Shown here piece after piece: positions 1-64,000 of a stretch of DNA of 64,000 bases; the stretch's first letter is position 1, and each line of letters opens with the position of its first letter. A program made the position numbers and the translations under genes. The stretch is taken from the NCBI RefSeq assembly GCF_003002815.1, contig NZ_PVTF01000002.1:868001-932000 (forward strand), written 5' to 3'. Source of the stretch: Umezawaea tangerina (GTDB taxonomy: Bacteria; Actinomycetota; Actinomycetes; Mycobacteriales; Pseudonocardiaceae). Below the pieces are notes generated by a model. It had not been told where the DNA came from, did not search any database, and saw only the letters and a list, made by a program, of their open reading frames with translations.

Positions 1-407
1 TCCCGCGCACCACCAGCGGCAAGATCCAGCGGGCGCTGACCCGCACCCGTCACCTGGCCGGGGAGCTGACCGGGACGACCGTGTCGACCGTGGCCCGCGT
101 ACCGGAGACCGACCTCCGCGAGCCGGTCGAGCTGTTCCTGGCCGAGGTGTTCGCCGCCGTGTGCGACGTGGACGACTGCGCGCCGACCCAGACGTTGAGC
201 GGCATCGGCGGCGACTCGATCCGCGGCGCGGAGATCGCGGCGATCACCGAGGACGCGCTCGACCTGCCGGTGTCCATCGGCGACGTGCTCCAAGCGCAGT
301 CACCGCGCGAGCTGGCCGGGCGACTGCTGGCGCGCTGGGCCGAGGACGGCGTGACCGGCACCGAGGTCGTCGACCGGATCGGCGCGCTGGCCACCGCACA
401 AGCCTGA
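1..407 (+). CDS. Fatty acyl-AMP ligase with C-terminal carrier domain (3' end only)
   Basis: The gene is cut by the window edge, and reading starts with the codon at position 3. The first visible residues contain TTSGKIQR, the A10-type lysine motif that ends adenylate-forming enzymes. Then come a short linker and a carrier domain whose phosphopantetheine site is GGDSIRGAEI. An adenylating C-terminus followed directly by a carrier and then by an NRPS starting with a C domain is the usual layout for loading a fatty acyl group onto a lipopeptide line. The stop at 405-407 lies 20 bases before the NRPS start, so the two genes are almost certainly one operon. The adenylation core is off-window, so a fatty acyl rather than an aryl or amino acid substrate is inferred from context. 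A GTG at 81 could be mistaken for a start, but the frame is open upstream of it. Confidence 0.72.
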   Translation, partial: PRTTSGKIQRALTRTRHLAGELTGTTVSTVARVPETDLREPVELFLAEVFAAVCDVDDCAPTQTLSGIGGDSIRGAEIAAITEDALDLPVSIGDVLQAQSPRELAGRLLARWAEDGVTGTEVVDRIGALATAQA

Positions 408-427
408 TCTCACCGGAGGAGCTTCTC

Positions 428-3400
428 GTGGAATTCCCGGCTGCCCTGGGGCGCGATCTCGTCAAGCGGTGGCGCACCCGCGCGGCACCGGCGCCCGCGT
501 CGGGCGACACCCCGACGCAGGCGGGCCTGCGGCTGTTCGAACAGGTCCACCCCGGCACGGCGGTCAACGTGCTGTCGTTCGCGGCGTCCGTGCCGGGCGC
601 GCTGGACCTCGACCGGCTGCGGTCGGCGCTGGCCGAGGTGGTCGCCCGGCATCCGGTGCTGGGCAAGGGTTCCCCGCTCGACGTCCTCGCCGCGGAGGAC
701 CGGACGGCGGCGCTGGCCGCGGGCAGGGCGCGCGCGGGCGAGCCGATGGACCTGGCGACGGGACCGCTGTGGCGGGTCGCGGTGTGGTCGACGGCGGACG
801 AGACGGTGCTCCAGGTCGTGGCGCACCACCTGGTGTGCGACGGCTGGTCGTTGGGCGTGTTCCTGGCCGAGCTGTCCACCGCCTACTCCGGCGGCGAGCT
901 GCCACCCGCCGAACCGATGCCCGCGACCTCGACGGTCGTGACGGAGCAGGACCTGGCGTACTGGCGGGCGCGGCTGGCCGACGTGCCGCCGTCCGCGCTG
1001 CCGACCGACCGGCCCCGTCCCGCGCGGCCGCGGTTCCGGTCGGACGACGTCCCCGTGGCGCTGGACCCCGCGGTCGTCCGGCGGGTGCGGGAGCTGGCCG
1101 CGGCCGAGGGCGTCACGCCGTTCATGGTGCTGCTGAGCGCCCTGCACCTGGTGGTGGCGAAGGTGTCCGGGCAGACGGACGTCGCGATCGGGTCGCCGTC
1201 CACGACCCGCGAGCGGCAGCGGGCACCGCGGGCGATCGGGCCGCTGGTGAACATGCTGGTGCTGCGCACCGACAGCGCGGGGACGCGGACCGGGCGCGAC
1301 CTCGTGCGGGCCGTGCGGGACACCTGCCTCGGCGCCTACGGTCGCGGTCACGTGCCGCTGGAGGCCGTGGGCGGTGCGGCGTTCCGGGTGATGTGCGTGC
1401 TCCAGGACGGGCTGCCGGAGTTCCGGATGGACGCCCTGCCGGTGCGGCCGCTGCTGATGGCCCCGGCCGCGATCCAGCACGACGTCGAGCTGTACCTGTG
1501 GCTCACCCCCGAGGGGCTGACCGGGTTCCTCGGCTACGACACCGACCTGTTCGACGCCTCCACCGCGCGGCTGCTGGCCGACCGGTTCGGCGTGGCGCTG
1601 ACGGCACTGCTCGACGACCCGGACGTCGACCTCGCCGAACTGGACGTGCGCACGCCGTCCGAGCGCGAACTGGTGGCCGCGCTGGACACCGGGCACCCGG
1701 CCGAGGTGCCGACGCGGTGCGTGCACGAGCTGGTCGAGGCCCAGGTCGACCGCACCCCGGACGCCGTGGCGTTGCGCGCGACCGACACGACCCTGACCTA
1801 CCGCGAGCTGGACGCGGCGGCGAACCGCCTGGCGCACCACCTGATCGCCCTCGGTGTGCGACCCGGTGACCTGGTGGGCGTGTGCCTGCCCCGCACCAGC
1901 CGTCTGGTGGTCTCGATCCTCGGGGTGCTCAAGGCCGGTGCGGCGTACGTGCCCATCGACCCCGCCTACCCCGCCGACCGCGTGCGGTTCATCGTCGAGG
2001 ACACGAACGCGCCGGTGCTCCTGACGTCCGACACCTACGCGTTGTCCGATGTGGACACCCGACCCGCGATCCTCGCGAGTCCGGACGACCTGGCGTACAC
2101 GATCTACACCTCCGGCTCCACCGGCCGCCCCAAGGGCGTGATGATCGAACACCGCCAGACCGCCGCCATGCTCGACTGGGCCGTCCGCGTGTTCCCACCC
2201 GAGGTCCTGGCGGAAACGCTGGCGGCCACGTCGGTCTGCTTCGACCTGTCGGTGTACGAGATCTTCGCGCCGCTGGTCTCCGGTGCCACCGCGACCCTGG
2301 CGCCGAACAACGCGCTGGACCTCGTCCACTCCCCCGACGACTACCGGCACATCACCCTGGTCAACACCGTCCCCTCCGTGGCGCGGGAACTGCTCGCCGC
2401 CGACGCCGTCCCACCGCACGCGCACACCATGAACCTCGCGGGCGAACCGCTGTCCCCCGAGCTGGTGCGGGAGCTGCACGCCCACCCGGTCGTCGAGGCG
2501 CTGCACAACCTGTACGGGCCCAGCGAGGACACCACGTACTCGACCCACGCGGTGACCGACCCGACCCACGAGCGCACCCCGATCGGACGGCCGGTCGACG
2601 GCACCCGCGCCCACGTGCTGGACTCCGAGCTGCGCCCGGTGCCGCTCGGCTCGGTCGGCGAGCTGTACCTGGCAGGACTGGGGATCACCCGCGGCTACCA
2701 CGACCGACCCGCGCTCACCGCCGAGCGCTACCTGCCCAACCCGCACGGCGCCGGCAGGCTCTACCGCACCGGCGACCTCGTCCGCTGGCGCACCGACGGG
2801 AACCTGGACTACCTGGGCCGCACCGACAACCAGGTCAAGATCCGCGGCCACCGCGTCGAGCTCGGCGAGGTCGAGACCGTCCTCGGAGGACACCCGCTGG
2901 TGACCGACGTCGTCGTCACCGTGGTGGGCGAACGGCTCGTCGCGCACGTCGTGGGCGCGGTGGACCTGGACGACCTCGTGGCGCACGCCCGCGCGTCCCT
3001 GCCGGACTTCATGATCCCCACCCACCTCGTCCCGCTGGCCGAGCTGCCGCTGACCCCGAACGGCAAGGTCGACCGCAAGGCGCTGCCCGCGCCCGTGATC
3101 ACCTCCGACGACCACACGGCACCCCGCACCCCGGCCGAACAGCTGATCGCGGACATCTGCCGCGAGCTGCTCGACGTGCCCGCGATCGGCGTGCACGACA
3201 ACTTCTTCGCGGCGGGCGGGCACTCGATCCTCGCCACCAGGCTGGCGCACCGGCTCACCACGACGCTCGGCACCGCGGTCCCGCTCCGGCTCGTGTTCGA
3301 CCACCCGACCGTCGCCGAGCTGGCCAGGAACCTGCCCGCGCTCCAGGACTACGCGCCCATCCCGGTGGCGCCGCGCGTGCCCGCCGCCGACGGCACGGTC

Positions 3401-6400
3401 ACGCTGCCCGCGTCCGCCGGGCAGCAGCGCCTGTGGTTCCTCTGCCACCTCGACCCGCGGGCCAACCTCGCCTACCAGCTCACCGGCTCGGCCCGGATCG
3501 ACGGGTCGCTGGACGTGGAGGTGCTGCGGGATGCCCTGCGCGCCACCGCCCAGCGGCACGAGGCGTTGCGCACGACGCTGCGGGAGGTCGACGGCGAGGT
3601 CGTGCAGGTCGTGCACCCGACCTGGAACCCCGACGCCGACTGGACGTCCGCGGCCGTCGACCTCGAACGGGGTCCGCTGTTCCGGGCGCGGATCGTCCGG
3701 AAGGCCGCCGAGGAGCACGTGCTGGAACTGTCGCTGCACCACGCCATCGCCGACGGCTGGTCGTTGACCGTGCTGCTGCGCGAGATCGCCGACCGCTACC
3801 GCGCACCGGGATCCGCCGCACCGGCGCCGATGCAGTACGGCGACGTCGTGCGCTGGCAGCGGACCACCCCGGCCGACGACCTGGCGCACTGGACCGGGAA
3901 GCTCGCCGGGGCGGCGGCGCTCGACCTGCCGACCGACCGGCCGCGACCGCCGCACCAGACCCACAACGGCGCCGCCGTCCCGATCGCGCTGTCCGACACG
4001 ACGGTCGAGAGCCTGGCGCGCACCACGGGCACCACGGCGTTCGCCGTCGTCACGACCGCGCTGACCGTGCTGCTGGCCAAGCTGACCGGCGGGCACGACG
4101 TGACGATCGGCATCCCGGTGACCGGCCGCACCCACCCCGACACCACCGACGTCATCGGGTTCCTGGTCAACAGCCTCCCCTTGCGCCGCACCACCACGCC
4201 GGCCACCACGCTCGCGGAAGCGCTGCGGGACACGCACGCCGAGCTCACCGAGACCCACCGGCACAGCGACACCCCGTTCGAGCTGCTGGTCCGGCACCTG
4301 CGCCCGGAACGCGACCGCGGCCGCAGCCCGCTGTTCCAGGTCATGCTCGCGCTCAACGTCGAACCGCCGCGGTCGCTGGACATCCCCGGCCTGCGGTTCA
4401 CCCGGATCGACGAGCCGCCCGCGGGCACGCAGTTCGACCTGTCCCTGCACCTGGAGCAGTCACCGGGCGCGGTGACCGGGCACCTGACGTACAACACGGA
4501 CCTGTTCGCCGAGTCCACCGCACGGCTGGTCGCCGAGCGCCTGGCGGGAGTGGTCGAGACCCTGGCATCGGCCCCGGACACCACTCTCGCCGAACTGGAC
4601 GTGCGCACGCCCGCCGAACGCGAACTGGTGGCCGCGCTGGACACCGGCCACCCCGCCGATGTCCCGACCACGTGCGTCCACGAGCTGGTCGAGGCCCAGG
4701 TCGACCGCACCCCGAACGCCATCGCGTTGCGCGCGACCGACACGACGCTCACCTACCGCGAGCTGGACGCGCTGGCCAACCGCCTGGCGCACCACCTGAT
4801 CGGCCTCGGTGTGCGACCCGGTGACCTGGTCGGCGTGTGCCTGCCCCGCACCAGCCGTCTGGTCGCGTCGATCCTCGGGGTGCTCAAAGCGGGGGCGGCG
4901 TACGTGCCGATCGACCCCGCCTACCCCGCCGACCGCGTCCGGTTCATCCTCGACGACACCAACGCGCCCGTCCTCATCACCGAGGACTCCTACGCACTGT
5001 CCGATGTGGACGCACGGCCGCTCGTCGACACGAGCCCGGACGACCTGGCGTACACGATCTACACCTCCGGCTCCACCGGCCGCCCCAAGGGCGTGATGAT
5101 CGAACACCGCCAGACCGCCGCCATGCTCGACTGGGCCGTCCGCGTGTTCCCACCCGAGGTCCTGGCGGAAACGCTGGCGGCCACGTCGATCTGCTTCGAC
5201 CTGTCGGTCTACGAGATCTTCGCGCCCCTGGTCTCCGGAGGTGCCATCACGGTGGCCCCGCACGATGCGCTGGACCTCGTCCACTCCCCCGACGACTACC
5301 GGCACCTCACCCTCGTCAACACCGTGCCGTCGGTCGCCCGTGAGCTCCTGGCGACCGACGCGATCCCACCGCGGGCGCACACCATGAACCTCGCGGGTGA
5401 GGCCCTGTCCCCCGAGCTCGTCCGGGACCTGCACGCGCACCCCGTGATCCGCGCGCTGCACAACCTCTACGGCCCCAGCGAGGACACCACCTACTCCACC
5501 CACGCCGTCACGGATCCCGCGCACGACCGCACCCCCATCGGCCGCCCCGTGGACGGCACCCGCGCCCACGTGCTGGACTCCGAACTGCGCCCGGTGCCGC
5601 TCGGCTCGGTCGGCGAGCTGTACCTGTCCGGCATCGGCGTCACCCGCGGCTACCACGACCGGCCCGCGCTCACCGCCGAGCGCTACCTCCCCAACCCGCA
5701 CGGCCCCGGCAGGCTCTACCGCACGGGCGACCTCGCGCGGTGGCGGCCCGACGGGCTGCTCGACTACCTGGGCCGCACGGACAACCAGGTCAAGATCCGC
5801 GGCCACCGCATCGAGCTCGGCGAGGTCGAGACCGCCCTGCGCCGCCAGGAGTCCGTGGCCGACGCCGTCGTCGCGGTCCGGCACGACCGGCTGGTCGCCT
5901 ACGTGGTCGGCTCCCTCGACGCGGCGGCGTTGCGCGCCCATCTGCCGAACCACCTCGTCCCCGACCAGGTGGTCGTGCTCGACGCGCTCCCGTTGACCCC
6001 CAACGGCAAGGTGGACCGCAAGGCGCTGCCCGACCCGACGCCGGTCGCCGCGGCCGAGCACGCGCCGCCGAGCACCCCGGCCGAGGAACTGGTCGCGGGG
6101 ATCTGGGCGGACCTGCTGGACCGGCCCGGCATCGGCGTGCACGAGGACTTCTTCACCGTCGGCGGCCACTCGCTGCTGGCGACCAGGCTGACCCACCGGC
6201 TGACGACGGCGCTGGGCGCCACCGTCGCGCTGCGGCTGGTCTTCGACCACCCGACCATCGCCGAGCTCGCCCGCGCCCTGCCGACCACGGCGACCGCGCC
6301 GGAGCCGATCCCCGTGCTGGACCGGGTCCCGGAGGCGGACGGCACGCTCGTACTGCCCGCGTCGGCCGCGCAGCAGCGGTTGTGGTTCCTCTGCCGCCTC

Positions 6401-9325
6401 GACCCGCGGGCGAACCTGGCCTACCACATCACCGGCGCCGCCGAGATCGACGGACCGCTGGACGTCGGTGTCCTGCGCGCCGCCCTGCGGGCGACCGCCG
6501 AGCGCCACGAGTCGCTGCGGACGTCGTTGCGCGAGATCGACGAGGAGGTCGTGCAGGTCGTCTCGCCGGACCCCGTGGTGCGGCTGACCGAGTTCGACAC
6601 CCCCGACTGGGCGCCGGTCGTCGAGGCCGAGGCGGCGCGGCCGTTCGACCTGGCCGCCGGCCCGCTGGTGCGGGCCGTCGTGGTCCGGACGTCGCCGGAC
6701 CGGCACGTGCTGCTGCTCAGCCTGCACCACGTGGTCTCCGACGGGTGGTCGGTGGACCTGCTGCTGCGCGAGGTCACCGACCACTACGTCAGGCTGGCCG
6801 CCGACCCGGCGAGCCCCGCCCCACCGCCCGCGGCCGTCCAGTACACCGACTTCGCCCAGTGGCGGCGGAATCCCGGTGACCTGGAGTTCTGGCGCGACCA
6901 CCTCGCCGGGTCGACGCCGCTCGACCTGCCGACCGACCGGCCGCGACCTCCGCACCAGACGCACGTCGGCGCCTCGGTCCCGGTGGCGCTGCCCGCGCAC
7001 GGGGTCGGCGGGACGACCGCGTTCACCACCCTCGCGACCGCGCTCGGCGTGCTGCTGACCAAGCTCACCGGCCAGCCCGGCGTCACCATCGGCACCCCGA
7101 CCGCGGGCCGCGACCACCCGGACTCGACCGGGCTGATCGGCCTGCTGGTCAACACCGTGCCCCTGCACCTGCGCACGACACCGCGGGACACCCTGGCCTC
7201 GGTGCTGCAGGCGACCCACCGGAGCGTTCTGGGGCTCCAGCAGCACGAGGTGCCGTTCGAACGGCTGGTCCAAGAGCTGGCGCCCGCCCGCGACCAGAGC
7301 CGCAGCCCGCTGTTCCAGGTCATGCTCGCCGTCAACAGCGCGCCGCCCGCCTACCGGCTGCCGGGGATGGTCGTGCGGCCGCTGCCGGTGCCGGTGCGCG
7401 CCACCCAGTTCGACCTCGTCCTCCAGGTCGAGGAACGGCCGGACGCCGTCACGGGGTCGCTGGTCTACAACACCGACCTGTTCGACCACTCCACGATGGC
7501 CCTGTTCGCCGAGCGGCTGACCCTCGTGCTCGACCTCCTGGCCACGGCCCCGCAGACCCCGTTGGCCGAACTGGACGTCCGCACGCCGGCCGAGCGCGAA
7601 CTGGTGGCCGCGCTGGACACCGGCCACCCCGCCGACGTCCCGACCGCGTGCGTGCACGAGCTGGTCGAGGCCCAGGTCGACCGCACCCCGGACGCCATCG
7701 CGTTGCGCGCGACCGACACGACGCTCACCTACCGCGAGCTGGACGCGCTGGCCAACCGCCTGGCGCACCACCTGCGCGAGCGGGGCATCGGGCCGGGCAC
7801 GCTGGTCGGCGTCCGCCTTCCGCGCACCAGCCGGATGGTCGTCGCGATCCTCGGGGTGCTCAAGGCGGGCGCGGCGTACGTGCCGATCGACCCCGCCTAC
7901 CCGGCCGAACGCGTCCGGTTCATCCTCGACGACACCAACGCTCCTCTGCTGATCACCGAGGACACCTACGCGCTGTCCGATGTGGACACCCGACCGGTGG
8001 CGACCGCGCGGCCGGACGACCTGGCGTACACGATCTACACCTCCGGCTCCACGGGACTGCCCAAGGGCGTGATGATCGAGCACCGCCAGACGTCCGCGAT
8101 GCTCGACTGGGCCGTGCGGGTGTTCCCACCCGAGGTCCTGGCGGAAACGCTGGCGGCCACGTCGATCTGCTTCGACCTGTCGGTCTACGAGATCTTCGCG
8201 CCCCTGGTGTCCGGCGGTGCGGTGACCCTGGCGCCGAACAACGCGCTGGACCTCATCCACTCCGCCGACGACTACCGGCACGTCACCCTGGTGAACACGG
8301 TCCCGTCGGTCGCGCGGGAACTCCTCGCGGCCGACGCCGTCCCACCGCGGGCGCACACCATGAACCTCGCCGGTGAACCGCTCCCGCCGGAGCTGGTGCG
8401 GGAGCTGCACGCGCACCCCGTGATCCACGCGCTGCACAACCTCTACGGCCCCAGCGAGGACACCACCTACTCCACCCACGCCGTCACGGATCCCGCGCAC
8501 GACCGCACCCCCATCGGCCGCCCGGTCGACGGCACCCGCGCCCACGTGCTCGACGCGGCCCTGCGGCCCGTCCCGCTGGGGGCCGTGGGCGAGCTGTACC
8601 TGGCGGGCCTGGGGATCACCCGCGGCTACCACGACCGACCCGCGCTCACCGCCGAGCGCTACCTGCCCAACCCGCACGGTCCCGGCAGGCTCTACCGCAC
8701 CGGCGACCTGGTGCGGTGGCGGCCGGACGGCCACCTGGACTACCTGGGCCGCACCGACAACCAGGTCAAGCTCCGCGGCCACCGCATCGAGCTCGGCGAG
8801 ATCGAGACCGCGTTGCGGGGCCAGGACTCCGTCAGCGACGCCGCGGTGGCGGTCAAGGGCGACCGGCTCGTCGCCTACGTCGTGGGCAACGTCGACAACC
8901 AAGCGCTGGCCACCCGGCTGCCGAACCACCTCGTCCCCGACCAGGTGGTGGAGCTCGACGCGCTCCCGCTGACCCCCAACGGCAAGGTGGACCGCAACGC
9001 GCTCCCCGACCCGACCCCGGTCGCCCCCACCCGGCACGAACCGCCCACGACGGCGGCCGAGAAGCTGCTCGCCGGGATCTGGGCGGAGCTGCTGGGGCGC
9101 GGCGAGGTCGGCGTGCACGACAACTTCTTCACCCTCGGCGGCCACTCGCTGCTGGCCAGCCGCATGGTCAGCCGGGTCACCAGCCGCACCGGCACGCCGC
9201 TGGACCTGCGCCTGGTGTTCGACCACCCGACGGTGGCCGAGCTGGCGACCCACCTGCCGGAGCTGCCGGAACGCCTGGAGCAGGTGGTCATCCCCCGCCT
9301 CCAGCGCACCCTCGGCGGCGCCTGA
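428..9325 (+). CDS. Three-module NRPS (C-A-PCP)x3 with identical A-domain codes
   Basis: The 2965-residue protein starts at GTG 428, with GGAGGA at 415-420. Domain order with approximate residues is C1 30-430 (HHLVCDG at about 133), A1 432-895, PCP1 900-968 (GGHS), C2 988-1400 (HHAIADG), A2 1416-1868, PCP2 1881-1948, C3 1968-2377 (HHVVSDG), A3 2406-2861 and PCP3 2876-2945. No epimerase, methyltransferase, reductase or thioesterase domain is visible, so the chain must pass to another protein. Reading the pocket by eye from FDLSVYEIF, LVNTVPS, MNLAG and NLYGPSEDTTY gives DLYNNALTY(K) for all three A domains. As I remember it, DLFNNALTYK is an alanine code, so alanine is the best guess. C1 follows an acyl-ligase carrier and is expected to be the acyl-accepting condensation domain. 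A run of three like residues suggests a removable lipopeptide leader or a homo-oligomeric segment. Confidence 0.93.
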   Translation: MEFPAALGRDLVKRWRTRAAPAPASGDTPTQAGLRLFEQVHPGTAVNVLSFAASVPGALDLDRLRSALAEVVARHPVLGKGSPLDVLAAEDRTAALAAGRARAGEPMDLATGPLWRVAVWSTADETVLQVVAHHLVCDGWSLGVFLAELSTAYSGGELPPAEPMPATSTVVTEQDLAYWRARLADVPPSALPTDRPRPARPRFRSDDVPVALDPAVVRRVRELAAAEGVTPFMVLLSALHLVVAKVSGQTDVAIGSPSTTRERQRAPRAIGPLVNMLVLRTDSAGTRTGRDLVRAVRDTCLGAYGRGHVPLEAVGGAAFRVMCVLQDGLPEFRMDALPVRPLLMAPAAIQHDVELYLWLTPEGLTGFLGYDTDLFDASTARLLADRFGVALTALLDDPDVDLAELDVRTPSERELVAALDTGHPAEVPTRCVHELVEAQVDRTPDAVALRATDTTLTYRELDAAANRLAHHLIALGVRPGDLVGVCLPRTSRLVVSILGVLKAGAAYVPIDPAYPADRVRFIVEDTNAPVLLTSDTYALSDVDTRPAILASPDDLAYTIYTSGSTGRPKGVMIEHRQTAAMLDWAVRVFPPEVLAETLAATSVCFDLSVYEIFAPLVSGATATLAPNNALDLVHSPDDYRHITLVNTVPSVARELLAADAVPPHAHTMNLAGEPLSPELVRELHAHPVVEALHNLYGPSEDTTYSTHAVTDPTHERTPIGRPVDGTRAHVLDSELRPVPLGSVGELYLAGLGITRGYHDRPALTAERYLPNPHGAGRLYRTGDLVRWRTDGNLDYLGRTDNQVKIRGHRVELGEVETVLGGHPLVTDVVVTVVGERLVAHVVGAVDLDDLVAHARASLPDFMIPTHLVPLAELPLTPNGKVDRKALPAPVITSDDHTAPRTPAEQLIADICRELLDVPAIGVHDNFFAAGGHSILATRLAHRLTTTLGTAVPLRLVFDHPTVAELARNLPALQDYAPIPVAPRVPAADGTVTLPASAGQQRLWFLCHLDPRANLAYQLTGSARIDGSLDVEVLRDALRATAQRHEALRTTLREVDGEVVQVVHPTWNPDADWTSAAVDLERGPLFRARIVRKAAEEHVLELSLHHAIADGWSLTVLLREIADRYRAPGSAAPAPMQYGDVVRWQRTTPADDLAHWTGKLAGAAALDLPTDRPRPPHQTHNGAAVPIALSDTTVESLARTTGTTAFAVVTTALTVLLAKLTGGHDVTIGIPVTGRTHPDTTDVIGFLVNSLPLRRTTTPATTLAEALRDTHAELTETHRHSDTPFELLVRHLRPERDRGRSPLFQVMLALNVEPPRSLDIPGLRFTRIDEPPAGTQFDLSLHLEQSPGAVTGHLTYNTDLFAESTARLVAERLAGVVETLASAPDTTLAELDVRTPAERELVAALDTGHPADVPTTCVHELVEAQVDRTPNAIALRATDTTLTYRELDALANRLAHHLIGLGVRPGDLVGVCLPRTSRLVASILGVLKAGAAYVPIDPAYPADRVRFILDDTNAPVLITEDSYALSDVDARPLVDTSPDDLAYTIYTSGSTGRPKGVMIEHRQTAAMLDWAVRVFPPEVLAETLAATSICFDLSVYEIFAPLVSGGAITVAPHDALDLVHSPDDYRHLTLVNTVPSVARELLATDAIPPRAHTMNLAGEALSPELVRDLHAHPVIRALHNLYGPSEDTTYSTHAVTDPAHDRTPIGRPVDGTRAHVLDSELRPVPLGSVGELYLSGIGVTRGYHDRPALTAERYLPNPHGPGRLYRTGDLARWRPDGLLDYLGRTDNQVKIRGHRIELGEVETALRRQESVADAVVAVRHDRLVAYVVGSLDAAALRAHLPNHLVPDQVVVLDALPLTPNGKVDRKALPDPTPVAAAEHAPPSTPAEELVAGIWADLLDRPGIGVHEDFFTVGGHSLLATRLTHRLTTALGATVALRLVFDHPTIAELARALPTTATAPEPIPVLDRVPEADGTLVLPASAAQQRLWFLCRLDPRANLAYHITGAAEIDGPLDVGVLRAALRATAERHESLRTSLREIDEEVVQVVSPDPVVRLTEFDTPDWAPVVEAEAARPFDLAAGPLVRAVVVRTSPDRHVLLLSLHHVVSDGWSVDLLLREVTDHYVRLAADPASPAPPPAAVQYTDFAQWRRNPGDLEFWRDHLAGSTPLDLPTDRPRPPHQTHVGASVPVALPAHGVGGTTAFTTLATALGVLLTKLTGQPGVTIGTPTAGRDHPDSTGLIGLLVNTVPLHLRTTPRDTLASVLQATHRSVLGLQQHEVPFERLVQELAPARDQSRSPLFQVMLAVNSAPPAYRLPGMVVRPLPVPVRATQFDLVLQVEERPDAVTGSLVYNTDLFDHSTMALFAERLTLVLDLLATAPQTPLAELDVRTPAERELVAALDTGHPADVPTACVHELVEAQVDRTPDAIALRATDTTLTYRELDALANRLAHHLRERGIGPGTLVGVRLPRTSRMVVAILGVLKAGAAYVPIDPAYPAERVRFILDDTNAPLLITEDTYALSDVDTRPVATARPDDLAYTIYTSGSTGLPKGVMIEHRQTSAMLDWAVRVFPPEVLAETLAATSICFDLSVYEIFAPLVSGGAVTLAPNNALDLIHSADDYRHVTLVNTVPSVARELLAADAVPPRAHTMNLAGEPLPPELVRELHAHPVIHALHNLYGPSEDTTYSTHAVTDPAHDRTPIGRPVDGTRAHVLDAALRPVPLGAVGELYLAGLGITRGYHDRPALTAERYLPNPHGPGRLYRTGDLVRWRPDGHLDYLGRTDNQVKLRGHRIELGEIETALRGQDSVSDAAVAVKGDRLVAYVVGNVDNQALATRLPNHLVPDQVVELDALPLTPNGKVDRNALPDPTPVAPTRHEPPTTAAEKLLAGIWAELLGRGEVGVHDNFFTLGGHSLLASRMVSRVTSRTGTPLDLRLVFDHPTVAELATHLPELPERLEQVVIPRLQRTLGGA
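2081..2233 (+). repeat. Exact 153-nt repeat between A1 and A2 of the NRPS
   Basis: Positions 2081-2233 in A1 are identical, base for base, to 5036-5188 in A2. The stretch covers the A3 core (YTSGSTG) and the following helix. The matching stretch of A3 (from about 8020) is nearly the same but has scattered changes. A second long match links A2 (from about 5452) to A3 (from about 8427) around NLYGPSEDTTY. Synonymous sites are conserved too, which points to recent duplication or gene conversion rather than selection on the protein. Such repeats also make this gene prone to assembly error. Confidence 0.85.
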
Positions 9326-9375
9326 ACGTCGAAGAGCCCCTCCGGTCCGCGGACCGGAGGGGCTCTTCGACGTTC
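9324..9375. terminator. 52-bp perfect palindrome between convergent genes
   Basis: Positions 9324-9375 form a perfect inverted repeat with no loop beyond the central CCGCGG. It begins within the NRPS stop codon and ends just before the stop of the leftward KAS III-like gene. Its position between two convergent genes makes a bidirectional intrinsic terminator the natural reading, although no T tract follows on either side. Confidence 0.8.
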
Positions 9376-9379
9376 CGCC

Positions 9380-10390
9380 CTACCAGGAGAAGATCGCCGA
9401 CGCCCAGTGCATGCCGCGGCCGTTCGCGGCCAGCGCCACCAGGTCACCGGGGTCGGGCTCGTCGGACTCGCGCAGCGCGGCCAGGAAGAACAGGTGGTCC
9501 GCGGCGCCGAAGTGCCCGTTCCGGCCCGCCCACCTCAGGTTCGTCCGCGCGGTCGGCACGCCGACGAGGTCGGCCTGCGCCGTGAGCACCCGCGTGTTGT
9601 CGTTGAGCAGCACCAGCCACCGCAGGTCCTCCTCGGTGACGCGGGCCTGCTTGCACGCGCGGTGCACGGCCCGCGCGGTGCGGTCGTTGATCTCGTCCGC
9701 GAACGCGGCGAACCGCTCGGAGTCGTACCCGAAGTGCTCCATGATGTCCCACGCGTCGCGCACCATCGGTGCGGGCGACCCGGCCGCGAACGGCTCGGCG
9801 CCGCCGCCGATGTCCATCCGGAAGAAGTCGGCGTAGGCGCCGTCGGTCTCGGCGTGCGAGGCGAGCCAGCGCAACGACGTGGACTCGCGGGTGACGACCG
9901 TGGCGGCGGCACCGTCGGAGAACAGCAGCGAGTGCGTGTCCAGGCGGTTCCAGTAGGCCTCGACCGTGCGGTTGGCGCCGATCACCAGCGCGGTCCGGTA
10001 GCCGGGGTGGGTGGCGAAGCGGCCCGCCACCGCGTCGAACGCGGTGACGCCGCCGACGCAGCCCTGGTCGACCAGGACGGCCTCGGCGCGGCGCAGGCCG
10101 AGGCCGTGCGCGGTCGCGGCCGCCGCGTCCCAGTACAGGTACTCGGTGAGGTCGGTGACGGCGAGGACCAGCAGGTCCACGTCGCGGGGTGCGAGTCCGG
10201 CGGCGGCGAGCGCCGAGCGCCCGGCGTCGACCGCGAGGTCGGTCAGCCCCACACCGGGGGCGGCCCGGTGCACGTGGTCGTAGCCGTAGCCGAGGACGCG
10301 TTCCACGTCCTCCGTGTACTCGGCCACGACGTCCTTGACCGCGACCTCCTCCCCCATCGCCGTGCCGAACGCGACCAGGCCGTAAGCCAC
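9380..10390 (-). CDS. KAS III-like (3-oxoacyl-ACP synthase III) enzyme
   Basis: The 336-residue thiolase-fold protein starts at GTG 10390, with GGGAGG five bases upstream. The nucleophile is in place as Cys111 (DQGCVGG), close to Cys112 of E. coli FabH. The next catalytic signature is altered: where FabH has HQAN, this protein reads LNDNTR, so the first active-site histidine is missing. Near the usual GN(T/S) asparagine it reads RNGHFGAAD. This pattern is typical of the pathway-specific branch that makes acyl transfers or unusual condensations rather than fatty acid priming. It closes a leftward operon with the E1beta-E2, ACP and E1alpha genes, so it may condense or offload the acyl group those proteins put on the ACP. 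The exact reaction is not predictable. Confidence 0.85.
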   Translation of the reverse strand: MAYGLVAFGTAMGEEVAVKDVVAEYTEDVERVLGYGYDHVHRAAPGVGLTDLAVDAGRSALAAAGLAPRDVDLLVLAVTDLTEYLYWDAAAATAHGLGLRRAEAVLVDQGCVGGVTAFDAVAGRFATHPGYRTALVIGANRTVEAYWNRLDTHSLLFSDGAAATVVTRESTSLRWLASHAETDGAYADFFRMDIGGGAEPFAAGSPAPMVRDAWDIMEHFGYDSERFAAFADEINDRTARAVHRACKQARVTEEDLRWLVLLNDNTRVLTAQADLVGVPTARTNLRWAGRNGHFGAADHLFFLAALRESDEPDPGDLVALAANGRGMHWASAIFSW

Positions 10391-10406
10391 CGAGACCTCC
10401 CGTGGG

Positions 10407-12455
10407 TCAACTGACGAGCTTCTCCAGCCGGTCCGGCTTGCGCAGGCCGTCCGCGACGAAACGCAGGAACCGCACCGCGTCGGCGCCGTTGACCACGCGG
10501 TGGTCGTAGGCGAGGCCGAGCACGACGACGGTGGTGGCGACGGGCACGCCGTCGTCGAGGACGACCTGCTCGCGCAGCCCGCCGACCGACAGCATGCACA
10601 GCTGCGGCCACATGACGATCGGCTGCACCAGCAGCACGTCGTCGTCGGTGTTGAGGGACACCGTGATCGCGGCGCCGGTGAGCTCGGCCGCGGCGAACTC
10701 CGCCCGCCACGCCTTCAACCGGTAGTCCATCAGGTCGTCCGAGATGTCCACAATGGACCTGCCGGAGCAGTCCCTGACCACCGGCGTGTACAGGCCGCGC
10801 CCGGCGTCCAGCGTCACGGCCACGTCGGCGGTGTCGGTCAGCGCGACCGTGCGGTCGTCGACCAGGCTGCCGAACAGGTGCCCGAAGTCGGCGTGCGCGG
10901 TGCCGACCGCCTTGACCACCGCCTCCGCCAGGCCGACGTCCGCGTCGCTCTCGTCGGACAGCCTGCGCAGGCGCTCCAGCAGCGCGTCCACCCTGACCTC
11001 GATCGCGGTGAACGCGGCCGGGACCTCGCGGTGCGCGCGGCTGACCACGGCGGCGGTGCCCTGCTGGGCCCGGTCCAGCACGTAGCTGCGCGGCGACGGC
11101 ACGACGACCTCCGGGACGTCATGGACCTCCCGGACCTCCTGCGCCGCCGCGGCCCGCGGCCCGGTGCCGCCGATCTCGGCGAGCAGCGCGCCCACCTCGA
11201 CCTCGGTCCCGGACGGCACGACGACGTGCAGCACACCGGCGTCGGCCGCCGCGATCTCCTCGATGGCCTTCGACGTCTCCAGCTCCACCAGCGGGGTGCC
11301 GGGCTCGACGGTCGCGCCGTCTTCGACCAGCCAGTCCACCACCAGGTAGGTGGCGTCGTTGTTGTTGAGCTTCGGGGCCGTGACGGGGACACCGGACGCC
11401 ACCGGCGTGGGCACGGCCTCCTCGGCGCCCTCGGTACGACGGCAGGTGCCCAGCGCGGTGGTGACCGCGTCGACGATGTGCCGCTCCCCCAGCAGGACCC
11501 TCTCCTCCAGGTGCCGGGCGGTCGGGATGATCGAGTCGGCCGACGAGAGCCGCAGGACCGGCGCGGACAGGCTGGACCACAGCCGGTCGTGCAGGACCGC
11601 GGCGACGTCCGAGCCCCACGTGCCACCCGCGGTGCTCTCCTCCGCGACGACGACGAGACCGGCGTCGGCCAGCAGGTCCAGCACGGGCTCGACGTCCAGC
11701 GGGTACAGCCGTCCCGGCACCAGCAGGTGGACGGAGATCCCCTGCGCGCGCAGCGCGTTGGCCGCCGTGACCGCGCGGTGGGCCACACCTCCGGGGCACA
11801 CCAGTGCCACGTCGGCGGGTCGGCCGTCGACCGGCGTCACGTGCGCCCAGCCGGGAGCCCCGCCGACGAGGGTGAAGCGGAAGTGCTCGTCGACCACGCC
11901 GTCGCGGTAGAGCCGCCGGGTGTAGAGGACCTTGTCCTCGAACAGCATCGACGGCCCGTGGTCCAGGGCGTGCGACACGAGCGGGTAGGCCTCGTGGAAC
12001 GGGGTGGTCTCGTACAGCGACAGGTTGGGGATGCCGATGAAGTGCTTCTGCACGCTCTGGCTGTGCGTCGGCCCGTACCCGCGGTTGCCGCCGACCGGGC
12101 AGCGCACCAGCACCCGCATCGGCTTGCGCTCGCCGTACATCGTCACGGACTTCGACACGAGGTTGAGGAGCTGGTCGAACATGAGCGCGGCGAAGTCGCC
12201 GAACATGGCCTCCAGCACGACCTGGTCGCCCGACAGCGCCAGACCTCCCGCCACACCGGCGATCCCGGCCTCGCTCAACGGCGTCGACAGCACCCGGTCC
12301 GGGTGGCTCGTCGACAGGCCCTTGGTCACCTTGAAGGCGCCGCCGTACGGGTCGACGACGTCCTCGCCGAGCAGGTACAGGTCCGCGCGCTCGTCGAACA
12401 GCCGCCGCAGGGCCGAGTTCAGGCTCTCCACGACGCGGGGCGCCAGGTCGCTCAC
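10407..12455 (-). CDS. E1beta-lipoyl-E2 fusion of a 2-oxo acid dehydrogenase/transketolase-type complex
   Basis: The 682-residue fusion starts at GTG 12455, overlapping the ACP stop (GTGA). Residues about 1-335 are an E1beta (transketolase-like pyrimidine and C-terminal) domain. Residues about 360-440 are a lipoyl domain with the lipoylated Lys396 in ETSKA. Residues about 490-680 are an E2 acyltransferase core with His652 in DHRVVNG, where the usual aspartate is asparagine. No separate E3 or peripheral E3-binding motif is evident. The fusion together with E1alpha and a free ACP matches the arrangement described for naphthyridinomycin NapB/NapD and quinocarcin QncN/QncL. Those proteins move a two-carbon unit from a ketose phosphate through thiamin diphosphate and lipoate to an ACP. 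The substrate here could equally be pyruvate or another 2-oxo acid. Confidence 0.88.
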   Translation of the reverse strand: MSDLAPRVVESLNSALRRLFDERADLYLLGEDVVDPYGGAFKVTKGLSTSHPDRVLSTPLSEAGIAGVAGGLALSGDQVVLEAMFGDFAALMFDQLLNLVSKSVTMYGERKPMRVLVRCPVGGNRGYGPTHSQSVQKHFIGIPNLSLYETTPFHEAYPLVSHALDHGPSMLFEDKVLYTRRLYRDGVVDEHFRFTLVGGAPGWAHVTPVDGRPADVALVCPGGVAHRAVTAANALRAQGISVHLLVPGRLYPLDVEPVLDLLADAGLVVVAEESTAGGTWGSDVAAVLHDRLWSSLSAPVLRLSSADSIIPTARHLEERVLLGERHIVDAVTTALGTCRRTEGAEEAVPTPVASGVPVTAPKLNNNDATYLVVDWLVEDGATVEPGTPLVELETSKAIEEIAAADAGVLHVVVPSGTEVEVGALLAEIGGTGPRAAAAQEVREVHDVPEVVVPSPRSYVLDRAQQGTAAVVSRAHREVPAAFTAIEVRVDALLERLRRLSDESDADVGLAEAVVKAVGTAHADFGHLFGSLVDDRTVALTDTADVAVTLDAGRGLYTPVVRDCSGRSIVDISDDLMDYRLKAWRAEFAAAELTGAAITVSLNTDDDVLLVQPIVMWPQLCMLSVGGLREQVVLDDGVPVATTVVVLGLAYDHRVVNGADAVRFLRFVADGLRKPDRLEKLVS

Positions 12456-12682
12456 GGCGTGACCCCCTTGCCGGACAGCACGTCGCGCAGCGCGCGCACC
12501 GAGCGGCACGACCGGGCCTCGCGCGGGGTCAGCCGCACGCCGAAGGTCTTCTCGACCCCGACGACGATCTCCACGTGCCGCAGGCTGCTCCACGCCGCCG
12601 TGGTCGCGGTGCCGGTGTCGTCGTCCACCGCGTCCACCGGCACCCGCAGCACGGTCGCCACCAGGTTGATCAGCTCGCTCAT
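12452..12682 (-). CDS. Free acyl carrier protein
   Basis: The 76-residue protein starts at ATG 12682 and overlaps both neighbours by 4 bases (ATGA with E1alpha, GTGA with E1beta-E2). The phosphopantetheine serine is probably Ser33 in WSSLRHVE, where the usual acidic residue of the DSL motif is replaced by serine. Helices II and III (VEIVVGVEKTFGVRL) fit the family. Being wedged between the two E1 subunit genes, it is the obvious acceptor for the acyl group formed on the lipoyl domain, and so a donor to the NRPS or to the KAS III-like enzyme. Confidence 0.87.
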   Translation of the reverse strand: MSELINLVATVLRVPVDAVDDDTGTATTAAWSSLRHVEIVVGVEKTFGVRLTPREARSCRSVRALRDVLSGKGVTP

Positions 12683-13590
12683 CGGACTACCCCCGCCTCG
12701 ACCAGGTCCGCCCACTGCGAGGGCGGACGCGCCTGCACCTCGGCGACCACCCGGTCCACCTCGGTCCGCACCCGCTCGTCGATCGCGTGGAACCGCGCGC
12801 CCAGCGCGGCCGCCAGCTCCGCGTGCCAGTCGGCGGCGCGCAGGGCCTCGACCTCCTCGGCGGTCCGGGTGTCGTCGCCCTTGCTGTGCGGTCCGAGCCT
12901 GCGGGTGGTGAACTGCACGACCGCGGGCCGGTGCTCGTGCCGGACGCGGTCGACGACCGGGGCGAGCTCCGAGCGGATCGCCGGGATGTCGTGCGTGGTG
13001 ATCTCGGTGAAGTCCACGCCGAACGCCCGCACCCGGTCGCCGATCGTGCCCGCGAGCTGCCGGGTGGTCGGCGTGGACTGCGCGATCCCGTTGTGCTCCA
13101 CCACGACGAGCACCGGGACCCGCCACAGCGACGCCATGTTCAGCGCCTCGTACACCGCGCCCTCGCCCCAGGTGCCGTCGCCGATGTAGGCGGCGGCCAC
13201 CCGGTTCGCCCCGGTGCGCTTGTAGTGCAGGCCCATGCCGACCGCGAGCGGCAGGCTCTGGCCCTGGACGCCGGTGGACAGGAAGCCGTCCCGGTGGACG
13301 TGCTGGCTGCCACCGACGCCCGAGCAGACCGCCCCGGCGCGCCCCGTGATCTCGGCGAGCAGGCCCGCCGGGTCGCGGAACTGCGCGAGGTAGTGCCCGT
13401 GGCCGCGGTGGTTGCTCAGCACGAAGTCGCCGTCGAGCAGCGGCGCCAGCGCCACCGGGACGTACTCCTGGCCCAGGCACGTGTGGGTCGTGCCGTTCAC
13501 CTTGCCTTCTCCGAACACGCGCAGCAGGGCCAGCTCGAAGTGCCGGATGCCGACCAGCAGCTCCACGTCCTCGTCCGACAAGGTGCCCAT
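12679..13590 (-). CDS. E1alpha subunit, thiamin diphosphate-dependent
   Basis: The 303-residue protein starts at ATG 13590, two bases after the upstream stop. It shows the ThDP signature starting GDGTWGEGAVYEALNMA and ending VVVEHN, and the N-terminal HTCLGQE/NHRGHGHY region of E1alpha subunits of pyruvate, acetoin and branched-chain dehydrogenases. It should pair with the E1beta domain of the fusion protein to form the ThDP site at the subunit interface. Only one E1 set is seen, and no E3 gene accompanies it. This fits a non-redox-recycling role in which the acyl group leaves on an ACP rather than CoA. Confidence 0.87.
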   Translation of the reverse strand: MGTLSDEDVELLVGIRHFELALLRVFGEGKVNGTTHTCLGQEYVPVALAPLLDGDFVLSNHRGHGHYLAQFRDPAGLLAEITGRAGAVCSGVGGSQHVHRDGFLSTGVQGQSLPLAVGMGLHYKRTGANRVAAAYIGDGTWGEGAVYEALNMASLWRVPVLVVVEHNGIAQSTPTTRQLAGTIGDRVRAFGVDFTEITTHDIPAIRSELAPVVDRVRHEHRPAVVQFTTRRLGPHSKGDDTRTAEEVEALRAADWHAELAAALGARFHAIDERVRTEVDRVVAEVQARPPSQWADLVEAGVVR

Positions 13591-13592
13591 CG

Positions 13593-14414
13593 TCAGGACG
13601 CCTGCCGCGGGATCATCTTGCCGATGGCGACGACGTACTCGTTGGTGGGCTGGTCGTAGCGGATCGTGTAGTCCGTCGGGTAGTAGCCGGTGGACTGCAC
13701 CGCGGACGGCTGCTTGACGGGGGCGTTGATGTTGGGCTTGGTCAGCAGGAACTTCCGGGTGGCCAGCGGCTCCAGGAAGATCTGCTTGCCGTCCCACGAC
13801 CCGTGCACGAAGACCTCGGCGAACTCCGACTTGCCGGGACCGAACTCGCGCTTGCTGTCCAGCCAGTGCAGGCCCATGGCGGGCACGGTCTTCTCCACCG
13901 GGTCACCGGGCTCGGCGATGTAGTCGGTGGCCACGTACTTGGGGTCGAGCAGGTGCCGCGCCTGGTCGGGGTGGCCCTTGGGGTCGATGGACGTCATCGC
14001 CTCGTTGCCGTCGATCGTGTAGAAGTGGAACGCGATCTGCGGCTCGCCGAAGATCTCGGCGGGCTTGCGGCCCTTGGGGTACCAGCTGACCATCGCGTTC
14101 TTGACGACGGTCTTGCCCGCCTCCTCGGGGAACGTGACCATCCAGTGCGTGGGCGTGTCGCCCTGCGGCAGGCCGTCCAGGGACACGGCGCTGAACCGCA
14201 CGCCGACCTCGGTGGGGTTGCCGGACTTGTCGGTGGTGACGTAGGGCTTCATCATCCCGAGCCCGAGCGCCACGGTGTCGCCGAGGACCGTCTGGTCCCC
14301 GTTCTCCGCGGTGCTGGCACGGCTCGGCGCGCATCCGGCGATCGCCGCCGCGGCGGTGCCGACCGCGAGGATCATCGCCAGGCCGCGGCGGGCTCGTGTG
14401 GTTGACGTGGTCAT
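13593..14414 (-). CDS. Secreted lipoprotein, DUF5602/TTHB210-like
   Basis: The 273-residue protein has an N-terminal signal peptide and a lipobox ending AIAGC, so it should be lipid-anchored outside the membrane. The mature part has HWMVTFPEEAGK, HFYTIDGNEAM and GLHWLDSK blocks that resemble the TTHB210-like domain found in exported proteins of unknown role. It sits inside a biosynthetic operon, 19 bases after the methyltransferase and 2 bases before E1alpha, and may bind or sequester an exported intermediate. No catalytic residues can be assigned. Confidence 0.75.
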   Translation of the reverse strand: MTTSTTRARRGLAMILAVGTAAAAIAGCAPSRASTAENGDQTVLGDTVALGLGMMKPYVTTDKSGNPTEVGVRFSAVSLDGLPQGDTPTHWMVTFPEEAGKTVVKNAMVSWYPKGRKPAEIFGEPQIAFHFYTIDGNEAMTSIDPKGHPDQARHLLDPKYVATDYIAEPGDPVEKTVPAMGLHWLDSKREFGPGKSEFAEVFVHGSWDGKQIFLEPLATRKFLLTKPNINAPVKQPSAVQSTGYYPTDYTIRYDQPTNEYVVAIGKMIPRQAS

Positions 14415-14433
14415 CGACGCTTTCCCTTCCAGG

Positions 14434-15168
14434 TCAGTTGGTGCCGTAGACGGAGATGTGCCGGAGGTCGCCCGGCGTGTAGTCGGACTTCTCCCAGTCG
14501 GAGTAGCGCTCCTGCAGCCGCAGGCCCGCCTCGCCCGCCATCTCGTCGAGCTCGGTCGCGGTGTAGTAGCGGAACTTCACCGGGTACAGCTGGATGCCGT
14601 GCGGGGTGAGCAGCACGTTCTGGATGCTGAGCAGCTGCGCCTCCGGCTCGCGGATCGCGGCGCTGAGCACGACGTGCGTGACGTCGAGCAGCGACGTCGT
14701 GACGTACTGGTCGTGGCTGAAGCGGGTGTCGTCGACCTCCATCGACTCGATCACCAGCCTGCCGCCGGGGGCGAGCTGCTTGCGCGCTGACTGGAGGAAC
14801 TGCCGCTGCGCGTCGGCGTAGAGCAGCGAGCCGAACGTGCCCTGGGCGAGGTACACCAGGGAGAACTGCCTGCCGAAGTCGACGTCGTTCATGTCGCCGA
14901 CCTCGACGGTGACCTTGTCCGCGCCCGGCTTGGTCCTGAGCTGCTCGACCATCTCCTTGCTGATGTCGACGCCGTAGACGTCGACGCCGGACTCCGCCAG
15001 GGGGATGCCGACCCGACCGGTGCCGATCCCCGGTTCGAGCACCGGACCGTCGCCGACGTAACCGCGCAGGAAGTCGACGATGCCGGCGACCTCCTTCGGA
15101 TCGTCGTTGACGATGTCGAACACCGCAGCGATCGCGTTGCCGTACGACTCCGCGGAATAGTTCTGCAT
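14434..15168 (-). CDS. Class I SAM-dependent methyltransferase
   Basis: The 244-residue Rossmann methyltransferase starts at ATG 15168 with AGGGGA upstream. Motif I is LEPGIGTGRVGIPLAE (about residues 44-59), motif II ends with VYGVDIS and motif IV is around VEVGDMND. It is the first gene of the leftward set that continues through the lipoprotein, E1alpha, ACP, E1beta-E2 and KAS III-like genes. The 60-base gap to the upstream hydroxylase gene contains a promoter-like repeat array. O-, N- or C-methylation of an aromatic or peptide intermediate is likely, but the substrate cannot be read from the sequence. Confidence 0.87.
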   Translation of the reverse strand: MQNYSAESYGNAIAAVFDIVNDDPKEVAGIVDFLRGYVGDGPVLEPGIGTGRVGIPLAESGVDVYGVDISKEMVEQLRTKPGADKVTVEVGDMNDVDFGRQFSLVYLAQGTFGSLLYADAQRQFLQSARKQLAPGGRLVIESMEVDDTRFSHDQYVTTSLLDVTHVVLSAAIREPEAQLLSIQNVLLTPHGIQLYPVKFRYYTATELDEMAGEAGLRLQERYSDWEKSDYTPGDLRHISVYGTN

Positions 15169-15210
15169 GCTGCGTCCCCTAACGTTTTCGGTTGCTCTGC
15201 GTACCCACGA

Positions 15211-15242
15211 GTCTTCGCGCGGGGACTCTCAGACCTCTCTCG
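15211..15242 (-). promoter_or_regulatory. SARP-like heptamer array ahead of the methyltransferase (weaker member)
   Basis: Read on the minus strand, GAGAGAGG and GAGAGTCC start 11 bases apart, and GAAGACT follows 14 bases later. A possible -10 element (GTACGC) lies further down, and the methyltransferase ATG is at 15168. The last spacing breaks the 11-bp period, so this is a weaker match than the arrays at 24.36, 29.54 and 52.72 kb. Confidence 0.35.
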
Positions 15243-16695
15243 ACGCGTACCGCTGCGCGGACTCGCCGCACCAGCGCCGCAGCGCCGCCTCCAGGGCTGG
15301 TCCCGCCTCGTCGCCCGCCCACGCGACGTAGCCGTCGGGGCGCACCAGCACGACACGGGGGCAGCGCCTGGCCAGGGGCTCGGTCAGCTCCACCTCGGCC
15401 ACGCGGTCGGCCCACTCCCCCGCCCCGGCGCCGATCAGCACGAACCGACCGTCCCGGAAGGACTCGAACAGCCGTCCTCGGGTCGTCGGCCGGTCCGGCA
15501 CCCGCCTGCCCTGCCACGGGCCGCCCTCGCCCTTGGGGTAGCGCAGGGTCAGGCCCGCCAGGTGCTCCAGGTTCATCCGCTGCAACGCCTTGACGCGCAC
15601 CAGCTTCATGACCGCCCACCGGATGAGCCGGGCGCCGACGCCGTCGGAGGTCTCGAACCGGAACGACAGGTCGGTCTTGCGCAGCGTCTCCGCCGCGATC
15701 GGGTACCGCTCGGCCTCGTAGCTGTCGAGCAGTCCCGGCGGTGCCCAGCCCTCGATCTCGGCGCGCAGCTTCCAGCCGAGGTTGAACGCGTCCTGGATGC
15801 CCGTCTGCAGGCCTTGGCCGCCCGACGGGATGTGCGTGTGCGCGGCGTCGCCCGCGAGCAGCACCCGGCCGACGCGGTAGCGCTTGGCGTGCCGCTGCGA
15901 GCTGCGGAACCGGGACAGCCACACGGGGTCGTGCGGGTCGACGTCCACCCCCAGGATGGCCGTGCAGCTCTCCCGCAGGTCCTCCAGCGGCAGCGGGAGG
16001 TCGGCGGGCAGCTTCATCTTCTCGTGGTCGAACACGATGACCCGGTAGGTGTCGTCCTGGAACCGGAACACCGCGACCATGCCGCGCTTGGTGATCCGCG
16101 CGTAGTCCGGTGGCGACGGCGGGTTGCGCAGCTTGCAGTCGCCCATGATGACGGAGTCGTCGTAGTTCCAGCCGTCGAAGTCGACACCGATCGCCGCCCG
16201 GATCGTGCTGTTCACGCCGTCGCAGCCGACGAGGTAGTCGGCGCGTTCGGACGTGGTCGTGCCGTCCGGGCCGCAGACGTCGACCTCCACGCCGGTGTCG
16301 TCCTGCCGCAGCGCCAGCACCTCGACGCCGGTGCGGATCACCGCGCCCGCCCGCTGCGCGGCGTCCTGGAGCACGCTCTCGGTGCGGTGCTGCGGGATGA
16401 TGAGGCTGTAGGGGAAGCCGGTGTCCAGCAGGCCGTAGTCCAGGTAGCCGGACTCGTCGCCGACCGGCGGGTGCTGACACGGCCGCCCGTGCTCCAGCAG
16501 CCCTTCCACCCGCCCGCGCATGTCCAGCAGCTCCATGGTCCGCGGCTCCATGGTGAACGCGCGGGACAGCTCCGCGCGCGTGCCGCGCCTCTCCAGGACG
16601 TGGCAGTCGATCCTGGCCTCGGCCAGTTCCGCGGCCAGTGCGAGGCCGGTGGGCCCCGCGCCGACGACGATCACCCGTGGCGACAACGTGATCAC
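15229..16695 (-). CDS. FAD-dependent aromatic hydroxylase (class A, RdmE/PgaE-like)
   Basis: The protein of about 488 residues belongs to the p-hydroxybenzoate hydroxylase fold. It has the GxGxxG FAD motif (VVGAGPTGLALAAEL), the DG motif (GCDGVNSTIR) and the GD motif (LLAGDAAHTHIPSGGQGLQ). The C-terminal region has the thioredoxin-like extension of phenol and polyketide hydroxylases. The GTG at 16695 overlaps the ABC gene stop, but AAGGAG directly abuts it. The in-frame TTG at 16686, nine bases after AAGGAG, would give MSPRVIVVGAG and may be the true start. It ends the PabAB-HpaB-DoxX-ABC operon and probably hydroxylates an aromatic ring of the product, as related enzymes do in saframycin-type pathways. 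Confidence 0.87.
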   Translation of the reverse strand: MITLSPRVIVVGAGPTGLALAAELAEARIDCHVLERRGTRAELSRAFTMEPRTMELLDMRGRVEGLLEHGRPCQHPPVGDESGYLDYGLLDTGFPYSLIIPQHRTESVLQDAAQRAGAVIRTGVEVLALRQDDTGVEVDVCGPDGTTTSERADYLVGCDGVNSTIRAAIGVDFDGWNYDDSVIMGDCKLRNPPSPPDYARITKRGMVAVFRFQDDTYRVIVFDHEKMKLPADLPLPLEDLRESCTAILGVDVDPHDPVWLSRFRSSQRHAKRYRVGRVLLAGDAAHTHIPSGGQGLQTGIQDAFNLGWKLRAEIEGWAPPGLLDSYEAERYPIAAETLRKTDLSFRFETSDGVGARLIRWAVMKLVRVKALQRMNLEHLAGLTLRYPKGEGGPWQGRRVPDRPTTRGRLFESFRDGRFVLIGAGAGEWADRVAEVELTEPLARRCPRVVLVRPDGYVAWAGDEAGPALEAALRRWCGESAQRYASREV

Positions 16696-18491
16696 TCCTT
16701 AGGCAGTGGGGTCTGGGCGGGAGTCCGGTAGTGCATCCGCATGTCCGCGGACGACTCCAGCAGGTCGGCGAGCGGGCCCGCCGCGATCACGCGGCCGTCC
16801 TTGAGCAGCAGCACCTGGTCCGCCCGCTCCAGCACGGCGGGCCGGTGCGAGACCGCGAGGCACGTGGTCGACGTCGCGAAGATGCGCCGCCACAGCTCCT
16901 GCTCGGTCTCGACGTCGAGCGCGCTGGACAGGTCGTCCATCACCAGCAGCGACGGCTCCCGCGCGAACATCCGCGCGGCCGCCGTGCGCTGGACCTGGCC
17001 GCCGGACAGGCGCACCCCGCGCACACCGATCTCCGTCTCCAGCCCGGTGTCGAAGCGCTCCAGGTCCGGACCGAGCACGGCGGTGTGCACGGCGCGTTCC
17101 ACCCGGCCGTCGTCGGGCAGACCGAGCAGGACGTTCTCCCTGATCGAGCCGGAGAGCAGCGTCGGGTTCTGCGGTGTGTAGGCCACCCGCGGCGGCACCA
17201 TGAAGTCGCCGGGGTCCTCGACGCGCTCGCCGTTCCAGCGGATCTCGCCGTGCCCCGCGGCGTACAGGCCCAGCACACCGCGCAGCAGCGTCGTCTTCCC
17301 GGACCCGACCTCGCCGGTCACCACGGTCACCGTGCCCGGTCTGATCGTGAGCGACACGTCCCGCACCCCGCGGTCGGTGCCGGGGAACACGTGCGTCAGC
17401 GACCGGATCTCCAGCTCCCGCAGCGGTTCCACCGCCGGGACGGGGTCGGCGGGTGGCGGTTCGGCCTTGAGGTGCAGCGGGTGGTGGTCGACCAGCGTCA
17501 TCGGCGGCGCGCCCTGGAGCAGCTCGGCCGCGCGCACGAACGACACCCCGGACTGCTGGTAGGTGCGGACCAGGTAGCCCATGAAGTACGTGTACTCGGC
17601 CACCTGCATGAGGTAGGTCGCGAACAGCACGAAGTCGCCGGTGGTGAACTCGCCGGACCTCATCTGCCCCGCGGCCACCAGCAGGACGAGTCCGGCGCCG
17701 AGGCTCGCGGTGCTGTTGAACACCGAGTCGATCGCCAGGCTCTGCACCTTGTCGCGGATCATCGCCGTCTTGCGCACCGCGTTGTCGGCGCGCAGCCGGT
17801 CGACGACCTCGTTCTTCTTGTCCGCGGCCTTGATCGCCCGGACCGCCACGACGATCTCGCCGATCGTCCCGGTGACCTTCGCCGTCGCCTCGCGGCTCTG
17901 CTCGCGGACCCGGTAGGCGCGTGCCCGTGCGAACTGCGCCAGCGCCAGGACGACCGCGAGCGGCACCATGACGATGATCGTGATCTTCACGTCGACGGTG
18001 AGCAGGATCGCCAGCCCGCCGACGGCGAAGATGATGCCCGCCAGCATGTCGAAGCCCCAGCCGCCCATCAGCGCGATGGCGTCGCTGTCGTCGCGGACCG
18101 TCGAGATGCTCTCGCCCACGGTCTTCGGCATCGCCTGCGCGCCCGGCAGCCTGAACACCCGGTCCAGCAGGTTGCGCTGCACGAGCCCGCGCGCCCGCAG
18201 GTACCACCCGGCCCACGCCACCGTGGCCCCGATGATCGCCGTGCACCGCGCGAGCCCGCCCGCCACGATGATCGCGACCACCGTCCACACGGTGACGCCC
18301 ACCGCGGCGCGGCCCTCCAGCACGTCGAACAGCAGCTTGCCCAGCACACCGGGCAGCAGCGGCCACAGGTGGAACACCACCCACCCGGACGCCGCCAGCA
18401 GGTAGCGCCACGGGCTGTAGGTGATCAGCCGCCACAGGAACGCCAGCGTCGGCGGCACGGCCGCCTTCTCCGCGGTGGTCTGCTTGCTCAT
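16692..18491 (-). CDS. ABC exporter half-transporter, degenerate-site subunit
   Basis: The 599-residue protein has an N-terminal six-helix exporter domain and a C-terminal ATPase with Walker A GEVGSGKTT, signature LSGGQ and Walker B LLVMDDLSSALD. The catalytic glutamate after Walker B is aspartate. The partner encoded just upstream has the canonical glutamate but a changed signature (LSAGQ). In heterodimeric exporters the degenerate site pairs exactly these two: Walker B of one chain and signature of the other. The stop-start overlap with both neighbours supports one operon. A role in exporting the cluster product is likely. Confidence 0.9.
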   Translation of the reverse strand: MSKQTTAEKAAVPPTLAFLWRLITYSPWRYLLAASGWVVFHLWPLLPGVLGKLLFDVLEGRAAVGVTVWTVVAIIVAGGLARCTAIIGATVAWAGWYLRARGLVQRNLLDRVFRLPGAQAMPKTVGESISTVRDDSDAIALMGGWGFDMLAGIIFAVGGLAILLTVDVKITIIVMVPLAVVLALAQFARARAYRVREQSREATAKVTGTIGEIVVAVRAIKAADKKNEVVDRLRADNAVRKTAMIRDKVQSLAIDSVFNSTASLGAGLVLLVAAGQMRSGEFTTGDFVLFATYLMQVAEYTYFMGYLVRTYQQSGVSFVRAAELLQGAPPMTLVDHHPLHLKAEPPPADPVPAVEPLRELEIRSLTHVFPGTDRGVRDVSLTIRPGTVTVVTGEVGSGKTTLLRGVLGLYAAGHGEIRWNGERVEDPGDFMVPPRVAYTPQNPTLLSGSIRENVLLGLPDDGRVERAVHTAVLGPDLERFDTGLETEIGVRGVRLSGGQVQRTAAARMFAREPSLLVMDDLSSALDVETEQELWRRIFATSTTCLAVSHRPAVLERADQVLLLKDGRVIAAGPLADLLESSADMRMHYRTPAQTPLPKE

Positions 18492-20269
18492 CGCAGCACC
18501 TGCCCGATCCGGTGGAGCTCGGCCAGCCGGGACCCCGGGTCGCCGAGCAGGTCCGAGGTGGCGCCGCTCTCGACCACCGCGCCGCCGTCGAGCACGAGGA
18601 CCCGGTCGGCGCGCAGGATGGTGTCGAGGCGGTGCGCGATGACGATCGCGGTGCGCCCGGCGAGCATCCGGTCCAGCGCGCGCTCGACCATCGCCTCGGT
18701 GACGAGGTCGAGCTTGCTGGACGGCTCGTCGAGGATGATCAGGCCGGGGTCCTTGAGGAACACCCTGGCCAGCGCGAGCAGCTGGCCCTGGCCCGCCGAC
18801 AGCGTGCTCGGCGAGATCCGCGAGGACAGCCCGTCGGGCAGGGTGGCCAGCCACGGCCGCAGCTCCAGCTCGTCCAGGATGGCCATCAGCCGGTCGTCGT
18901 GCACGGTGTCGTCGAAGAACGTCAGGTTGTCGCGCAGGGAGGCGTCGAAGACCTGCACGTCCTGCGTGACGAGACCGACCTGGGCCCGCAGCGAGGCCAG
19001 CGTGGCCTCCCGCGTGTCGACGCCGCCCAGCAGCACCCGACCCTCGCCGGGGTCGTACATGCGGGACAGCAGGTGCGCGATGGTGCTCTTGCCCGCGCCG
19101 GTGCGGCCGACCAGCCCGAGCGTCTCGCCTGCGGGGACGTGGAACGAGAGCTCGTGCATGATCTTCTTGGGTTCCGGGGTCTCCTCGGAGGTGTACTCGA
19201 AGCCGACCCGCTCGAACCGCACCGACAAGGCGCCGTGCGGCAACGGCTCCGTGCCGTCGAGCACGGTGGACCGGTGGCCGAACAGCTCGGCGATGCGGCG
19301 GATCGCGGCGCCCGCCTGCTGGAGGTTCTGCACCTGGAGCCGGAGCACCTCGATGGGCGTGGTCAGCATGGTGGCGTAGGCGACGACGAGGTACACGCCG
19401 GAGAACGAGATGGTGCCGTTGCGGTAGAACAGCCCGCCGTAGCCGAAGGCGAACGCCATGCAGGCGGTGAACACCAGCGACAGCACGACCCAGATCGCGC
19501 TGCCCCACCCCTCGGCGCGGACCTTGACCGGCAGCCACGCCCGCAGGTGCCGGTGGAACCGGGCCATCGCGTGGCCGGTGGCCGCGGACGAGCGCAGGTC
19601 CTCGGTCGCGCGCACGGACTCGCTGACGTAGCCGAAGAACCGGGCGCTCTGCTCGCGGTCGTCCTCCCACTTCACCGTGGCGATCGCGGCGACCTTGGCC
19701 AGCCCGTACAGCCCGACCAGGGTCACCGCGGCGAACGTCAGCCCGATGCGCCAGTCCAGGAACGTCAGCGCGGTCAGGATGCCGACCACCAGCAGGACGC
19801 TGCCGACCAGGTGCACGATGAGGCTGGAGAAGAACTCGGCCACCTGGTTCACGTCGCCGTCGATGCGCTCGATGAGCTCGCCGGGCGAGCGCGACTCGTG
19901 GAAGCTCAGGTCGAGGTCGAGCACGTGCGCGGCGAGGTCCTCGCGGGCGGCGTTGGTCGCCGTCCACGAGACCCGCTCGCTGGCGTAGGCCGCGATGACC
20001 CTACCGACCTGCCGGAACGCGGCCACGCCCAGGAACAGCAGCGCGATCGCGACCAGCGCGCCCTCCGGGCGGCCGAGCTGGACGGACTCGATGAAGTGGG
20101 CGACGATCCGCGGCTCGGCGATCTCCAGCAGGATGGAGGCCACCAGCAGCACGACCATGACCACGACGCTCCCGCGCTGCGGTCCGAGGTAGGCGCGCAG
20201 CAGCGTCCGGTGGGTGACGGGACCTGCCCCCGGCCGCCACGCGCGGCGGCCGGGTACCGGACCGGTCAC
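18488..20269 (-). CDS. ABC exporter half-transporter, canonical-Walker B subunit
   Basis: The 593-residue protein starts at GTG 20269, overlapping the DoxX stop. An exporter membrane domain (about residues 20-330) is followed by an ATPase with Walker A GRTGAGKST, Walker B LIILDEPSSKLD and an unusual signature LSAGQ in place of LSGGQ. With the adjacent gene it should form a heterodimer carrying one hydrolytic and one degenerate ATP site. It may export the mature compound or an acylated precursor across the membrane. Confidence 0.9.
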   Translation of the reverse strand: MTGPVPGRRAWRPGAGPVTHRTLLRAYLGPQRGSVVVMVVLLVASILLEIAEPRIVAHFIESVQLGRPEGALVAIALLFLGVAAFRQVGRVIAAYASERVSWTATNAAREDLAAHVLDLDLSFHESRSPGELIERIDGDVNQVAEFFSSLIVHLVGSVLLVVGILTALTFLDWRIGLTFAAVTLVGLYGLAKVAAIATVKWEDDREQSARFFGYVSESVRATEDLRSSAATGHAMARFHRHLRAWLPVKVRAEGWGSAIWVVLSLVFTACMAFAFGYGGLFYRNGTISFSGVYLVVAYATMLTTPIEVLRLQVQNLQQAGAAIRRIAELFGHRSTVLDGTEPLPHGALSVRFERVGFEYTSEETPEPKKIMHELSFHVPAGETLGLVGRTGAGKSTIAHLLSRMYDPGEGRVLLGGVDTREATLASLRAQVGLVTQDVQVFDASLRDNLTFFDDTVHDDRLMAILDELELRPWLATLPDGLSSRISPSTLSAGQGQLLALARVFLKDPGLIILDEPSSKLDLVTEAMVERALDRMLAGRTAIVIAHRLDTILRADRVLVLDGGAVVESGATSDLLGDPGSRLAELHRIGQVLR

Positions 20270-20706
20270 GACCGCTTGGGGCGCTTGAGCACGGCGTCCA
20301 GTGCGAGCGAGCCGGGGCCGAACACGGCGATCAGCAGGAAGATCCAGCTGAACATCGCGGCCAGCTCACCGCCGTTGGCCAGCGGCCACAGGCCGCCCAT
20401 CGGGACGTGCACGGTGAAGTAGGCGTAGGCCATCGCGCCGGAGGCGAGCACGGCGGCCGGTCTGGTGAACAGGCCCAGCAGCACGAGTATCCCGGTGCCG
20501 AACGGGATCGCCGACCCCCAGAAGTCCGGCCAGGTCGGGAACGAGACCATGCCGCCCTGGCCGTCGACACCGCCGAAGGCGCCGAACAGGCCCATGCAGC
20601 CGTGCAGGACGAACAGGAACGACATGACGATCCGGAACCCGGCGAGCATCCGGGACTGGGCGGTGGAGGTGGTGCCGGCGACTGGCCGGACTTCGGTGGC
20701 GGTCAT
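20266..20706 (-). CDS. DoxX family membrane protein
   Basis: The 146-residue protein has four predicted membrane helices. The MLAGFRIVMSFLFVLHGCMGLFG start, the GLFTRPAA loop and the FSWIFLLIAVFGPGSLALD end are typical of DoxX/DUF417-type proteins. It starts at ATG 20706, 28 bases after HpaB, and overlaps the ABC gene stop-to-start. DoxX proteins are often linked to quinone or thiol redox at the membrane, and a quinone-forming pathway would suit it. A specific role is not shown. Confidence 0.82.
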   Translation of the reverse strand: MTATEVRPVAGTTSTAQSRMLAGFRIVMSFLFVLHGCMGLFGAFGGVDGQGGMVSFPTWPDFWGSAIPFGTGILVLLGLFTRPAAVLASGAMAYAYFTVHVPMGGLWPLANGGELAAMFSWIFLLIAVFGPGSLALDAVLKRPKRS

Positions 20707-20734
20707 CTCGGTGTCCTCTCGGGTGGTGGCGGTG

Positions 20735-22201
20735 TCACAGCTCGTCGAGGCCGTATCCGTCGAGGCACCGGCGCGCCAGCGCCGCGTACGCGTCGGGGTC
20801 GCCCTCGCGGACGATCGTGGGGAGGTAGACGTGCGGCGACCCGTGGTAGAAGCGCTCGTACTGGTCGTGCCGTCCGGCGAACTCGCTGCCGAGCGCGTCC
20901 CACGCGAGCTTGAGCAGCTTGATCCGCGCCTCGGAGTCGTGGCCCGGCGAGCGGACGTACTTCGCCAGCAGCCCCGCGACCTCGGGGTTGCGCAGGTCGC
21001 GGAAGGAGGACGGGAGCTGGATCAGCCCGCCGCCCGCGAGCAGCTTGATCTCGGCCAGCACCTTCGGGTACAGGTCGGGGCCGACGGCCAGCTGCGCGCA
21101 CGACATCTCGCGGTTGGGCATCACCGCGCCACCGCCGCCGGGCACCGGCTCCGCGCCGTCCTCGATGGCGACCGCGATGGCCTTCGCGGTGTTGAGCCAC
21201 GTCATGAGCTTGCCGATCTGCATCCGCACCGGGGGCAGGTCGTAGGTGTTGTTGGCCTTCGCCACCAGGATCGCCACGCCGGTGAGGAACTCGAGCTTCG
21301 TCCACAGCCGGATGGCGCCGTGGTGCACGAAGCTGACGAAGGCGGGGGTCTTCCAGAACTGGTGGTGGCACTTGTCGGGCTCGCGGTAGGCGAAGACCCG
21401 TTCCCACGGCACGAAGACGTTGTCGAACACCACCAGGGCGTCGTTCTCGTCGAACCGGCTGGACAGCGGGTAGTCGAACACGCTCGTCGCGCGCGCCTCG
21501 TAGGACGTGCGGCTGACGAACTTCACGCCGGGGGTGGCGACCTGGACGGAGAAGCTGAGCGCGTAGTCGGCCTCGGCGGGCGACATCCGCTGGGTGACGC
21601 CCACCAGGATCTCGTCGGCGAACGCGGCCGCGGTGCCGATCATCTTGGCGCCGCGCACCACGATCCCGTCACCGCGTTCGGCCACCACCCGCAGGCACAG
21701 GTCGTCCTCCTCCTGCTCCGACGGCGGCTTGGTGCGGTCGATCTGGGGGTTGACCAGGGTGTGCGCCTGGTAGAGGTCGTTCTCGGCCATCCGCCGCCAG
21801 TGCGCGACGACGTTGGCCGACCCGTCGAACTCGCCGCCCGCGAAGACGTCCGGCACGGTGGCGAACCCGGCGACGGCGGAGGCCATGTAGTCGGGCGAGC
21901 GGCCGAAGAAGCCGAACGTCGCCTCGGACCACACCTTGAACGCCCTGCCCTTGGCCCGCAGCTCCTCCTTGGAGGTCGGGATCTGGTGCGCCCGCAGCAT
22001 CTTCTCGGTCGACCCCGGCAGCGGCGCGGTGAGCACGTCCTCGTACCGCTCGTCGTGGGTGAGGTCGTAGAGGCCCGCGATCGAGCCGAGCGACCGCCGG
22101 AACGCGGGGTGCGTGGTCACGTCGTCGACCTGCTCGCCGTCCAGCCAGATCACCCGGCCGTCCCGCAGGGATTCGAGGTACTCCTTGCCGGTGCGCGTCA
22201 T
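20735..22201 (-). CDS. HpaB-type FADH2-dependent aromatic hydroxylase
   Basis: The 488-residue protein matches the large component of 4-hydroxyphenylacetate 3-monooxygenase over its whole length. It has the N-terminal RTGKEYLESLRDGR start, the QAHTLVNPQIDR region, the VVRGAKMIGTAAAFADEILVG flavin-site segment and the C-terminal GHDSEARIKLLKLAWD helix. It starts at ATG 22201, overlapping PabAB (ATGA). Enzymes of this type need reduced flavin from a separate reductase, and an HpaC-like reductase gene lies at 49.8 kb. Coupling to PabAB suggests hydroxylation of an aminated aromatic such as p-aminobenzoate or p-aminophenylalanine, but a tyrosine derivative is also possible. Confidence 0.9.
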   Translation of the reverse strand: MTRTGKEYLESLRDGRVIWLDGEQVDDVTTHPAFRRSLGSIAGLYDLTHDERYEDVLTAPLPGSTEKMLRAHQIPTSKEELRAKGRAFKVWSEATFGFFGRSPDYMASAVAGFATVPDVFAGGEFDGSANVVAHWRRMAENDLYQAHTLVNPQIDRTKPPSEQEEDDLCLRVVAERGDGIVVRGAKMIGTAAAFADEILVGVTQRMSPAEADYALSFSVQVATPGVKFVSRTSYEARATSVFDYPLSSRFDENDALVVFDNVFVPWERVFAYREPDKCHHQFWKTPAFVSFVHHGAIRLWTKLEFLTGVAILVAKANNTYDLPPVRMQIGKLMTWLNTAKAIAVAIEDGAEPVPGGGGAVMPNREMSCAQLAVGPDLYPKVLAEIKLLAGGGLIQLPSSFRDLRNPEVAGLLAKYVRSPGHDSEARIKLLKLAWDALGSEFAGRHDQYERFYHGSPHVYLPTIVREGDPDAYAALARRCLDGYGLDEL

Positions 22202-24282
22202 CGCGGTGTCTCCATGAGGTGTGGTTGGGGGGCCACCCGGCCGAGGTCCACACCGAGTCCGCGCATCGGGGCGCGCGCCTTCAGCAGCATCTCGTCGAAC
22301 TCGTCGGCCGGGTCGGAGTCGAGCACGATGGCGCCACCGGCGCCGATGAGCAGGCTCTTCCCCTCGGCGACGGCCGTGCGGATGACGATGTTCAGGTCGG
22401 CGGTCCCGTTGCGGCCCAGGAAGCCGATGGAGCCGGAGAAGATGCCGCGCGGGGTGCTCTCCAGCTGGTCGAGGATCTCCATCGTGCGCAGCTTCGGCGC
22501 CCCGGTCATCGAGCCGCCGGGGAAGCACGCCCGCACGCAGGCGATCGTGTCGACGTCCTCGCGCAGCGTGCCGCGCACGGTGGACACCAGCTGGTGCACC
22601 GTCGCGTAGCTCTCCACCGCCATGTACCTCGGCACGTGCACCGAGCCGATCTCGCACACCCGGCCGAGGTCGTTGCGCAGCAGGTCGACGATCATCAGGT
22701 TCTCGGCGCGGACCTTGGGGTCCTCGGTGAGGCTCGCGCGCAGCCGTTCGTCGGACACCGGGTCGGTGCCGCGGGCGGCGGTCCCCTTGATGGGCTTGGA
22801 CTCCACGGTCCGGTCGCCGGTGACCCGCAGGAACCGCTCGGGCGAGGAGCACAGCACGGAGATGCCGCCCAGGCGCAGGAAGGCGGCCTGCGGTGCGGGG
22901 TTCGTGCGGCGCTGCACCAGGTACAGCGCCAACGGGTCCATGTCCAGCGGCAGCGTCGTGCGGGTGGTCAGGCAGATCTCGTAGCTCTCGCCGGCGTGCA
23001 GCTGCCGTTGGCACGCCTCGACGTTGTCCAGGTACTCCTGGCGGTGCCGCAGCAGACCGGGACCGGGGTCGTAGCCGAGGCCCAGCGGTGTCCGGGGCTC
23101 CGGCAGCGGGGCCAGGTCGGCGAGCCTGCGCTCGGCGTCGTCGAGCCACTCGGCGGCCGACGGGTCGTCGCCGGTGCGGCTCAAGGCGATCAGGTGGGTG
23201 CGGTGCAGCTCGTGGTCCACGACGACGAGTCGGGTGGTGGACATCCACACGGCGTCCGGGGTGGCCGCCCGGTGCCGGTTCGGCGAGCCCAGCTCGCCCT
23301 TGAGCTCGTAGCCGAAGTAGCCGACGTACCCGGAGGCGAGGTCGAACGGCAGGTCCGGCACGCCGTCCACGGGCTCCGCGAGCCGGGCGCGCAGCGCGTC
23401 GAACACCGACTCGCCGCCGTCGTCCACCCGGTAGGTCAGCACCTCGCCGTGCGGTCCCTCCGGCGCGCCGAGGAAGGAGAACCGCGACAGGCCGGGCTCG
23501 ATCCTGCTGCTGTCCAACCAGAACGCGTGGTCCAGGTCGGCGAACAGCTCGGTGAACGCCGCCGCCGTGTCGACCTGGCGGCCGATCTCGCGGTGCCGCA
23601 GGCGCCAGGGCGCGGGTTCCGGCGCGACAGGCGCGACCGGGACGGTTCGGGGGGTCGGCAGGACGAGGGGCGCGCCGAGCGCCTTCCCCTGCTCCGCCAA
23701 CGTCTTCGCGGCGACCCGGCCGAAGTTCTCGATCAGCGCGGCGCCGTGCTCGGAGGCGATGGACTCGGGGTGGAACTGCACGCCCCACATCGGCCGGTCG
23801 CGGTGCCGCAGCCCCATCAGGACGCCGTCCTCGGCCCACGCCGTGGGCTCCAGCGACGGGGGCAGGTCCCGCGCGGGCACGCACAGGGAGTGGTAGCGCA
23901 CCGCCACGAAGTCCTGCGGCAGCCCGTCGAACAGCCCCGCGCCGTTGTGCCGCACCCGCGTGAGGTGCCCGTGCCGCGGCTGGGGGGCACCGACCACGTC
24001 GGCACCGGCGAGCAGCGCGATGGCCTGGTGGCCGAGGCACACGCCCAGCAGCGGGACGTTCGTGTGCCGCAGCAGCTCCCGCACCGCGCCGAGGTCGCGC
24101 TCGCGGCCGGGGTGGCCGGGGCCGGGCGACACGACGACCGCGTCGAAGTCGTCGACCGCGAGCGTGGCCCACCGCTCGTCGTCGTTGGTCACCACCACCG
24201 GAGGCGTGCCGTAAACCCCGGCCATCAACTGGAAGAGGTTGTAGGTGTACGAATCGTGGTTGTCGATGAGCAGCGTGCGCAT
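22198..24282 (-). CDS. pabAB: Aminodeoxychorismate synthase, PabA-PabB fusion
   Basis: The 694-residue fusion has a class I glutamine amidotransferase domain (residues about 1-195, with VCLGHQ nucleophile and QFHPES His/Glu) and a chorismate-binding domain (about 235-690). The chorismate active-site motif reads PIKGT, the lysine form of PabB, rather than the PIAGT of anthranilate synthase. The product should be 4-amino-4-deoxychorismate. Secondary-metabolism fusions of this order supply p-aminobenzoate or p-aminophenylalanine. No PabC lyase or PapB/PapC gene is seen in the window, so the downstream enzyme is off-window or housekeeping. It heads the operon with HpaB. Confidence 0.93.
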   Translation of the reverse strand: MRTLLIDNHDSYTYNLFQLMAGVYGTPPVVVTNDDERWATLAVDDFDAVVVSPGPGHPGRERDLGAVRELLRHTNVPLLGVCLGHQAIALLAGADVVGAPQPRHGHLTRVRHNGAGLFDGLPQDFVAVRYHSLCVPARDLPPSLEPTAWAEDGVLMGLRHRDRPMWGVQFHPESIASEHGAALIENFGRVAAKTLAEQGKALGAPLVLPTPRTVPVAPVAPEPAPWRLRHREIGRQVDTAAAFTELFADLDHAFWLDSSRIEPGLSRFSFLGAPEGPHGEVLTYRVDDGGESVFDALRARLAEPVDGVPDLPFDLASGYVGYFGYELKGELGSPNRHRAATPDAVWMSTTRLVVVDHELHRTHLIALSRTGDDPSAAEWLDDAERRLADLAPLPEPRTPLGLGYDPGPGLLRHRQEYLDNVEACQRQLHAGESYEICLTTRTTLPLDMDPLALYLVQRRTNPAPQAAFLRLGGISVLCSSPERFLRVTGDRTVESKPIKGTAARGTDPVSDERLRASLTEDPKVRAENLMIVDLLRNDLGRVCEIGSVHVPRYMAVESYATVHQLVSTVRGTLREDVDTIACVRACFPGGSMTGAPKLRTMEILDQLESTPRGIFSGSIGFLGRNGTADLNIVIRTAVAEGKSLLIGAGGAIVLDSDPADEFDEMLLKARAPMRGLGVDLGRVAPQPHLMETPR

Positions 24283-24472
24283 ACAACCCCCATTTCAGCC
24301 TGGTTATCGGCGTGCCACCTCGGGCAGTAAATTGGAGGTGCGCACACGGGAACAAGACCGCAAGACCGACGTGAGAGCCGCGCAAGACCCTTTCGAATGC
24401 GCGAGATTACTGAAGTGATATCGGACGGCGCTAGCTTTCGGTTCGCCAGATGTCGAGCAACCGGAGAGTCCC
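24283..24472. promoter_or_regulatory. Divergent regulatory region with SARP-like heptamer array
   Basis: This 190-base gap separates the leftward PabAB operon from the rightward SatP-like gene. It contains CAAGACC at 24361, TGAGAGC at 24372 and CAAGACC at 24383, exactly 11 bases apart, plus another CAAGACC at 24353. An AT-richer segment (24400-24420) follows. The array is the clearest member of the set described for this window, and it may serve either or both directions. No start codon or small gene is supported here. Confidence 0.6.
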
Positions 24473-25162
24473 ATGACCACAACGGCAATCCCGTCCCAGA
24501 CCACGAACGGGCACGCGGTCGACACCGCGCCCGCTCCCGCCCCGACCGAGGTGCCGACCTCCCTCAGCGCGAGCCCCGCGCTGCTGGGCTTCCCGGCCTT
24601 CGCGATCGCGGCGCTGTCGCTCGCGCTGTTCCTCACCGGCTTCAACCAGACCACGATCCCCAGCACGCTCGCCGCGCCGCTGCCGATCATGATCATCGCG
24701 AGCGGCCTGCTGTTCGCCTCCGCAGCGTGGGCGATCCGCCGCAACGAAGGTGTCATGGCCTCGATGTTCGGCCTGTTCGGCACCTTCTGGCTGAGCTTCT
24801 CCGTGCTGGTCCTCGGCCTGCTGAACAACTGGTTCGGCAAGCTCCCCGAGCCCGCCCAGCGGGGTGCGCAGGCCAACTTCCTGCTGCTGTGGTTCGTCAC
24901 GATGGTCGTCATGACCTTCGCGACGCTGCGCCTGCAGAAGGTCTACACGCTGCTGTTCGTGCTCATCGACTTCTCGCTGATCACGCTGTTCGCCGCGGTC
25001 AGCATCGCCCGTCCGGGCGCGGGCGGCGACCCGTTCATCCTGCACCCCGGTGTCGTGGCGCTCTTCGTCATGCCGGTCGTCGGCATGTACCTCTTCGCGA
25101 GCGCCGTGAACTCCGCTCTGGGCGGCAAGCCCTTCCCCATGGGAAAGCCGTTCAAGCGCTGA
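24473..25162 (+). CDS. Acetate/succinate transporter-like membrane protein (GPR1/FUN34/YaaH)
   Basis: The 229-residue protein starts at ATG 24473 after CCGGAGAG. After a Pro/Ala/Thr-rich N-terminus come six hydrophobic segments, with the SPALLGFPAFAIAALSLAL first helix in the place of the family NPAPLGL motif, and later GLFGTFWLSFSVLVLG and LLFVLIDFSLITLFAA. It resembles SatP-type monocarboxylate channels. A SARP-like array lies about 85 bases upstream. It may supply a C2 acid or dispose of an acid by-product, but this is only inferred. Confidence 0.78.
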   Translation: MTTTAIPSQTTNGHAVDTAPAPAPTEVPTSLSASPALLGFPAFAIAALSLALFLTGFNQTTIPSTLAAPLPIMIIASGLLFASAAWAIRRNEGVMASMFGLFGTFWLSFSVLVLGLLNNWFGKLPEPAQRGAQANFLLLWFVTMVVMTFATLRLQKVYTLLFVLIDFSLITLFAAVSIARPGAGGDPFILHPGVVALFVMPVVGMYLFASAVNSALGGKPFPMGKPFKR

Positions 25163-25220
25163 CCCATCGGGAAGCGAACAGGTCTGAGAAAAAGCTGAAC
25201 CGGTGGTCTCGCTTGATCTC

Positions 25221-25249
25221 GGCGGCGGAGTGGAATGAATTCCGCCGCC
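25221..25249. terminator. Hairpin between SatP-like and oxidase genes
   Basis: GGCGGCGGA at 25221-25229 pairs with TCCGCCGCC at 25241-25249 around an 11-base AT-rich loop. It lies 58 bases after the SatP-like stop and 65 bases before the oxidase start. It could be a partial terminator or a leader hairpin. The remainder of this 152-base gap has no other recognisable element. Confidence 0.5.
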
Positions 25250-25314
25250 GGGGTCGAGGGGATCGCATTTCGGCGCACATCGATCCACGGCACCACGTGA
25301 TCCAGAGGTGAGAA

Positions 25315-26913
25315 ATGAACGGACTGACCCGTCGAGGATTCCTGGCAGGTACGGCGATCGGCGGTGCGAGCCTGGTGACGGGTACGTCGGTCGCGGCCGC
25401 GAGCGCCGACGCGGCAGGCAACTGCGGCCCCTTCGGCCCCGTCACCATCCCGGCCGGTGACCCGCGGTACAAGAGCATCCAGCAGGCGCACAACACCCGC
25501 TACACCGGCACGCCCGACTACGCCAAGGTCGTCGGCACGCCCAAGCAGGTCGTGGACGCCGTCGGCGAGGCCGTGGCGAACAACAAGCGGCTCGCGGTCC
25601 GCTCCGGCGGGCACTGCATGGAGAACTTCACCGCCACGCCGGACATCAAGGCGCTCATCGACCTGTCCCAGCTGGACGAGGTCTACTACGACGAGGCCAA
25701 GCGCGCCTTCGCCGTGGAGCCGGGCGCCAGCATCGGCAAGGTCGCCGAGTCCCTGTTCAAGGGCTGGGGCCTGATGATCCCCGGCACGGGCTGCGCTGAG
25801 GTCGGCGTCGGCGGGCACATCCCCGGCGGCGGCTACGGCTTCTTCTCCCGCAGGCACGGCATCACCGTCGACCACCTGCACGCCGTCGAGGTCGTCACGG
25901 TCGACGCCAACGGCACCCCCAGGCTCGTCACCGCCACCCGCGAGGCCAACGACCCGAACCGCGACCTGTGGTGGGCGCACACCGGCGGCGGTGGCGGCAA
26001 CTTCGGCGTGGCGACCCGCTACTGGTTCCGCACCCCCGGCGTCACCTCCAACGACCCGAGCAAGCTGCTGCCCAAGACCGGCAACCAGCGCGCCCGCATG
26101 GTCATGTGGTCCTGGGAGTCGATGTCCGAGCAGGCGTTCGTCAAGCTGATCCGCAACTACTGCACCTGGTTCGAGCAGAACAGCGCGCCGGGCTCCCCCA
26201 ACACCAAGGTGTGGGGCACCCTCTTCGCCAACCACGCCTCGGCGGGCACGATCGGCCTCCTCGCGGGCGTCGAGGACACGGTACCGGGCGGCGAGGCCCT
26301 GTTGAACGCGCACTTCGACGCGGTCATGGCGGGCGTCGGCGTCCCCCCGATGTCGGACTTCGGCGAGGTCACCTCCTGGCTCGACCCGCGCAACTGGGTC
26401 AGCGACCCGGCGGGCCGCCAGAAGAACAAGACGGCCGACCTGCGCAAGGGCTACACCGACCAGCAGATCTCCACGATCTACCGGTACCTCACCGACACGA
26501 ACTACTCCAACCCCAACGCCCTGGTCAACATCACCGGCTTCGGCGGCCAGATCAACAGCGTCCCCTCCGACGCGACCGCCGCCGTCCACCGCGACTCGAT
26601 CCTGCGCGTCTACTTCACGGCGGGCGGCTGGACCGGCGAGTGGGAGGACGAGGCCAACATGACCTGGGTCCGCAACCTCTACCGCGACGTCTACGCGAGC
26701 ACCGGCGGCGTCCCCGTCCCCAACGCGATCAACGGCGGGGCGTTCATCAACTACGCCGACAGCGACCTGCTCGACCCGGCGTGGAACACCTCCGGCGTCC
26801 CGTGGCACGCCCTGTACTACCGGGACAACTACCCGCGGCTGCAGCGCATCAAGAAGCGCTACGACCCGCGCAACGTGTTCAAGCACGGCATGTCCATCGT
26901 CCCGGCGCCCTAG
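25315..26913 (+). CDS. Tat-secreted FAD-linked oxidase, berberine-bridge-enzyme type
   Basis: The 532-residue protein starts at ATG 25315 with a twin-arginine leader (TRRGFLAG plus hydrophobic stretch and AAASADA), so it should be exported folded with FAD bound. Bicovalent FAD attachment is predicted from His100 (RSGGH) and Cys160 (GTGCAEVGVGGH). The substrate domain and the C-terminal block ending RYDPRNVFKHGMSIVP complete the BBE family length. In naphthyridinomycin (NapU) and saframycin pathways, secreted oxidases of this family activate or finish the exported precursor outside the cell. The same role is proposed here because the rest of the cluster resembles those pathways. Confidence 0.9.
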   Translation: MNGLTRRGFLAGTAIGGASLVTGTSVAAASADAAGNCGPFGPVTIPAGDPRYKSIQQAHNTRYTGTPDYAKVVGTPKQVVDAVGEAVANNKRLAVRSGGHCMENFTATPDIKALIDLSQLDEVYYDEAKRAFAVEPGASIGKVAESLFKGWGLMIPGTGCAEVGVGGHIPGGGYGFFSRRHGITVDHLHAVEVVTVDANGTPRLVTATREANDPNRDLWWAHTGGGGGNFGVATRYWFRTPGVTSNDPSKLLPKTGNQRARMVMWSWESMSEQAFVKLIRNYCTWFEQNSAPGSPNTKVWGTLFANHASAGTIGLLAGVEDTVPGGEALLNAHFDAVMAGVGVPPMSDFGEVTSWLDPRNWVSDPAGRQKNKTADLRKGYTDQQISTIYRYLTDTNYSNPNALVNITGFGGQINSVPSDATAAVHRDSILRVYFTAGGWTGEWEDEANMTWVRNLYRDVYASTGGVPVPNAINGGAFINYADSDLLDPAWNTSGVPWHALYYRDNYPRLQRIKKRYDPRNVFKHGMSIVPAP

Positions 26914-27021
26914 CCCGGTGACCGCCGCACCCGGTCCGGCGAAGCCGGATGCCTGGTCGGCGAAGCCGATGCCGGCGTAGCCAGTCCCCACCCTGCACCC
27001 CGATCCGAAGCCATCTCTGGG

Positions 27022-27072
27022 CGCACCACAGCTTGTCAAGACAGCAGTATCGTCTTGACAAGCTGTGGTGCG
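27022..27072. promoter_or_regulatory. 21-bp inverted repeat operator ahead of the MFS pump
   Basis: Arms at 27022-27042 and 27052-27072 are perfect reverse complements around a 9-base loop. The right arm contains TTGACA (27055-27060), a -35 consensus, and TAGAAC follows at 27075. The MFS gene starts at 27144. A long dyad over a -35 box suggests a dimeric repressor (TetR- or MarR-like) controlling the pump. A transcription terminator for the oxidase gene is the alternative reading. Confidence 0.6.
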
Positions 27073-27143
27073 GCTAGAACACTCGGCGAGCGGGGTGGAG
27101 GCGTCCTGAACCCAGCCACGAGGAGTCCCCAGAAGGAGCCGCC

Positions 27144-28637
27144 ATGTCCGCGAAACCGTTGGCCGAGGGCCAACCCGCCAGGATCAGGGGTCGCACGGCG
27201 GTCGCCCTAGCCGTCGTGGTGAGCTTCTGGGGACTCATCCTGGTGGACGAGATGGTCGTCAACATCTCCCTCGCCCAGATCGCCGAAGCCCTCCAGCTCA
27301 GCCAGACCGAGCTCGGCTGGGTCGTCAACGCCTACCTCCTCCCGTTCGGCGGTCTGCTGCTGCTCGGCGGCCGGATCGGCGACATCCTCGGCAAGCGCCG
27401 GGTGTTCATCGCGGGCATGGCGCTCTACACGGTCGGCTGCCTGTCCCGCGCCGTCGCCCCCGACGCCTGGCCGCTGATCGCCGCTCGGGCCGTCCAGGGC
27501 ACCGGTGCGGCGCTGGCGACGCCGTGCGTGCTCGCCCTGATCCTCAACACCTTCTCCGAGGGACCGCTGCGGCGCAGGGCGATCGGCGTGTACACGATCG
27601 CGGGCGGCACGGGCGCGGCCATCGGCCTGCTCGTCGCCGGAGCCCTCGGGGCCACCGGGTCGTGGCAGCTGCAGATGCTGCTGGCGGGCGTCATCGGCCT
27701 GGCGCTGCTGGTCGTCACCCCCGCGGTGGTCGCGGAGACCCCGCGCCAGTCCGGGCGCTTCGACGTGCCCGGCGCGCTCCTGTCGACCGTCGGCCTGGTC
27801 TCGCTGGTCTACGCACTGGCCAACTCGACCGGTGACGGCTGGCGCACCGCGCCGGTGATCGCCTGCTACGCCACCGGGGTCGTCGCGTTCGCGCTGTTCG
27901 TCCTCGTCACCAAGCGCACCAGGGAGCCGCTGCTGGACCTCGGCCTGTTCACCGACCGCACGAGGGTCGGCGCCTACCTGGTCCTGCTGCTCATGCCCGG
28001 CACCCAGATCGGCATCTTCTTCTTCCTCAGCCAGTACCTGCAGATGTTCCTCGGCTACACCGCCATGGCGGTCGCGCTGGCGTTCCTGCTGGTGTCGGTC
28101 GGCATGGTCGGCGCGGCCGGGCTCGCGGCGCGGCTGGAGCCGAGGCTGGGCGCCAGGACGGTGGTCGTGCTCGGCGCGCTGATGCTGCTGGGCTCGAACG
28201 CGTGGCTGATGAGGATGCAGGCGGGCGACAGCTTCTGGACCGCCGTGCTGCCACCCCTGCTCTTCGTGGGGGCGGGGTTGGCGTTCACGATCATCCCGGC
28301 GACCATCCGCGCGACCACCGGCGTCGACGACGAGGGTTCCGGGTCGGCGTCCAGCGTCGTCAACGCGGTGCAGAACATCGGGTCGTCGCTCTCGCTGGCG
28401 ATCATCGTGGCGGTCGCCGCCACGGCGGGTGCCGCGGCCGCGGCGAACCCGCCGTCCGACCTGCCGGCGGAGGCGCTGGACGGGTTCGTGTTCGGCGAGT
28501 CCATGACGGCGGGCTTCGCGACCGGCGGCGTGTTCGCCGTCGCCGCGATCCTGGCCGCGCTGCTCATCCGGTCCCGGCGCTCGACGGACACCCACGTCGC
28601 CGCGCCGCGGCAGGAAGAGGTGCGCACGAACGTGTGA
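27144..28637 (+). CDS. MFS drug exporter, DHA2 (14-helix) family
   Basis: The 497-residue protein starts at ATG 27144 with AAGGAG upstream. The N-terminal half has VDEMVVNISLAQIAEALQLS and the LLLLGGRIGDILGKRR loop (motif A), and the length and hydrophobicity fit the 14-helix EmrB/QacA group. Acidic Asp and Glu in helix I (LVDEMVVNI) are the usual proton-coupling residues. It probably gives self-resistance or exports the product. It is monocistronic, bounded by the dyad operator and a strong terminator. Confidence 0.9.
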   Translation: MSAKPLAEGQPARIRGRTAVALAVVVSFWGLILVDEMVVNISLAQIAEALQLSQTELGWVVNAYLLPFGGLLLLGGRIGDILGKRRVFIAGMALYTVGCLSRAVAPDAWPLIAARAVQGTGAALATPCVLALILNTFSEGPLRRRAIGVYTIAGGTGAAIGLLVAGALGATGSWQLQMLLAGVIGLALLVVTPAVVAETPRQSGRFDVPGALLSTVGLVSLVYALANSTGDGWRTAPVIACYATGVVAFALFVLVTKRTREPLLDLGLFTDRTRVGAYLVLLLMPGTQIGIFFFLSQYLQMFLGYTAMAVALAFLLVSVGMVGAAGLAARLEPRLGARTVVVLGALMLLGSNAWLMRMQAGDSFWTAVLPPLLFVGAGLAFTIIPATIRATTGVDDEGSGSASSVVNAVQNIGSSLSLAIIVAVAATAGAAAAANPPSDLPAEALDGFVFGESMTAGFATGGVFAVAAILAALLIRSRRSTDTHVAAPRQEEVRTNV

Positions 28638-28652
28638 ACCTCCGGGCGCGGA

Positions 28653-28693
28653 AAAGGCCCCTGGCAGCGGGAGCACCGCCGCCAGGGGCCTTT
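28653..28693. terminator. Bidirectional terminator
   Basis: AAAGGCCCCTGGC (28653-28665) pairs with GCCAGGGGCCTTT (28681-28693) around a 15-base loop. The A and T ends of the stem suit termination on both strands, between the rightward MFS gene and the leftward acetyltransferase gene. Confidence 0.82.
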
Positions 28694-28700
28694 CCGGTGG

Positions 28701-29495
28701 TCAGATCACCTCGGCCATGTCCGGTCCGCGCCGGAACGCCGACGGCGGGCGGTCGAGCTCGATGCCGAACGTGCCGCGGTAGACGTCGAGCAGCTCCCGC
28801 TCGTCCAGCAGGCGCTCAGTCGTGCCGTCCCGGTCGGTGGTGATCAGCCGGTTCCCGTGCAGCGTCACCCGACCGGTGGGTGTCTTGAGCGAGCACAGGT
28901 CCATGGTGTTCCAGAACGACTCCGGCGAGGCGTGGTGCCAGTCCCAGGACGGCTGGAAGTCGCACCACCGCCGCGGGTGCGCCTCCACCCGGTACTTCGG
29001 CGCGCCGTCGAACAGCACGTCCACGTCGCCGTAGGGGGCCTCGACCACCCGGAACTCCCCCGCCGGGTCGGCCTGCACCTCGTCGGTGTCCATCCGCAGC
29101 GGGAACACGTAGCCCTGGCCGAACCCGACGTCGAGCATCCACGGGCTGTCCAGGTCGACCCGCAGCACGAGGTGGTCGAGGGCGAACATGGGCTCGCCGT
29201 CCGGCTTGAACGGCGCGGCGGCGAGCAGGGTCACCCGGTACCCCAGCGCGCGGAGCAGGGCGCCGAACGCCCCGTTCAGCTCGTAGCAGCCACCGCCGCG
29301 GCGCAGCCGGACGACCTTGTCGACGTAGACGTCCTCGTCGAGCTCGACGGGTGTCCCCATCCGGGTGTAGATGTTCTCGAACGGCACCGCGTAGAGGTGC
29401 CGTTCGTGCAGTTCGCGCAGGGTCTCGAGGTCCGCCGCGCGGGGCATCGGCGCACCGATGCGTTCCAGGTAGTCGCGCACCATCCGCTGGTCCAT
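28701..29495 (-). CDS. nat: Arylamine N-acetyltransferase
   Basis: The 264-residue protein carries the family triad: Cys70 in RRGGGCYELNG, His108 in ALDHLV and Asp122 in LDVGFG, at nearly the standard spacing. The length is close to other bacterial NATs. Family members acetylate aromatic amines, or act as amide synthases releasing polyketides. With a PabAB gene in the window, an aminated aromatic intermediate or product is the likely substrate, as a tailoring or self-protection step. It is transcribed alone, divergent from the SDR gene. Confidence 0.92.
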   Translation of the reverse strand: MDQRMVRDYLERIGAPMPRAADLETLRELHERHLYAVPFENIYTRMGTPVELDEDVYVDKVVRLRRGGGCYELNGAFGALLRALGYRVTLLAAAPFKPDGEPMFALDHLVLRVDLDSPWMLDVGFGQGYVFPLRMDTDEVQADPAGEFRVVEAPYGDVDVLFDGAPKYRVEAHPRRWCDFQPSWDWHHASPESFWNTMDLCSLKTPTGRVTLHGNRLITTDRDGTTERLLDERELLDVYRGTFGIELDRPPSAFRRGPDMAEVI

Positions 29496-29535
29496 GCACC
29501 CGATGGTGCCAACGCCTGGAGCCGCGACCCGCCCG

Positions 29536-29576
29536 CGAAGACCGGCTCAAGCGCGACTTGAGAGGTCCCCGATACG
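29536..29576 (+). promoter_or_regulatory. SARP-like array and -10 box ahead of the SDR
   Basis: CGAAGACC (29536), TCAAGCGC (29547) and TTGAGAGG (29558) are spaced exactly 11 bases apart. GATACG (29571-29576) follows as a -10 candidate. The SDR ATG at 29585 is only about 9 bases beyond that box and has no Shine-Dalgarno sequence, so the mRNA may be leaderless. Confidence 0.6.
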
Positions 29577-29584
29577 GTCGGGCG

Positions 29585-30496
29585 ATGAACCGACCTTTGG
29601 CAGGCAAAGTCGCACTGGTGGCGGGCGGAACCCGCGGCGCGGGCCGCGGCATCGCCGTCCAGCTGGGCGCGGCCGGGGCGACCGTCTACGTCACCGGCCG
29701 GACCACCCGTTCCGAGAAGTCGGAGATGAACCGGCCGGAGACCATCGAGGAGACCGCCGAGCAGGTCACCGCGGCGGGCGGCGAGGGCATCCCGGTGCAG
29801 GTCGACCACCTCGTGCCCGAGCAGGTGCGCGAGCTCGTCGACCGGATCGGGTCCGAGCAGGGCGCGCTGCACGTGCTGGTGAACGACATCTGGGGCACCA
29901 CCGCCATGGAGTGGCAGAAGGCGGTGTGGGAGTCCGACCTGGACAACGGCCTGCACACGCTGCGGCTCGCGGTCGACACGCACGCGATCACCAGCCACTT
30001 CGCGCTCCCGCTGCTGATCAAGTCGCCGGGCGGGCTGGTCGTGGAGGTCACCGACGGGACCGACGAGTACAACGCGGTCAACTACCGCAACTCCTTCTTC
30101 TACGACCTGGCCAAGGGCGCCGTGAGCCGGATGGCGTTCGCGCTGGCGCACGAGGTCGCCCCGCACGGCGCCACGGCGGTGCTGCTCACGCCGGGGTGGC
30201 TGCGCTCGGAGTTCATGCTCGGCGAGTTCGGCGTGACCGAGGAGAACTGGCGCGACGCCACGAAGTTCCAGCCGCACTTCGCGATCTCGGAGAGCCCGGC
30301 CTACGTGGGCCGCGCGGTGGCCGCGCTGGCCGCCGACCCGGACGTGTCGCGGTGGAACGGGAAGTCGCTGTCCAGCGGGCAGCTGGCGCAGGTCTACGGG
30401 TTCACCGACCTCGACGGCAGCCAGCCGGACGCGTGGCGGTACATGGTCGAGGTGCAGGACCCCGGCAAGCCCGCGGACACCACCGGCTACCGCTGA
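29585..30496 (+). CDS. Short-chain dehydrogenase/reductase
   Basis: The 303-residue Rossmann protein has the cofactor motif GGTRGAGRGIA, the NDIWG segment in place of NNAG and the catalytic pair in YDLAK (YxxxK). The C-terminus is longer than in minimal SDRs, ending around GFTDLDGSQPDAWRYM. The close NADP(H)-type arginine (TGRTTR) follows beta-2. It starts the rightward set that continues with the PLP-like and mutase genes, 43 bases apart, although a second array before the next gene suggests separate promoters. Substrate unknown. Confidence 0.85.
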   Translation: MNRPLAGKVALVAGGTRGAGRGIAVQLGAAGATVYVTGRTTRSEKSEMNRPETIEETAEQVTAAGGEGIPVQVDHLVPEQVRELVDRIGSEQGALHVLVNDIWGTTAMEWQKAVWESDLDNGLHTLRLAVDTHAITSHFALPLLIKSPGGLVVEVTDGTDEYNAVNYRNSFFYDLAKGAVSRMAFALAHEVAPHGATAVLLTPGWLRSEFMLGEFGVTEENWRDATKFQPHFAISESPAYVGRAVAALAADPDVSRWNGKSLSSGQLAQVYGFTDLDGSQPDAWRYMVEVQDPGKPADTTGYR

Positions 30497-30500
30497 GCAC

Positions 30501-30529
30501 GGAGACCGGGCTGAGAGGCCCCCGCGCTA
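30501..30529 (+). promoter_or_regulatory. SARP-like array ahead of the PLP-like/mutase genes
   Basis: GGAGACC (30501) and TGAGAGG (30512) are 11 bases apart, and CGCTAC (30525-30530) follows as a possible -10. The GTG start at 30540 lies immediately downstream without a clear ribosome-binding site. Again this suggests a leaderless or short-leader transcript. Confidence 0.5.
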
Positions 30530-30539
30530 CTTTCGGCTG

Positions 30540-31358
30540 GTGAGGAGCCTAGTCGAGAGCATCGCAGCCCATCACTTCGTCGACGGGGACCGGGTCGTCG
30601 TGGCAGCAGGCACCGACGAGCTCGTCCTGCGGCTGGCCAGGACCCGCGGCCCGGTCCTGGTCGGCGGCCACACGTCCCACACCCGCTGCCTCGCCGCCGC
30701 GGGGATCCCCGCCGACGAGCTGCCCCTGCTCGACTACCGGATCCCCGCGGCGGAGCTGTGCCTGCGGTTCGAACGCGGGGTCGGGCTGGCGTTCGTGAGC
30801 AACCCCCACGACCGCACCGGGACGGTGCTCGGCGCGGAGTCCGTGCGCCGGATCTGCGCCGCCGCCCGGTACAACGACGCGCTCGTCGTGTTCGACGAGA
30901 CCTGCGCGGAGTACGCGCTGGGCCCCGACTTCACCTCCGCCCGCTGGTGGGCGGCCCACGGCCACAACGTGTGCGTGCTGCGGTCGTTCCCCGAGGTCCC
31001 GGTCGGCTACCTGATCGGCGACCCGGCGGTGGCCGGGCGGATCAGGGGCGGGACCGCTGACACCCCCGCGCGGACCGCCGCGTTCGACGCCCTGGCGAAC
31101 CCCGCCTTCCTCGCTCGGGCCAGGGCGGACAACCGCGCCGCCCGCGCGCTGCTGTGCCGCGGCCTGACCGAGCTGGGCATCGAGTTCCTCCCGTCCGCGG
31201 CGGACTTCGTGCTGGCCCGGCTGCCCGGACCGGTGCCGGGACTGCGCGACCTGGCCGACGTCGGGCTCGCCGACCACGTCCGGATCCCGGTGGGCCGGGC
31301 GGACGACGTGGCCCACCTCCTGGACAGCCTGCGAGAACGGACCGGTGCCACGACATGA
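30540..31358 (+). CDS. PLP aminotransferase-fold protein lacking the PLP lysine
   Basis: The 272-residue protein resembles histidinol-phosphate aminotransferases: NPHDRTGTVL matches NPNNPTGT, and VVFDETCAEYAL matches the conserved PLP aspartate strand. Where the Schiff-base lysine is expected (SFSKxxGLAGLRxGY), it reads RSFPEVPVGYLIG (residues 148-160), with no lysine and a shortened loop. The N-terminal arm is also shorter than normal, about 272 residues against about 350. It could not form the usual internal aldimine. It is co-translated with the mutase (ATGA at 31355-31358), which suggests an accessory or substrate-binding role, or a decaying gene. Read-through coding pattern and context support expression. 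Confidence 0.68.
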   Translation: MRSLVESIAAHHFVDGDRVVVAAGTDELVLRLARTRGPVLVGGHTSHTRCLAAAGIPADELPLLDYRIPAAELCLRFERGVGLAFVSNPHDRTGTVLGAESVRRICAAARYNDALVVFDETCAEYALGPDFTSARWWAAHGHNVCVLRSFPEVPVGYLIGDPAVAGRIRGGTADTPARTAAFDALANPAFLARARADNRAARALLCRGLTELGIEFLPSAADFVLARLPGPVPGLRDLADVGLADHVRIPVGRADDVAHLLDSLRERTGATT

Positions 31359-32944
31359 CGCAGGAGATGACCACGGCCAGCGGCGTGCCCCTCCCGCCGG
31401 TCGCCGGACCCGACCACGTGGCCCCGGACCTGGCCGCGCGGCTGGGCGAGCCGGGCGGTTTCCCGTTCACCAGGGGGATCCGGCCCACGATGTACCGCGA
31501 GCGGCCGTGGACGATCCGGCAGCTCGCCGGGTTCGGCACCGCGCAGGACACCAACGTCCGCTACCGGATGCTGCTCGACGGCGGATCGACCGGCATCAAC
31601 GGCGTCTTCGACTACCCGAGCCTGCGGGCGTTCGACTCCGACGAGCCGCGCGCCGGCACCGACGTCGGCCGCGGCGGGGTCGCCGTCGACGTGCGCGACG
31701 ACTTCGACGCCCTGTTCAAGGCCATCCCGCTGGACGAGGTCAGCGTGTCGCTGGTGTCGTCGCAGCCGATCGGCGCCGTGGCCCACCTGGCGATGTTCGT
31801 GCGGTCCGCCGAGCGCCAGGGGTTCGACCGGCGGCGGCTGGCGGGCACGAGCCAGAACGACTTCCTGATGGAGACCGCCATCACCATCGCCCCGGAGGCG
31901 CTGCCGCCCGCCGGGTCGTTCCGGCTGGCGTGCGACCTCGCGGACTTCGCGCTGCGCGAGCTGCCGCGGTGGAACCCGGTCAGCGTCAGCGGGTACAACT
32001 ACCGCGAGGCCGGTGCCGACGCGACGCTGGAGATGGCGCTGTGCCTCGCGCACGGCCAGGCCGTCGCCCGCGAGCTCGTGCGGCGCGGCCACCGGCCCGA
32101 GGCCGCGCTGTCCCGGATCTCGTTCTTCCTCTGCGCGCACAACGACTTCTTCGAGGAGGTCGCGAAGTACCGGGCGCTGCGCCGGATGTGGGCCCGCTGG
32201 GTCCGCGACGAGCTCGGCGTCACCGACCCGCGCGCCCAGCTGTTCCGCTACCACGTGCAGACCTCGGGCGTGACCAACGCCGCCCGGCACGCGCACGTGA
32301 ACATCGCCCGCAGCGCGCTGCAGGGCCTCGCGGCGGTGTGCGGTGGCACGCAGTCGTTGCACCTCAACGGGTACGACGAGGCCGTGTGCATCCCGAGCGA
32401 GCACGCCGCCATGACCGCGCTGCGCACCCAGTACGTGCTGCTGCACGAGACCGGCGTGGCCAAGGTCGCGGACCCGTTGGGGGGCAGCCACCTCGTCGAG
32501 TACCTCACCGACTCGCTGGAGGAGCGCGCGGCCTCGGTGGTGCGGGTGGTCGACGGGCTCGGCGGGATCGTGGCCGCGACCGAGCAGGGCTGGGTGCACT
32601 CCGAGCTGGCGGGCACCGCGTACGCCGACCAGATGGCCATCGAGACCGGCGAGTCGCTCGTGGTCGGCGTGAACACCCACCTGGAGGGCGACGACGAGGA
32701 GATGGCGCTGTTCGAGCTCCCCGGCGGCACCCTGGAACGGCAGACCGCCCAGCTGGAGGCCGTGCGGTCCAGGCGGTCGTCGGCCGCGGCCGCCGCGGCC
32801 CTGGACGCCGTCGCGTCGGCGTGCCGCTCCGACGCGAACACCATGCCCTCGGTGCTCGCCGCCGTCGACGCCGACGTCACGCTCGGCGAGCTCGGCCGCG
32901 TGTTCCGCGACGAGCTCGGACGATGGGAGTTCCCGCTGTGGTAG
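31355..32944 (+). CDS. Adenosylcobalamin-dependent acyl-CoA mutase, large subunit
   Basis: The 529-residue TIM-barrel subunit belongs to the methylmalonyl-CoA mutase family: FTRGIRPTMYRERPWTIRQ near residue 40, FGTAQDTNVRY, GGTQSLHLNGYDEA and KVADPLGGSHLVE. It lacks the cobalamin domain, which is encoded by the next gene, as in isobutyryl- and 2-hydroxyisobutyryl-CoA mutases. Active-site positions differ from methylmalonyl-CoA mutase. The tyrosine of GYDSD is Phe93, the stretch holding the carboxylate-binding arginine after QND is shorter and lacks that arginine, and the catalytic histidine of GYHxxEAG is Asn215. A free carboxylate substrate is therefore unlikely. The migrating group and product are not predictable. 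Confidence 0.9.
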   Translation: MTQEMTTASGVPLPPVAGPDHVAPDLAARLGEPGGFPFTRGIRPTMYRERPWTIRQLAGFGTAQDTNVRYRMLLDGGSTGINGVFDYPSLRAFDSDEPRAGTDVGRGGVAVDVRDDFDALFKAIPLDEVSVSLVSSQPIGAVAHLAMFVRSAERQGFDRRRLAGTSQNDFLMETAITIAPEALPPAGSFRLACDLADFALRELPRWNPVSVSGYNYREAGADATLEMALCLAHGQAVARELVRRGHRPEAALSRISFFLCAHNDFFEEVAKYRALRRMWARWVRDELGVTDPRAQLFRYHVQTSGVTNAARHAHVNIARSALQGLAAVCGGTQSLHLNGYDEAVCIPSEHAAMTALRTQYVLLHETGVAKVADPLGGSHLVEYLTDSLEERAASVVRVVDGLGGIVAATEQGWVHSELAGTAYADQMAIETGESLVVGVNTHLEGDDEEMALFELPGGTLERQTAQLEAVRSRRSSAAAAAALDAVASACRSDANTMPSVLAAVDADVTLGELGRVFRDELGRWEFPLW

Positions 32945-33411
32945 CAGCACTTCAGGGCCGCAAGGCGATCGTCGCCAAGCTCGGCATGGACGCCCACTGG
33001 CGCGGCGCCATCGTCGTCGCCAACGCCCTGCGCGACGCGGGCATGGACGTCGTCTACCTCGGCCACACCCTCGCCGCCGACCTCGTCGCCGCCGTGGAGC
33101 AGGAGGACCCGGTGCTCGTGGGGCTGTCCACGTTGTCCGGCAACCACCTGGCCGAGTGCGACCAGGTCATGACCGCCTTCCGCGCCGCCGGGCTCGACGA
33201 CGTGGTCGTCGTCGCGGGCGGCACGATCCCGCCGCGCGACCAGGTGGAGCTGGTGGCGCTGGGGGTGGACCAGGTGTTCGGCGTCGGGAGCCCGCTGGCC
33301 CACATCGTGGAGCAGGTCTCGGCCCTGGTCACCGCCCGGCAGCACCTTCGGGTCCCGGCGGAGGCTCCAGAGCCTCACTCAGCACGATCGGTTGTACTGG
33401 ACTATCTCTAG
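32923..33411 (+). CDS. Cobalamin-binding small subunit of the acyl-CoA mutase
   Basis: The protein of up to 162 residues has the base-off cobalamin motif DAHWRG (DxHxxG), then GLSTLSGNH (SxL) and AGGTIPP (GG). It overlaps the large-subunit gene: the first in-frame ATG is 32923, and GTG 32938 with GGGAG at 32925-32929 may be the real start. The core ends near residue 145. The last residues up to the stop at 33411 lie in AT-richer DNA and look like antisense of the neighbouring NACHT gene, so the native C-terminus may have been replaced. Confidence 0.9.
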   Translation: MGVPAVVAALQGRKAIVAKLGMDAHWRGAIVVANALRDAGMDVVYLGHTLAADLVAAVEQEDPVLVGLSTLSGNHLAECDQVMTAFRAAGLDDVVVVAGGTIPPRDQVELVALGVDQVFGVGSPLAHIVEQVSALVTARQHLRVPAEAPEPHSARSVVLDYL

Positions 33412-36400
33412 TCGCGATTTCCACAGGTATCACACTGCCCCGGCCACTACTATGAATTTGATCTTCGTTCAGCACCGTAATGACATACCCAAGTTCACCC
33501 ACCGGCCCATTATCAGCAACCTTAGGCGCCGGACAATCTTCAAGCAAGTCAGGATACTTCTCCAGAAGTTTCGGGTGCATGACCACTAGTTCGCGAAGTA
33601 CCTGCAACCCAAAACGCGCTTTCGGAACACTCCCCAACCCCCATCCAATTATGAGGTCAATTGCCTCGTAAGGTAAACGCGATCCCCGATCTTTCAGTAC
33701 TCTACCAATAATCTCTACCGCCCTGTTCCAGGTTTGAGATTCTTCGACTTCATCAGGAAGTACGAGGTTTACCATACGTCCAGGGATCGATGAGTCAAGT
33801 GCACCACTAATTAGAAGATCAACATTCTCCTTTGGGCCATCAAATCGAGCCCAAGTAAGAATAGAGTCGTTCACGGCGAAGCCATATCTAAGTCGACGCA
33901 CCAAATCAATGTCACCAGTCAACCGAGCATGACTAACATCCGCTACAACCGCCTCATGGATATCCTCAAGTCCTAACAAGATCAAGTCGACGTGTCGGCC
34001 GAGCGAGCTCACCAGATCCTGCCAGCTCGCACCATCGAGTCCTGCCCTCCACAACTCGACCATCGAACGCCACTGAACTTGGTTGTCGTCGCTGGACCAG
34101 AGTTGATCGAGGGGCATCCCATCAGGCGCGAACACGAGTCGCAACAGAACCAGGTTGGCCGAGTAAGCAGCCAATTCACGCACATGGTCGGTAGGCAATG
34201 GGCGGTAGTCAGCGAACCTGTCCGATCGATTACGCTTCCGGTGTTGTGGTAGCAACTCCCGAAGCATCCGAATGATGGAGTCCTGTTGCGCCTGCGGAAG
34301 CGCTCCTACCAACTCCTGCAAAAAGGTGAGGACTGTTCGCCGGTTGCTCAGAGGCTGGTGCGACATGGCAGCGAACATGAGGTCGTCATGGTTTCGGTCG
34401 CGGCGCCTACCACCGGACGGCAACTGCTGGATGACCACGCCGAGCAGGTGCCTCGCGACGAGATACTCGCCGAACGTGGCGTGCAGGAACTCGTAGCTCT
34501 TCTCACTCAACCGCTGCACGTGTTCGTTGGTCTCAGCCAAGTGGACGAAAAAAAACTGACCAATAGTCCACTTCGAGGCAGTGGCTTCGCGGCTGTCCCC
34601 CTCGGCGAACGCCCTCGCATCCTGCTCGAGCTCAACCTCGGTGATGTCGTGACGCCCCCGGTTGAACATACCCAGTGCCACGATGCCCAGCCGCCACATC
34701 TGGTCCTCGACCGCTTCCTCGAAGTCCTCCTCGCTGCGGTTTCCGAATGGGCGGGTGACCTCACGGCGGGCGAAGGACTCCAGCAGATGCCCGTAAAGAG
34801 CGGCCTTCGACAAGTCGGCGTCCAGGCTCACCGAGTTCGGATCCGCCGAATGGAGGGCCAGCATGAACAACAAGAGCGGCTGCTCGACCAGGTCAGGGTG
34901 GGTCATCGCGGTCTCGACGTCCAGTGGTCGGAAAGTACCCGCTCGAGCACCTGCCCGGTTGACCTCGTTCCAGATGTCGAGCCACGCTGCAACCTCGGTC
35001 TCGTCGAACTCCTCCAACCGCACCACCGGTGAGCGCTCGGGAATGGTGACCCGGTCCGCCACGACCGTGCGCGAGGTGACGATCACGACAACGGGCCGGT
35101 CCATCCCCGCTTCTCGACGCTGGAAGTCGACGACCTCCTGGAGGTAACCCATGCGCCGGTTCGAGGACGCTTGGAGCAGTTCATCAAGGCCGTCGAGCAG
35201 GACTACCCGGACCGTGCTCTTGCTCTGCTCGACCAGCGTCGGCCAAGTCACCCGACCGTGGGTGGTCGCGCTCAGCGCTTGTTCGACCTGGTCGTAGACC
35301 GGGGCATCGACATCCACACGGCGCAAGGGCACTCGGACAACCGTGTACTCGGAGACCGGTAAGCGCGCGGCGAGGACCTTCATCAGCATCGATTTACCCG
35401 CACCAGGATGGCCGAGCAGGAGAAGTGGCCACTCTGCGCCGTCGGCTGATGTGAGGTGCGTGGCGAGAAGCATATCCAGGTCGTCGCGGACCGAACGGTC
35501 ACGCCACCACTTCTCGTCCCACGGTTTCACCTCGGGCATCTCCCCACCTGAAATCCGGTAACGGGGGTTTACGTAGATCTGGCCAACGGTCGGGAACTCG
35601 GCACCATCACGATGGCCAGGCCGGGAATCGGGCACGATCGAGAGGTTGAGCACGGAAGTGTTGGCTTGGTGGATGGTCACGCGACTGTCCGGTAAGACTG
35701 ACTGGACAGCTGGTGGATCCAGGGACAGCAGGCGTTCGATCCGGATCAGGGCAGCGCCGTGATGGTCGAGTGCGGCGGCGAGAGCGTGGCGGGTGTCGCA
35801 CACTTCGGCACGGGTCGCCGCATGTTCTCCGAACGAAGCCCACATCAGGAACTCCGGCACGTCGGACGCCATCCGAAGGTAATGCTCGCGGTACTTGACG
35901 GTGGCGGTCTTCACAACCTCTTCGAAGTCCACACCACCGTGCCACGCTGCAAGCAACTCCAAGTACGAGACCACTCTGTCCGCAAGTTCGACCAGCCATC
36001 CCTGGACAACGACGACGTTCTCCTCGAACCCCCGAGTCGCCGACGGGGCAGGAACGTCGACGGCGTAGAGCTTGTCCACCAGCTTCTCGCCCTGCCCTCG
36101 ATCCCAGCCGGACGCCATCCCGACCTGCTCATCAGTCGTGAGCGCCAGAGCGTCGAAAACAGCATTGCCCAACCGTTCCCGTAGCGACTCGAAGAACGAT
36201 GTCACCACGAGCACTGTGTGCGCGGCCGCGACCAGCTTCCGACGCTCGTAACCCGCGGTCTTGAGGCGACGTTGGGAGACAGCCCGGAGGGTGTCCTGGA
36301 TCAGCGTGAATGCCTGGTTCTTCTGGTCGACAGCGCCCCACACCGCTGCGGCCACTCCGGCCGGACCGAAGAGGGCGACAGCGGGAGCTGCGAGAATGAC

Positions 36401-36499
36401 CCCGCCCAGCGCGCGGTCGACCGCCTTGAGCCACGAAGGGTCGTCACTGCCGAGGATCCGCAACGCGCCGCGGTAAGTCAGAGGGTGGTCCTTGGGCAT
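33329..36499 (-). CDS. Large NACHT-type NTPase, probable defence protein
   Basis: The 1056-residue protein has an N-terminal helical region (about 1-300, starting LTYRGALRILGSDDPSW). It is followed by a NACHT-type STAND ATPase with Walker A GHPGAGKS (Lys369) and Walker B RVVLLDGLDELL (about 430-442), then a long C-terminal helical part. The Walker B acidic cluster DGLDE is the NACHT form. Bacterial NACHT proteins of this size are known anti-phage NLR-like sensors, and no separate effector gene is visible. The gene is clearly AT-richer than its surroundings, uses codons rare here and contains an in-frame TTA (codon 842, 33974-33976), a bldA-type codon. Its 3' end overlaps the mutase small-subunit gene. 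Start at ATG 36499. Confidence 0.88.
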   Translation of the reverse strand: MPKDHPLTYRGALRILGSDDPSWLKAVDRALGGVILAAPAVALFGPAGVAAAVWGAVDQKNQAFTLIQDTLRAVSQRRLKTAGYERRKLVAAAHTVLVVTSFFESLRERLGNAVFDALALTTDEQVGMASGWDRGQGEKLVDKLYAVDVPAPSATRGFEENVVVVQGWLVELADRVVSYLELLAAWHGGVDFEEVVKTATVKYREHYLRMASDVPEFLMWASFGEHAATRAEVCDTRHALAAALDHHGAALIRIERLLSLDPPAVQSVLPDSRVTIHQANTSVLNLSIVPDSRPGHRDGAEFPTVGQIYVNPRYRISGGEMPEVKPWDEKWWRDRSVRDDLDMLLATHLTSADGAEWPLLLLGHPGAGKSMLMKVLAARLPVSEYTVVRVPLRRVDVDAPVYDQVEQALSATTHGRVTWPTLVEQSKSTVRVVLLDGLDELLQASSNRRMGYLQEVVDFQRREAGMDRPVVVIVTSRTVVADRVTIPERSPVVRLEEFDETEVAAWLDIWNEVNRAGARAGTFRPLDVETAMTHPDLVEQPLLLFMLALHSADPNSVSLDADLSKAALYGHLLESFARREVTRPFGNRSEEDFEEAVEDQMWRLGIVALGMFNRGRHDITEVELEQDARAFAEGDSREATASKWTIGQFFFVHLAETNEHVQRLSEKSYEFLHATFGEYLVARHLLGVVIQQLPSGGRRRDRNHDDLMFAAMSHQPLSNRRTVLTFLQELVGALPQAQQDSIIRMLRELLPQHRKRNRSDRFADYRPLPTDHVRELAAYSANLVLLRLVFAPDGMPLDQLWSSDDNQVQWRSMVELWRAGLDGASWQDLVSSLGRHVDLILLGLEDIHEAVVADVSHARLTGDIDLVRRLRYGFAVNDSILTWARFDGPKENVDLLISGALDSSIPGRMVNLVLPDEVEESQTWNRAVEIIGRVLKDRGSRLPYEAIDLIIGWGLGSVPKARFGLQVLRELVVMHPKLLEKYPDLLEDCPAPKVADNGPVGELGYVITVLNEDQIHSSGRGSVIPVEIATRDSPVQPIVLSEALEPPPGPEGAAGR

Positions 36500-36600
36500 G
36501 GGTGCTCCGCGCTTCTTCGCGTTGTCCGTGGATCACCGGAAGATATCATCGGCGCCGTTCCCGCTGGACTGAGCGGGTTTTCCGCAATATTGCGTCAACC
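33385..36600. other. AT-richer acquired island
   Basis: Base composition drops sharply at about 33.38 kb and returns to the local high GC at about 36.6 kb. The segment holds only the NACHT gene and its upstream region. No integrase, transposase, tRNA or direct-repeat target site can be seen at either edge, so the transfer mechanism is not evident. It splits the mutase genes from the kynurenine-type operon. Confidence 0.72.
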
Positions 36601-36623
36601 CACTTCCGGCCGATTGGACCGGC
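36500..36623. promoter_or_regulatory. Intergenic region with 12-bp palindrome
   Basis: This gap is upstream of the NACHT gene and downstream of the UvrA-like gene. It contains the perfect palindrome CGCAATATTGCG (36583-36594) and AT-rich stretches that could hold the NACHT promoter. The palindrome is close to the right edge of the island and might be an operator or a relic of the insertion. Confidence 0.4.
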
Positions 36624-38896
<2,273 letters not shown>

Positions 38897-38897
<1 letters not shown>

Positions 38898-39664
38898 TAT
38901 CGACGCCGTTCGACCAGGGCCAGCACACGGGTCGGGCTGCCGGAGCCGCGCACGATCGGCAGCGGCCCCGCCACCAGCACGGCGCCGGTGGGCGGCAGCA
39001 GGGCCAGGTTGCGCAGCTGGGTGAGGCCGTACTTGCCCGCGCCGTGGAAGAACCAGTGGCACGGGTAGGGCCGGTCGAACTCGCCCGCCTGCCCGGCGTC
39101 GGTGCCCACCGTCTCGACGCCGATGCCGACCAGCGGCGTCCGCTCGGCCAGCCAGCGCGCGCAGTCCGGGTGGACGCCGGGTGTGTGGCCGCCGTTGAGG
39201 AACCGCTCCGGGTCGTCCTTGTAGGCGTCCCACCCGGTCCGGTAGAGCAGCCAGCCGCCGTCGGGCAGCGGACCGTGCTCGGCCTGCCACGCCTCCACGT
39301 CCTCGCGGCGCAGCAGGAAGTCCGGCTCGGCCGCGACCCGCGCGGAGAGGTCCAGGACGACGGCCGGGCCGACCAGCCGGGCGGGCGGCACCTCCGAGAC
39401 GTCCTCCGACCCCTTGCCGGAGAGCCAGTGCACCGGCGCGTCGAAGTGCGTCCCGGTGTGCTCGGACAGCCGGATGTTGTTCCAGTACACCGTCGGACCG
39501 GCGGCGTCGTAGTCGCTGATCACTTCGCGGGAGAACGGCCACGGCTGGCCGCGCTCCGGCGGCAGGGCGATGATCGGCGTCCGCTCCGACAGCGGGGCCG
39601 TGAGGTCGACGACCTCCACCTCTCCGCCGCGCAGGGCGTCCACGAGCTCGGTGAGCACGCTCAT
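38897..39664 (-). CDS. Cyclase-family metal hydrolase, kynurenine formamidase-like
   Basis: The 255-residue protein has the family metal-binding motif HTGTHFDAP (HxGTHxDxP) near residue 70 and the further GIGVETVGTDAG block. KynB-type N-formylkynurenine formamidases and isatin hydrolases belong here. In an operon with tryptophan dioxygenase and kynureninase, hydrolysis of N-formylkynurenine to kynurenine is the simplest assignment. It begins 2 bases after the Rieske gene. A different amide or lactone substrate cannot be excluded. Confidence 0.85.
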
Positions 39665-39666
39665 CG

Positions 39667-40068
39667 CTACACCGCCTGGATGTCGTCGCCGTCGACCTTG
39701 AGCCTGAACTCCGGCAGCGGCTGCTTCGCGGGTCCGGCGGTCACCGAACCATCGGTCATGGAGAACGTGCTGTGGTGGCAGTCGCAGGTGATCTGGCCGT
39801 TGCCGACGCTGGTCACCGCGCAGCCGCGGTGCGTGCAGACCGAGGAGAACGCCTTGAACACGCCCTCCTGGGGCTGGCACACGACCACGCCGGACTCGGC
39901 GAGGATCTGGCCGCCGCCGACCGGGATGGCCGACTTCGAGCCGAGCGGTGTGCCCGACGGCGGCGGTTCGGCGGTGCGGGCGACCTCGCCGCACGCGGCG
40001 ACCGTCGTCCCCGCGACGACGGCGCCGGCTCCCACGATCACCGCGCGCCTGCTGTAGGTGTTGCCCAT
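39667..40068 (-). CDS. Tat-exported Rieske [2Fe-2S] lipoprotein
   Basis: The 133-residue protein begins with a twin-arginine signal (SRRAVIVGAG) that ends in a lipobox-like VAAC, so it should be exported and lipid-anchored. The Rieske ligands are present as CTHRGC and CDCHHSTF. It is only a small ferredoxin-like domain without an oxygenase part. An extracytoplasmic Rieske protein inside a tryptophan-degradation-like operon is unusual. It may pass electrons in an extracellular oxidation step, or be a quinol-linked redox partner. Confidence 0.88.
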   Translation of the reverse strand: MGNTYSRRAVIVGAGAVVAGTTVAACGEVARTAEPPPSGTPLGSKSAIPVGGGQILAESGVVVCQPQEGVFKAFSSVCTHRGCAVTSVGNGQITCDCHHSTFSMTDGSVTAGPAKQPLPEFRLKVDGDDIQAV

Positions 40069-40081
40069 GTCCGGTGTCCCT

Positions 40082-41689
40082 TCACTGTCCCGAGCGCTCG
40101 TTGACCAGCCCCGACCCGACGATGCCCGCCGACGCTCGAAGAGCGCTCGGGAACGACTCGCCCAGCCCGTCCCGCGCGGCGAGGTGGCCGTCGGGGCGGA
40201 CCAGCCACCACCCCGTGCCGTAGACCTCCAGCGCGTCGTCCACGGCGGTGGCGACGGTGATCTCCGGGCTCAGCCCGTCGGCCGACGCGCCCGGCGGCAG
40301 GACCGCCACTAGCCGCGCGGGGACGTCCCACGGCCTGGCCCACGCGGCCTCCGCGACGTCCGCGGCCTCACTGGCGTCGGAGGCGAAGACCAGGCCGACG
40401 AACCCGGCGCCGAGCAGCGTGCGCAACCGGGTCTGCCGGCCGTCGACGACGACCGGCCCGTCCGGGGCGAACGCGCCCAGCAGCGGGTGGCCGGTCCGCA
40501 CCAGCGGCGAGTCGGTGTAGGTGTACGGCTCCGCCATCCGGCCGCTGTTCACGTGCTTGCGGGCCGGCCCCAGCGTCCGCGACAGCCGCAGCAGCACCGC
40601 CCGCGTCCACCGGCGGAGCCTGTTGGGCGGCACCATGAACCGGATCGTGGCCTCGGTGACCCGCAGGTTCTCCAGCGCGGCGGCGTACCGCTCGCGGTGG
40701 TAGGTCTCCAGCAGCTCCTCGCCGACCACCCCGGAGCGGACCAGCGCGATCTTCCACGCGAGGTTGTCGGCGTCCTGGATGCCGCTGTTCATGCCGCGCG
40801 AACCGTAGGGCGGCAGCGCGTGCGCGGCGTCGCCCGCGAACAGCACCCGCCCCACCCGCAGCCGGTCGACGACCCGCTGGTGGAACCGGTAGGTGCTGAC
40901 CCAGTCGACCTCGTACGGGACGTCGCCGATCACCGCGCGGACCCGCTGGTCGAACCGGCCGTCGGCGCGCTCGGCCTCGATGTCGGCGTCGGGCGGCAGC
41001 TGCCAGTCGATCCGCCAGATGTCGTCGGGCTGCGGGTGCATCACGAGCTGCCGGCCGGGGTTGAACACCGGGTCGTAGTGGAAGTGCCGCTCCTTGGCCA
41101 GCGGCAGCTCGGCCTTGATGTCGGTGATCAGGAACCGGTCCTGGTGGGTGTACCCGGTCCACTCCACGCCGACCAGGTCGCGCAGTCCACTCCGGACACC
41201 GTCGCAGGCGACCAGGTGCGTGAAGACCAGGTCCTCCTCCCCCAGTTCGGTGACGACCCTGGCGGTGACCGAGTCCGCGTCCTGCGCCAGGCCGGTGACC
41301 CGGTGCCCCCAGCGCAGGTCGCAAAGCGGCTCGGCCTCGACCGCCTCGGCGAGCACCTGCTCGATGCGGTGCTGGGAGATGTTGACGAACGGCCCGAACC
41401 CCTGGCCGCGCGGGTACTCCGCGGCCCGGATCTCCTGGTTGCGCACGTAGGTCCGGGCGACCGTCCACGTCACGCCCTCCTCGGCGATGGTCCGCGCGCA
41501 CCCGACCTTGTCCAGCACCTCCAGGACGTCGCCCTGGATCAGGCACGCCTTCGAGCCCTGCTTCACCAGGTGGGGGTCGGACTCCAGCAGCACGCTCGGC
41601 ACGCCGAGCCCGGCCAGCCGCAGCGCGGTGATCAGACCCACGGGTCCGGCGCCGACGATCCCCACCGGCGCGTCCAATCGGGTGGTCAC
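40082..41689 (-). CDS. FAD-dependent aromatic hydroxylase (MhpA/PCP-monooxygenase-like)
   Basis: The 535-residue class A flavoprotein starts at GTG 41689, overlapping the PrnB-like stop. FAD motifs are GIVGAGPVGLITALRL, ACDGVRSGLR (DG) and VLFAGDAAHALPPYGSRGMNSG (GD). A thioredoxin-like C-terminal domain (about 400-535) is present as in phenol and 3-(3-hydroxyphenyl)propionate hydroxylases. In this operon it probably hydroxylates kynurenine, anthranilate or a derived aromatic. It is not closely like classic kynurenine 3-monooxygenase, which lacks the thioredoxin-like tail and has C-terminal hydrophobic helices. Confidence 0.86.
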   Translation of the reverse strand: MTTRLDAPVGIVGAGPVGLITALRLAGLGVPSVLLESDPHLVKQGSKACLIQGDVLEVLDKVGCARTIAEEGVTWTVARTYVRNQEIRAAEYPRGQGFGPFVNISQHRIEQVLAEAVEAEPLCDLRWGHRVTGLAQDADSVTARVVTELGEEDLVFTHLVACDGVRSGLRDLVGVEWTGYTHQDRFLITDIKAELPLAKERHFHYDPVFNPGRQLVMHPQPDDIWRIDWQLPPDADIEAERADGRFDQRVRAVIGDVPYEVDWVSTYRFHQRVVDRLRVGRVLFAGDAAHALPPYGSRGMNSGIQDADNLAWKIALVRSGVVGEELLETYHRERYAAALENLRVTEATIRFMVPPNRLRRWTRAVLLRLSRTLGPARKHVNSGRMAEPYTYTDSPLVRTGHPLLGAFAPDGPVVVDGRQTRLRTLLGAGFVGLVFASDASEAADVAEAAWARPWDVPARLVAVLPPGASADGLSPEITVATAVDDALEVYGTGWWLVRPDGHLAARDGLGESFPSALRASAGIVGSGLVNERSGQ

Positions 41690-42939
41690 GGTGCCCCCGT
41701 CGTCTCGTTGTCGACCTTCACGTCGGCCTCGACCGCGTGGAAGACCGGGATGTCCCGAACAGCGCGCAGGTAGGGGGTGCCCTCGGTGTACCCGGTGCCG
41801 GGCACCTCGCCGAGCATCCGCACGGCCAGCCGGTAGTGCGTCCGCCGCCAGCGCAGCATCGCGCGGGCGAACGAGCCCATGGCGTCGGCCAGCGGTTTGC
41901 GGGCGTCCTCGGCCACCACGTCGGACTCGCACATCGTCCGGTAGGCCTCGTCGAGCGTCGGCTGGTCGCCCAGCACCCGCGCCCGCACGTCGGGCACCGA
42001 GCGGTAGGCGGCCGACTCGACCCGGTCGGCGTCGGGGTGCCTGCACAGCGACTCGACGAGCTTGTAGTTGCGCGACTGGATGGCGCTCGCGCCCTCGGTG
42101 AAGTCGCGGAACGTCCGGAACGACTCGACCTGCATCGTCGCCAGCATCGAGAACAGCGGTGAGGACTCGCGCAGCGCGGTCTCCGAGCTCGCCATGAAGT
42201 GCACGGCCCGTTCGATCTCGCCGTCGCCGAGTGCGGCGACGGCGCCGCGGATCTGGGTGGCCAGCAGGGCGAACGTGGTCTCGAACGTCTGGAGCACCCG
42301 CAGGAACAGGTACTCGTCGTGCATCGTGTAGACGGGCAGGATGCTCAGCTCCACGGCCCGGCGCTCGGCGTAGGACATGTCGCCGTGCACGGCGGCGCAC
42401 GCCTGGCGGGCGAGGTCGACGGGCTCGGTGGCGGTGAGCCCGGCGTCCAGCGACATCCGCGCGAGCGCGGGCAGCATCACCCGCAGCCCGTGCCGGAAGC
42501 GCTTGCCCACCATGACCTCCGCGGGGCGCGCCTGCGGCAGCAGCGTGGTCCGCCCGTCCACGGCGGACAGCTCGAACGCCAGCGCGTCGGCGACGAGCTG
42601 CGCGGTGAGGCGGTCGCACCGGGTCCGCGCGAACGGCGCCTGCTCGACCGGGTCGTCCACGCCGGGCAGCTGCAGCAGCGGCAGCGCCAGATAGGTCGGG
42701 TAGTCGTAGCGCTTGTCCGGCTTGTCCAGGGCGGTGCTCAGGAACGACGCCAGCGTCTGCACGTGGGGCCACGGGCCGCCCAGCTCGGGCAGCAGCTCGC
42801 GCACGACGGCGAGCACTTCCAGCAGCTCCGGTGCGACGAAGTGCTTGCCGACGCTGTGGTACTCGCGGACCACGGCGCCGTAGGGGAACCTCTTGACGTC
42901 CGGGGCGCGCAGCCAGGAGCTCAGTTCGGCGGTGGACAT
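41686..42939 (-). CDS. PrnB-like heme protein of the TDO/IDO superfamily
   Basis: The 417-residue protein shows TDO-superfamily features: ESFRTFRDFTEGASAIQSRNYK corresponds to the FQSxQFR helix, and WRRTHYRLAVRMLGEVPGTGYTEGTPYLR holds a WRxxH heme-ligand motif (His368) and the GTGG-type substrate loop. Overall length and layout fit PrnB, which rearranges a tryptophan to a phenylpyrrole in pyrrolnitrin synthesis. It sits beside a true TDO gene, so it probably acts on another indole or a kynurenine-derived substrate. It starts at ATG 42939, 4 bases after the kynureninase stop. Confidence 0.78.
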   Translation of the reverse strand: MSTAELSSWLRAPDVKRFPYGAVVREYHSVGKHFVAPELLEVLAVVRELLPELGGPWPHVQTLASFLSTALDKPDKRYDYPTYLALPLLQLPGVDDPVEQAPFARTRCDRLTAQLVADALAFELSAVDGRTTLLPQARPAEVMVGKRFRHGLRVMLPALARMSLDAGLTATEPVDLARQACAAVHGDMSYAERRAVELSILPVYTMHDEYLFLRVLQTFETTFALLATQIRGAVAALGDGEIERAVHFMASSETALRESSPLFSMLATMQVESFRTFRDFTEGASAIQSRNYKLVESLCRHPDADRVESAAYRSVPDVRARVLGDQPTLDEAYRTMCESDVVAEDARKPLADAMGSFARAMLRWRRTHYRLAVRMLGEVPGTGYTEGTPYLRAVRDIPVFHAVEADVKVDNETTGAP

Positions 42940-42943
42940 GGCG

Positions 42944-44092
42944 CTACCGCCCGACTCTGGCCGACGAGCGCAGGTCGGCCAGCGCCGAGCAGAGCGCCGC
43001 CACGTCATCGGTGTTGTTGTAGTAGTGGAACGACAGCCGCACGGCGTCACCGCGCGGGCTCACCGAGACGTCGCGCTCGGCCAGCAGGCGGGCGAGCCCG
43101 CCGGGGTCCGGGTCGACCAGGCCGATGTGCGCGCCGCGCCGCTCGGACGGCAGCGCGCGCACCTCTTCTCCCTGGCCGCTGAGCAGGTCCGCGGCCAGCT
43201 CCGTCAGTTGCAGCACGTGCATACGCACCTCCGCGAGGTCGAGCGCTCCGATCAAGCCAAGGGCGGCGTTCGCCGCGTAGCACGCGGGGACCGCCGGGGT
43301 GCCGGTCTCGAACCTGGTCGCGGCCCTGGGAAAGTCGAGGACGGCCGGGTCGAACGCGAACGGGTCCACCCGGCCGAACCAGCCGGTGAGCCGGGGGTCG
43401 CGGTCGGTGAGGTCGGGCGACCGCACGTAGAGGAAGGCGAGCCCCGGCAGGCCGGGCAGGTACTTCATGGCGCCCGCGACCAGGAAGTCGCAGTCCAGCA
43501 GGCCCACGTCCACCGGGTGCACGCCGATCGCCTGGTAGGCGTCCACGAACACCGCGGCCCCGGCCGCGCGGGCGGCGCGCACCACGTCGTCGACCGGCAT
43601 CCGGTGGCCGCGCGCGTAGGTGACCAGCGGCACCGACACGAGCCGGGTGCGCCGGTCGACCAGCCGTTCGTAGTCCTGCGGCGCGGTGGCGTGCACGACG
43701 TCCGCGCCGCGCGGGCGCTGCCCGAGCCACACGTGCGAGACCGACGGGAACTCCTCGACGGTGCTGACGACCTTCCACCGCCGCGTGTAGTCCAGAGTGG
43801 ACGCGACCTGGTAGGCGCCGGTGGAGGCGTTGGGCACCAGCGCGACCTGGTCGACGTGGGCACCGATGAGGTCCGCGAAACCCTTGCGCGCCCGCCGGAA
43901 CTCGCCCTCGAACGCCTCCCACGCGCCGCCGCCCGCGGTCATGTCGTCGACCATCCGCAGCAGCGCGTGGTCCAGGTCGTCCGACCGGGCGCCGAGGCTG
44001 CAGCTGGACAGGTGGGTCTTGCGCCCCAGCACCGGGAACCGGGCCCGGAAGGCGGCCGCCGTGAGCGCGCCGCCGCGCGTGGTGACGGTCAT
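42944..44092 (-). CDS. Kynureninase-like PLP enzyme (class V aminotransferase fold)
   Basis: The 382-residue protein has the fold I core with FVDAYQAIG (PLP aspartate), VAGAMKYLPGLPG with the Schiff-base Lys210, and a substrate-side block FETGTPAVPACYAANAAL. It starts at ATG 44092, overlapping the TDO stop (ATGA). With TDO and a formamidase-like cyclase in the operon, cleavage of kynurenine (or 3-hydroxykynurenine) to anthranilate and alanine is the likely reaction. Cysteine desulfurase-like activity is the structural alternative but fits the context poorly. Confidence 0.84.
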   Translation of the reverse strand: MTVTTRGGALTAAAFRARFPVLGRKTHLSSCSLGARSDDLDHALLRMVDDMTAGGGAWEAFEGEFRRARKGFADLIGAHVDQVALVPNASTGAYQVASTLDYTRRWKVVSTVEEFPSVSHVWLGQRPRGADVVHATAPQDYERLVDRRTRLVSVPLVTYARGHRMPVDDVVRAARAAGAAVFVDAYQAIGVHPVDVGLLDCDFLVAGAMKYLPGLPGLAFLYVRSPDLTDRDPRLTGWFGRVDPFAFDPAVLDFPRAATRFETGTPAVPACYAANAALGLIGALDLAEVRMHVLQLTELAADLLSGQGEEVRALPSERRGAHIGLVDPDPGGLARLLAERDVSVSPRGDAVRLSFHYYNNTDDVAALCSALADLRSSARVGR

Positions 44093-44805
44093 GTCCGCCC
44101 CGCAGGCGGTTCGGCCATCGGGCCGGTCCGGGTGAGCTCGGTGCGGACGTCCCACAGCTCGGGGAAGAACTTGTACGAGATGAGCTTCGCCAGCACGTCC
44201 ACCGGCGTGCCCTGGGTGCCCACGACCTGGTGGCCGATCACCCTGGTGGCCATCTTGTAGTGCTGCACCCGCCACAGCGAGATGCGCTCGTCCCAGTCGA
44301 TCATCGCCTCGGCCAGCCGCTGCTCCGCGCTGTCGACCTTGCTGCGGTACAGCTCGGCGAGGTCGATCCCGCGCCGCTGGACCAGGTCGTGGAAGACGCG
44401 TCCGATGTGGCGGCTGTGCCGCTGCACCGACCGCCACCCCGGCGAGTCCGCCCCGGAACCGTGGCCCAGTACCGTCCTGATGGTCTGGAAGTCCCAAGGG
44501 GACAGGTGCCGCATCATCTCCAGCTGGTCGGTGACCAGCACGACGCCGAGCGAGGCCCGGCCCAGCAGGCGGATGGCGGTCTCCAGGTTGTCCACACCGA
44601 CGCAGTGGGCCGCCTCGGCCACCTCGGAGCAGGCCAGCTTCAACCACAGCTCGGTGGACTGGTGCACGACCTGGAACAGCAGCTCGTCGCGGTGCACGAC
44701 CTCGTCGGCCTTGCGCTGCAAGGACAGCAAGGCGTCGGTGCGCATGTACCTCGCGTAGTCGTCGCCGCCTTCGCCGACCAATACCTGCTGGGAGTAGTCC
44801 TTCAT
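44089..44805 (-). CDS. Tryptophan 2,3-dioxygenase
   Basis: The 238-residue heme dioxygenase has VVHQSTELWLK with the distal histidine near residue 48, LSPWDFQTIRTVLGHGSG, and LWRVQHYKMATRVIG with the proximal heme histidine, followed by the GTQGTP loop. It opens the cleavage of tryptophan to N-formylkynurenine. It is somewhat shorter than typical TDO (about 280), missing part of the N- and C-terminal arms. As the first gene of a seven-gene leftward operon preceded by a SARP-like array, it looks pathway-specific rather than catabolic. Confidence 0.92.
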   Translation of the reverse strand: MKDYSQQVLVGEGGDDYARYMRTDALLSLQRKADEVVHRDELLFQVVHQSTELWLKLACSEVAEAAHCVGVDNLETAIRLLGRASLGVVLVTDQLEMMRHLSPWDFQTIRTVLGHGSGADSPGWRSVQRHSRHIGRVFHDLVQRRGIDLAELYRSKVDSAEQRLAEAMIDWDERISLWRVQHYKMATRVIGHQVVGTQGTPVDVLAKLISYKFFPELWDVRTELTRTGPMAEPPAGRT

Positions 44806-44870
44806 GTGGCGAACCCCTACTGTCGCGCCGCCTGGTGGACGATCACGTCAGCGACGCTACGGAGCGGTCC

Positions 44871-44898
44871 TATCATCCGGGTCTTCGCCCGGCTCTCA
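44871..44898 (-). promoter_or_regulatory. SARP-like array and -10 box for the TDO operon
   Basis: On the minus strand TGAGAGC (from 44898) and CGAAGACC (from 44887) are 11 bases apart, followed by ATGATA (44876-44871) as a -10 candidate. The TDO ATG is at 44805. The gap 44806-44973 also serves the divergent phosphodiesterase gene, for which no array is seen. Confidence 0.55.
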
Positions 44899-44973
44899 TC
44901 CGATTGCCCGCTCCTGGTGCGCGCCACAGGATGGCGGCATCCCCGCCATCCGAGCGCACGCCAGGAGAAGCCC

Positions 44974-46059
44974 ATGATGAAGATGCCGTCGCCGAGGCGA
45001 CTCACCGCGGCCACCGCGGCCGCGCTCCTGCTCCACTTCGGCCTCGCCGTCCCGGCCGCGGCCGACGAGGTCGTGGGCGCGTCCCACCACGGCCAGGACG
45101 GCAGGGCGAACCCGCTGGTGATCGGGCACCGCGGCTCGGCGGGCTACCGGCCGGAGCACACGGCGGCGTCCTACGAGGTGGCCGCCCGGATGGGGGCGGA
45201 CTACATCGAGCCGGACCTGGTGTCCACGAAGGACGGTGTGCTGGTCTCCCGGCACGAGAACGAGATCGGGCTGACGACCGACGTCGCCGACCACCCGGAG
45301 TTCGCCGACCGCAGGACCACGAAGACCATCGACGGCTGGGAGATGACCGGCTGGTTCACCGAGGACTTCACCCTGGCCGAGCTGAAGACCCTGCGCGCCA
45401 AGGAGGGGCTGCCCGAGCTGCGGCCCGCGAACACCGCCTACGACGGCCGCTACCAGATCCTGACCTTCCAGGAGGTCATCGACCTGTCGCGCAGGCTCTC
45501 CCGGCAGCTCGGCCGCACGATCGGCGTCTACCCGGAGACCAAGCACCCCGCCTACTTCGCCTCCCTGGGCCTGCCGATCGAGCCCGCGCTGGTGCGCACG
45601 CTCAACGCCAACGGCCTGAACCGCCGCGACGCCAAGGTGTTCGTGCAGTCCTTCGAGGTCGACAACCTCAAGGAGCTCGACACCCAGCTGCGGGTGCCGC
45701 TGATCCAGCTCGTCTGGACCCCGGACCAGGTCACGCCCGAGCGGCTGCGCGAGATCGCGCGCTACGCCGACGGCGTGGGCGCGGAGCAGACCATGGTCAT
45801 CCCCTGGACCGAGGACGGGAGGCTCGGTGCGCCGACCGCGCTGGTGCGGCAGGCCCACCGGCTCGGGCTCGCCGTCCACGTCTACACCTTCGCCGCCGAG
45901 AACGAGTTCCTCCCGGCGGCCTACCGGTCGTCGACCAACCCCGCCGACCGCGGCAGGCTCGCCGACGAGCTGAAGGCCTACTTCGGCGCCGGGGTCGACG
46001 GCGTGTTCAGCGACCACGTCGACATCGGCGTCGCCGCGCGCCGCGGCGGCCACCGGTGA
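44974..46059 (+). CDS. Secreted glycerophosphodiester phosphodiesterase
   Basis: The 361-residue protein starts at ATG 44974 (or 44977), with AGGAG at 44963-44967. A Sec signal peptide (to about residue 32, AVPAAADE) precedes a GDPD TIM barrel: VIGHRGSAGYRPEHT, YIEPDLVSTKDG and LVSRHEN carry the catalytic His/Glu/Asp set. The insertion typical of GlpQ-type enzymes (TKTIDGW, PAYFASLG) is present. It should hydrolyse deacylated phospholipid head groups outside the cell. It may simply be a housekeeping gene within the cluster limits. Confidence 0.9.
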   Translation: MMKMPSPRRLTAATAAALLLHFGLAVPAAADEVVGASHHGQDGRANPLVIGHRGSAGYRPEHTAASYEVAARMGADYIEPDLVSTKDGVLVSRHENEIGLTTDVADHPEFADRRTTKTIDGWEMTGWFTEDFTLAELKTLRAKEGLPELRPANTAYDGRYQILTFQEVIDLSRRLSRQLGRTIGVYPETKHPAYFASLGLPIEPALVRTLNANGLNRRDAKVFVQSFEVDNLKELDTQLRVPLIQLVWTPDQVTPERLREIARYADGVGAEQTMVIPWTEDGRLGAPTALVRQAHRLGLAVHVYTFAAENEFLPAAYRSSTNPADRGRLADELKAYFGAGVDGVFSDHVDIGVAARRGGHR

Positions 46060-46085
46060 TGACCGGGCAAGACCCGGTTGATACG
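46057..46085 (+). promoter_or_regulatory. SARP-like repeat pair ahead of the hydrolase-ABC gene
   Basis: TGATGACC (46057) and GCAAGACC (46067) repeat at 10-base spacing, and GATACG (46080-46085) follows as a -10 box. The array overlaps the stop of the phosphodiesterase gene, and the GTG start at 46108 lies 22 bases on. Spacing is one base short of the usual 11, so this is a weaker member. Confidence 0.4.
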
Positions 46086-46107
46086 GGCCGCGCCTAGCGT
46101 CGCAGGC

Positions 46108-48888
46108 GTGAAAATCCGTTGGCAGGTCACACGGTCGCGCGGCCGCCTCGTCGCGCTCGGTGCCGTCGTCGCGGTGCTCCTCGGCGCGACGGCGGTGTGG
46201 GTCTCGCACGGCGATCCGGCGACGTCGGCGGTCCGGGTCGAGGAGGGCTTCGTCGAGGTCCCCGCGGCACCCGGCTCGGCGGACCGGGTGTCGCTGGAGA
46301 CGAGCCTCTTCCTCCCCGAACGCACGCCCGCGCCCGCCGTGCTGCTGGCGCACGGGTTCGGCGGCGACAAGCACAGCGTCGACACCGACGCGCGCGAGCT
46401 GGCCGAGGCCGGGTTCGTGGTGCAGTCGTACTCGGCGCGCGGGTTCGGCCGCAGCTCCGGGAGGATCGGCCTGAACGGCCCGGACGCCGAGGTCGCGGAC
46501 GCCCGGCTCCTGGTCGACCGGCTGGCCGCGCGGTCGGACGTGGTGCTGGACGGGCCCGGCGACCCGCGGATCGCGGTGTCCGGCGCGTCCTACGGCGGTT
46601 CGCTGTCGCTGCTGCTGGCCGGGACGGACCCGCGGATCGACGCGCTGGTCCCGGTCATCACCTACAACGACCTGGCGCAGGGCCTGCTGCCCAACGCGGC
46701 CTCGGTGCAGGACGTCGCGGACGGCACGCCCGCTCCCGGCGCGTTCGCCCCCGGTGGTGTGTTCAAGAGCTCCTGGGGCGGCTTCCTCTACTCCATGGGC
46801 CTGGACTCCGAGGCGTCCGCGCGGGACCGGGTCGAGCCGATCGCCGCCCAGCGGGACACCGACCTCGGCTCGGTGTGCGGTCGCTTCACCGACGACGTCT
46901 GCCGCGCGTGGACCGAGGTCGCCACGACCGGGACCATGAGCGAGCGGACGCTGCGGCTGCTGGCCACCCTCTCCCCCTCCTCCGTGACCGCGTCGATCAA
47001 GGTGCCGACGCTGCTGGTCCAGGGCGAGCAGGACACCCTGTTCGGCCTCGACCACGCGGACGCCAACGCCCGGCAGATCAGCGCGGCAGGCGGCGACGTG
47101 CAGGTGGTGTGGTTCGCCGGGGGCCACGACGGCGCCTACCCCGACGCGAAGCTGCGCGGCCGGATCGTCGACTGGCTGAGGTTCCGCCTCTCGGCCACCG
47201 GGAAGAACCCCTTCGGCGCCTTCGAGTACGACGTGCAGGGCGGCATCACACCGGAGGGCACGCCGTCGGTGCGCACCGTCCGCGCCGACTCCTACCCCGG
47301 CATGCACCACGGCTCCACCCGCCGCGAGCGGTTCCGGCTCGACGGCGACGAGCAGGTCGTCATCGCCCCGCCCGGCGGCCTGCCCGCCGCGATCAGCGGC
47401 ATGCCCGCGCTCAACGGGCGACTGGGCCAGACGCCGTGGATGGCCTCGCTGTTCAGCATGGACCTGCCGGGCCAGCAGGCCACCTTCACCTCCCCGCCGG
47501 TGGACGCCCAGCTGCTGGCCGCGGGCGCGGCGACCGTGCGGCTGCGGGTGTCGGCGGTCGGACCGCCGGGCGAGGGGGTGTTGTTCGTGAAGCTCTACGA
47601 CAAGGACCCCAACGGCACCAGGACGCTGCCGGGCAACGCCGTGGCACCCGTCCACCTGCCGCCGCTGCCCGCGGACGGGTCGCCGGTCGAGGTGGACGTG
47701 GCGCTCGCGGGCATCGTCCGCCCGTTCGAGCACGGCCACGAGCTGCAGATCTCGGTGGCGACCACGGACCAGACCTACCGCACGCCCACCGCCCCCGCGT
47801 CCTACCGGGTGTCGCTGGCGGGCCCGGTGGACGTGCCGGTCGTGCCCGCGGTCCCGGTCGAGTCGTCGCTCCCCGTCGCGCAGTTCGCCGGCATCGGCGC
47901 GGTGCTCGCGGCCGTGGCGCTGCTCGCCGTGGTGGCGGCCGTCCGGCGCAGGCACCGGCGTGACGTCGACCCGGAGCTGCTGGACACCCCGCTGGTGATC
48001 GAAGGCCTCACGAAGGCCTACCCCGGTGGCGTGACGGCGGTCGACGGGCTGTCGTTCCGGGTCGAGCGCGGCCAGGTGCTCGGCCTGCTCGGGCCCAACG
48101 GCGCGGGCAAGACCACCACGCTGCGGATGCTGATGGGCCTCATCACCCCGACCGGCGGCACGATCAGGGTGTTCGGCAGCCTGGTCTCCCCCGGTGCCCC
48201 CGTGCTGTCGCGGATCGGGTCGTTCGTCGAGAGCGCCGGGTTCCTGCCGCACCTGTCCGGCGTGGAGAACCTGCGCACCTACTGGGCCGCCACCGGCCGC
48301 CCCGACGACGAGGCGCACCTCGACGAGGCGCTGGAGATCGCCGGGCTCGGCGACGCGGTGCACCGCAGGGTGAAGACCTACAGCCAGGGCATGCGGCAGC
48401 GGCTGGCCATCGCCCAGGCCATGCTCGGCCTGCCGGACCTGCTCGTGCTCGACGAGCCCGCCAACGGCCTGGACCCGCCGCAGATCCACGCGATGCGCGA
48501 CGTCCTGCGCCGCTACGCGGCCACCGGCCGCACCGTCCTGGTGTCGAGCCACCTGCTCGCCGAGGTCGAGCAGACCGCGACGCACGTGGTCGTCGTCCAC
48601 CACGGCCACGTGATCGCGGCCGGGACCGTCGACGAGATCGCCTCCGCGGGCGGCGCCTCCAGCTTCACCGTCGACCAGCCGCGCCTGGCCGCCCTCGCCC
48701 TCGACACCGTCCCCGGTGTGTCCGATGTGGACGTCGACGGCGACGAGGTGCACGCGGTGCTCAACGGCGTGCCGTGCGGCGACGCGGTGGCGGCTCTCGT
48801 GGCCGCCGGGGTGTCGGTCGAACGCGCCGGACCGCGGCGGAGGCTGGAAGACGCGTTCCTGCAACTGGTCGGGGAGGGGTCGTCATGA
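46108..48888 (+). CDS. Extracellular S15/CocE-type hydrolase fused to an ABC ATPase
   Basis: The 926-residue protein starts at GTG 46108. A signal-anchor helix (about 10-32) is followed by an alpha/beta hydrolase domain with the triad Ser161 (GASYGG), Asp309 (GEQDTLFG) and His340 (GGHDGAY). After that come the beta-jelly-roll domain of X-Pro dipeptidyl peptidases (about 440-580), a second membrane helix (about 592-615) and a complete ABC ATPase (Walker A NGAGKTT with Lys668, SQGMRQR signature, LLVLDEPANGLD). The helix positions place the hydrolase outside and the ATPase inside. The next gene supplies the permease. This architecture could couple removal of an acyl-peptide leader to transport. 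In saframycin-type pathways a membrane peptidase cleaves such a leader. Confidence 0.88.
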   Translation: MKIRWQVTRSRGRLVALGAVVAVLLGATAVWVSHGDPATSAVRVEEGFVEVPAAPGSADRVSLETSLFLPERTPAPAVLLAHGFGGDKHSVDTDARELAEAGFVVQSYSARGFGRSSGRIGLNGPDAEVADARLLVDRLAARSDVVLDGPGDPRIAVSGASYGGSLSLLLAGTDPRIDALVPVITYNDLAQGLLPNAASVQDVADGTPAPGAFAPGGVFKSSWGGFLYSMGLDSEASARDRVEPIAAQRDTDLGSVCGRFTDDVCRAWTEVATTGTMSERTLRLLATLSPSSVTASIKVPTLLVQGEQDTLFGLDHADANARQISAAGGDVQVVWFAGGHDGAYPDAKLRGRIVDWLRFRLSATGKNPFGAFEYDVQGGITPEGTPSVRTVRADSYPGMHHGSTRRERFRLDGDEQVVIAPPGGLPAAISGMPALNGRLGQTPWMASLFSMDLPGQQATFTSPPVDAQLLAAGAATVRLRVSAVGPPGEGVLFVKLYDKDPNGTRTLPGNAVAPVHLPPLPADGSPVEVDVALAGIVRPFEHGHELQISVATTDQTYRTPTAPASYRVSLAGPVDVPVVPAVPVESSLPVAQFAGIGAVLAAVALLAVVAAVRRRHRRDVDPELLDTPLVIEGLTKAYPGGVTAVDGLSFRVERGQVLGLLGPNGAGKTTTLRMLMGLITPTGGTIRVFGSLVSPGAPVLSRIGSFVESAGFLPHLSGVENLRTYWAATGRPDDEAHLDEALEIAGLGDAVHRRVKTYSQGMRQRLAIAQAMLGLPDLLVLDEPANGLDPPQIHAMRDVLRRYAATGRTVLVSSHLLAEVEQTATHVVVVHHGHVIAAGTVDEIASAGGASSFTVDQPRLAALALDTVPGVSDVDVDGDEVHAVLNGVPCGDAVAALVAAGVSVERAGPRRRLEDAFLQLVGEGSS

Positions 48889-49745
48889 GCGAGGTCCAGG
48901 ACGTCGACGCGGTGCCGGGCTACCGCACGTCGCGCACGCTCCGGCTCGGGGTCGAGCTGCGCAGGCAGCTGCGGCGCAGGCGGACCAAGCTGCTGATCGC
49001 GCTGGTCGCCGTGCTGCCGGTGGTGCTGGTGCTGGCGTTCGGGATGGGCGACGACCCGGATCCGGACAAGCGCGGCGGCACGTTCGCCGACCTGGCGATG
49101 GTGAGCGCGCCGAACTTCGTGGTCTACGGGTTCTTCGTCGCGGGCTCGTTCCTGCTGCCGCTGGTGGTGGCGGTGTTCTTCGGGGACGCGGTGGCCGGCG
49201 AGGCGTCCTGGTCGAGCCTGAAGTACCTGCTGTCGATCCCGGTGCCCAGAGCGCGGCTGCTGCGGCAGAAGGCGCTCGCCGCCGGGGCGCTGTCGCTGTT
49301 CGCGCTGGTGCTGTTCCCGGTGACGTCGCTGCTGGTGGGCGTGATCGCCTACGGCGCGGGTGACGCGACCAGCCCCACCGGCGACGCGGTGCCGTTCGGG
49401 AAGAGCCTGCTCGCGGTGGTGATCGCCACGGTGTACATCGTCGTGCAGCTGAGCTGGATGGCCGGGTTCACGCTGTTCCTGTCGGTGTCGCTGGACTCGC
49501 CGCTCGGCGCGGTCGGCGGCGGGGTGATGGCGGCGATCCTGTCGCAGATCCTGGACTCGATCACCGCGCTGGACGCCGCCCGCGACTACCTGCCGACGCA
49601 CCACGCGTTCGCCTGGATCGACGTGTTCTCCACCGACGTCGACTGGACCGGCATGGCCGACGGGGTGCTGCTGTCGATCGGCTACACGGCCCTGTTCGGC
49701 GTGCTGGCCGCCCGCCGGTTCGCCCGCAAGGACATCACGAGCTGA
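48885..49745 (+). CDS. ABC-2 type permease
   Basis: The 286-residue protein starts at ATG 48885, overlapping the hydrolase-ATPase stop. Six hydrophobic helices and the GEASWSSLKYLLSIPVPRARLLRQK segment after helix 2 match ABC-2 permeases that partner DrrA/NatA-like ATPases. It should complete the transporter with the ATPase domain of the preceding fusion. A dimer of the pair would display two hydrolase domains outside the membrane. Confidence 0.9.
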   Translation: MSEVQDVDAVPGYRTSRTLRLGVELRRQLRRRRTKLLIALVAVLPVVLVLAFGMGDDPDPDKRGGTFADLAMVSAPNFVVYGFFVAGSFLLPLVVAVFFGDAVAGEASWSSLKYLLSIPVPRARLLRQKALAAGALSLFALVLFPVTSLLVGVIAYGAGDATSPTGDAVPFGKSLLAVVIATVYIVVQLSWMAGFTLFLSVSLDSPLGAVGGGVMAAILSQILDSITALDAARDYLPTHHAFAWIDVFSTDVDWTGMADGVLLSIGYTALFGVLAARRFARKDITS

Positions 49746-49752
49746 CCGGCTC

Positions 49753-49789
49753 CCGCCGGGTGTCCCGCACCGCTCAGGACACCCGGCGG
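49753..49789. terminator. Bidirectional terminator hairpin
   Basis: CCGCCGGGTGTCC (49753-49765) pairs with GGACACCCGGCGG (49777-49789) around an 11-base loop. It lies between the rightward permease and the leftward flavin reductase and includes the reductase stop codon. Confidence 0.78.
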
Positions 49790-50295
49790 ATCGCCTGGGC
49801 GGGGCCGCGGTGGTGCCACACCAGACCGCCGCCGTCACCGTTCTCGGGGCTGACGACCTCCACCACCCGACCGAGCAGGATCGTGTGGTCACCGCCGTCG
49901 CGGACCCCGTCCGGTGTGCAGGTGATCCGCACCCGGACATCGGTCAACTCGGGGACGGCGCCGTGCCGCACGTTCTGCCCGGAGAACCGGTCGACCGGCG
50001 AGGCGAATCGCACGGCGAGCTCCTGCTGACCCGGTTCCAGGACGTGCAGACAAATGCGTTCCGAGTCCACGACCATGTCGTGGCTGAAATTGGTCCGGTT
50101 CAGGCAGACCAGCACGAGCGGCGGCGACATCGACACCGAGCAGACCGCGTTGACGGTCAGCCCGATCAGTTCACCATCTGGCCCGTAGCAGGTCAGGACC
50201 GTCAGAGGGGCGGGCAGCTGGGCCATCGCCCGGCGGAACGTCGCCACGTCGACAGAAGGCTGGTCATCCTGCGAAACAACGATTGTAGGCTCCAC
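49774..50295 (-). CDS. HpaC-like flavin reductase
   Basis: The protein of about 173 residues belongs to the flavin reductase-like split-barrel family: RRAMAQLPAPLTVLTCYGPDG, LTVNAVCSVSMSPPLVLVCLN and the end ILLGRVVEVVSPENG. Such proteins make free FADH2/FMNH2 for two-component oxygenases. The only HpaB-type enzyme here is at 20.7-22.2 kb, so the two are natural partners despite 28 kb between them. Start is uncertain: GTG 50295 is used here, and an in-frame TTG at 50328 would add 11 residues. It is divergent from the GNAT gene. Confidence 0.87.
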   Translation of the reverse strand: MEPTIVVSQDDQPSVDVATFRRAMAQLPAPLTVLTCYGPDGELIGLTVNAVCSVSMSPPLVLVCLNRTNFSHDMVVDSERICLHVLEPGQQELAVRFASPVDRFSGQNVRHGAVPELTDVRVRITCTPDGVRDGGDHTILLGRVVEVVSPENGDGGGLVWHHRGPAQAIRRVS

Positions 50296-50364
50296 GCCCC
50301 CACGGTAAAGGGGCTCCCTATCACGCAACTCTCAACAATCGCGCGGAATACGCCGGAAATCACG

Positions 50365-50396
50365 TGAGACCGACCTGAGACCGGCGCTGAATACGT
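50365..50396 (+). promoter_or_regulatory. SARP-like array and -10 box ahead of the first GNAT gene
   Basis: TGAGACC at 50365 and again at 50376 are exactly 11 bases apart. GAATACG (50389-50395) follows as a -10 box, and GGGAGG (50404-50409) precedes the ATG at 50419. This is the tidiest two-copy example in the window. Confidence 0.62.
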
Positions 50397-50418
50397 TTCG
50401 CCCAGGGAGGTATGCGGC

Positions 50419-51489
50419 ATGACTGTCACACACATCGGCCAGGGAACCGGTTGGCTGCGGTCCGATCGACTGCCCGACCGGGTCGTGGCGAGCAGCCTGT
50501 ACGACTCCGCGGGCTGGTTGCGCACGTGGGAGGCCAACCCCGTCGAGCAGCGCACCCGCCACACCTACGTCAGCGCGGAGGTGGCGGGCGGGTCGTCCGT
50601 GGTCCCGCTCTACGAGGTGACCATGTCCCCGTTCTGGCACGGCTACGAGGTGCAGTGCGACCTGGTCGGCCGGTTCGGGAGGCCCGTGGTCTTCGCGGGC
50701 TCCACCTACTCGATGTACAGCAAGCGCGGGCACGTGCCCGCCGAGCTGGCCCGCGGCGCCCACGCGACCGCGATGGAGTGGATCTCCTCCGGCGACGCGG
50801 AGCTGCTGGTCGTGCCGAACCTCACCGGCGAGGGCGTCGAGGACTGGCTGGCCGCCGTCGGACCGCCCGTGGGCAGGGTGCTGCTGGAGCGGACCTACAG
50901 CTGCGACGTCACCGGCACGTTCACCGACCACCTCGTGACCAAGCTGCCCAACAAGATCAAGCGCGACGTGGAGCGGCGGCTGCGCCGGTCGCAGGAGCGC
51001 GGGCTGCGGGTGCGGATGGTCGAGGGGCCGGACGCGCACGAGCTGGTGCGGCACGCCTACCCGCTGACCGTCGACACCAGCGACAAGAACGACTGGCCCG
51101 CGCTGTTCACCGAGGACGCGCTCGACTCCATGCTGCGCGTCCCCGGCGCGATGATGCTGGCAGCCGAGGTCGACGACCGGCTGGTGGGCGCGTTCTTCGC
51201 GTTCCGGCACGGCGACGAGGTCACCTACATGTGCGGCGGCGTCGAGTACGCGGGCCTCAAGGAGCTCAGCACGTACGTGGCGCTGATGTACGGCGGCACG
51301 AAGTGGGCCTACGACAACGGCATGAACCGGATCGAGTGGGGCCGCGACAACTACAGGTTCAAGGAGAAGCACGGATTGACCGGCACCGACCTCTGGGCGC
51401 TCGTGTACGCCCCGGAACCCCGACCGGACCTCGTCCCGGCGCTGGACGGCATGCACGACCTGCTGTCGGCCTACATCGAGGGCACCTGA
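50419..51489 (+). CDS. FemAB/GNAT_6-like acyl- or aminoacyl-transferase
   Basis: The 356-residue protein has the double GNAT organisation of FemAB and BioF2-like proteins. A basic helix follows the first domain (KLPNKIKRDVERRLRRSQERG, about 175-195). The second domain includes MLAAEVDDRLVGAFFAFRHGDEVTYMCGG and the G(M/T)NRIEWGRDNYRFKEKHGL motif typical of this group. Members transfer an amino acid from tRNA, or an acyl group from CoA, to an amine. It overlaps the MFS gene (TGATG) and heads a four-gene rightward set with a second such protein. The donor is unknown. Confidence 0.78.
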   Translation: MTVTHIGQGTGWLRSDRLPDRVVASSLYDSAGWLRTWEANPVEQRTRHTYVSAEVAGGSSVVPLYEVTMSPFWHGYEVQCDLVGRFGRPVVFAGSTYSMYSKRGHVPAELARGAHATAMEWISSGDAELLVVPNLTGEGVEDWLAAVGPPVGRVLLERTYSCDVTGTFTDHLVTKLPNKIKRDVERRLRRSQERGLRVRMVEGPDAHELVRHAYPLTVDTSDKNDWPALFTEDALDSMLRVPGAMMLAAEVDDRLVGAFFAFRHGDEVTYMCGGVEYAGLKELSTYVALMYGGTKWAYDNGMNRIEWGRDNYRFKEKHGLTGTDLWALVYAPEPRPDLVPALDGMHDLLSAYIEGT

Positions 51490-52718
51490 TGGGCCCCGGC
51501 CAGCGCCGGGCGGCGCTGCTGCTCATCGCCGTCATCAGCGTCAACGCCTCCTACACGGTGCTCATCCCGTTCGTCCCCGACCTGGAGGAGCGGGTCGGCG
51601 CGAACGCCGCGGTCATCGCGTTGATGTTCGCGCTGTTCGCGGCCACCAAGACGCTCGCCCAGCCGGTCGGCGGCTGGTGGGTCGACCGCTGGCGCGCCAA
51701 CGGGGTCGCGTGCATCTCCCTGCTCATCGCCACGGCGGGCATCGTGCTCACCGCGTACGCGGGCGACTCCGCCACGCTGCTCGCCGGCCGCGCGCTGTGG
51801 GGCGTGGGCGAGGGACTGGTCTCCCCCGCGCTCTACGCCGGGATGGCCGCGCTGTGCAAGCACTACGACATCTCCACCAGCCGGATGATGGGCAACTTCG
51901 GCTCGGCGGCGGTGGCCGGGTTCCTGCTCGGACCGCTGATCGCGGGCGTGGCCACGCCGCTCGGGCTGGAGGCGCTGTTCCTCATCGGCGCGGCGGTCAC
52001 CGCGGCCACCGCGTTCGGCCTGCTGACCGCCATCCCGGCCGGTGCGGCGCCACCGTCCGAAGAGGACACCGCGACCGCGGTACCCGTCGCGGACGCGCCC
52101 CCGGCCACCAGGTGGTGGATCTGGGTGCTCGTGCTCGGCGGCCTGGACATGTTCACCGCGTTCATCTACTCGGCGCTCGAACCCGTGCTGCCGCTCTACC
52201 TCAGCTCGGCGCAGGACAGCTCGGCCCGGTCGGCGATCTCGGTCGTGTTCGTCGCCGGTCTCGCGGCGTCGGGCCTGGGCATGTGGCTGCTCGGCCGGTT
52301 CGCCGAACGGCTGCGGCTGGTCACGATGATCCAGATCGGGCTCGGCTTCATGACCGCGGGCCTCGCGGGTACCGCCATCAGCGCGGGCGCGCTGCCGGTC
52401 GCGGCGTGGTTCGTGGTGTTCATGATCGGCTACGCGGCGCTGTTCCTGAGCGCGCGGCGGGGCATCGTCGAGCTGAAGTCGGCGTCGGCCAACCAGGGCA
52501 AGGCCTTCGGCCTCTTCGGGTTCATCTCCGACGTCGGCAACATCATCGGCCCGATCGTCGGCGTCGTGCTCTACGAGATCACCGGCCGGTTCTCGTTCGT
52601 GGTGCTGGGCGCGCTGAGCGGGCTGCTGCTCGCCGCGCTCGTCCTGGCGGCGGGCCGGGCCAAGGGCCTCCTGCCGAGCACCAGGGCGGAGTCGCACGCG
52701 CCCGAGCCCGTCGGGTGA
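51489..52718 (+). CDS. MFS transporter
   Basis: The 409-residue, 12-helix protein starts at ATG 51489, overlapping the GNAT stop. Motif A-like QPVGGWWVDRWRANG lies after helix 2, and GRALWGVGEGLVSPALYAG is in helix 4. A cytoplasmic loop rich in Pro/Ala/Glu separates the halves. The position between two transferase genes and a hydroxylase gene suggests export of the small product of this set. Confidence 0.87.
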   Translation: MGPGQRRAALLLIAVISVNASYTVLIPFVPDLEERVGANAAVIALMFALFAATKTLAQPVGGWWVDRWRANGVACISLLIATAGIVLTAYAGDSATLLAGRALWGVGEGLVSPALYAGMAALCKHYDISTSRMMGNFGSAAVAGFLLGPLIAGVATPLGLEALFLIGAAVTAATAFGLLTAIPAGAAPPSEEDTATAVPVADAPPATRWWIWVLVLGGLDMFTAFIYSALEPVLPLYLSSAQDSSARSAISVVFVAGLAASGLGMWLLGRFAERLRLVTMIQIGLGFMTAGLAGTAISAGALPVAAWFVVFMIGYAALFLSARRGIVELKSASANQGKAFGLFGFISDVGNIIGPIVGVVLYEITGRFSFVVLGALSGLLLAALVLAAGRAKGLLPSTRAESHAPEPVG

Positions 52719-52720
52719 GG

Positions 52721-52756
52721 CGAGAGGAGGCGGAGAGGTCGCTGAGACCGGCTGCC
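52721..52756 (+). promoter_or_regulatory. SARP-like triple array ahead of the AspH-type hydroxylase
   Basis: CGAGAGG (52721), GGAGAGG (52732) and TGAGACC (52743) are spaced exactly 11 bases apart. The region CCAACACAG (52754-52762) could hold a weak -10, and CAGGAG (52767-52772) is seen further down. It directly follows the MFS stop at 52718, giving the hydroxylase and second GNAT genes their own promoter. Confidence 0.58.
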
Positions 52757-52809
52757 AACACAGTGGCAGGAGAAGCGGAAACCGAGGAGAACCCGGAGAT
52801 GCCAACACC

Positions 52810-53817
52810 ATGACCGCCCCATACAAGCTGTGCGAGGCCCACGTCGGCAGCCATCCGTCCGCCGTCCCGCTGCTGCCGGAGTTCGACGTGGCGAAGCTGC
52901 TGGAGGACCTGAAGGTCCTCGACCGCCACCAGTGGTCGTTGCAGACGACGTTCGAGACCACCGGCCCGGCCGAGGAAGCCGACTTCGACTGGCGCGCGCT
53001 CCCGCTGCGCAGCCCCACCGGCAGCGAGCTGCGCACCGACCCCGGCGGGGCCGGTCTGGTCGACTTCGCCGACACCAAGTGGGTCGCCGAGGCGCCGTAC
53101 CTGGCGGAGATCCTGGCCTCGATCCCGGCGCCGCTGCGCTGCGTGCGGCTGCTCGCCCTCGGGCCCGGCGCGCGGAGCGAGCTGCACTTCGACACCAAGA
53201 TCGGCTTCCCGTGGGCGAACCTGCGCCTGCACGTCCCGCTGGTCACCAACGCGGGCGCGACCCTGCTGATGGACGGCGACCTGCACGTGTGGCAGCCGGG
53301 GTCGTTCTGGTTCGGCGACTTCTGCCGGATGCACCAGGTGGAGAACACGGGCACCCGCAAGCGCGTGCACATGGTCATCGACACCACGGTCACCCCCGAG
53401 CTGCTCTCGCTGTTCCCGCAGGAGTTCCTGGACTCGCTCGACGCCGACGACGTGCTGTTCAACCGCCCCGCGGTGCCGGTCGAGGGCGACCTGGAGCGCT
53501 TCGGCTGCGAGTTCGACATCCCCTTGTCCTTCCCCGACTTCGAGGAGGCCGAGGGCGAGTTCACCAAGCCGCAGCAGCACGTCCCGGCGAGCATCGCCAC
53601 CGACGGCGACCGGCTGGTGCTCAGCGTCGACGGCAAGCCGACGTTCGGGCTCGTCCACGTCGGCGACGGCGAGTTCCGGTTCACCGGGTGGACCGACGAG
53701 CGCACCGTCCAGGTCCTGCTCGACGGCGACCGGCCGACCGTCGTGCTGCGCACCCGCCAGGGCACCCGTGAACAGCGGCTGGACGTGCGGGCCGTCGTCC
53801 GCGCCCCGGCGGCCTGA
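52810..53817 (+). CDS. 2-Oxoglutarate/Fe(II) aspartyl/asparaginyl beta-hydroxylase-family enzyme
   Basis: The 335-residue protein has a double-stranded beta-helix core: ELHFDTKIGFPWANLRLHVPL with iron ligands His126 and Asp128 (HFD), and FCRMHQVENTG with the distal His175. The basic RKRVH segment that follows should bind 2-oxoglutarate. The closest family resemblance is to AspH and bacterial free-amino-acid or peptide hydroxylases. A C-terminal extension of about 130 residues is beta-rich. It probably hydroxylates an amino acid or amide made by the neighbouring transferases. Start at ATG 52810. Confidence 0.85.
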   Translation: MTAPYKLCEAHVGSHPSAVPLLPEFDVAKLLEDLKVLDRHQWSLQTTFETTGPAEEADFDWRALPLRSPTGSELRTDPGGAGLVDFADTKWVAEAPYLAEILASIPAPLRCVRLLALGPGARSELHFDTKIGFPWANLRLHVPLVTNAGATLLMDGDLHVWQPGSFWFGDFCRMHQVENTGTRKRVHMVIDTTVTPELLSLFPQEFLDSLDADDVLFNRPAVPVEGDLERFGCEFDIPLSFPDFEEAEGEFTKPQQHVPASIATDGDRLVLSVDGKPTFGLVHVGDGEFRFTGWTDERTVQVLLDGDRPTVVLRTRQGTREQRLDVRAVVRAPAA

Positions 53818-53890
53818 TCCACCCCTCGCGTCCCGCCGGGCGGCCCACCCCCACCGCCCGGCGGGGCCTTTCCCTGCCGAGGAGGCAAGG

Positions 53891-54826
53891 ATGGACGTCA
53901 CGACCGCGCTCGGACTGACCACCGGCGTGGTCACCGTCCACGAGGCGCTCAACACGAACTGGGTGGCGAGGTCCGACCTGGACCTGGTCCGGGTCGTGGA
54001 CCCACCGGCCGACTCCTGGCACGCGCTGCACGTGGCGGGCTTCCGGGTGCACCCGTCGTGGATCACCTGGACCGCCACCGTCGGCCCCTCGGAGGAGGCG
54101 TTCCTGGAACGGCTCTCCGGCAAGGAGCGCCGCAGCGTCCGCGCCGGGCAGCGGTTCGTCGCGGAGCACGGCATCGCGACCAAGGTCGTGACGCCGCTGG
54201 ACGCCCAGTCGTTCGACGCCTTCGGCGTGCTGTACGAGGAGCAGATCGGCGCCATGCCGCACGGCGTCCCCTACGCAACCATGGAGCGCGACGAGATCCT
54301 GGCCCAGGGCGAGGACTACTTCGCCGTGATGGCCTACGACGCGGACGACCTCGTCGGCGCGTGCGTGTGCCGGATCCGCCGGGACACCTCGACGGTGCTG
54401 ATCCGCTTCGCCACGACCGCGCCGGGCAGCAGGCAGCAGCGGCTGGTGCGGGCCATGTACATGCGGGCGTTCCAGACCGCTCGGGAGATGGGGCACACCG
54501 ACATCTCGCTGGGCACCGATCCCGCGCTGTACGGCCACATGACCAGGCCCGGCCTGTTCTCGTTCAAGGCCGGCCTGTGCTTCACCCCGGTCCCGGCGCG
54601 GCTGTTCGGCACCACGATGGACGACCCCGACGAGGCGACCATGGTGCTGCGCCTGGACAAGCTCACCGACCCGTCGCTGCTGGTGACCTACCAGCCCGCG
54701 GGCACCGCGCCGATCACGCGCCACACCCCGCTGCGGCTGACCGTCCTGACCGGTGACCTCGACACCGACGTCTCCCCCTACGGCGCCCCGTTCCTGGCGG
54801 GCACGGACCTGCTGCTGGTTCCCTGA
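53891..54826 (+). CDS. Second FemAB/GNAT_6-like transferase
   Basis: The 311-residue protein starts at ATG 53891 with GGAGG nine bases upstream. It has the same second-domain features as the first GNAT: a basic helix GKERRSVRAGQRF (about 75-90), YFAVMAYDADDLVGACVCRI, and the RLVRAMYMRAFQTAREMGHTDISLG helix-strand with LFSFKAGLCF. Sequence similarity between the two is low, so they are unlikely to be recent duplicates. Two such transferases with one hydroxylase and a transporter suggest assembly of a small amide-containing compound. The 73-base gap to the hydroxylase gene fits an operon. Confidence 0.74.
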   Translation: MDVTTALGLTTGVVTVHEALNTNWVARSDLDLVRVVDPPADSWHALHVAGFRVHPSWITWTATVGPSEEAFLERLSGKERRSVRAGQRFVAEHGIATKVVTPLDAQSFDAFGVLYEEQIGAMPHGVPYATMERDEILAQGEDYFAVMAYDADDLVGACVCRIRRDTSTVLIRFATTAPGSRQQRLVRAMYMRAFQTAREMGHTDISLGTDPALYGHMTRPGLFSFKAGLCFTPVPARLFGTTMDDPDEATMVLRLDKLTDPSLLVTYQPAGTAPITRHTPLRLTVLTGDLDTDVSPYGAPFLAGTDLLLVP

Positions 54827-54828
54827 CG

Positions 54829-54875
54829 GCGCAAGGGCTTCCCGGAACCGGTCTGGTTCCGGGATACCCTTGCGC
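54829..54875. terminator. Bidirectional terminator hairpin
   Basis: GCGCAAGGG (54829-54837) pairs with CCCTTGCGC (54867-54875), and TCCCGGAACC pairs with GGTTCCGGGA inside it around a short GGTCT-like loop. It lies between convergent genes and marks the right edge of the putative biosynthetic territory. Confidence 0.85.
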
Positions 54876-54876
54876 G

Positions 54877-55671
54877 TCACCTCCTCCGCAACGACCTCAC
54901 GGCGTCGGCGATCCACCGCGACTCGACCGCGACCGACGTGAACGAGGCGTACCGCTTGCCGGGGTCGTCGGAGAACAACGACACGACCCCGACCTGCCGG
55001 ACACCGTCCCGGCCGTCGACGACGAGCAGCGGACCACCCGAGTCGCCGAAGTTCACCGCGGCCCGGTTCGCCTTGGCGCAGATGGAGGTGGCGCCGTAGG
55101 ACGGCGGGTTCCACATCACGTCCGCGCCGCACGCCGAGTCCCGGTCGACGGACATGGCCGCGCCGCGCAACGACTTCGGGAGCGACCCGTAACCGGGAGG
55201 GGCGTCGGTGTAACCCCAGCCGACCGTGACCACGCGGTCCCTGGCGGACGGCTCGTCGCGGGCCAACCGGACGGTCGGCGCGGACTGGCGTTCGGCGAGC
55301 CGGACCACGGCGACGTCGGCCCGGTTGTCCACGGACAGGTCGTAGTCGGCGGGGATCCGCTGGGCGACAACGGGAACCTTGCGGGCACGGGGCCAGTCCG
55401 CGACGTCCTTGCCGACGACGGCGACCACACCGGAGTCACCCGCCTCGGCTACGCAGTGCGCCGCGGTGAGCACGATGTCCGGGGCCAGGAGGGTGCCGCC
55501 GCAGAAGTGGTCGTCGGGGGCGTCGGCGAAGCGGAGGGAGACCATGAAGCGGTGCAAGGGGAACGGTGCCTCGTAGCCGTCGTGGATGGCGGAAGCGGGG
55601 GGTGATCCGGTCGCCGTCAGAAGGACCACCCCGGCCAAGGTCGGCAGCAGGCGGCGGGCCAGGGAGCGCAT
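54877..55671 (-). CDS. Secreted trypsin-like serine protease
   Basis: The 264-residue protein starts at ATG 55671 with GGAGG upstream. A Sec signal peptide ends near PPASA (residue 28). The chymotrypsin-fold triad is His72 (TAAHC), Asp119 (NRADVAVV) and Ser211 (GDSGGP), and conserved cysteines can form the usual disulfides. The short pro-region (IHDGYEAPFPLHRF) replaces a classic IVGG activation site, so maturation may differ. It is likely a general extracellular protease unrelated to the cluster. Confidence 0.9.
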   Translation of the reverse strand: MRSLARRLLPTLAGVVLLTATGSPPASAIHDGYEAPFPLHRFMVSLRFADAPDDHFCGGTLLAPDIVLTAAHCVAEAGDSGVVAVVGKDVADWPRARKVPVVAQRIPADYDLSVDNRADVAVVRLAERQSAPTVRLARDEPSARDRVVTVGWGYTDAPPGYGSLPKSLRGAAMSVDRDSACGADVMWNPPSYGATSICAKANRAAVNFGDSGGPLLVVDGRDGVRQVGVVSLFSDDPGKRYASFTSVAVESRWIADAVRSLRRR

Positions 55672-55884
55672 CGGGACCTCCAGGTGGGGGACAACAGCGG
55701 GGACGCCGTGTGGTGGTGGGGCTTGGCGCACGGGTCCGCTGTCCACGGTGGAGGGTGAGGCTCTTGGGTGGGTCTCAGGTGGGGGTTGTGGGGGGTGTGT
55801 TGTCTCGCGGGGTGTTCTTGCCGTCGTGTGTCTCGGCCGGTGTGGGTGCAGCGGACTCCGGGGGTGTCGCTGCAGCGGACCCAG

Positions 55885-56005
55885 GTGCGGTCGGCTTGAC
55901 TTGGGGCCCCTTTTTTGGGCTTCGTCGGGCGAAAAAGGGCAGGTGGTAGAGCCTGCCCGCCGCCGCAAGTCTAAGCCCAAAAACCCCAAGTCAAGCCGAC
56001 CGCAC
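55885..56005. repeat. Long interrupted palindrome
   Basis: A 22-base arm at 55885-55906 is exactly the reverse complement of 55984-56005. The pairing continues inward, imperfectly, through the T-rich run (55911-55916) and the A-rich run (55980-55983) with GGGCTT/AAGCCC. Inside is a second small hairpin (GGGCAGG 55938-55944 / CCTGCCC 55952-55958). It may be a multi-part terminator between the protease and regulator genes, or a small mobile-element remnant. No coding is supported. The stretch 55680-55884 is G-rich without a recognised element, apart from a doubled TGCAGCGGAC (about 55846 and 55871). Confidence 0.75.
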
Positions 56006-56015
56006 TAGCGGACGA

Positions 56016-56190
56016 GCACCGCTCGCTTCCAGCTGGGGTTGGGGGTTTGTTTGCCGCTGCCGGCCGGGTTGATCGCAGCTCGCTTCCAGCTGGGGTTGGG
56101 CAGGTTGTGTGTTGGTTCCAGCGTTGTTGGGCAGCTTGTTTGCCGCTGCTGGCCGGCTTGGCCGCTTGCCTTTTGTTCCGGCGTCGTTGG
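56016..56190. repeat. Degenerate tandem repeats, about 60-bp unit
   Basis: The block GCTTCCAGCTGGGGTTGGG occurs twice (about 56026 and 56084), with two more diverged copies beginning TTCCAGCGTTGTTGGG and TTCCGGCGTCGTTGGG. A second block, GTTTGCCGCTGC(C/T)GGCCGG, also recurs. The array ends at the stop of the NB-ARC regulator gene. The spacing is irregular and the copies diverge, so it is not a CRISPR array. A slipped-strand or REP-like origin is possible. Confidence 0.7.
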
Positions 56191-56191
56191 G

Positions 56192-58558
56192 TCAGGCGAT
56201 GTCGGGGCTGGTTTGGGGTAGGCCGAGGGTTTGGCGGAGGTCGTGTCTGGTTTGGTGCATGGCTGGGGTGTCGTCGCCGGTGGCGGCAGCCAGGGCTTTG
56301 AGGCGGTAGTGCCTGGCGTTGGTGGGGTCGGGGAAGGTGTCGGGGTGGGTGTCGTGGAGGTCGGCGAGGGTGAGGAGGATCTTGACCTCGGTGGAGGGGT
56401 GGTCGAGGTCGGCGAGGGCGTTGAGGAGGCAGGTGTGGGCGGTGGTGGGGTTGCCCTGGTGGATGAGGGCGCGGCCGCGGAGGTACCTGACGTAGGCGAG
56501 GGTGGTGGTCGCCCTGGCGTCTTGGAGGAGTTGTTCGGCTTCGTCCAAGGCGGTCAGGGCCTCGTCGAGCTCGCCAAGGGGGAGCAGGCTTTCGGCTAGG
56601 CGGGAGAGCTTGAGGCCGAGGTTCTGGTCGTCGGTGCCGCGGGGTGTGCGGGAGCGGTGGTGGGTGATCTCGGCGCGCTGGGCGGCGGCCGCCTCCTCGT
56701 AGCGCTCGCCGCGCAGCAGCAGGACGCCGCGGTAGGACAGCGCGAGGTGTTCGCCGGTCTCGTGGGACGCGCGGTGGAAGAGCTCGATGGCGGTGTCGAC
56801 CCGGCGCAGGGCCTCGGGGAGGTTGTCGGCCAGGCGTTCGATCGCGGCGCGGTAGTACTGCGCCCAGCCCTGTTCGACGAGGTCGCCCGCGGCGACGGCG
56901 GCCGTGGTGGCGCGGTGGTGGAAGGCGAGGCCCTGGCGGGTGCGGCCCAGCTTGGTGATGGCCGTCCAGCACAGGAAGTTCAACATGACGGCCTGGTCGC
57001 GGACGCTGCCGAGGGCGGTCGCGGCGCGCTCGCCGGCGGTGAAGACCTCCGACCAGAGCTCGCCGCTGCCGCGGGTGTCGGAGTACCAGTGCATGGCGGT
57101 GGCCAGGTCGAGGACGTGGCGGTGGTGGCCCGCGCGGGACGCGGTGCGGAGGGCGCCGCGCCAGTTGGCGGTCTCGTCGGCCAGCCAGGCCGCCGCGGCC
57201 GGGAGGTCCTGGAAGCGCGCGGGAACGGCGTCGGCTGGTGGGGTGGGGTGGAAGCGCAGGGCGGCGGAGACGGCGGTGGTGAGCAGCCAACGGCCGGTGG
57301 CGAGCCTGCGGCGGTCGGCCTCGTCGGAGCCCTCGTCGTGTTCGAGGCGTTCCATCGCGAACACCCGGATCAGGTCGTGGAAGGCGTAGCGGTCGGGTGA
57401 CCGGCCCGCCCCGAGGAGGCTGGCGTCGACGAGGACCTCCAGCAGCCGCTCGGCGGTCTCCGGCGGCTGGTCGGCGACGACGCCCGCGAGCTCGACGCCG
57501 GTGTCCGGGCCGGGCACCGCGGAGAGCCCGCGGAACATCGCCGCGGCGTCGGCGTCGAGCTGGCGGTAGGACATCTCGAACGCCGCGCGCACCTGCACGT
57601 CGCCGACCTCGAGGGCGGAGAGCCGGTGCCGCTCGTCGGCGAGCTCGGTCGCGAGCCTGGCGACCGGCCACGAGGGCCTGCTGGCCAGCCGGTTGCCCGC
57701 GATCCGCACGGCCAGCGGGACACCGCCGCACAGGTCGGCCACCCGCCGCGCGGCACCGGGGTCGGTGGCGACGCGGTCCGCGCCGACGATGGCGCGGAGC
57801 AGGTCGACGGCCTGGTCGAGGCGCAGCAGCCCGAGCTCGACCCGCAGGTCCGCGTCCAGCCCCGCCAGGGTGCTGCGGCTGCTGACCAGGACCGTCGAAC
57901 CGGGGCTGTGCGCGAGCAGCGGGCGGACCTGGGACTCGGTAGCCGGGTTGTCCAGCAGCAGCAGGACCTTCCGCTCGCTGAGCACCGAGCGGTACCGGGC
58001 CAGCCGGTGCTCGGCGTCGGCCGGGATGGCCTCCGGCGGCACCCCGAGCGCGAGCATCAGCCGGTGCGCCGCGTCGGCGGGCGACAGCGGCACGTCGTCC
58101 ACGCCGTGCATCCCGACGTAGAACGAGCCGTCGGGGAACCGCTCGGCCAGGTGGTGGGCCGCGTGCACGACCAGGGTGGTCTTCCCGATCCCCGGCGCCC
58201 CGTGCACGACGACGACCCGCGTCGAGTCGGCGGGCTCCGCGGCCGTGAGCAGCACCAGCTCCGGTTCACGGCCGGTGAGGTCGGCGATGGTCTGCGGGAC
58301 CGCGCACGGCGCGTCCTCCCCGGCCCGCTCCCGGCCGGGGCGTGCCGACCGGGCGAGGCTCGCCGCCTCGTCGGCGGACAGGCCGAGACCGGCGGACAGC
58401 AGCTCGACGGTCCGCCGCTGCGGCGACCGGGCGCGGCCGCGTTCGGCGTCCCGGATGGAGCGGACGCTGACGCCGGTGCGGGTGGCGAGCTCGTCCTGGG
58501 TGAGGGCGGTGCGGAGCCGGAAGAACCTCAGCAGGTCACCGAACGACGGATCGACCAT
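56192..58558 (-). CDS. XRE-NB-ARC-TPR regulator
   Basis: The 788-residue protein has an N-terminal XRE helix-turn-helix (about 5-65, LTQDELATRTGVSVRSIRDAERGR). This is followed by an NB-ARC ATPase with Walker A VHGAPGIGKTT and Walker B KVLLLLDN and the CGGVPLAVRIAGNRLA segment, then winged-helix and TPR-like repeats (about 480-770). It lacks the BTAD domain of SARPs. Such STAND regulators switch on transcription after nucleotide and ligand binding. It is divergent, by 141 bases, from a shorter related gene. Targets unknown. Confidence 0.88.
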   Translation of the reverse strand: MVDPSFGDLLRFFRLRTALTQDELATRTGVSVRSIRDAERGRARSPQRRTVELLSAGLGLSADEAASLARSARPGRERAGEDAPCAVPQTIADLTGREPELVLLTAAEPADSTRVVVVHGAPGIGKTTLVVHAAHHLAERFPDGSFYVGMHGVDDVPLSPADAAHRLMLALGVPPEAIPADAEHRLARYRSVLSERKVLLLLDNPATESQVRPLLAHSPGSTVLVSSRSTLAGLDADLRVELGLLRLDQAVDLLRAIVGADRVATDPGAARRVADLCGGVPLAVRIAGNRLASRPSWPVARLATELADERHRLSALEVGDVQVRAAFEMSYRQLDADAAAMFRGLSAVPGPDTGVELAGVVADQPPETAERLLEVLVDASLLGAGRSPDRYAFHDLIRVFAMERLEHDEGSDEADRRRLATGRWLLTTAVSAALRFHPTPPADAVPARFQDLPAAAAWLADETANWRGALRTASRAGHHRHVLDLATAMHWYSDTRGSGELWSEVFTAGERAATALGSVRDQAVMLNFLCWTAITKLGRTRQGLAFHHRATTAAVAAGDLVEQGWAQYYRAAIERLADNLPEALRRVDTAIELFHRASHETGEHLALSYRGVLLLRGERYEEAAAAQRAEITHHRSRTPRGTDDQNLGLKLSRLAESLLPLGELDEALTALDEAEQLLQDARATTTLAYVRYLRGRALIHQGNPTTAHTCLLNALADLDHPSTEVKILLTLADLHDTHPDTFPDPTNARHYRLKALAAATGDDTPAMHQTRHDLRQTLGLPQTSPDIA

Positions 58559-58699
58559 GCCTGCCGATCGCCTCCCCTCGGGCGTCGACGTGTGGACGGC
58601 GGGATTCTGCCACGGCGCCGGACGCCGTGATCATCGGCTGTACCCGGCGCGGCGGTTCACCGGCCGCAGCTCCGAACGGGCAGGCGATACCCTGTCCTG

Positions 58700-60019
58700 A
58701 TGACCGTGTCCCACGGCGGAACCGCCCGGAACCCGCCCGGTCGCCCACCCGCGCGGCCCGTGGCGGACGGGACGGAACCCGACCCGGCCAGGCTCGCGGC
58801 ACTGGCGTCGGCCTACCGCAAGCGGACCGGGCTGACGCAGGAGGAGCTGAGCGACCTCTCCTCGGTCAGCGTCCGGGCGATCAGCGACCTGGAGGGCGCC
58901 CGCGCGAGGTGGCCGCAGCAGCGGACGCTGGACCGGTTGGTCGCCGCGCTGGGCCTGAGCCCGGAGGAGCGCGACGAGTTCCTGCGCGTGGCCCGCAAGG
59001 ACAAGGTGGCCAAGCCCCCGGTCGACCCGAGGGCGGTCGTGTCCGCGCCGTGGTCGCGACTTCCCGCGGGCACCGGCCACTTCACCGGCCGCGACGCCGA
59101 GCTGTCCGTGCTGGCGGGTCTGGCCCGGTCCGCGGCGGGCGGGTCCGGTCACGTCGTCCTGCTGCACGGCGCGCCGGGAACGGGCAAGTCCGCCACCGCG
59201 ATCCGCCTCGGCCACCTCGTGGCCGAGCACTTCCCCGACGGCCAGGTCCTCCTCGACCTGGCGGGCACCACCGACACCCCGACCGCGCCGGAGACCCTGC
59301 TCGGCAGGCTCCTGTCCGGGCTCGGCGTGCCCGAGTCGGGCCTGCCGGGGTCGCTCGCCGAGCGCGTCGACCTGCACCGCTCGCTGGCGCAGGGCAAGCG
59401 GCTGCTGCTGGTCCTCGACGACGCCGTCGACACCGGGCAGGTCCGCCGGGTGCTCACCGCCCGACCGGGCTGCCTGACCGTGATCACCAGCCGCCGCGAC
59501 CTGGCGGACCTCGACCAGGTCACCCGGATCCGCCTCGGCGGCCTCTCCCCCGCGACCGCTCGCCGCCTGTTCGAGTCCGTGCTCGGCCGGGCACGGGCGG
59601 TGGGCGAGGAGCAGGCGGTGGAGAAGGTCGTCGAGCAGTGCGGTGGCCTGCCGCTGGCGCTGCGGATCGCGGCGAACCGGCTGACCACCCGGCCGCACTG
59701 GCCCGTCGCGCACCTGGCGGAGCAGATGCGCGCCCCGCGCACCGCGCTGGCCACGCTGACCGCGGGCGACCTCAGCGTGCGCGGCGCGTTCGAGACCGCC
59801 TACCGGCGCCTGCCGGACAGCGCCGCGCTGGTGTTCCGCCACCTCGGCCGCGGTCCCGCGGAAACCGACGCCACCAGGGTCGCCGCGCTCACCGGCACCG
59901 ACCCGTCGCAGGTCCGGCCCGCGCTCGACCGGCTGCACGCCGAGGGCCTGCTGGAGCGGTTCCCCAACGGCCACTACCGGATGCACCGCCTGCTGCACAC
60001 CTACGCCGGGCTGCTGTAG
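58700..60019 (+). CDS. Short XRE-NB-ARC protein without TPR domain
   Basis: The 439-residue protein has an XRE domain (about 33-95, LTQEELSDLSSVSVRAISDLEG), then NB-ARC with LHGAPGTGKSAT (Walker A), LLLVLDDAVD (Walker B) and CGGLPLALRIAANRL. It stops just after the winged-helix part (HRLLHTYAGLL), where its neighbour continues into TPR repeats. It is either naturally short or truncated. Divergent pairing with the longer homologue suggests duplication and possibly cross-regulation. A few bases separate its stop from the convergent SDR gene. Confidence 0.84.
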   Translation: MTVSHGGTARNPPGRPPARPVADGTEPDPARLAALASAYRKRTGLTQEELSDLSSVSVRAISDLEGARARWPQQRTLDRLVAALGLSPEERDEFLRVARKDKVAKPPVDPRAVVSAPWSRLPAGTGHFTGRDAELSVLAGLARSAAGGSGHVVLLHGAPGTGKSATAIRLGHLVAEHFPDGQVLLDLAGTTDTPTAPETLLGRLLSGLGVPESGLPGSLAERVDLHRSLAQGKRLLLVLDDAVDTGQVRRVLTARPGCLTVITSRRDLADLDQVTRIRLGGLSPATARRLFESVLGRARAVGEEQAVEKVVEQCGGLPLALRIAANRLTTRPHWPVAHLAEQMRAPRTALATLTAGDLSVRGAFETAYRRLPDSAALVFRHLGRGPAETDATRVAALTGTDPSQVRPALDRLHAEGLLERFPNGHYRMHRLLHTYAGLL

Positions 60020-60022
60020 CGC

Positions 60023-60820
60023 CTACACCGTGGGCAGGGTGCCGCCGTCCAGCACGAACTCGGCGCCGCTGACGGACGCCGCCCGGTCCGACACCAGGAA
60101 GGCGATGAGCTCCGCGGCCTCGGCGGGGGAGGCCGGACGTCCGATCGGGATACCCCCGAGAGAGTCCATCACCTCTTGCAACGCGGCTTCGAGGTCGATC
60201 CCCCGCCCCTCGGAGATCCGCCGCACCAACCCGTCGGCGCCGTCGGTCCGGACGAACCCCGGCGCGACGCTGTTGACCCGCACGCCCTTGGGACCGACCT
60301 CGTTGGCCAGCCCCTTGCTGTACGTGGTGAGCGCGGCCTTCGCGGCGGCGTACCCCAGGGTCGCCTCGAACAGCGGCATCCGCCGTTGGATCGACGACAC
60401 GTGCACCACCGCACCCGCGCCCGCGGTGATCATCGCGGGCAGGAACGCCCGGTCGAGCCGGACCGCGCTGAGCAGGTTCGTCTCCAGCTCCGCGTGCCAC
60501 CGCTCGTCGGACAGCGCGGCGAACCCGCCGGGACCGGCGTGCGAGCCGCCGACGGTGTTCACCAGGACGTCGAGCCCGCCGAACCGCTCGGTCACCCGCT
60601 CGACGACGGTCGCGGCGCCCTCGGCGGTGCTGACGTCGGCGGTGATGAAGAGCCCTGGGTCGGCGTCGGCGGGCGCGGTGCGCGCGGTGGTCATCACCGT
60701 GGCCCCCGCGGCGGCGAGCCGGGCGACGACGGCCGCGCCCATGCCCCTGCTGCCACCGGTGACAAGTGCCCGTCGTCCGGCAAGTGAGTCGCTGATCGTG
60801 GTCCTGCTGCGGTCGTCCAT
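60023..60820 (-). CDS. SDR-family oxidoreductase
   Basis: The 265-residue classical SDR has TGGSRGMGAAV (cofactor), NTVGGS in the NNAG position, the VSSIQRR serine and YAAAKAALT (YxxxK), ending with SGAEFVLDGGT. The length is typical, and it closely resembles the FabG-like group acting on small alcohols or ketones. Convergent with the short NB-ARC gene. No cluster link is evident. Confidence 0.88.
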   Translation of the reverse strand: MDDRSRTTISDSLAGRRALVTGGSRGMGAAVVARLAAAGATVMTTARTAPADADPGLFITADVSTAEGAATVVERVTERFGGLDVLVNTVGGSHAGPGGFAALSDERWHAELETNLLSAVRLDRAFLPAMITAGAGAVVHVSSIQRRMPLFEATLGYAAAKAALTTYSKGLANEVGPKGVRVNSVAPGFVRTDGADGLVRRISEGRGIDLEAALQEVMDSLGGIPIGRPASPAEAAELIAFLVSDRAASVSGAEFVLDGGTLPTV

Positions 60821-60878
60821 GGTTCCCCTCGGTCGTCGGGACGTGGACCCGACGCTCCGCCTTCCGGTAGGGGGAAGG

Positions 60879-61334
60879 TCAAACCGACCGCCGCGGCACC
60901 AGCACCCACCAGCGCAGCGCCGCGAACCTGGCCACCCCGCCGACGACCGTCATCACGGTCATGGCGGCGGTCTCCTGCACGTACGTCGGCTCGACCACGA
61001 ACGACCCCAGCACCACCAGCCCCACCGAGGTCGCCCCGCTCGACCAGGCCCAGCTGACCAGGTTCTGCACGGCCATCCGGTCCGGCACGGCGGTCGCGCC
61101 GGAGAACGTCACCCTGCGGTGCAGCTCGGCGCTCGCGACCGTCGTCGCCGCGATGGCGAGCAGGTTGGCCAGCACCGCCGGGATCACCAACCGGAACAGC
61201 CCGTACGCGGCGAAGGTCGCCAGCGTGGACGCGGTGCCGACCAGCCCGAAGCGGACGGCCTGGCCGACCAGGGCCCGCGACACCCGCGGCGTCCTCGGCG
61301 CGGGGTGGTCGCGCCGGACGAGGTCGATCATCAT
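60879..61334 (-). CDS. GtrA-family membrane protein
   Basis: The 151-residue protein has four hydrophobic helices. QAVRFGLVGTASTLATFAAYGLFR at the first helix and the paired-helix pattern ending ARFAALRWWVLVPR are typical of GtrA-like proteins, which are often linked to polyprenyl-linked sugar movement in the envelope. No glycosyltransferase gene is adjacent. Two start codons in a row (ATGATG) lie at its 5' end. Confidence 0.82.
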   Translation of the reverse strand: MMIDLVRRDHPAPRTPRVSRALVGQAVRFGLVGTASTLATFAAYGLFRLVIPAVLANLLAIAATTVASAELHRRVTFSGATAVPDRMAVQNLVSWAWSSGATSVGLVVLGSFVVEPTYVQETAAMTVMTVVGGVARFAALRWWVLVPRRSV

Positions 61335-61419
61335 GGCCGCTCCGCGAGCTCTCGACGTTGCACAGGTCGAGCTTCCGCGTTCGCGGGCCGGAGATCATCG
61401 TCCCGGCGCAGGCCTTCGG

Positions 61420-62217
61420 CTACCGCGTTCGTGGTACGTCGACGACCGGGGTGTAGATCGTCAGCTTCAACGCCGGGTCCTCGTTGGCCTGGAAGGTGGC
61501 GTAGTCGTAGGCCGTCACGCCCCGGACGGGGTCGTGCAGCGACTTGCGGCCCGCCCCGCCGCCGAGCACGTCGTGCTGGTCCCACCAGGTCTCGAACTCG
61601 GGGCAGCCGCGGCGCAGCCGGTCGGCCAGGTCGACGAACGCCGGGTCGAGCGCCCACAGGTCGTACATCGCCCGGAACTGGGCGACGACGTGCTTGGCCT
61701 GGCCCTCCCACCCCTCGGCGAAGCGCCGTCGCGCGGCCGGGTCCAGCAGGAGGTACACGAGGATGTTGCGGTCCTCCTCGGCGCGGCTCCCGAAGTCCGT
61801 GATCAGCTCGGCGGCCGCGGTGTTCCAGGCCAGCACGTCCCAGCGGCGGCCGGTGAGGTAGGCGGGGCGATCCAGGCTCTCGACCAGGCGCCGGGTGGTC
61901 GGCGGGACGGTCTCGCGCTCGAACCCGCGTCGGGCGACGTTGCGCGCCAACGCCCTGAGGTGCGCCTTCTCCGCCTCGTCCAGGCGCAGCGCGCGGGCGA
62001 GCGCGTCGACCGTGGTGGCCGAGGGGGTCACGGTTCGGCCCTGTTCCAGCCGGACGTACCAGTCCACGCCGATGTCGGCGAGCTCGGCCACCTCCTCGCG
62101 CCGCAGGCCGGGCGTGCGCCGCCTGCGGCCAGGGGGCAGCCCGACCGCCTCCGGGGTCAGCCGTTCGCGCCGGGAGCGCAGGAAGTCGCCCAGCCCGGTG
62201 CGGATCGCCTCCGTCAT
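61420..62217 (-). CDS. XRE regulator with MmyB-like ligand domain
   Basis: The 265-residue protein starts at ATG 62217. The N-terminal helix-turn-helix (RTPGLRREEVAELADIGVDWYVRLEQGR) is the very conserved signature of this actinobacterial group. The remainder (about 100-265, LAWNTAAAEL, FETWWDQHDV, NEDPALKLTIYTP) is the MmyB PAS-like ligand-binding domain. It is divergent from a dehydrogenase gene, a common arrangement in which the regulator controls that neighbour. Confidence 0.9.
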   Translation of the reverse strand: MTEAIRTGLGDFLRSRRERLTPEAVGLPPGRRRRTPGLRREEVAELADIGVDWYVRLEQGRTVTPSATTVDALARALRLDEAEKAHLRALARNVARRGFERETVPPTTRRLVESLDRPAYLTGRRWDVLAWNTAAAELITDFGSRAEEDRNILVYLLLDPAARRRFAEGWEGQAKHVVAQFRAMYDLWALDPAFVDLADRLRRGCPEFETWWDQHDVLGGGAGRKSLHDPVRGVTAYDYATFQANEDPALKLTIYTPVVDVPRTR

Positions 62218-62335
62218 CGCCCTCGCCCTCCGTCGGGTGGCACTGCCCAGTCCTAGGACAGTACTAGGCCTGGATGCGGTCCGGCGATCCGCGCACGATG
62301 GCCGTGCCCGATCACCACGAAGGAACGGACCAACC
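62218..62335. promoter_or_regulatory. Divergent promoter region with palindromic operator candidate
   Basis: GTCCTAGGAC (62250-62259) is a perfect palindrome, and a second CTAGG half-site lies at 62264-62268. Its position between the regulator and dehydrogenase starts fits the regulator binding site. GAAGGA (62319-62324) is the likely ribosome-binding site for the dehydrogenase at 62336. Confidence 0.5.
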
Positions 62336-63415
62336 ATGAAAGCCGCAGTGCTCGAGAACTTCGGATCGCCGCTCTCCGTGCGGGAGGTCCCCGACCCCGT
62401 GCTCGGCACGGGCGAGGTGGTCGTCGACGTCGTGGCCACCGGGGTGCTGCCCTACGCGGCCGAGGTGTTCAGCGGCGAGCGCCGGTACCTGCTCACGCTG
62501 CCGGTCGTCCCCGGCGCCGGGGCGGTGGGCCGGGTGCGCGCCGTCGGCCCGGACTCGACCCGGCTCTCCCCCGGCGACTGGGTCCTGTGCGACCCGACCG
62601 TGCGCTCGCGCGACGACGTGCTGACGCCGGACATCACGTTGCAGGGCTGGAGCGCCCGCGGCGACGGCGGCCTGCGCCTGCAGGAGCACTACGGGCACGG
62701 CTCGTACGCCGAGCGGCTGCTGGTCCCGACCGAGAACGCCCACCCGCTCGGCCCCGTCGACCCGGCCGACGCGGGCCGGTGGAGCGCCCTCACCCTGTGC
62801 TTGGTGCCGTTCGGCGGCCTGCTCGCGGGCGACCTGCGGCCCGGCGAGACGGTCCTGGTCAGCGGCGCGACCGGGAACTTCGGCAGCGCTGGGGTGGCCG
62901 TCGCCCTCGCCATGGGCGCGGGGTGCGTGGTCGCGCCCGGCCGTGACGAGAAGGTGCTGGCGGACCTGGAGCACCGGTTCGGGTCGCGGGTGCGGACCGT
63001 CCGGCTGACCGGGGTCGAGGCCGACGACCGCGAGCTGATGAAGCGCGCGGCCCCCGGCCCGGTCGACCTCGTGCTGGACCTGCTGCCGCCGTCGGCGAGC
63101 ACGACCCCGGTCCGGGCCGCCGCGATGACCGTCCGCGAGTACGGCCGGGTCGTCCTGATGGGCGGGGTCGGGATGCTCGGCGGCGACGACCTCGCGCTGC
63201 CCTACCCGTGGCTCATGCGCAACAGCGTGACCGTGCGCGGGCAGTGGATGGGGCCGCGGGAGGCGAACACCCGGCTGATCCGCATGGTGCGCGCCGGGCT
63301 GCTCGACCTGGCCATGTTCGACGTCGCGGAGTTCGACCTGGACCACGCCAACGAGGCCGTCGCGCACGCCGCCGAGGACAACCGCCGGTTCGCGATGACC
63401 GTCATCCGCCCCTGA
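62336..63415 (+). CDS. MDR-superfamily alcohol dehydrogenase/quinone reductase-like protein
   Basis: The 359-residue protein has the GroES-like start MKAAVLENFGSPLSVREVPDP, an NAD(P) motif region VSGATGNFGSAGVAVALAMG (about 185-205) and the YGRVVLMGGVGML strand. Classic zinc-ligand spacing is not clear: the GHE motif of alcohol dehydrogenases is absent, so it may be a zinc-free enoyl/quinone reductase type. It is probably the target of the divergent XRE regulator. The 3' end overlaps a small convergent gene by 14 bases. Confidence 0.84.
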   Translation: MKAAVLENFGSPLSVREVPDPVLGTGEVVVDVVATGVLPYAAEVFSGERRYLLTLPVVPGAGAVGRVRAVGPDSTRLSPGDWVLCDPTVRSRDDVLTPDITLQGWSARGDGGLRLQEHYGHGSYAERLLVPTENAHPLGPVDPADAGRWSALTLCLVPFGGLLAGDLRPGETVLVSGATGNFGSAGVAVALAMGAGCVVAPGRDEKVLADLEHRFGSRVRTVRLTGVEADDRELMKRAAPGPVDLVLDLLPPSASTTPVRAAAMTVREYGRVVLMGGVGMLGGDDLALPYPWLMRNSVTVRGQWMGPREANTRLIRMVRAGLLDLAMFDVAEFDLDHANEAVAHAAEDNRRFAMTVIRP

Positions 63416-63680
63416 CCCCGCGCGGGGGCGCGGCGGCGGGCTGCCGCAGCACGAGCAGACCGCCGACACCGGGCACGAGCGACAGCAGCCGCGTCCGCGT
63501 GGTCGCCGCGTCCCAGCGGAAGGCGAGCACGACGACGAACAGGTAGGCGCACCCGTGGGTCGGGCCGAGCAGCGAGGACACCCCGCGCCAGTGCACGGTG
63601 AACAGGTTGGTCAGCAGGAGGACCAGCGAGACCAGCTCGACCGCCGCGGCGATCCGCAGCGCCTGTCGGGAGGACGTCAT
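63402..63680 (-). CDS. DUF3817-like small membrane protein
   Basis: The 92-residue protein has three hydrophobic segments. VELVSLVLLLTNLFTVHWRG and LLGPTHGCAYLFVVVLAFRW match the DUF3817 pattern with the conserved GPxHG. Function unknown. It lies one base after the next small membrane gene, so the two are probably co-transcribed, and its stop overlaps the dehydrogenase gene tail. Confidence 0.75.
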   Translation of the reverse strand: MTSSRQALRIAAAVELVSLVLLLTNLFTVHWRGVSSLLGPTHGCAYLFVVVLAFRWDAATTRTRLLSLVPGVGGLLVLRQPAAAPPRGVRGG

Positions 63681-63681
63681 G

Positions 63682-64000
63682 TCACGCCCCCGTCGTGGAG
63701 CCGGGGCGGACGATCATCAGCACGGTGACGACCGCCCAGAGCAGGTTGAACATCCCGGTGTGCATGGCCAGCCGCTTGACCGGCGCGCCGGACGCCAACG
63801 CGTCGCGCTGGCCGGGGAGCACGAGCAGCCCCAGCACGGCGGCCGCCGCCGCGGTCAGGCCGATCGACACGAGCAGCCAGGCGTCACCGAGGACCCCGAG
63901 GCTGCTCGCCGTGGCGAGACCGAACACCGGGACGACGATCCCGACCACGGCGTAGACCCGGCAGACCCGGTGCAGCACCAGGAGCGCGGGCCGGTCCGGG
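63682..64000 (-). CDS. Small integral membrane protein (5' end off-window)
   Basis: At least 98 residues are visible from a GTG at 63978, and the frame stays open to the window edge, so the true start may lie beyond it. Three hydrophobic helices (VYAVVGIVVPVFGLATA, LLVSIGLTAAAAAVLGLLVL, MHTGMFNLLWAVVTVLMIV) are seen. No family is firmly recognised. It precedes the DUF3817-like gene directly. Confidence 0.65.
   Translation of the reverse strand, partial: PDRPALLVLHRVCRVYAVVGIVVPVFGLATASSLGVLGDAWLLVSIGLTAAAAAVLGLLVLPGQRDALASGAPVKRLAMHTGMFNLLWAVVTVLMIVRPGSTTGA

What the first reader, a model, noticed from the sequence alone, without database searches (positions are those of the whole stretch)
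15211..52762. A shared array of 11-bp-spaced heptamers precedes at least six and perhaps eight transcription units
Heptamers of the form (T/C/G)(G/A)AGA(C/G)(C/G) recur at one-helical-turn spacing at 24361/24372/24383, 29536/29547/29558, 30501/30512, 44898/44887 (minus), 50365/50376 and 52721/52732/52743. Weaker versions lie at 46057/46067 and 15242/15231. Most are followed by a -10-like box (GATACG, GAATACG, ATGATA). Tandem heptamers at 11 bp upstream of -10 boxes are how SARP activators bind DNA. The sites link the methyltransferase set, SatP, SDR, mutase, TDO operon, hydrolase-ABC and FemAB/GNAT genes into one regulon, although no SARP gene is in the window.
Basis: partly seen in the sequence, partly recalled or inferred. 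Interest (0 to 1): 0.75.

Follow-up and report, generated by a model that had tools for sequence, protein, structure and literature searches.

The report
Shared activator sites in biosynthetic cluster
Evenly spaced short DNA repeats in front of about a dozen genes of one probable antibiotic gene cluster are very likely the docking sites of a single activator protein encoded in the same cluster; it is a textbook type of switch, but here the sites and their likely owner can be read from sequence in several bacteria.

Summary
The repeats are real. A pattern for this layout, written after seeing the sites, has 8 exact matches in the 10.68 Mb genome, all within 84 kb of one biosynthetic cluster; the reversed control has none. 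The likely activator lies 26 kb left of the window: a 706-aa SARP-NB-ARC protein whose own operon carries a site. The cluster core resembles dnacin B1/naphthyridinomycin clusters. Of eight clusters encoding this SARP, all eight have the site before the NRPS genes and six have it close before the SARP operon. Against orthologous promoters, heptamers and -10 are 79-84% identical, spacers 49-54%, partly because sites were picked by score. The two nearby small SARPs have no counterpart in the stretches compared. Weak points: the SDR promoter has a 7-nt gap, the trypsin site stands alone, three leftward units lack a site, binding was not measured. Verdict: a cluster-specific SARP regulon, a new member of a known kind.

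The parts
15210..15242 (-). Site before the methyltransferase operon: CGAGAGA N4 TGAGAGT N9 AAGACT
   Evidence: counterparts in Lentzea and G383; G059 also has a site before its methyltransferase
24361..24437 (+). Phased array before SatP and the berberine-bridge-type oxidase: heptamers at 24361, 24372, 24383, weak at 24394 and 24405, proximal TGATATC at 24416, N9, TAGCTT 24432-24437
   Evidence: the Lentzea ortholog keeps the array in register
29537..29578 (+). Non-standard site before the NapW-like SDR: GAAGACC, CAAGCGC, TGAGAGG, gap 7, TACGGT; contains CTCAAG-N5-CTTGAG (29546-29562)
   Evidence: Lentzea keeps CTCAAG-N5-CTTGAGAG and TACGGT but not the first heptamer
30501..30533 (+). Site before the aminotransferase/B12-protein operon: GGAGACC N4 TGAGAGG N9 TACTTT, GTG 6 nt on
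   Evidence: counterparts in Lentzea, two Microbispora species and G383
44854..44886 (-). Site before the TDO operon: GAAGACC N4 TGATAGG N9 TAGCGT
   Evidence: counterparts in Lentzea, two Microbispora species and G383
46068..46100 (+). Site before the hydrolase-ABC gene: CAAGACC N4 TGATACG N9 TAGCGT, GTG 7 nt on
   Evidence: counterparts in Lentzea, two Microbispora species and G383
50302..50334 (-). Site before the flavin reductase: TGAGAGT N4 TGATAGG N9 TACCGT, GTG 6 nt on; divergent from the next site
   Evidence: counterparts in Lentzea, two Microbispora species and G383
50365..50397 (+). Site before the FemAB/GNAT operon: TGAGACC N4 TGAGACC N9 TACGTT
   Evidence: counterparts in Lentzea, two Microbispora species and G383
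52721..52764 (+). Phased array before the Asp/Asn-hydroxylase-like gene: 52721, 52732, 52743, N9, CACAGT
   Evidence: weaker counterparts in two Microbispora species and G383, none found in Lentzea
55745..55777 (-). Site before a trypsin-like gene: TGAGACC N4 CAAGAGC N9 CACCGT; tentative
   Evidence: the trypsin-like protein has no hit over 80 bits in the compared stretches

Best explanation
The repeats are the operator-promoters of one cluster-specific regulon run by the SARP-NB-ARC protein at C2:840049-842169. Its OmpR-type domain would bind the two heptamers, one protein per 11-bp turn, where a -35 box would be, and bring the main RNA polymerase to the poor TANNNT box 9 nt downstream, as AfsR does at afsS. 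Its own operon carries a site, so it would also activate itself. Shown here: the layout, confinement to the cluster in this genome, conservation in other clusters with the same SARP, a near-invariant recognition helix, position ahead of genes. Inferred: binding, activation, which protein binds, and the signal read by the NB-ARC part.
For: Own genome: 8 exact matches, all in an 84 kb stretch, control 0. A profile from the 8 window sites finds, besides those 8, one other place: the SARP operon, weakly (E 2.35; 150 of 2154 first-look candidates were scored). Orthologous clusters: 6 of 9 exact matches (Lentzea), 4 of 5 and 3 of 4 (two Microbispora species) lie in the cluster; binomial 1.6e-9, 3.8e-8, 4.0e-6. 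Eight clusters with this SARP: site before the NRPS genes in 8 of 8; close before the SARP operon in 6 of 8, and in a seventh (G032) 0.5 kb ahead of the SARP gene. Against orthologs, heptamers 79% and 84% and -10 82% identical, spacers 54% and 49%, flanks 40% and 43% (28 comparisons). Recognition helix QIQTCVW.LR in 8 of 8 of these SARPs and not in the two small SARPs. AfsR binds two 11-bp repeats at -40 to -19 (PMC10936776, passages), which puts repeat to -10 within 1 nt of the layout here. Four sites with gap 9, and the SDR site, have an in-frame start codon 6-7 nt after the -10.
Against: No binding or transcript data. The scan matrix and the pattern were made from these sites, and 38 of the 40 aligned sites were picked by that scan, so both the consensus and the identity figures are partly built in. 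The SDR promoter breaks the 9-nt rule; the trypsin site has no counterpart in the compared stretches; the Asp-hydroxylase site is missing in Lentzea; G473 (SARP 46% identical) shows no good site before its SARP gene. Leftward units starting at unk865, PabAB and NAT have no gap-9 site, and unk865 has a TTGAC box instead. AfsR residues Q48, R87, S91 and K95, which touch DNA there, differ here. The extra hit is not significant alone. One-mismatch totals in the other genomes are only moderately above the reversed control (63/48, 79/54, 74/47).
Confidence: 0.88

Rival explanations
1. The sites belong to a SARP, but to another one: one of the two small SARPs at C2:829045 and 836509, or one of the other BTAD proteins of the genome.
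For: The genome has 63 BTAD matches and two small SARPs lie 31-39 kb left of the window.
Against: In the stretches compared, the best hit of either small SARP per contig is a 34-37% hit on the SARP-NB-ARC gene itself (only the best hit was printed). Their recognition helices differ. Of 30 BTAD loci scanned (30 of the 63, about 3.4 kb each), one holds a site over the threshold: the SARP-NB-ARC one.
Confidence: 0.06
2. An OmpR/PhoP-type response regulator binds the repeats; such regulators can use direct repeats of the same kind.
For: PhoP and AfsR recognise overlapping sequence in the afsS promoter (PMC10972967, passage).
Against: The two response regulators found beside the cluster are LuxR/GerE-type, and a global regulator would be expected to have sites elsewhere in the genome; the pattern has none there. 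The genome's OmpR-type regulators were not listed.
Confidence: 0.03
3. The heptamers are simply a -35 element of a special sigma factor, with no separate activator.
For: Fixed distance to the -10 box at nearly all sites listed.
Against: An array of up to six phased heptamers kept in register in Lentzea is not a -35 box; the -10 is of the ordinary TANNNT type; the sites go with a conserved SARP gene from cluster to cluster.
Confidence: 0.02
4. Chance similarity in G+C-rich DNA.
For: Loose two-mismatch matches are as common as for the reversed control.
Against: Exact matches: 8 of 8 in the cluster, control 0; three other genomes show the same concentration.
Confidence: 0.01

Closest known systems
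AfsR (SARP-NB-ARC-TPR) acting at the afsS promoter, Streptomyces coelicolor
   Same: SARP domain followed by an NB-ARC/NOD domain; two 11-bp direct repeats over the -35 region; poor -10 box; AfsR residues W74, P79, T88, R92 and R94 are kept in the alignment
   Different: Heptamer TGAGAGC-like instead of CGTT(T/C)ATCGNN; AfsR Q48, R87, S91 and K95 are not kept; the protein is 706 aa and its alignment stops at residue 616 of the 993-residue AfsR chain, so no AfsR-like TPR part is seen; a cluster regulator, not a global one
DinR3 (dnacin B1 cluster, Actinosynnema) and NapR3 (naphthyridinomycin cluster, Streptomyces lusitanus)
   Same: DinR3 is listed as a 707-aa regulatory protein, in the text as SARP family, 55% identical to NapR3, in a cluster with similar core genes (PMC7570522, passages with parts of Table 1)
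   Different: No operator is described in the passages read; here the sites also cover kynurenine-type, LysX/ArgBC-type and FemAB genes.
ActII-ORF4 / DnrI-type cluster SARPs
   Same: Heptamer repeats before cluster genes, two or three per promoter (PMC10972967, passages)
   Different: Small SARPs without NB-ARC and a TCGAG-like heptamer (both recalled, from no call)

Membership tests
SARP activator (protein) | OmpR-type DNA-binding domain followed by BTAD | tested here: met
   Trans_reg_C 5.7e-10 and BTAD 5.2e-38
SARP activator (protein) | Encoded in the cluster it regulates | tested here: met
   Beside the NRPS genes here and in 7 other clusters
SARP operator-promoter | Tandem heptamers repeating every 11 bp | tested here: met
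   Spacing 11 stands out among 8-15; partly built in, as the matrix came from such sites
SARP operator-promoter | Repeats over the -35 region at a fixed short distance from a -10 box | tested here: met
   Gap 9 stands out among 3-17; the SDR promoter is an exception with 7
SARP operator-promoter | Bound by the SARP and needed for activation | not testable with these tools
   needs the bench
AfsR-type large SARP | NB-ARC/NOD domain with Walker A | tested here: met
   NB-ARC 6.1e-11; GRGGVGKS in the alignment
AfsR-type large SARP | C-terminal TPR domain | tested here: not met
   No TPR hit in Pfam at 1e-5; alignment to AfsR ends at query residue 603 of 706
Dnacin/naphthyridinomycin-type tetrahydroisoquinoline cluster | Core genes: KSIII, two-part transketolase-like enzyme, Fe hydroxylase, NRPS set, FAD monooxygenase, methyltransferase, FAD oxidase, NapW-like SDR | tested here: met
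   Pfam; sizes against Table 1 passages of PMC7570522; SDR to NapW 7bsx/7btm, E 3e-142. Not every din or nap gene was sought.
Dnacin/naphthyridinomycin-type tetrahydroisoquinoline cluster | Makes such a compound | not testable with these tools
   product unknown

The most novel reading that the evidence does not exclude
A single DinR3/NapR3-type SARP group has a heptamer code of its own (TGAGAGC-like, not AfsR's) that is kept across at least eight clusters in three actinobacterial families, and the promoters of a whole added sub-cluster (kynurenine-type, LysX/ArgBC, FemAB genes) have acquired this operator, so that a hybrid tetrahydroisoquinoline pathway is switched on as one unit.
Probability: 0.6. 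Interest if true: 0.5.

Novelty: new member of a known kind. Interest (0 to 1): 0.42.

Why it matters
It gives a readable operator code for one SARP group, names the probable master switch of an uncharacterised hybrid cluster, and predicts which genes are switched on with the pathway. The same pattern could help mark the limits of related clusters in other genomes.

Tried and rejected
Reading GATACG (46080) and ATGATA as -10 boxes: rejected, because in phase with the array they belong to the second heptamer and TANNNT stands 9 nt further on. G066 as a source of orthologous promoters: TDO1, TDO2, the u908 frame and the cyclase align at 58-82%, the rest only at 25-36%, and no site scores above 12 in 160 kb. 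Viral contigs with TDO1: nothing. Literature for the compound: the useful hit was the dnacin paper. My early labels 'HpaB' (22198-24282), 'u892' (24397-25311) and 'u908' (40368-41546) were wrong or in the wrong frame; searches show PabAB-type synthase (22198-24282), HpaB-type (20735 to about 22201), SatP-type (24473-25162) and an FAD monooxygenase; the ortholog tables carry the old labels. Pattern with 2 mismatches: background-like. No tree and no structure prediction was run.
Full report
WHERE IT IS. The window is G000:C2:868001-932000 of a 10.68 Mb genome in 34 contigs. Window coordinate w is contig coordinate w + 868000.

OBSERVATION. The pair 44898/44887 is really 12 bp apart; the in-phase pair there is 44886 GAAGACC and 44875 TGATAGG. 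The 29536 set lies one base to the right and its middle member is CAAGCGC.

THE CORRECTED SITE. Heptamer, 4 nt, heptamer, 9 nt, TANNNT. Over 40 sites in 12 promoter groups of four genomes, the letters found in 40 of 40 are A at heptamer-1 position 5, A at heptamer-2 positions 3 and 5, A at -10 position 2 and T at -10 position 6. Of the 40, 38 come from a scan that favours those letters (all but the two SatP-array sites), so this invariance is partly selected. The SatP array runs in phase from 24361 to a proximal TGATATC at 24416, then 9 nt and TAGCTT; Lentzea keeps the array in register. In-frame start codons follow the -10 by 6-7 nt at the chorismate mutase gene, 30540, 46108, 50295 and, with gap 7, 29585, which would fit leaderless messages.

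PARTS OUTSIDE THE WINDOW (contig C2). Site 839605-839637 (+), GGAGAGC N4 TGAGAGT N9 TACTTT, before the chorismate-mutase-like gene 839644-839937 (+; NCBIfam CM-like 1.6e-13, below its cut-off) and the SARP-NB-ARC gene 840049-842169 (+). Site 850455-850423 (-), TGATACC N4 CGAGAGA N9 TACCGT, before the DegT aminotransferase gene. Site 866414-866446 (+), TGAGAAC N4 CGAGAGG N9 TACATT, with further in-phase heptamers upstream, before the NRPS genes.

GENOME-WIDE TEST. The pattern RAGASN6RAKASN10YANNNT has 8 exact matches in the whole genome, 7 in the window and 1 (C2:839606) outside it, all within 84 kb; the backwards control has 0. It was written after seeing the sites, so its message is the absence elsewhere. 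A profile of the 8 window sites finds those 8 and one more place, C2:839604, at E 2.35; that is not significant alone, and 150 of 2154 first-look candidates were scored, but it lies at the SARP operon. A stricter pattern has 3 exact matches, all in the cluster, and 11 of its 15 matches with 0-1 mismatch are there; with 2 mismatches allowed the total of 151 is not above the control's 190. Two congeners, about 11 Mb each, whose best matches to TDO1 and to the SARP are weak, have 2 and 0 exact matches.

THE REGULATOR. The genome has 63 BTAD matches. Left of the window lie two small SARPs (C2:829045 and 836509; the second with LuxR-type response regulator and histidine kinase genes beside it) and a 706-aa SARP-NB-ARC (C2:840049-842169) behind a chorismate-mutase-like gene. 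It aligns with AfsR (E 6.5e-97); by position it keeps AfsR W74, P79, T88, R92 and R94 but not Q48, R87, S91 and K95; the alignment stops before AfsR's C-terminal part. G195 has the same contig position as the Lentzea locus (C7:325934-327976), so I take it to be the same genome as G100; Lentzea is in Pseudonocardiaceae.

OTHER CLUSTERS. A scan of genome contigs with the B12-domain protein gave 10 loci, among them Lentzea sp. NBRC 105346, Microbispora triticiradicis and M. amethystogenes. Of their genomes' exact matches, 6 of 9, 4 of 5 and 3 of 4 lie in the orthologous cluster (binomial 1.6e-9, 3.8e-8, 4.0e-6); with one mismatch the totals are only moderately above the control (63/48, 79/54, 74/47). 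In all three the SARP-NB-ARC is conserved (78, 68, 68%) next to the chorismate mutase gene, whereas the best hits of the small SARPs there are 36-37% hits on that same gene. Sites precede the same genes: chorismate mutase-SARP, DegT, NRPS, mutase operon, TDO, hydrolase-ABC, flavin reductase and FemAB in all three; methyltransferase and SatP in Lentzea (those genes are not on the Microbispora stretches fetched); a weaker one before the Asp-hydroxylase in Microbispora, none found in Lentzea. Identity to the window's genome over 28 comparisons is 79% and 84% in the heptamers and 82% in the -10, against 54% and 49% in the spacers and 40% and 43% in the flanks; sites were picked by score, which favours the heptamers and the -10. 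Further clusters: G059, dnacin-like (sites before CM-SARP, NRPS, an ABC-transporter region, E1 and MT) and G032 (before NRPS; one 0.5 kb ahead of the SARP gene with no chorismate mutase hit); G383 (the Microbispora set, a methyltransferase site, weak SatP and one unexplained weak hit) and G473 (before NRPS and E1; none good before its SARP, 46% identical). G238, in the genus of G383, has the contig position of the M. amethystogenes gene, so G383 is probably a Microbispora (Streptosporangiaceae); G473 is in a third family. So the NRPS genes have the site in 8 of 8 clusters, own included; the SARP operon has it close by in 6 of 8. Stretches without a hit to this SARP: G605, 80 kb, no site at 14 or more; G066, 160 kb, none above 12. 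The recognition helix QIQTCVW.LR is found in 8 of 8 of these proteins and not in the two small SARPs.

THE CLUSTER. Its core resembles the dnacin B1 table (PMC7570522, passages with parts of Table 1): KSIII 336 aa in both, methyltransferase 244 in both, SARP 707 there and 706 here, FAD oxidase 534 and 532, aminodeoxychorismate synthase 706 and 694, NRPS 1482 and 1474. The SDR's best solved relative is NapW (7bsx/7btm, E 3e-142), the self-resistance reductase of naphthyridinomycin (PMC8648761, passages including the abstract). Added here: TDO/monooxygenase/cyclase, NAT, FemAB, B12 protein, LysX/ArgBC-like genes. The product is not known to me.

MECHANISM. By analogy with AfsR, whose two protomers sit on 11-bp repeats from -40 to -19 and engage sigma region 4 (PMC10936776, passages), the SARP would occupy the heptamers in place of a -35 box. 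Heptamer to -10 here is 16 nt; repeat to -10 at afsS is 17 nt as I compute it, taking the -10 at -12 to -7. Binding and activation are inferred.

EXCEPTIONS. The SDR promoter keeps CTCAAG-N5-CTTGAGAG and TACGGT in Lentzea with a gap of 7. The leftward NRPS unit (unk865) has a TTGAC box in each of the four genomes, so its promoter may be of the ordinary type. PabAB and NAT have no gap-9 site. The trypsin-like gene at 55777 has no hit over 80 bits in the compared stretches.

NOVELTY. Cluster SARPs with heptamer repeats are textbook (PMC10972967, passages). For this SARP group I found no described operator: search lists NapR3 and DinR3 only for PMC7570522 among the 12 papers shown of 58. Hence a new member of a known kind.

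Noticed in passing
window 29546-29562 (+) and Lentzea G100:C16 near 15050: Conserved palindrome CTCAAG-N5-CTTGAG in the NAT/SDR intergenic region; may be a site for another regulator of the SDR.
   Followed up: partly
window 24280-24340: Between PabAB and SatP, CCAATTTACTGCC and AAATGGGGGTTGTATG (read on the minus strand) are conserved in Lentzea; perhaps the PabAB promoter and start.
   Followed up: partly
window 33332-36499 (-): NACHT-type protein with an NNH7 N-terminal domain (Pfam 4.8e-63) between the mutase and TDO operons; no hit over 80 bits in the compared stretches.
   Followed up: no
window 36627-38885 (-): ABC-ATPase-like protein with weak SMC similarity, possibly UvrA-like as the dnacin cluster has one; not confirmed.
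   Followed up: no
window 56192-60019: Two divergent HTH-NB-ARC proteins side by side (788 and 439 aa).
   Followed up: no
contig C2:828423-839376 (left of the window): Two small SARPs (one beside a YcaO gene, the other beside LuxR-type response regulator and histidine kinase genes), without a counterpart in the orthologous stretches.
   Followed up: partly
L152 (G101:C272 24980-25050) and G102:C64 near 35560: The Microbispora DegT promoter holds two heptamer pairs 33 bp (three turns) apart.
   Followed up: no
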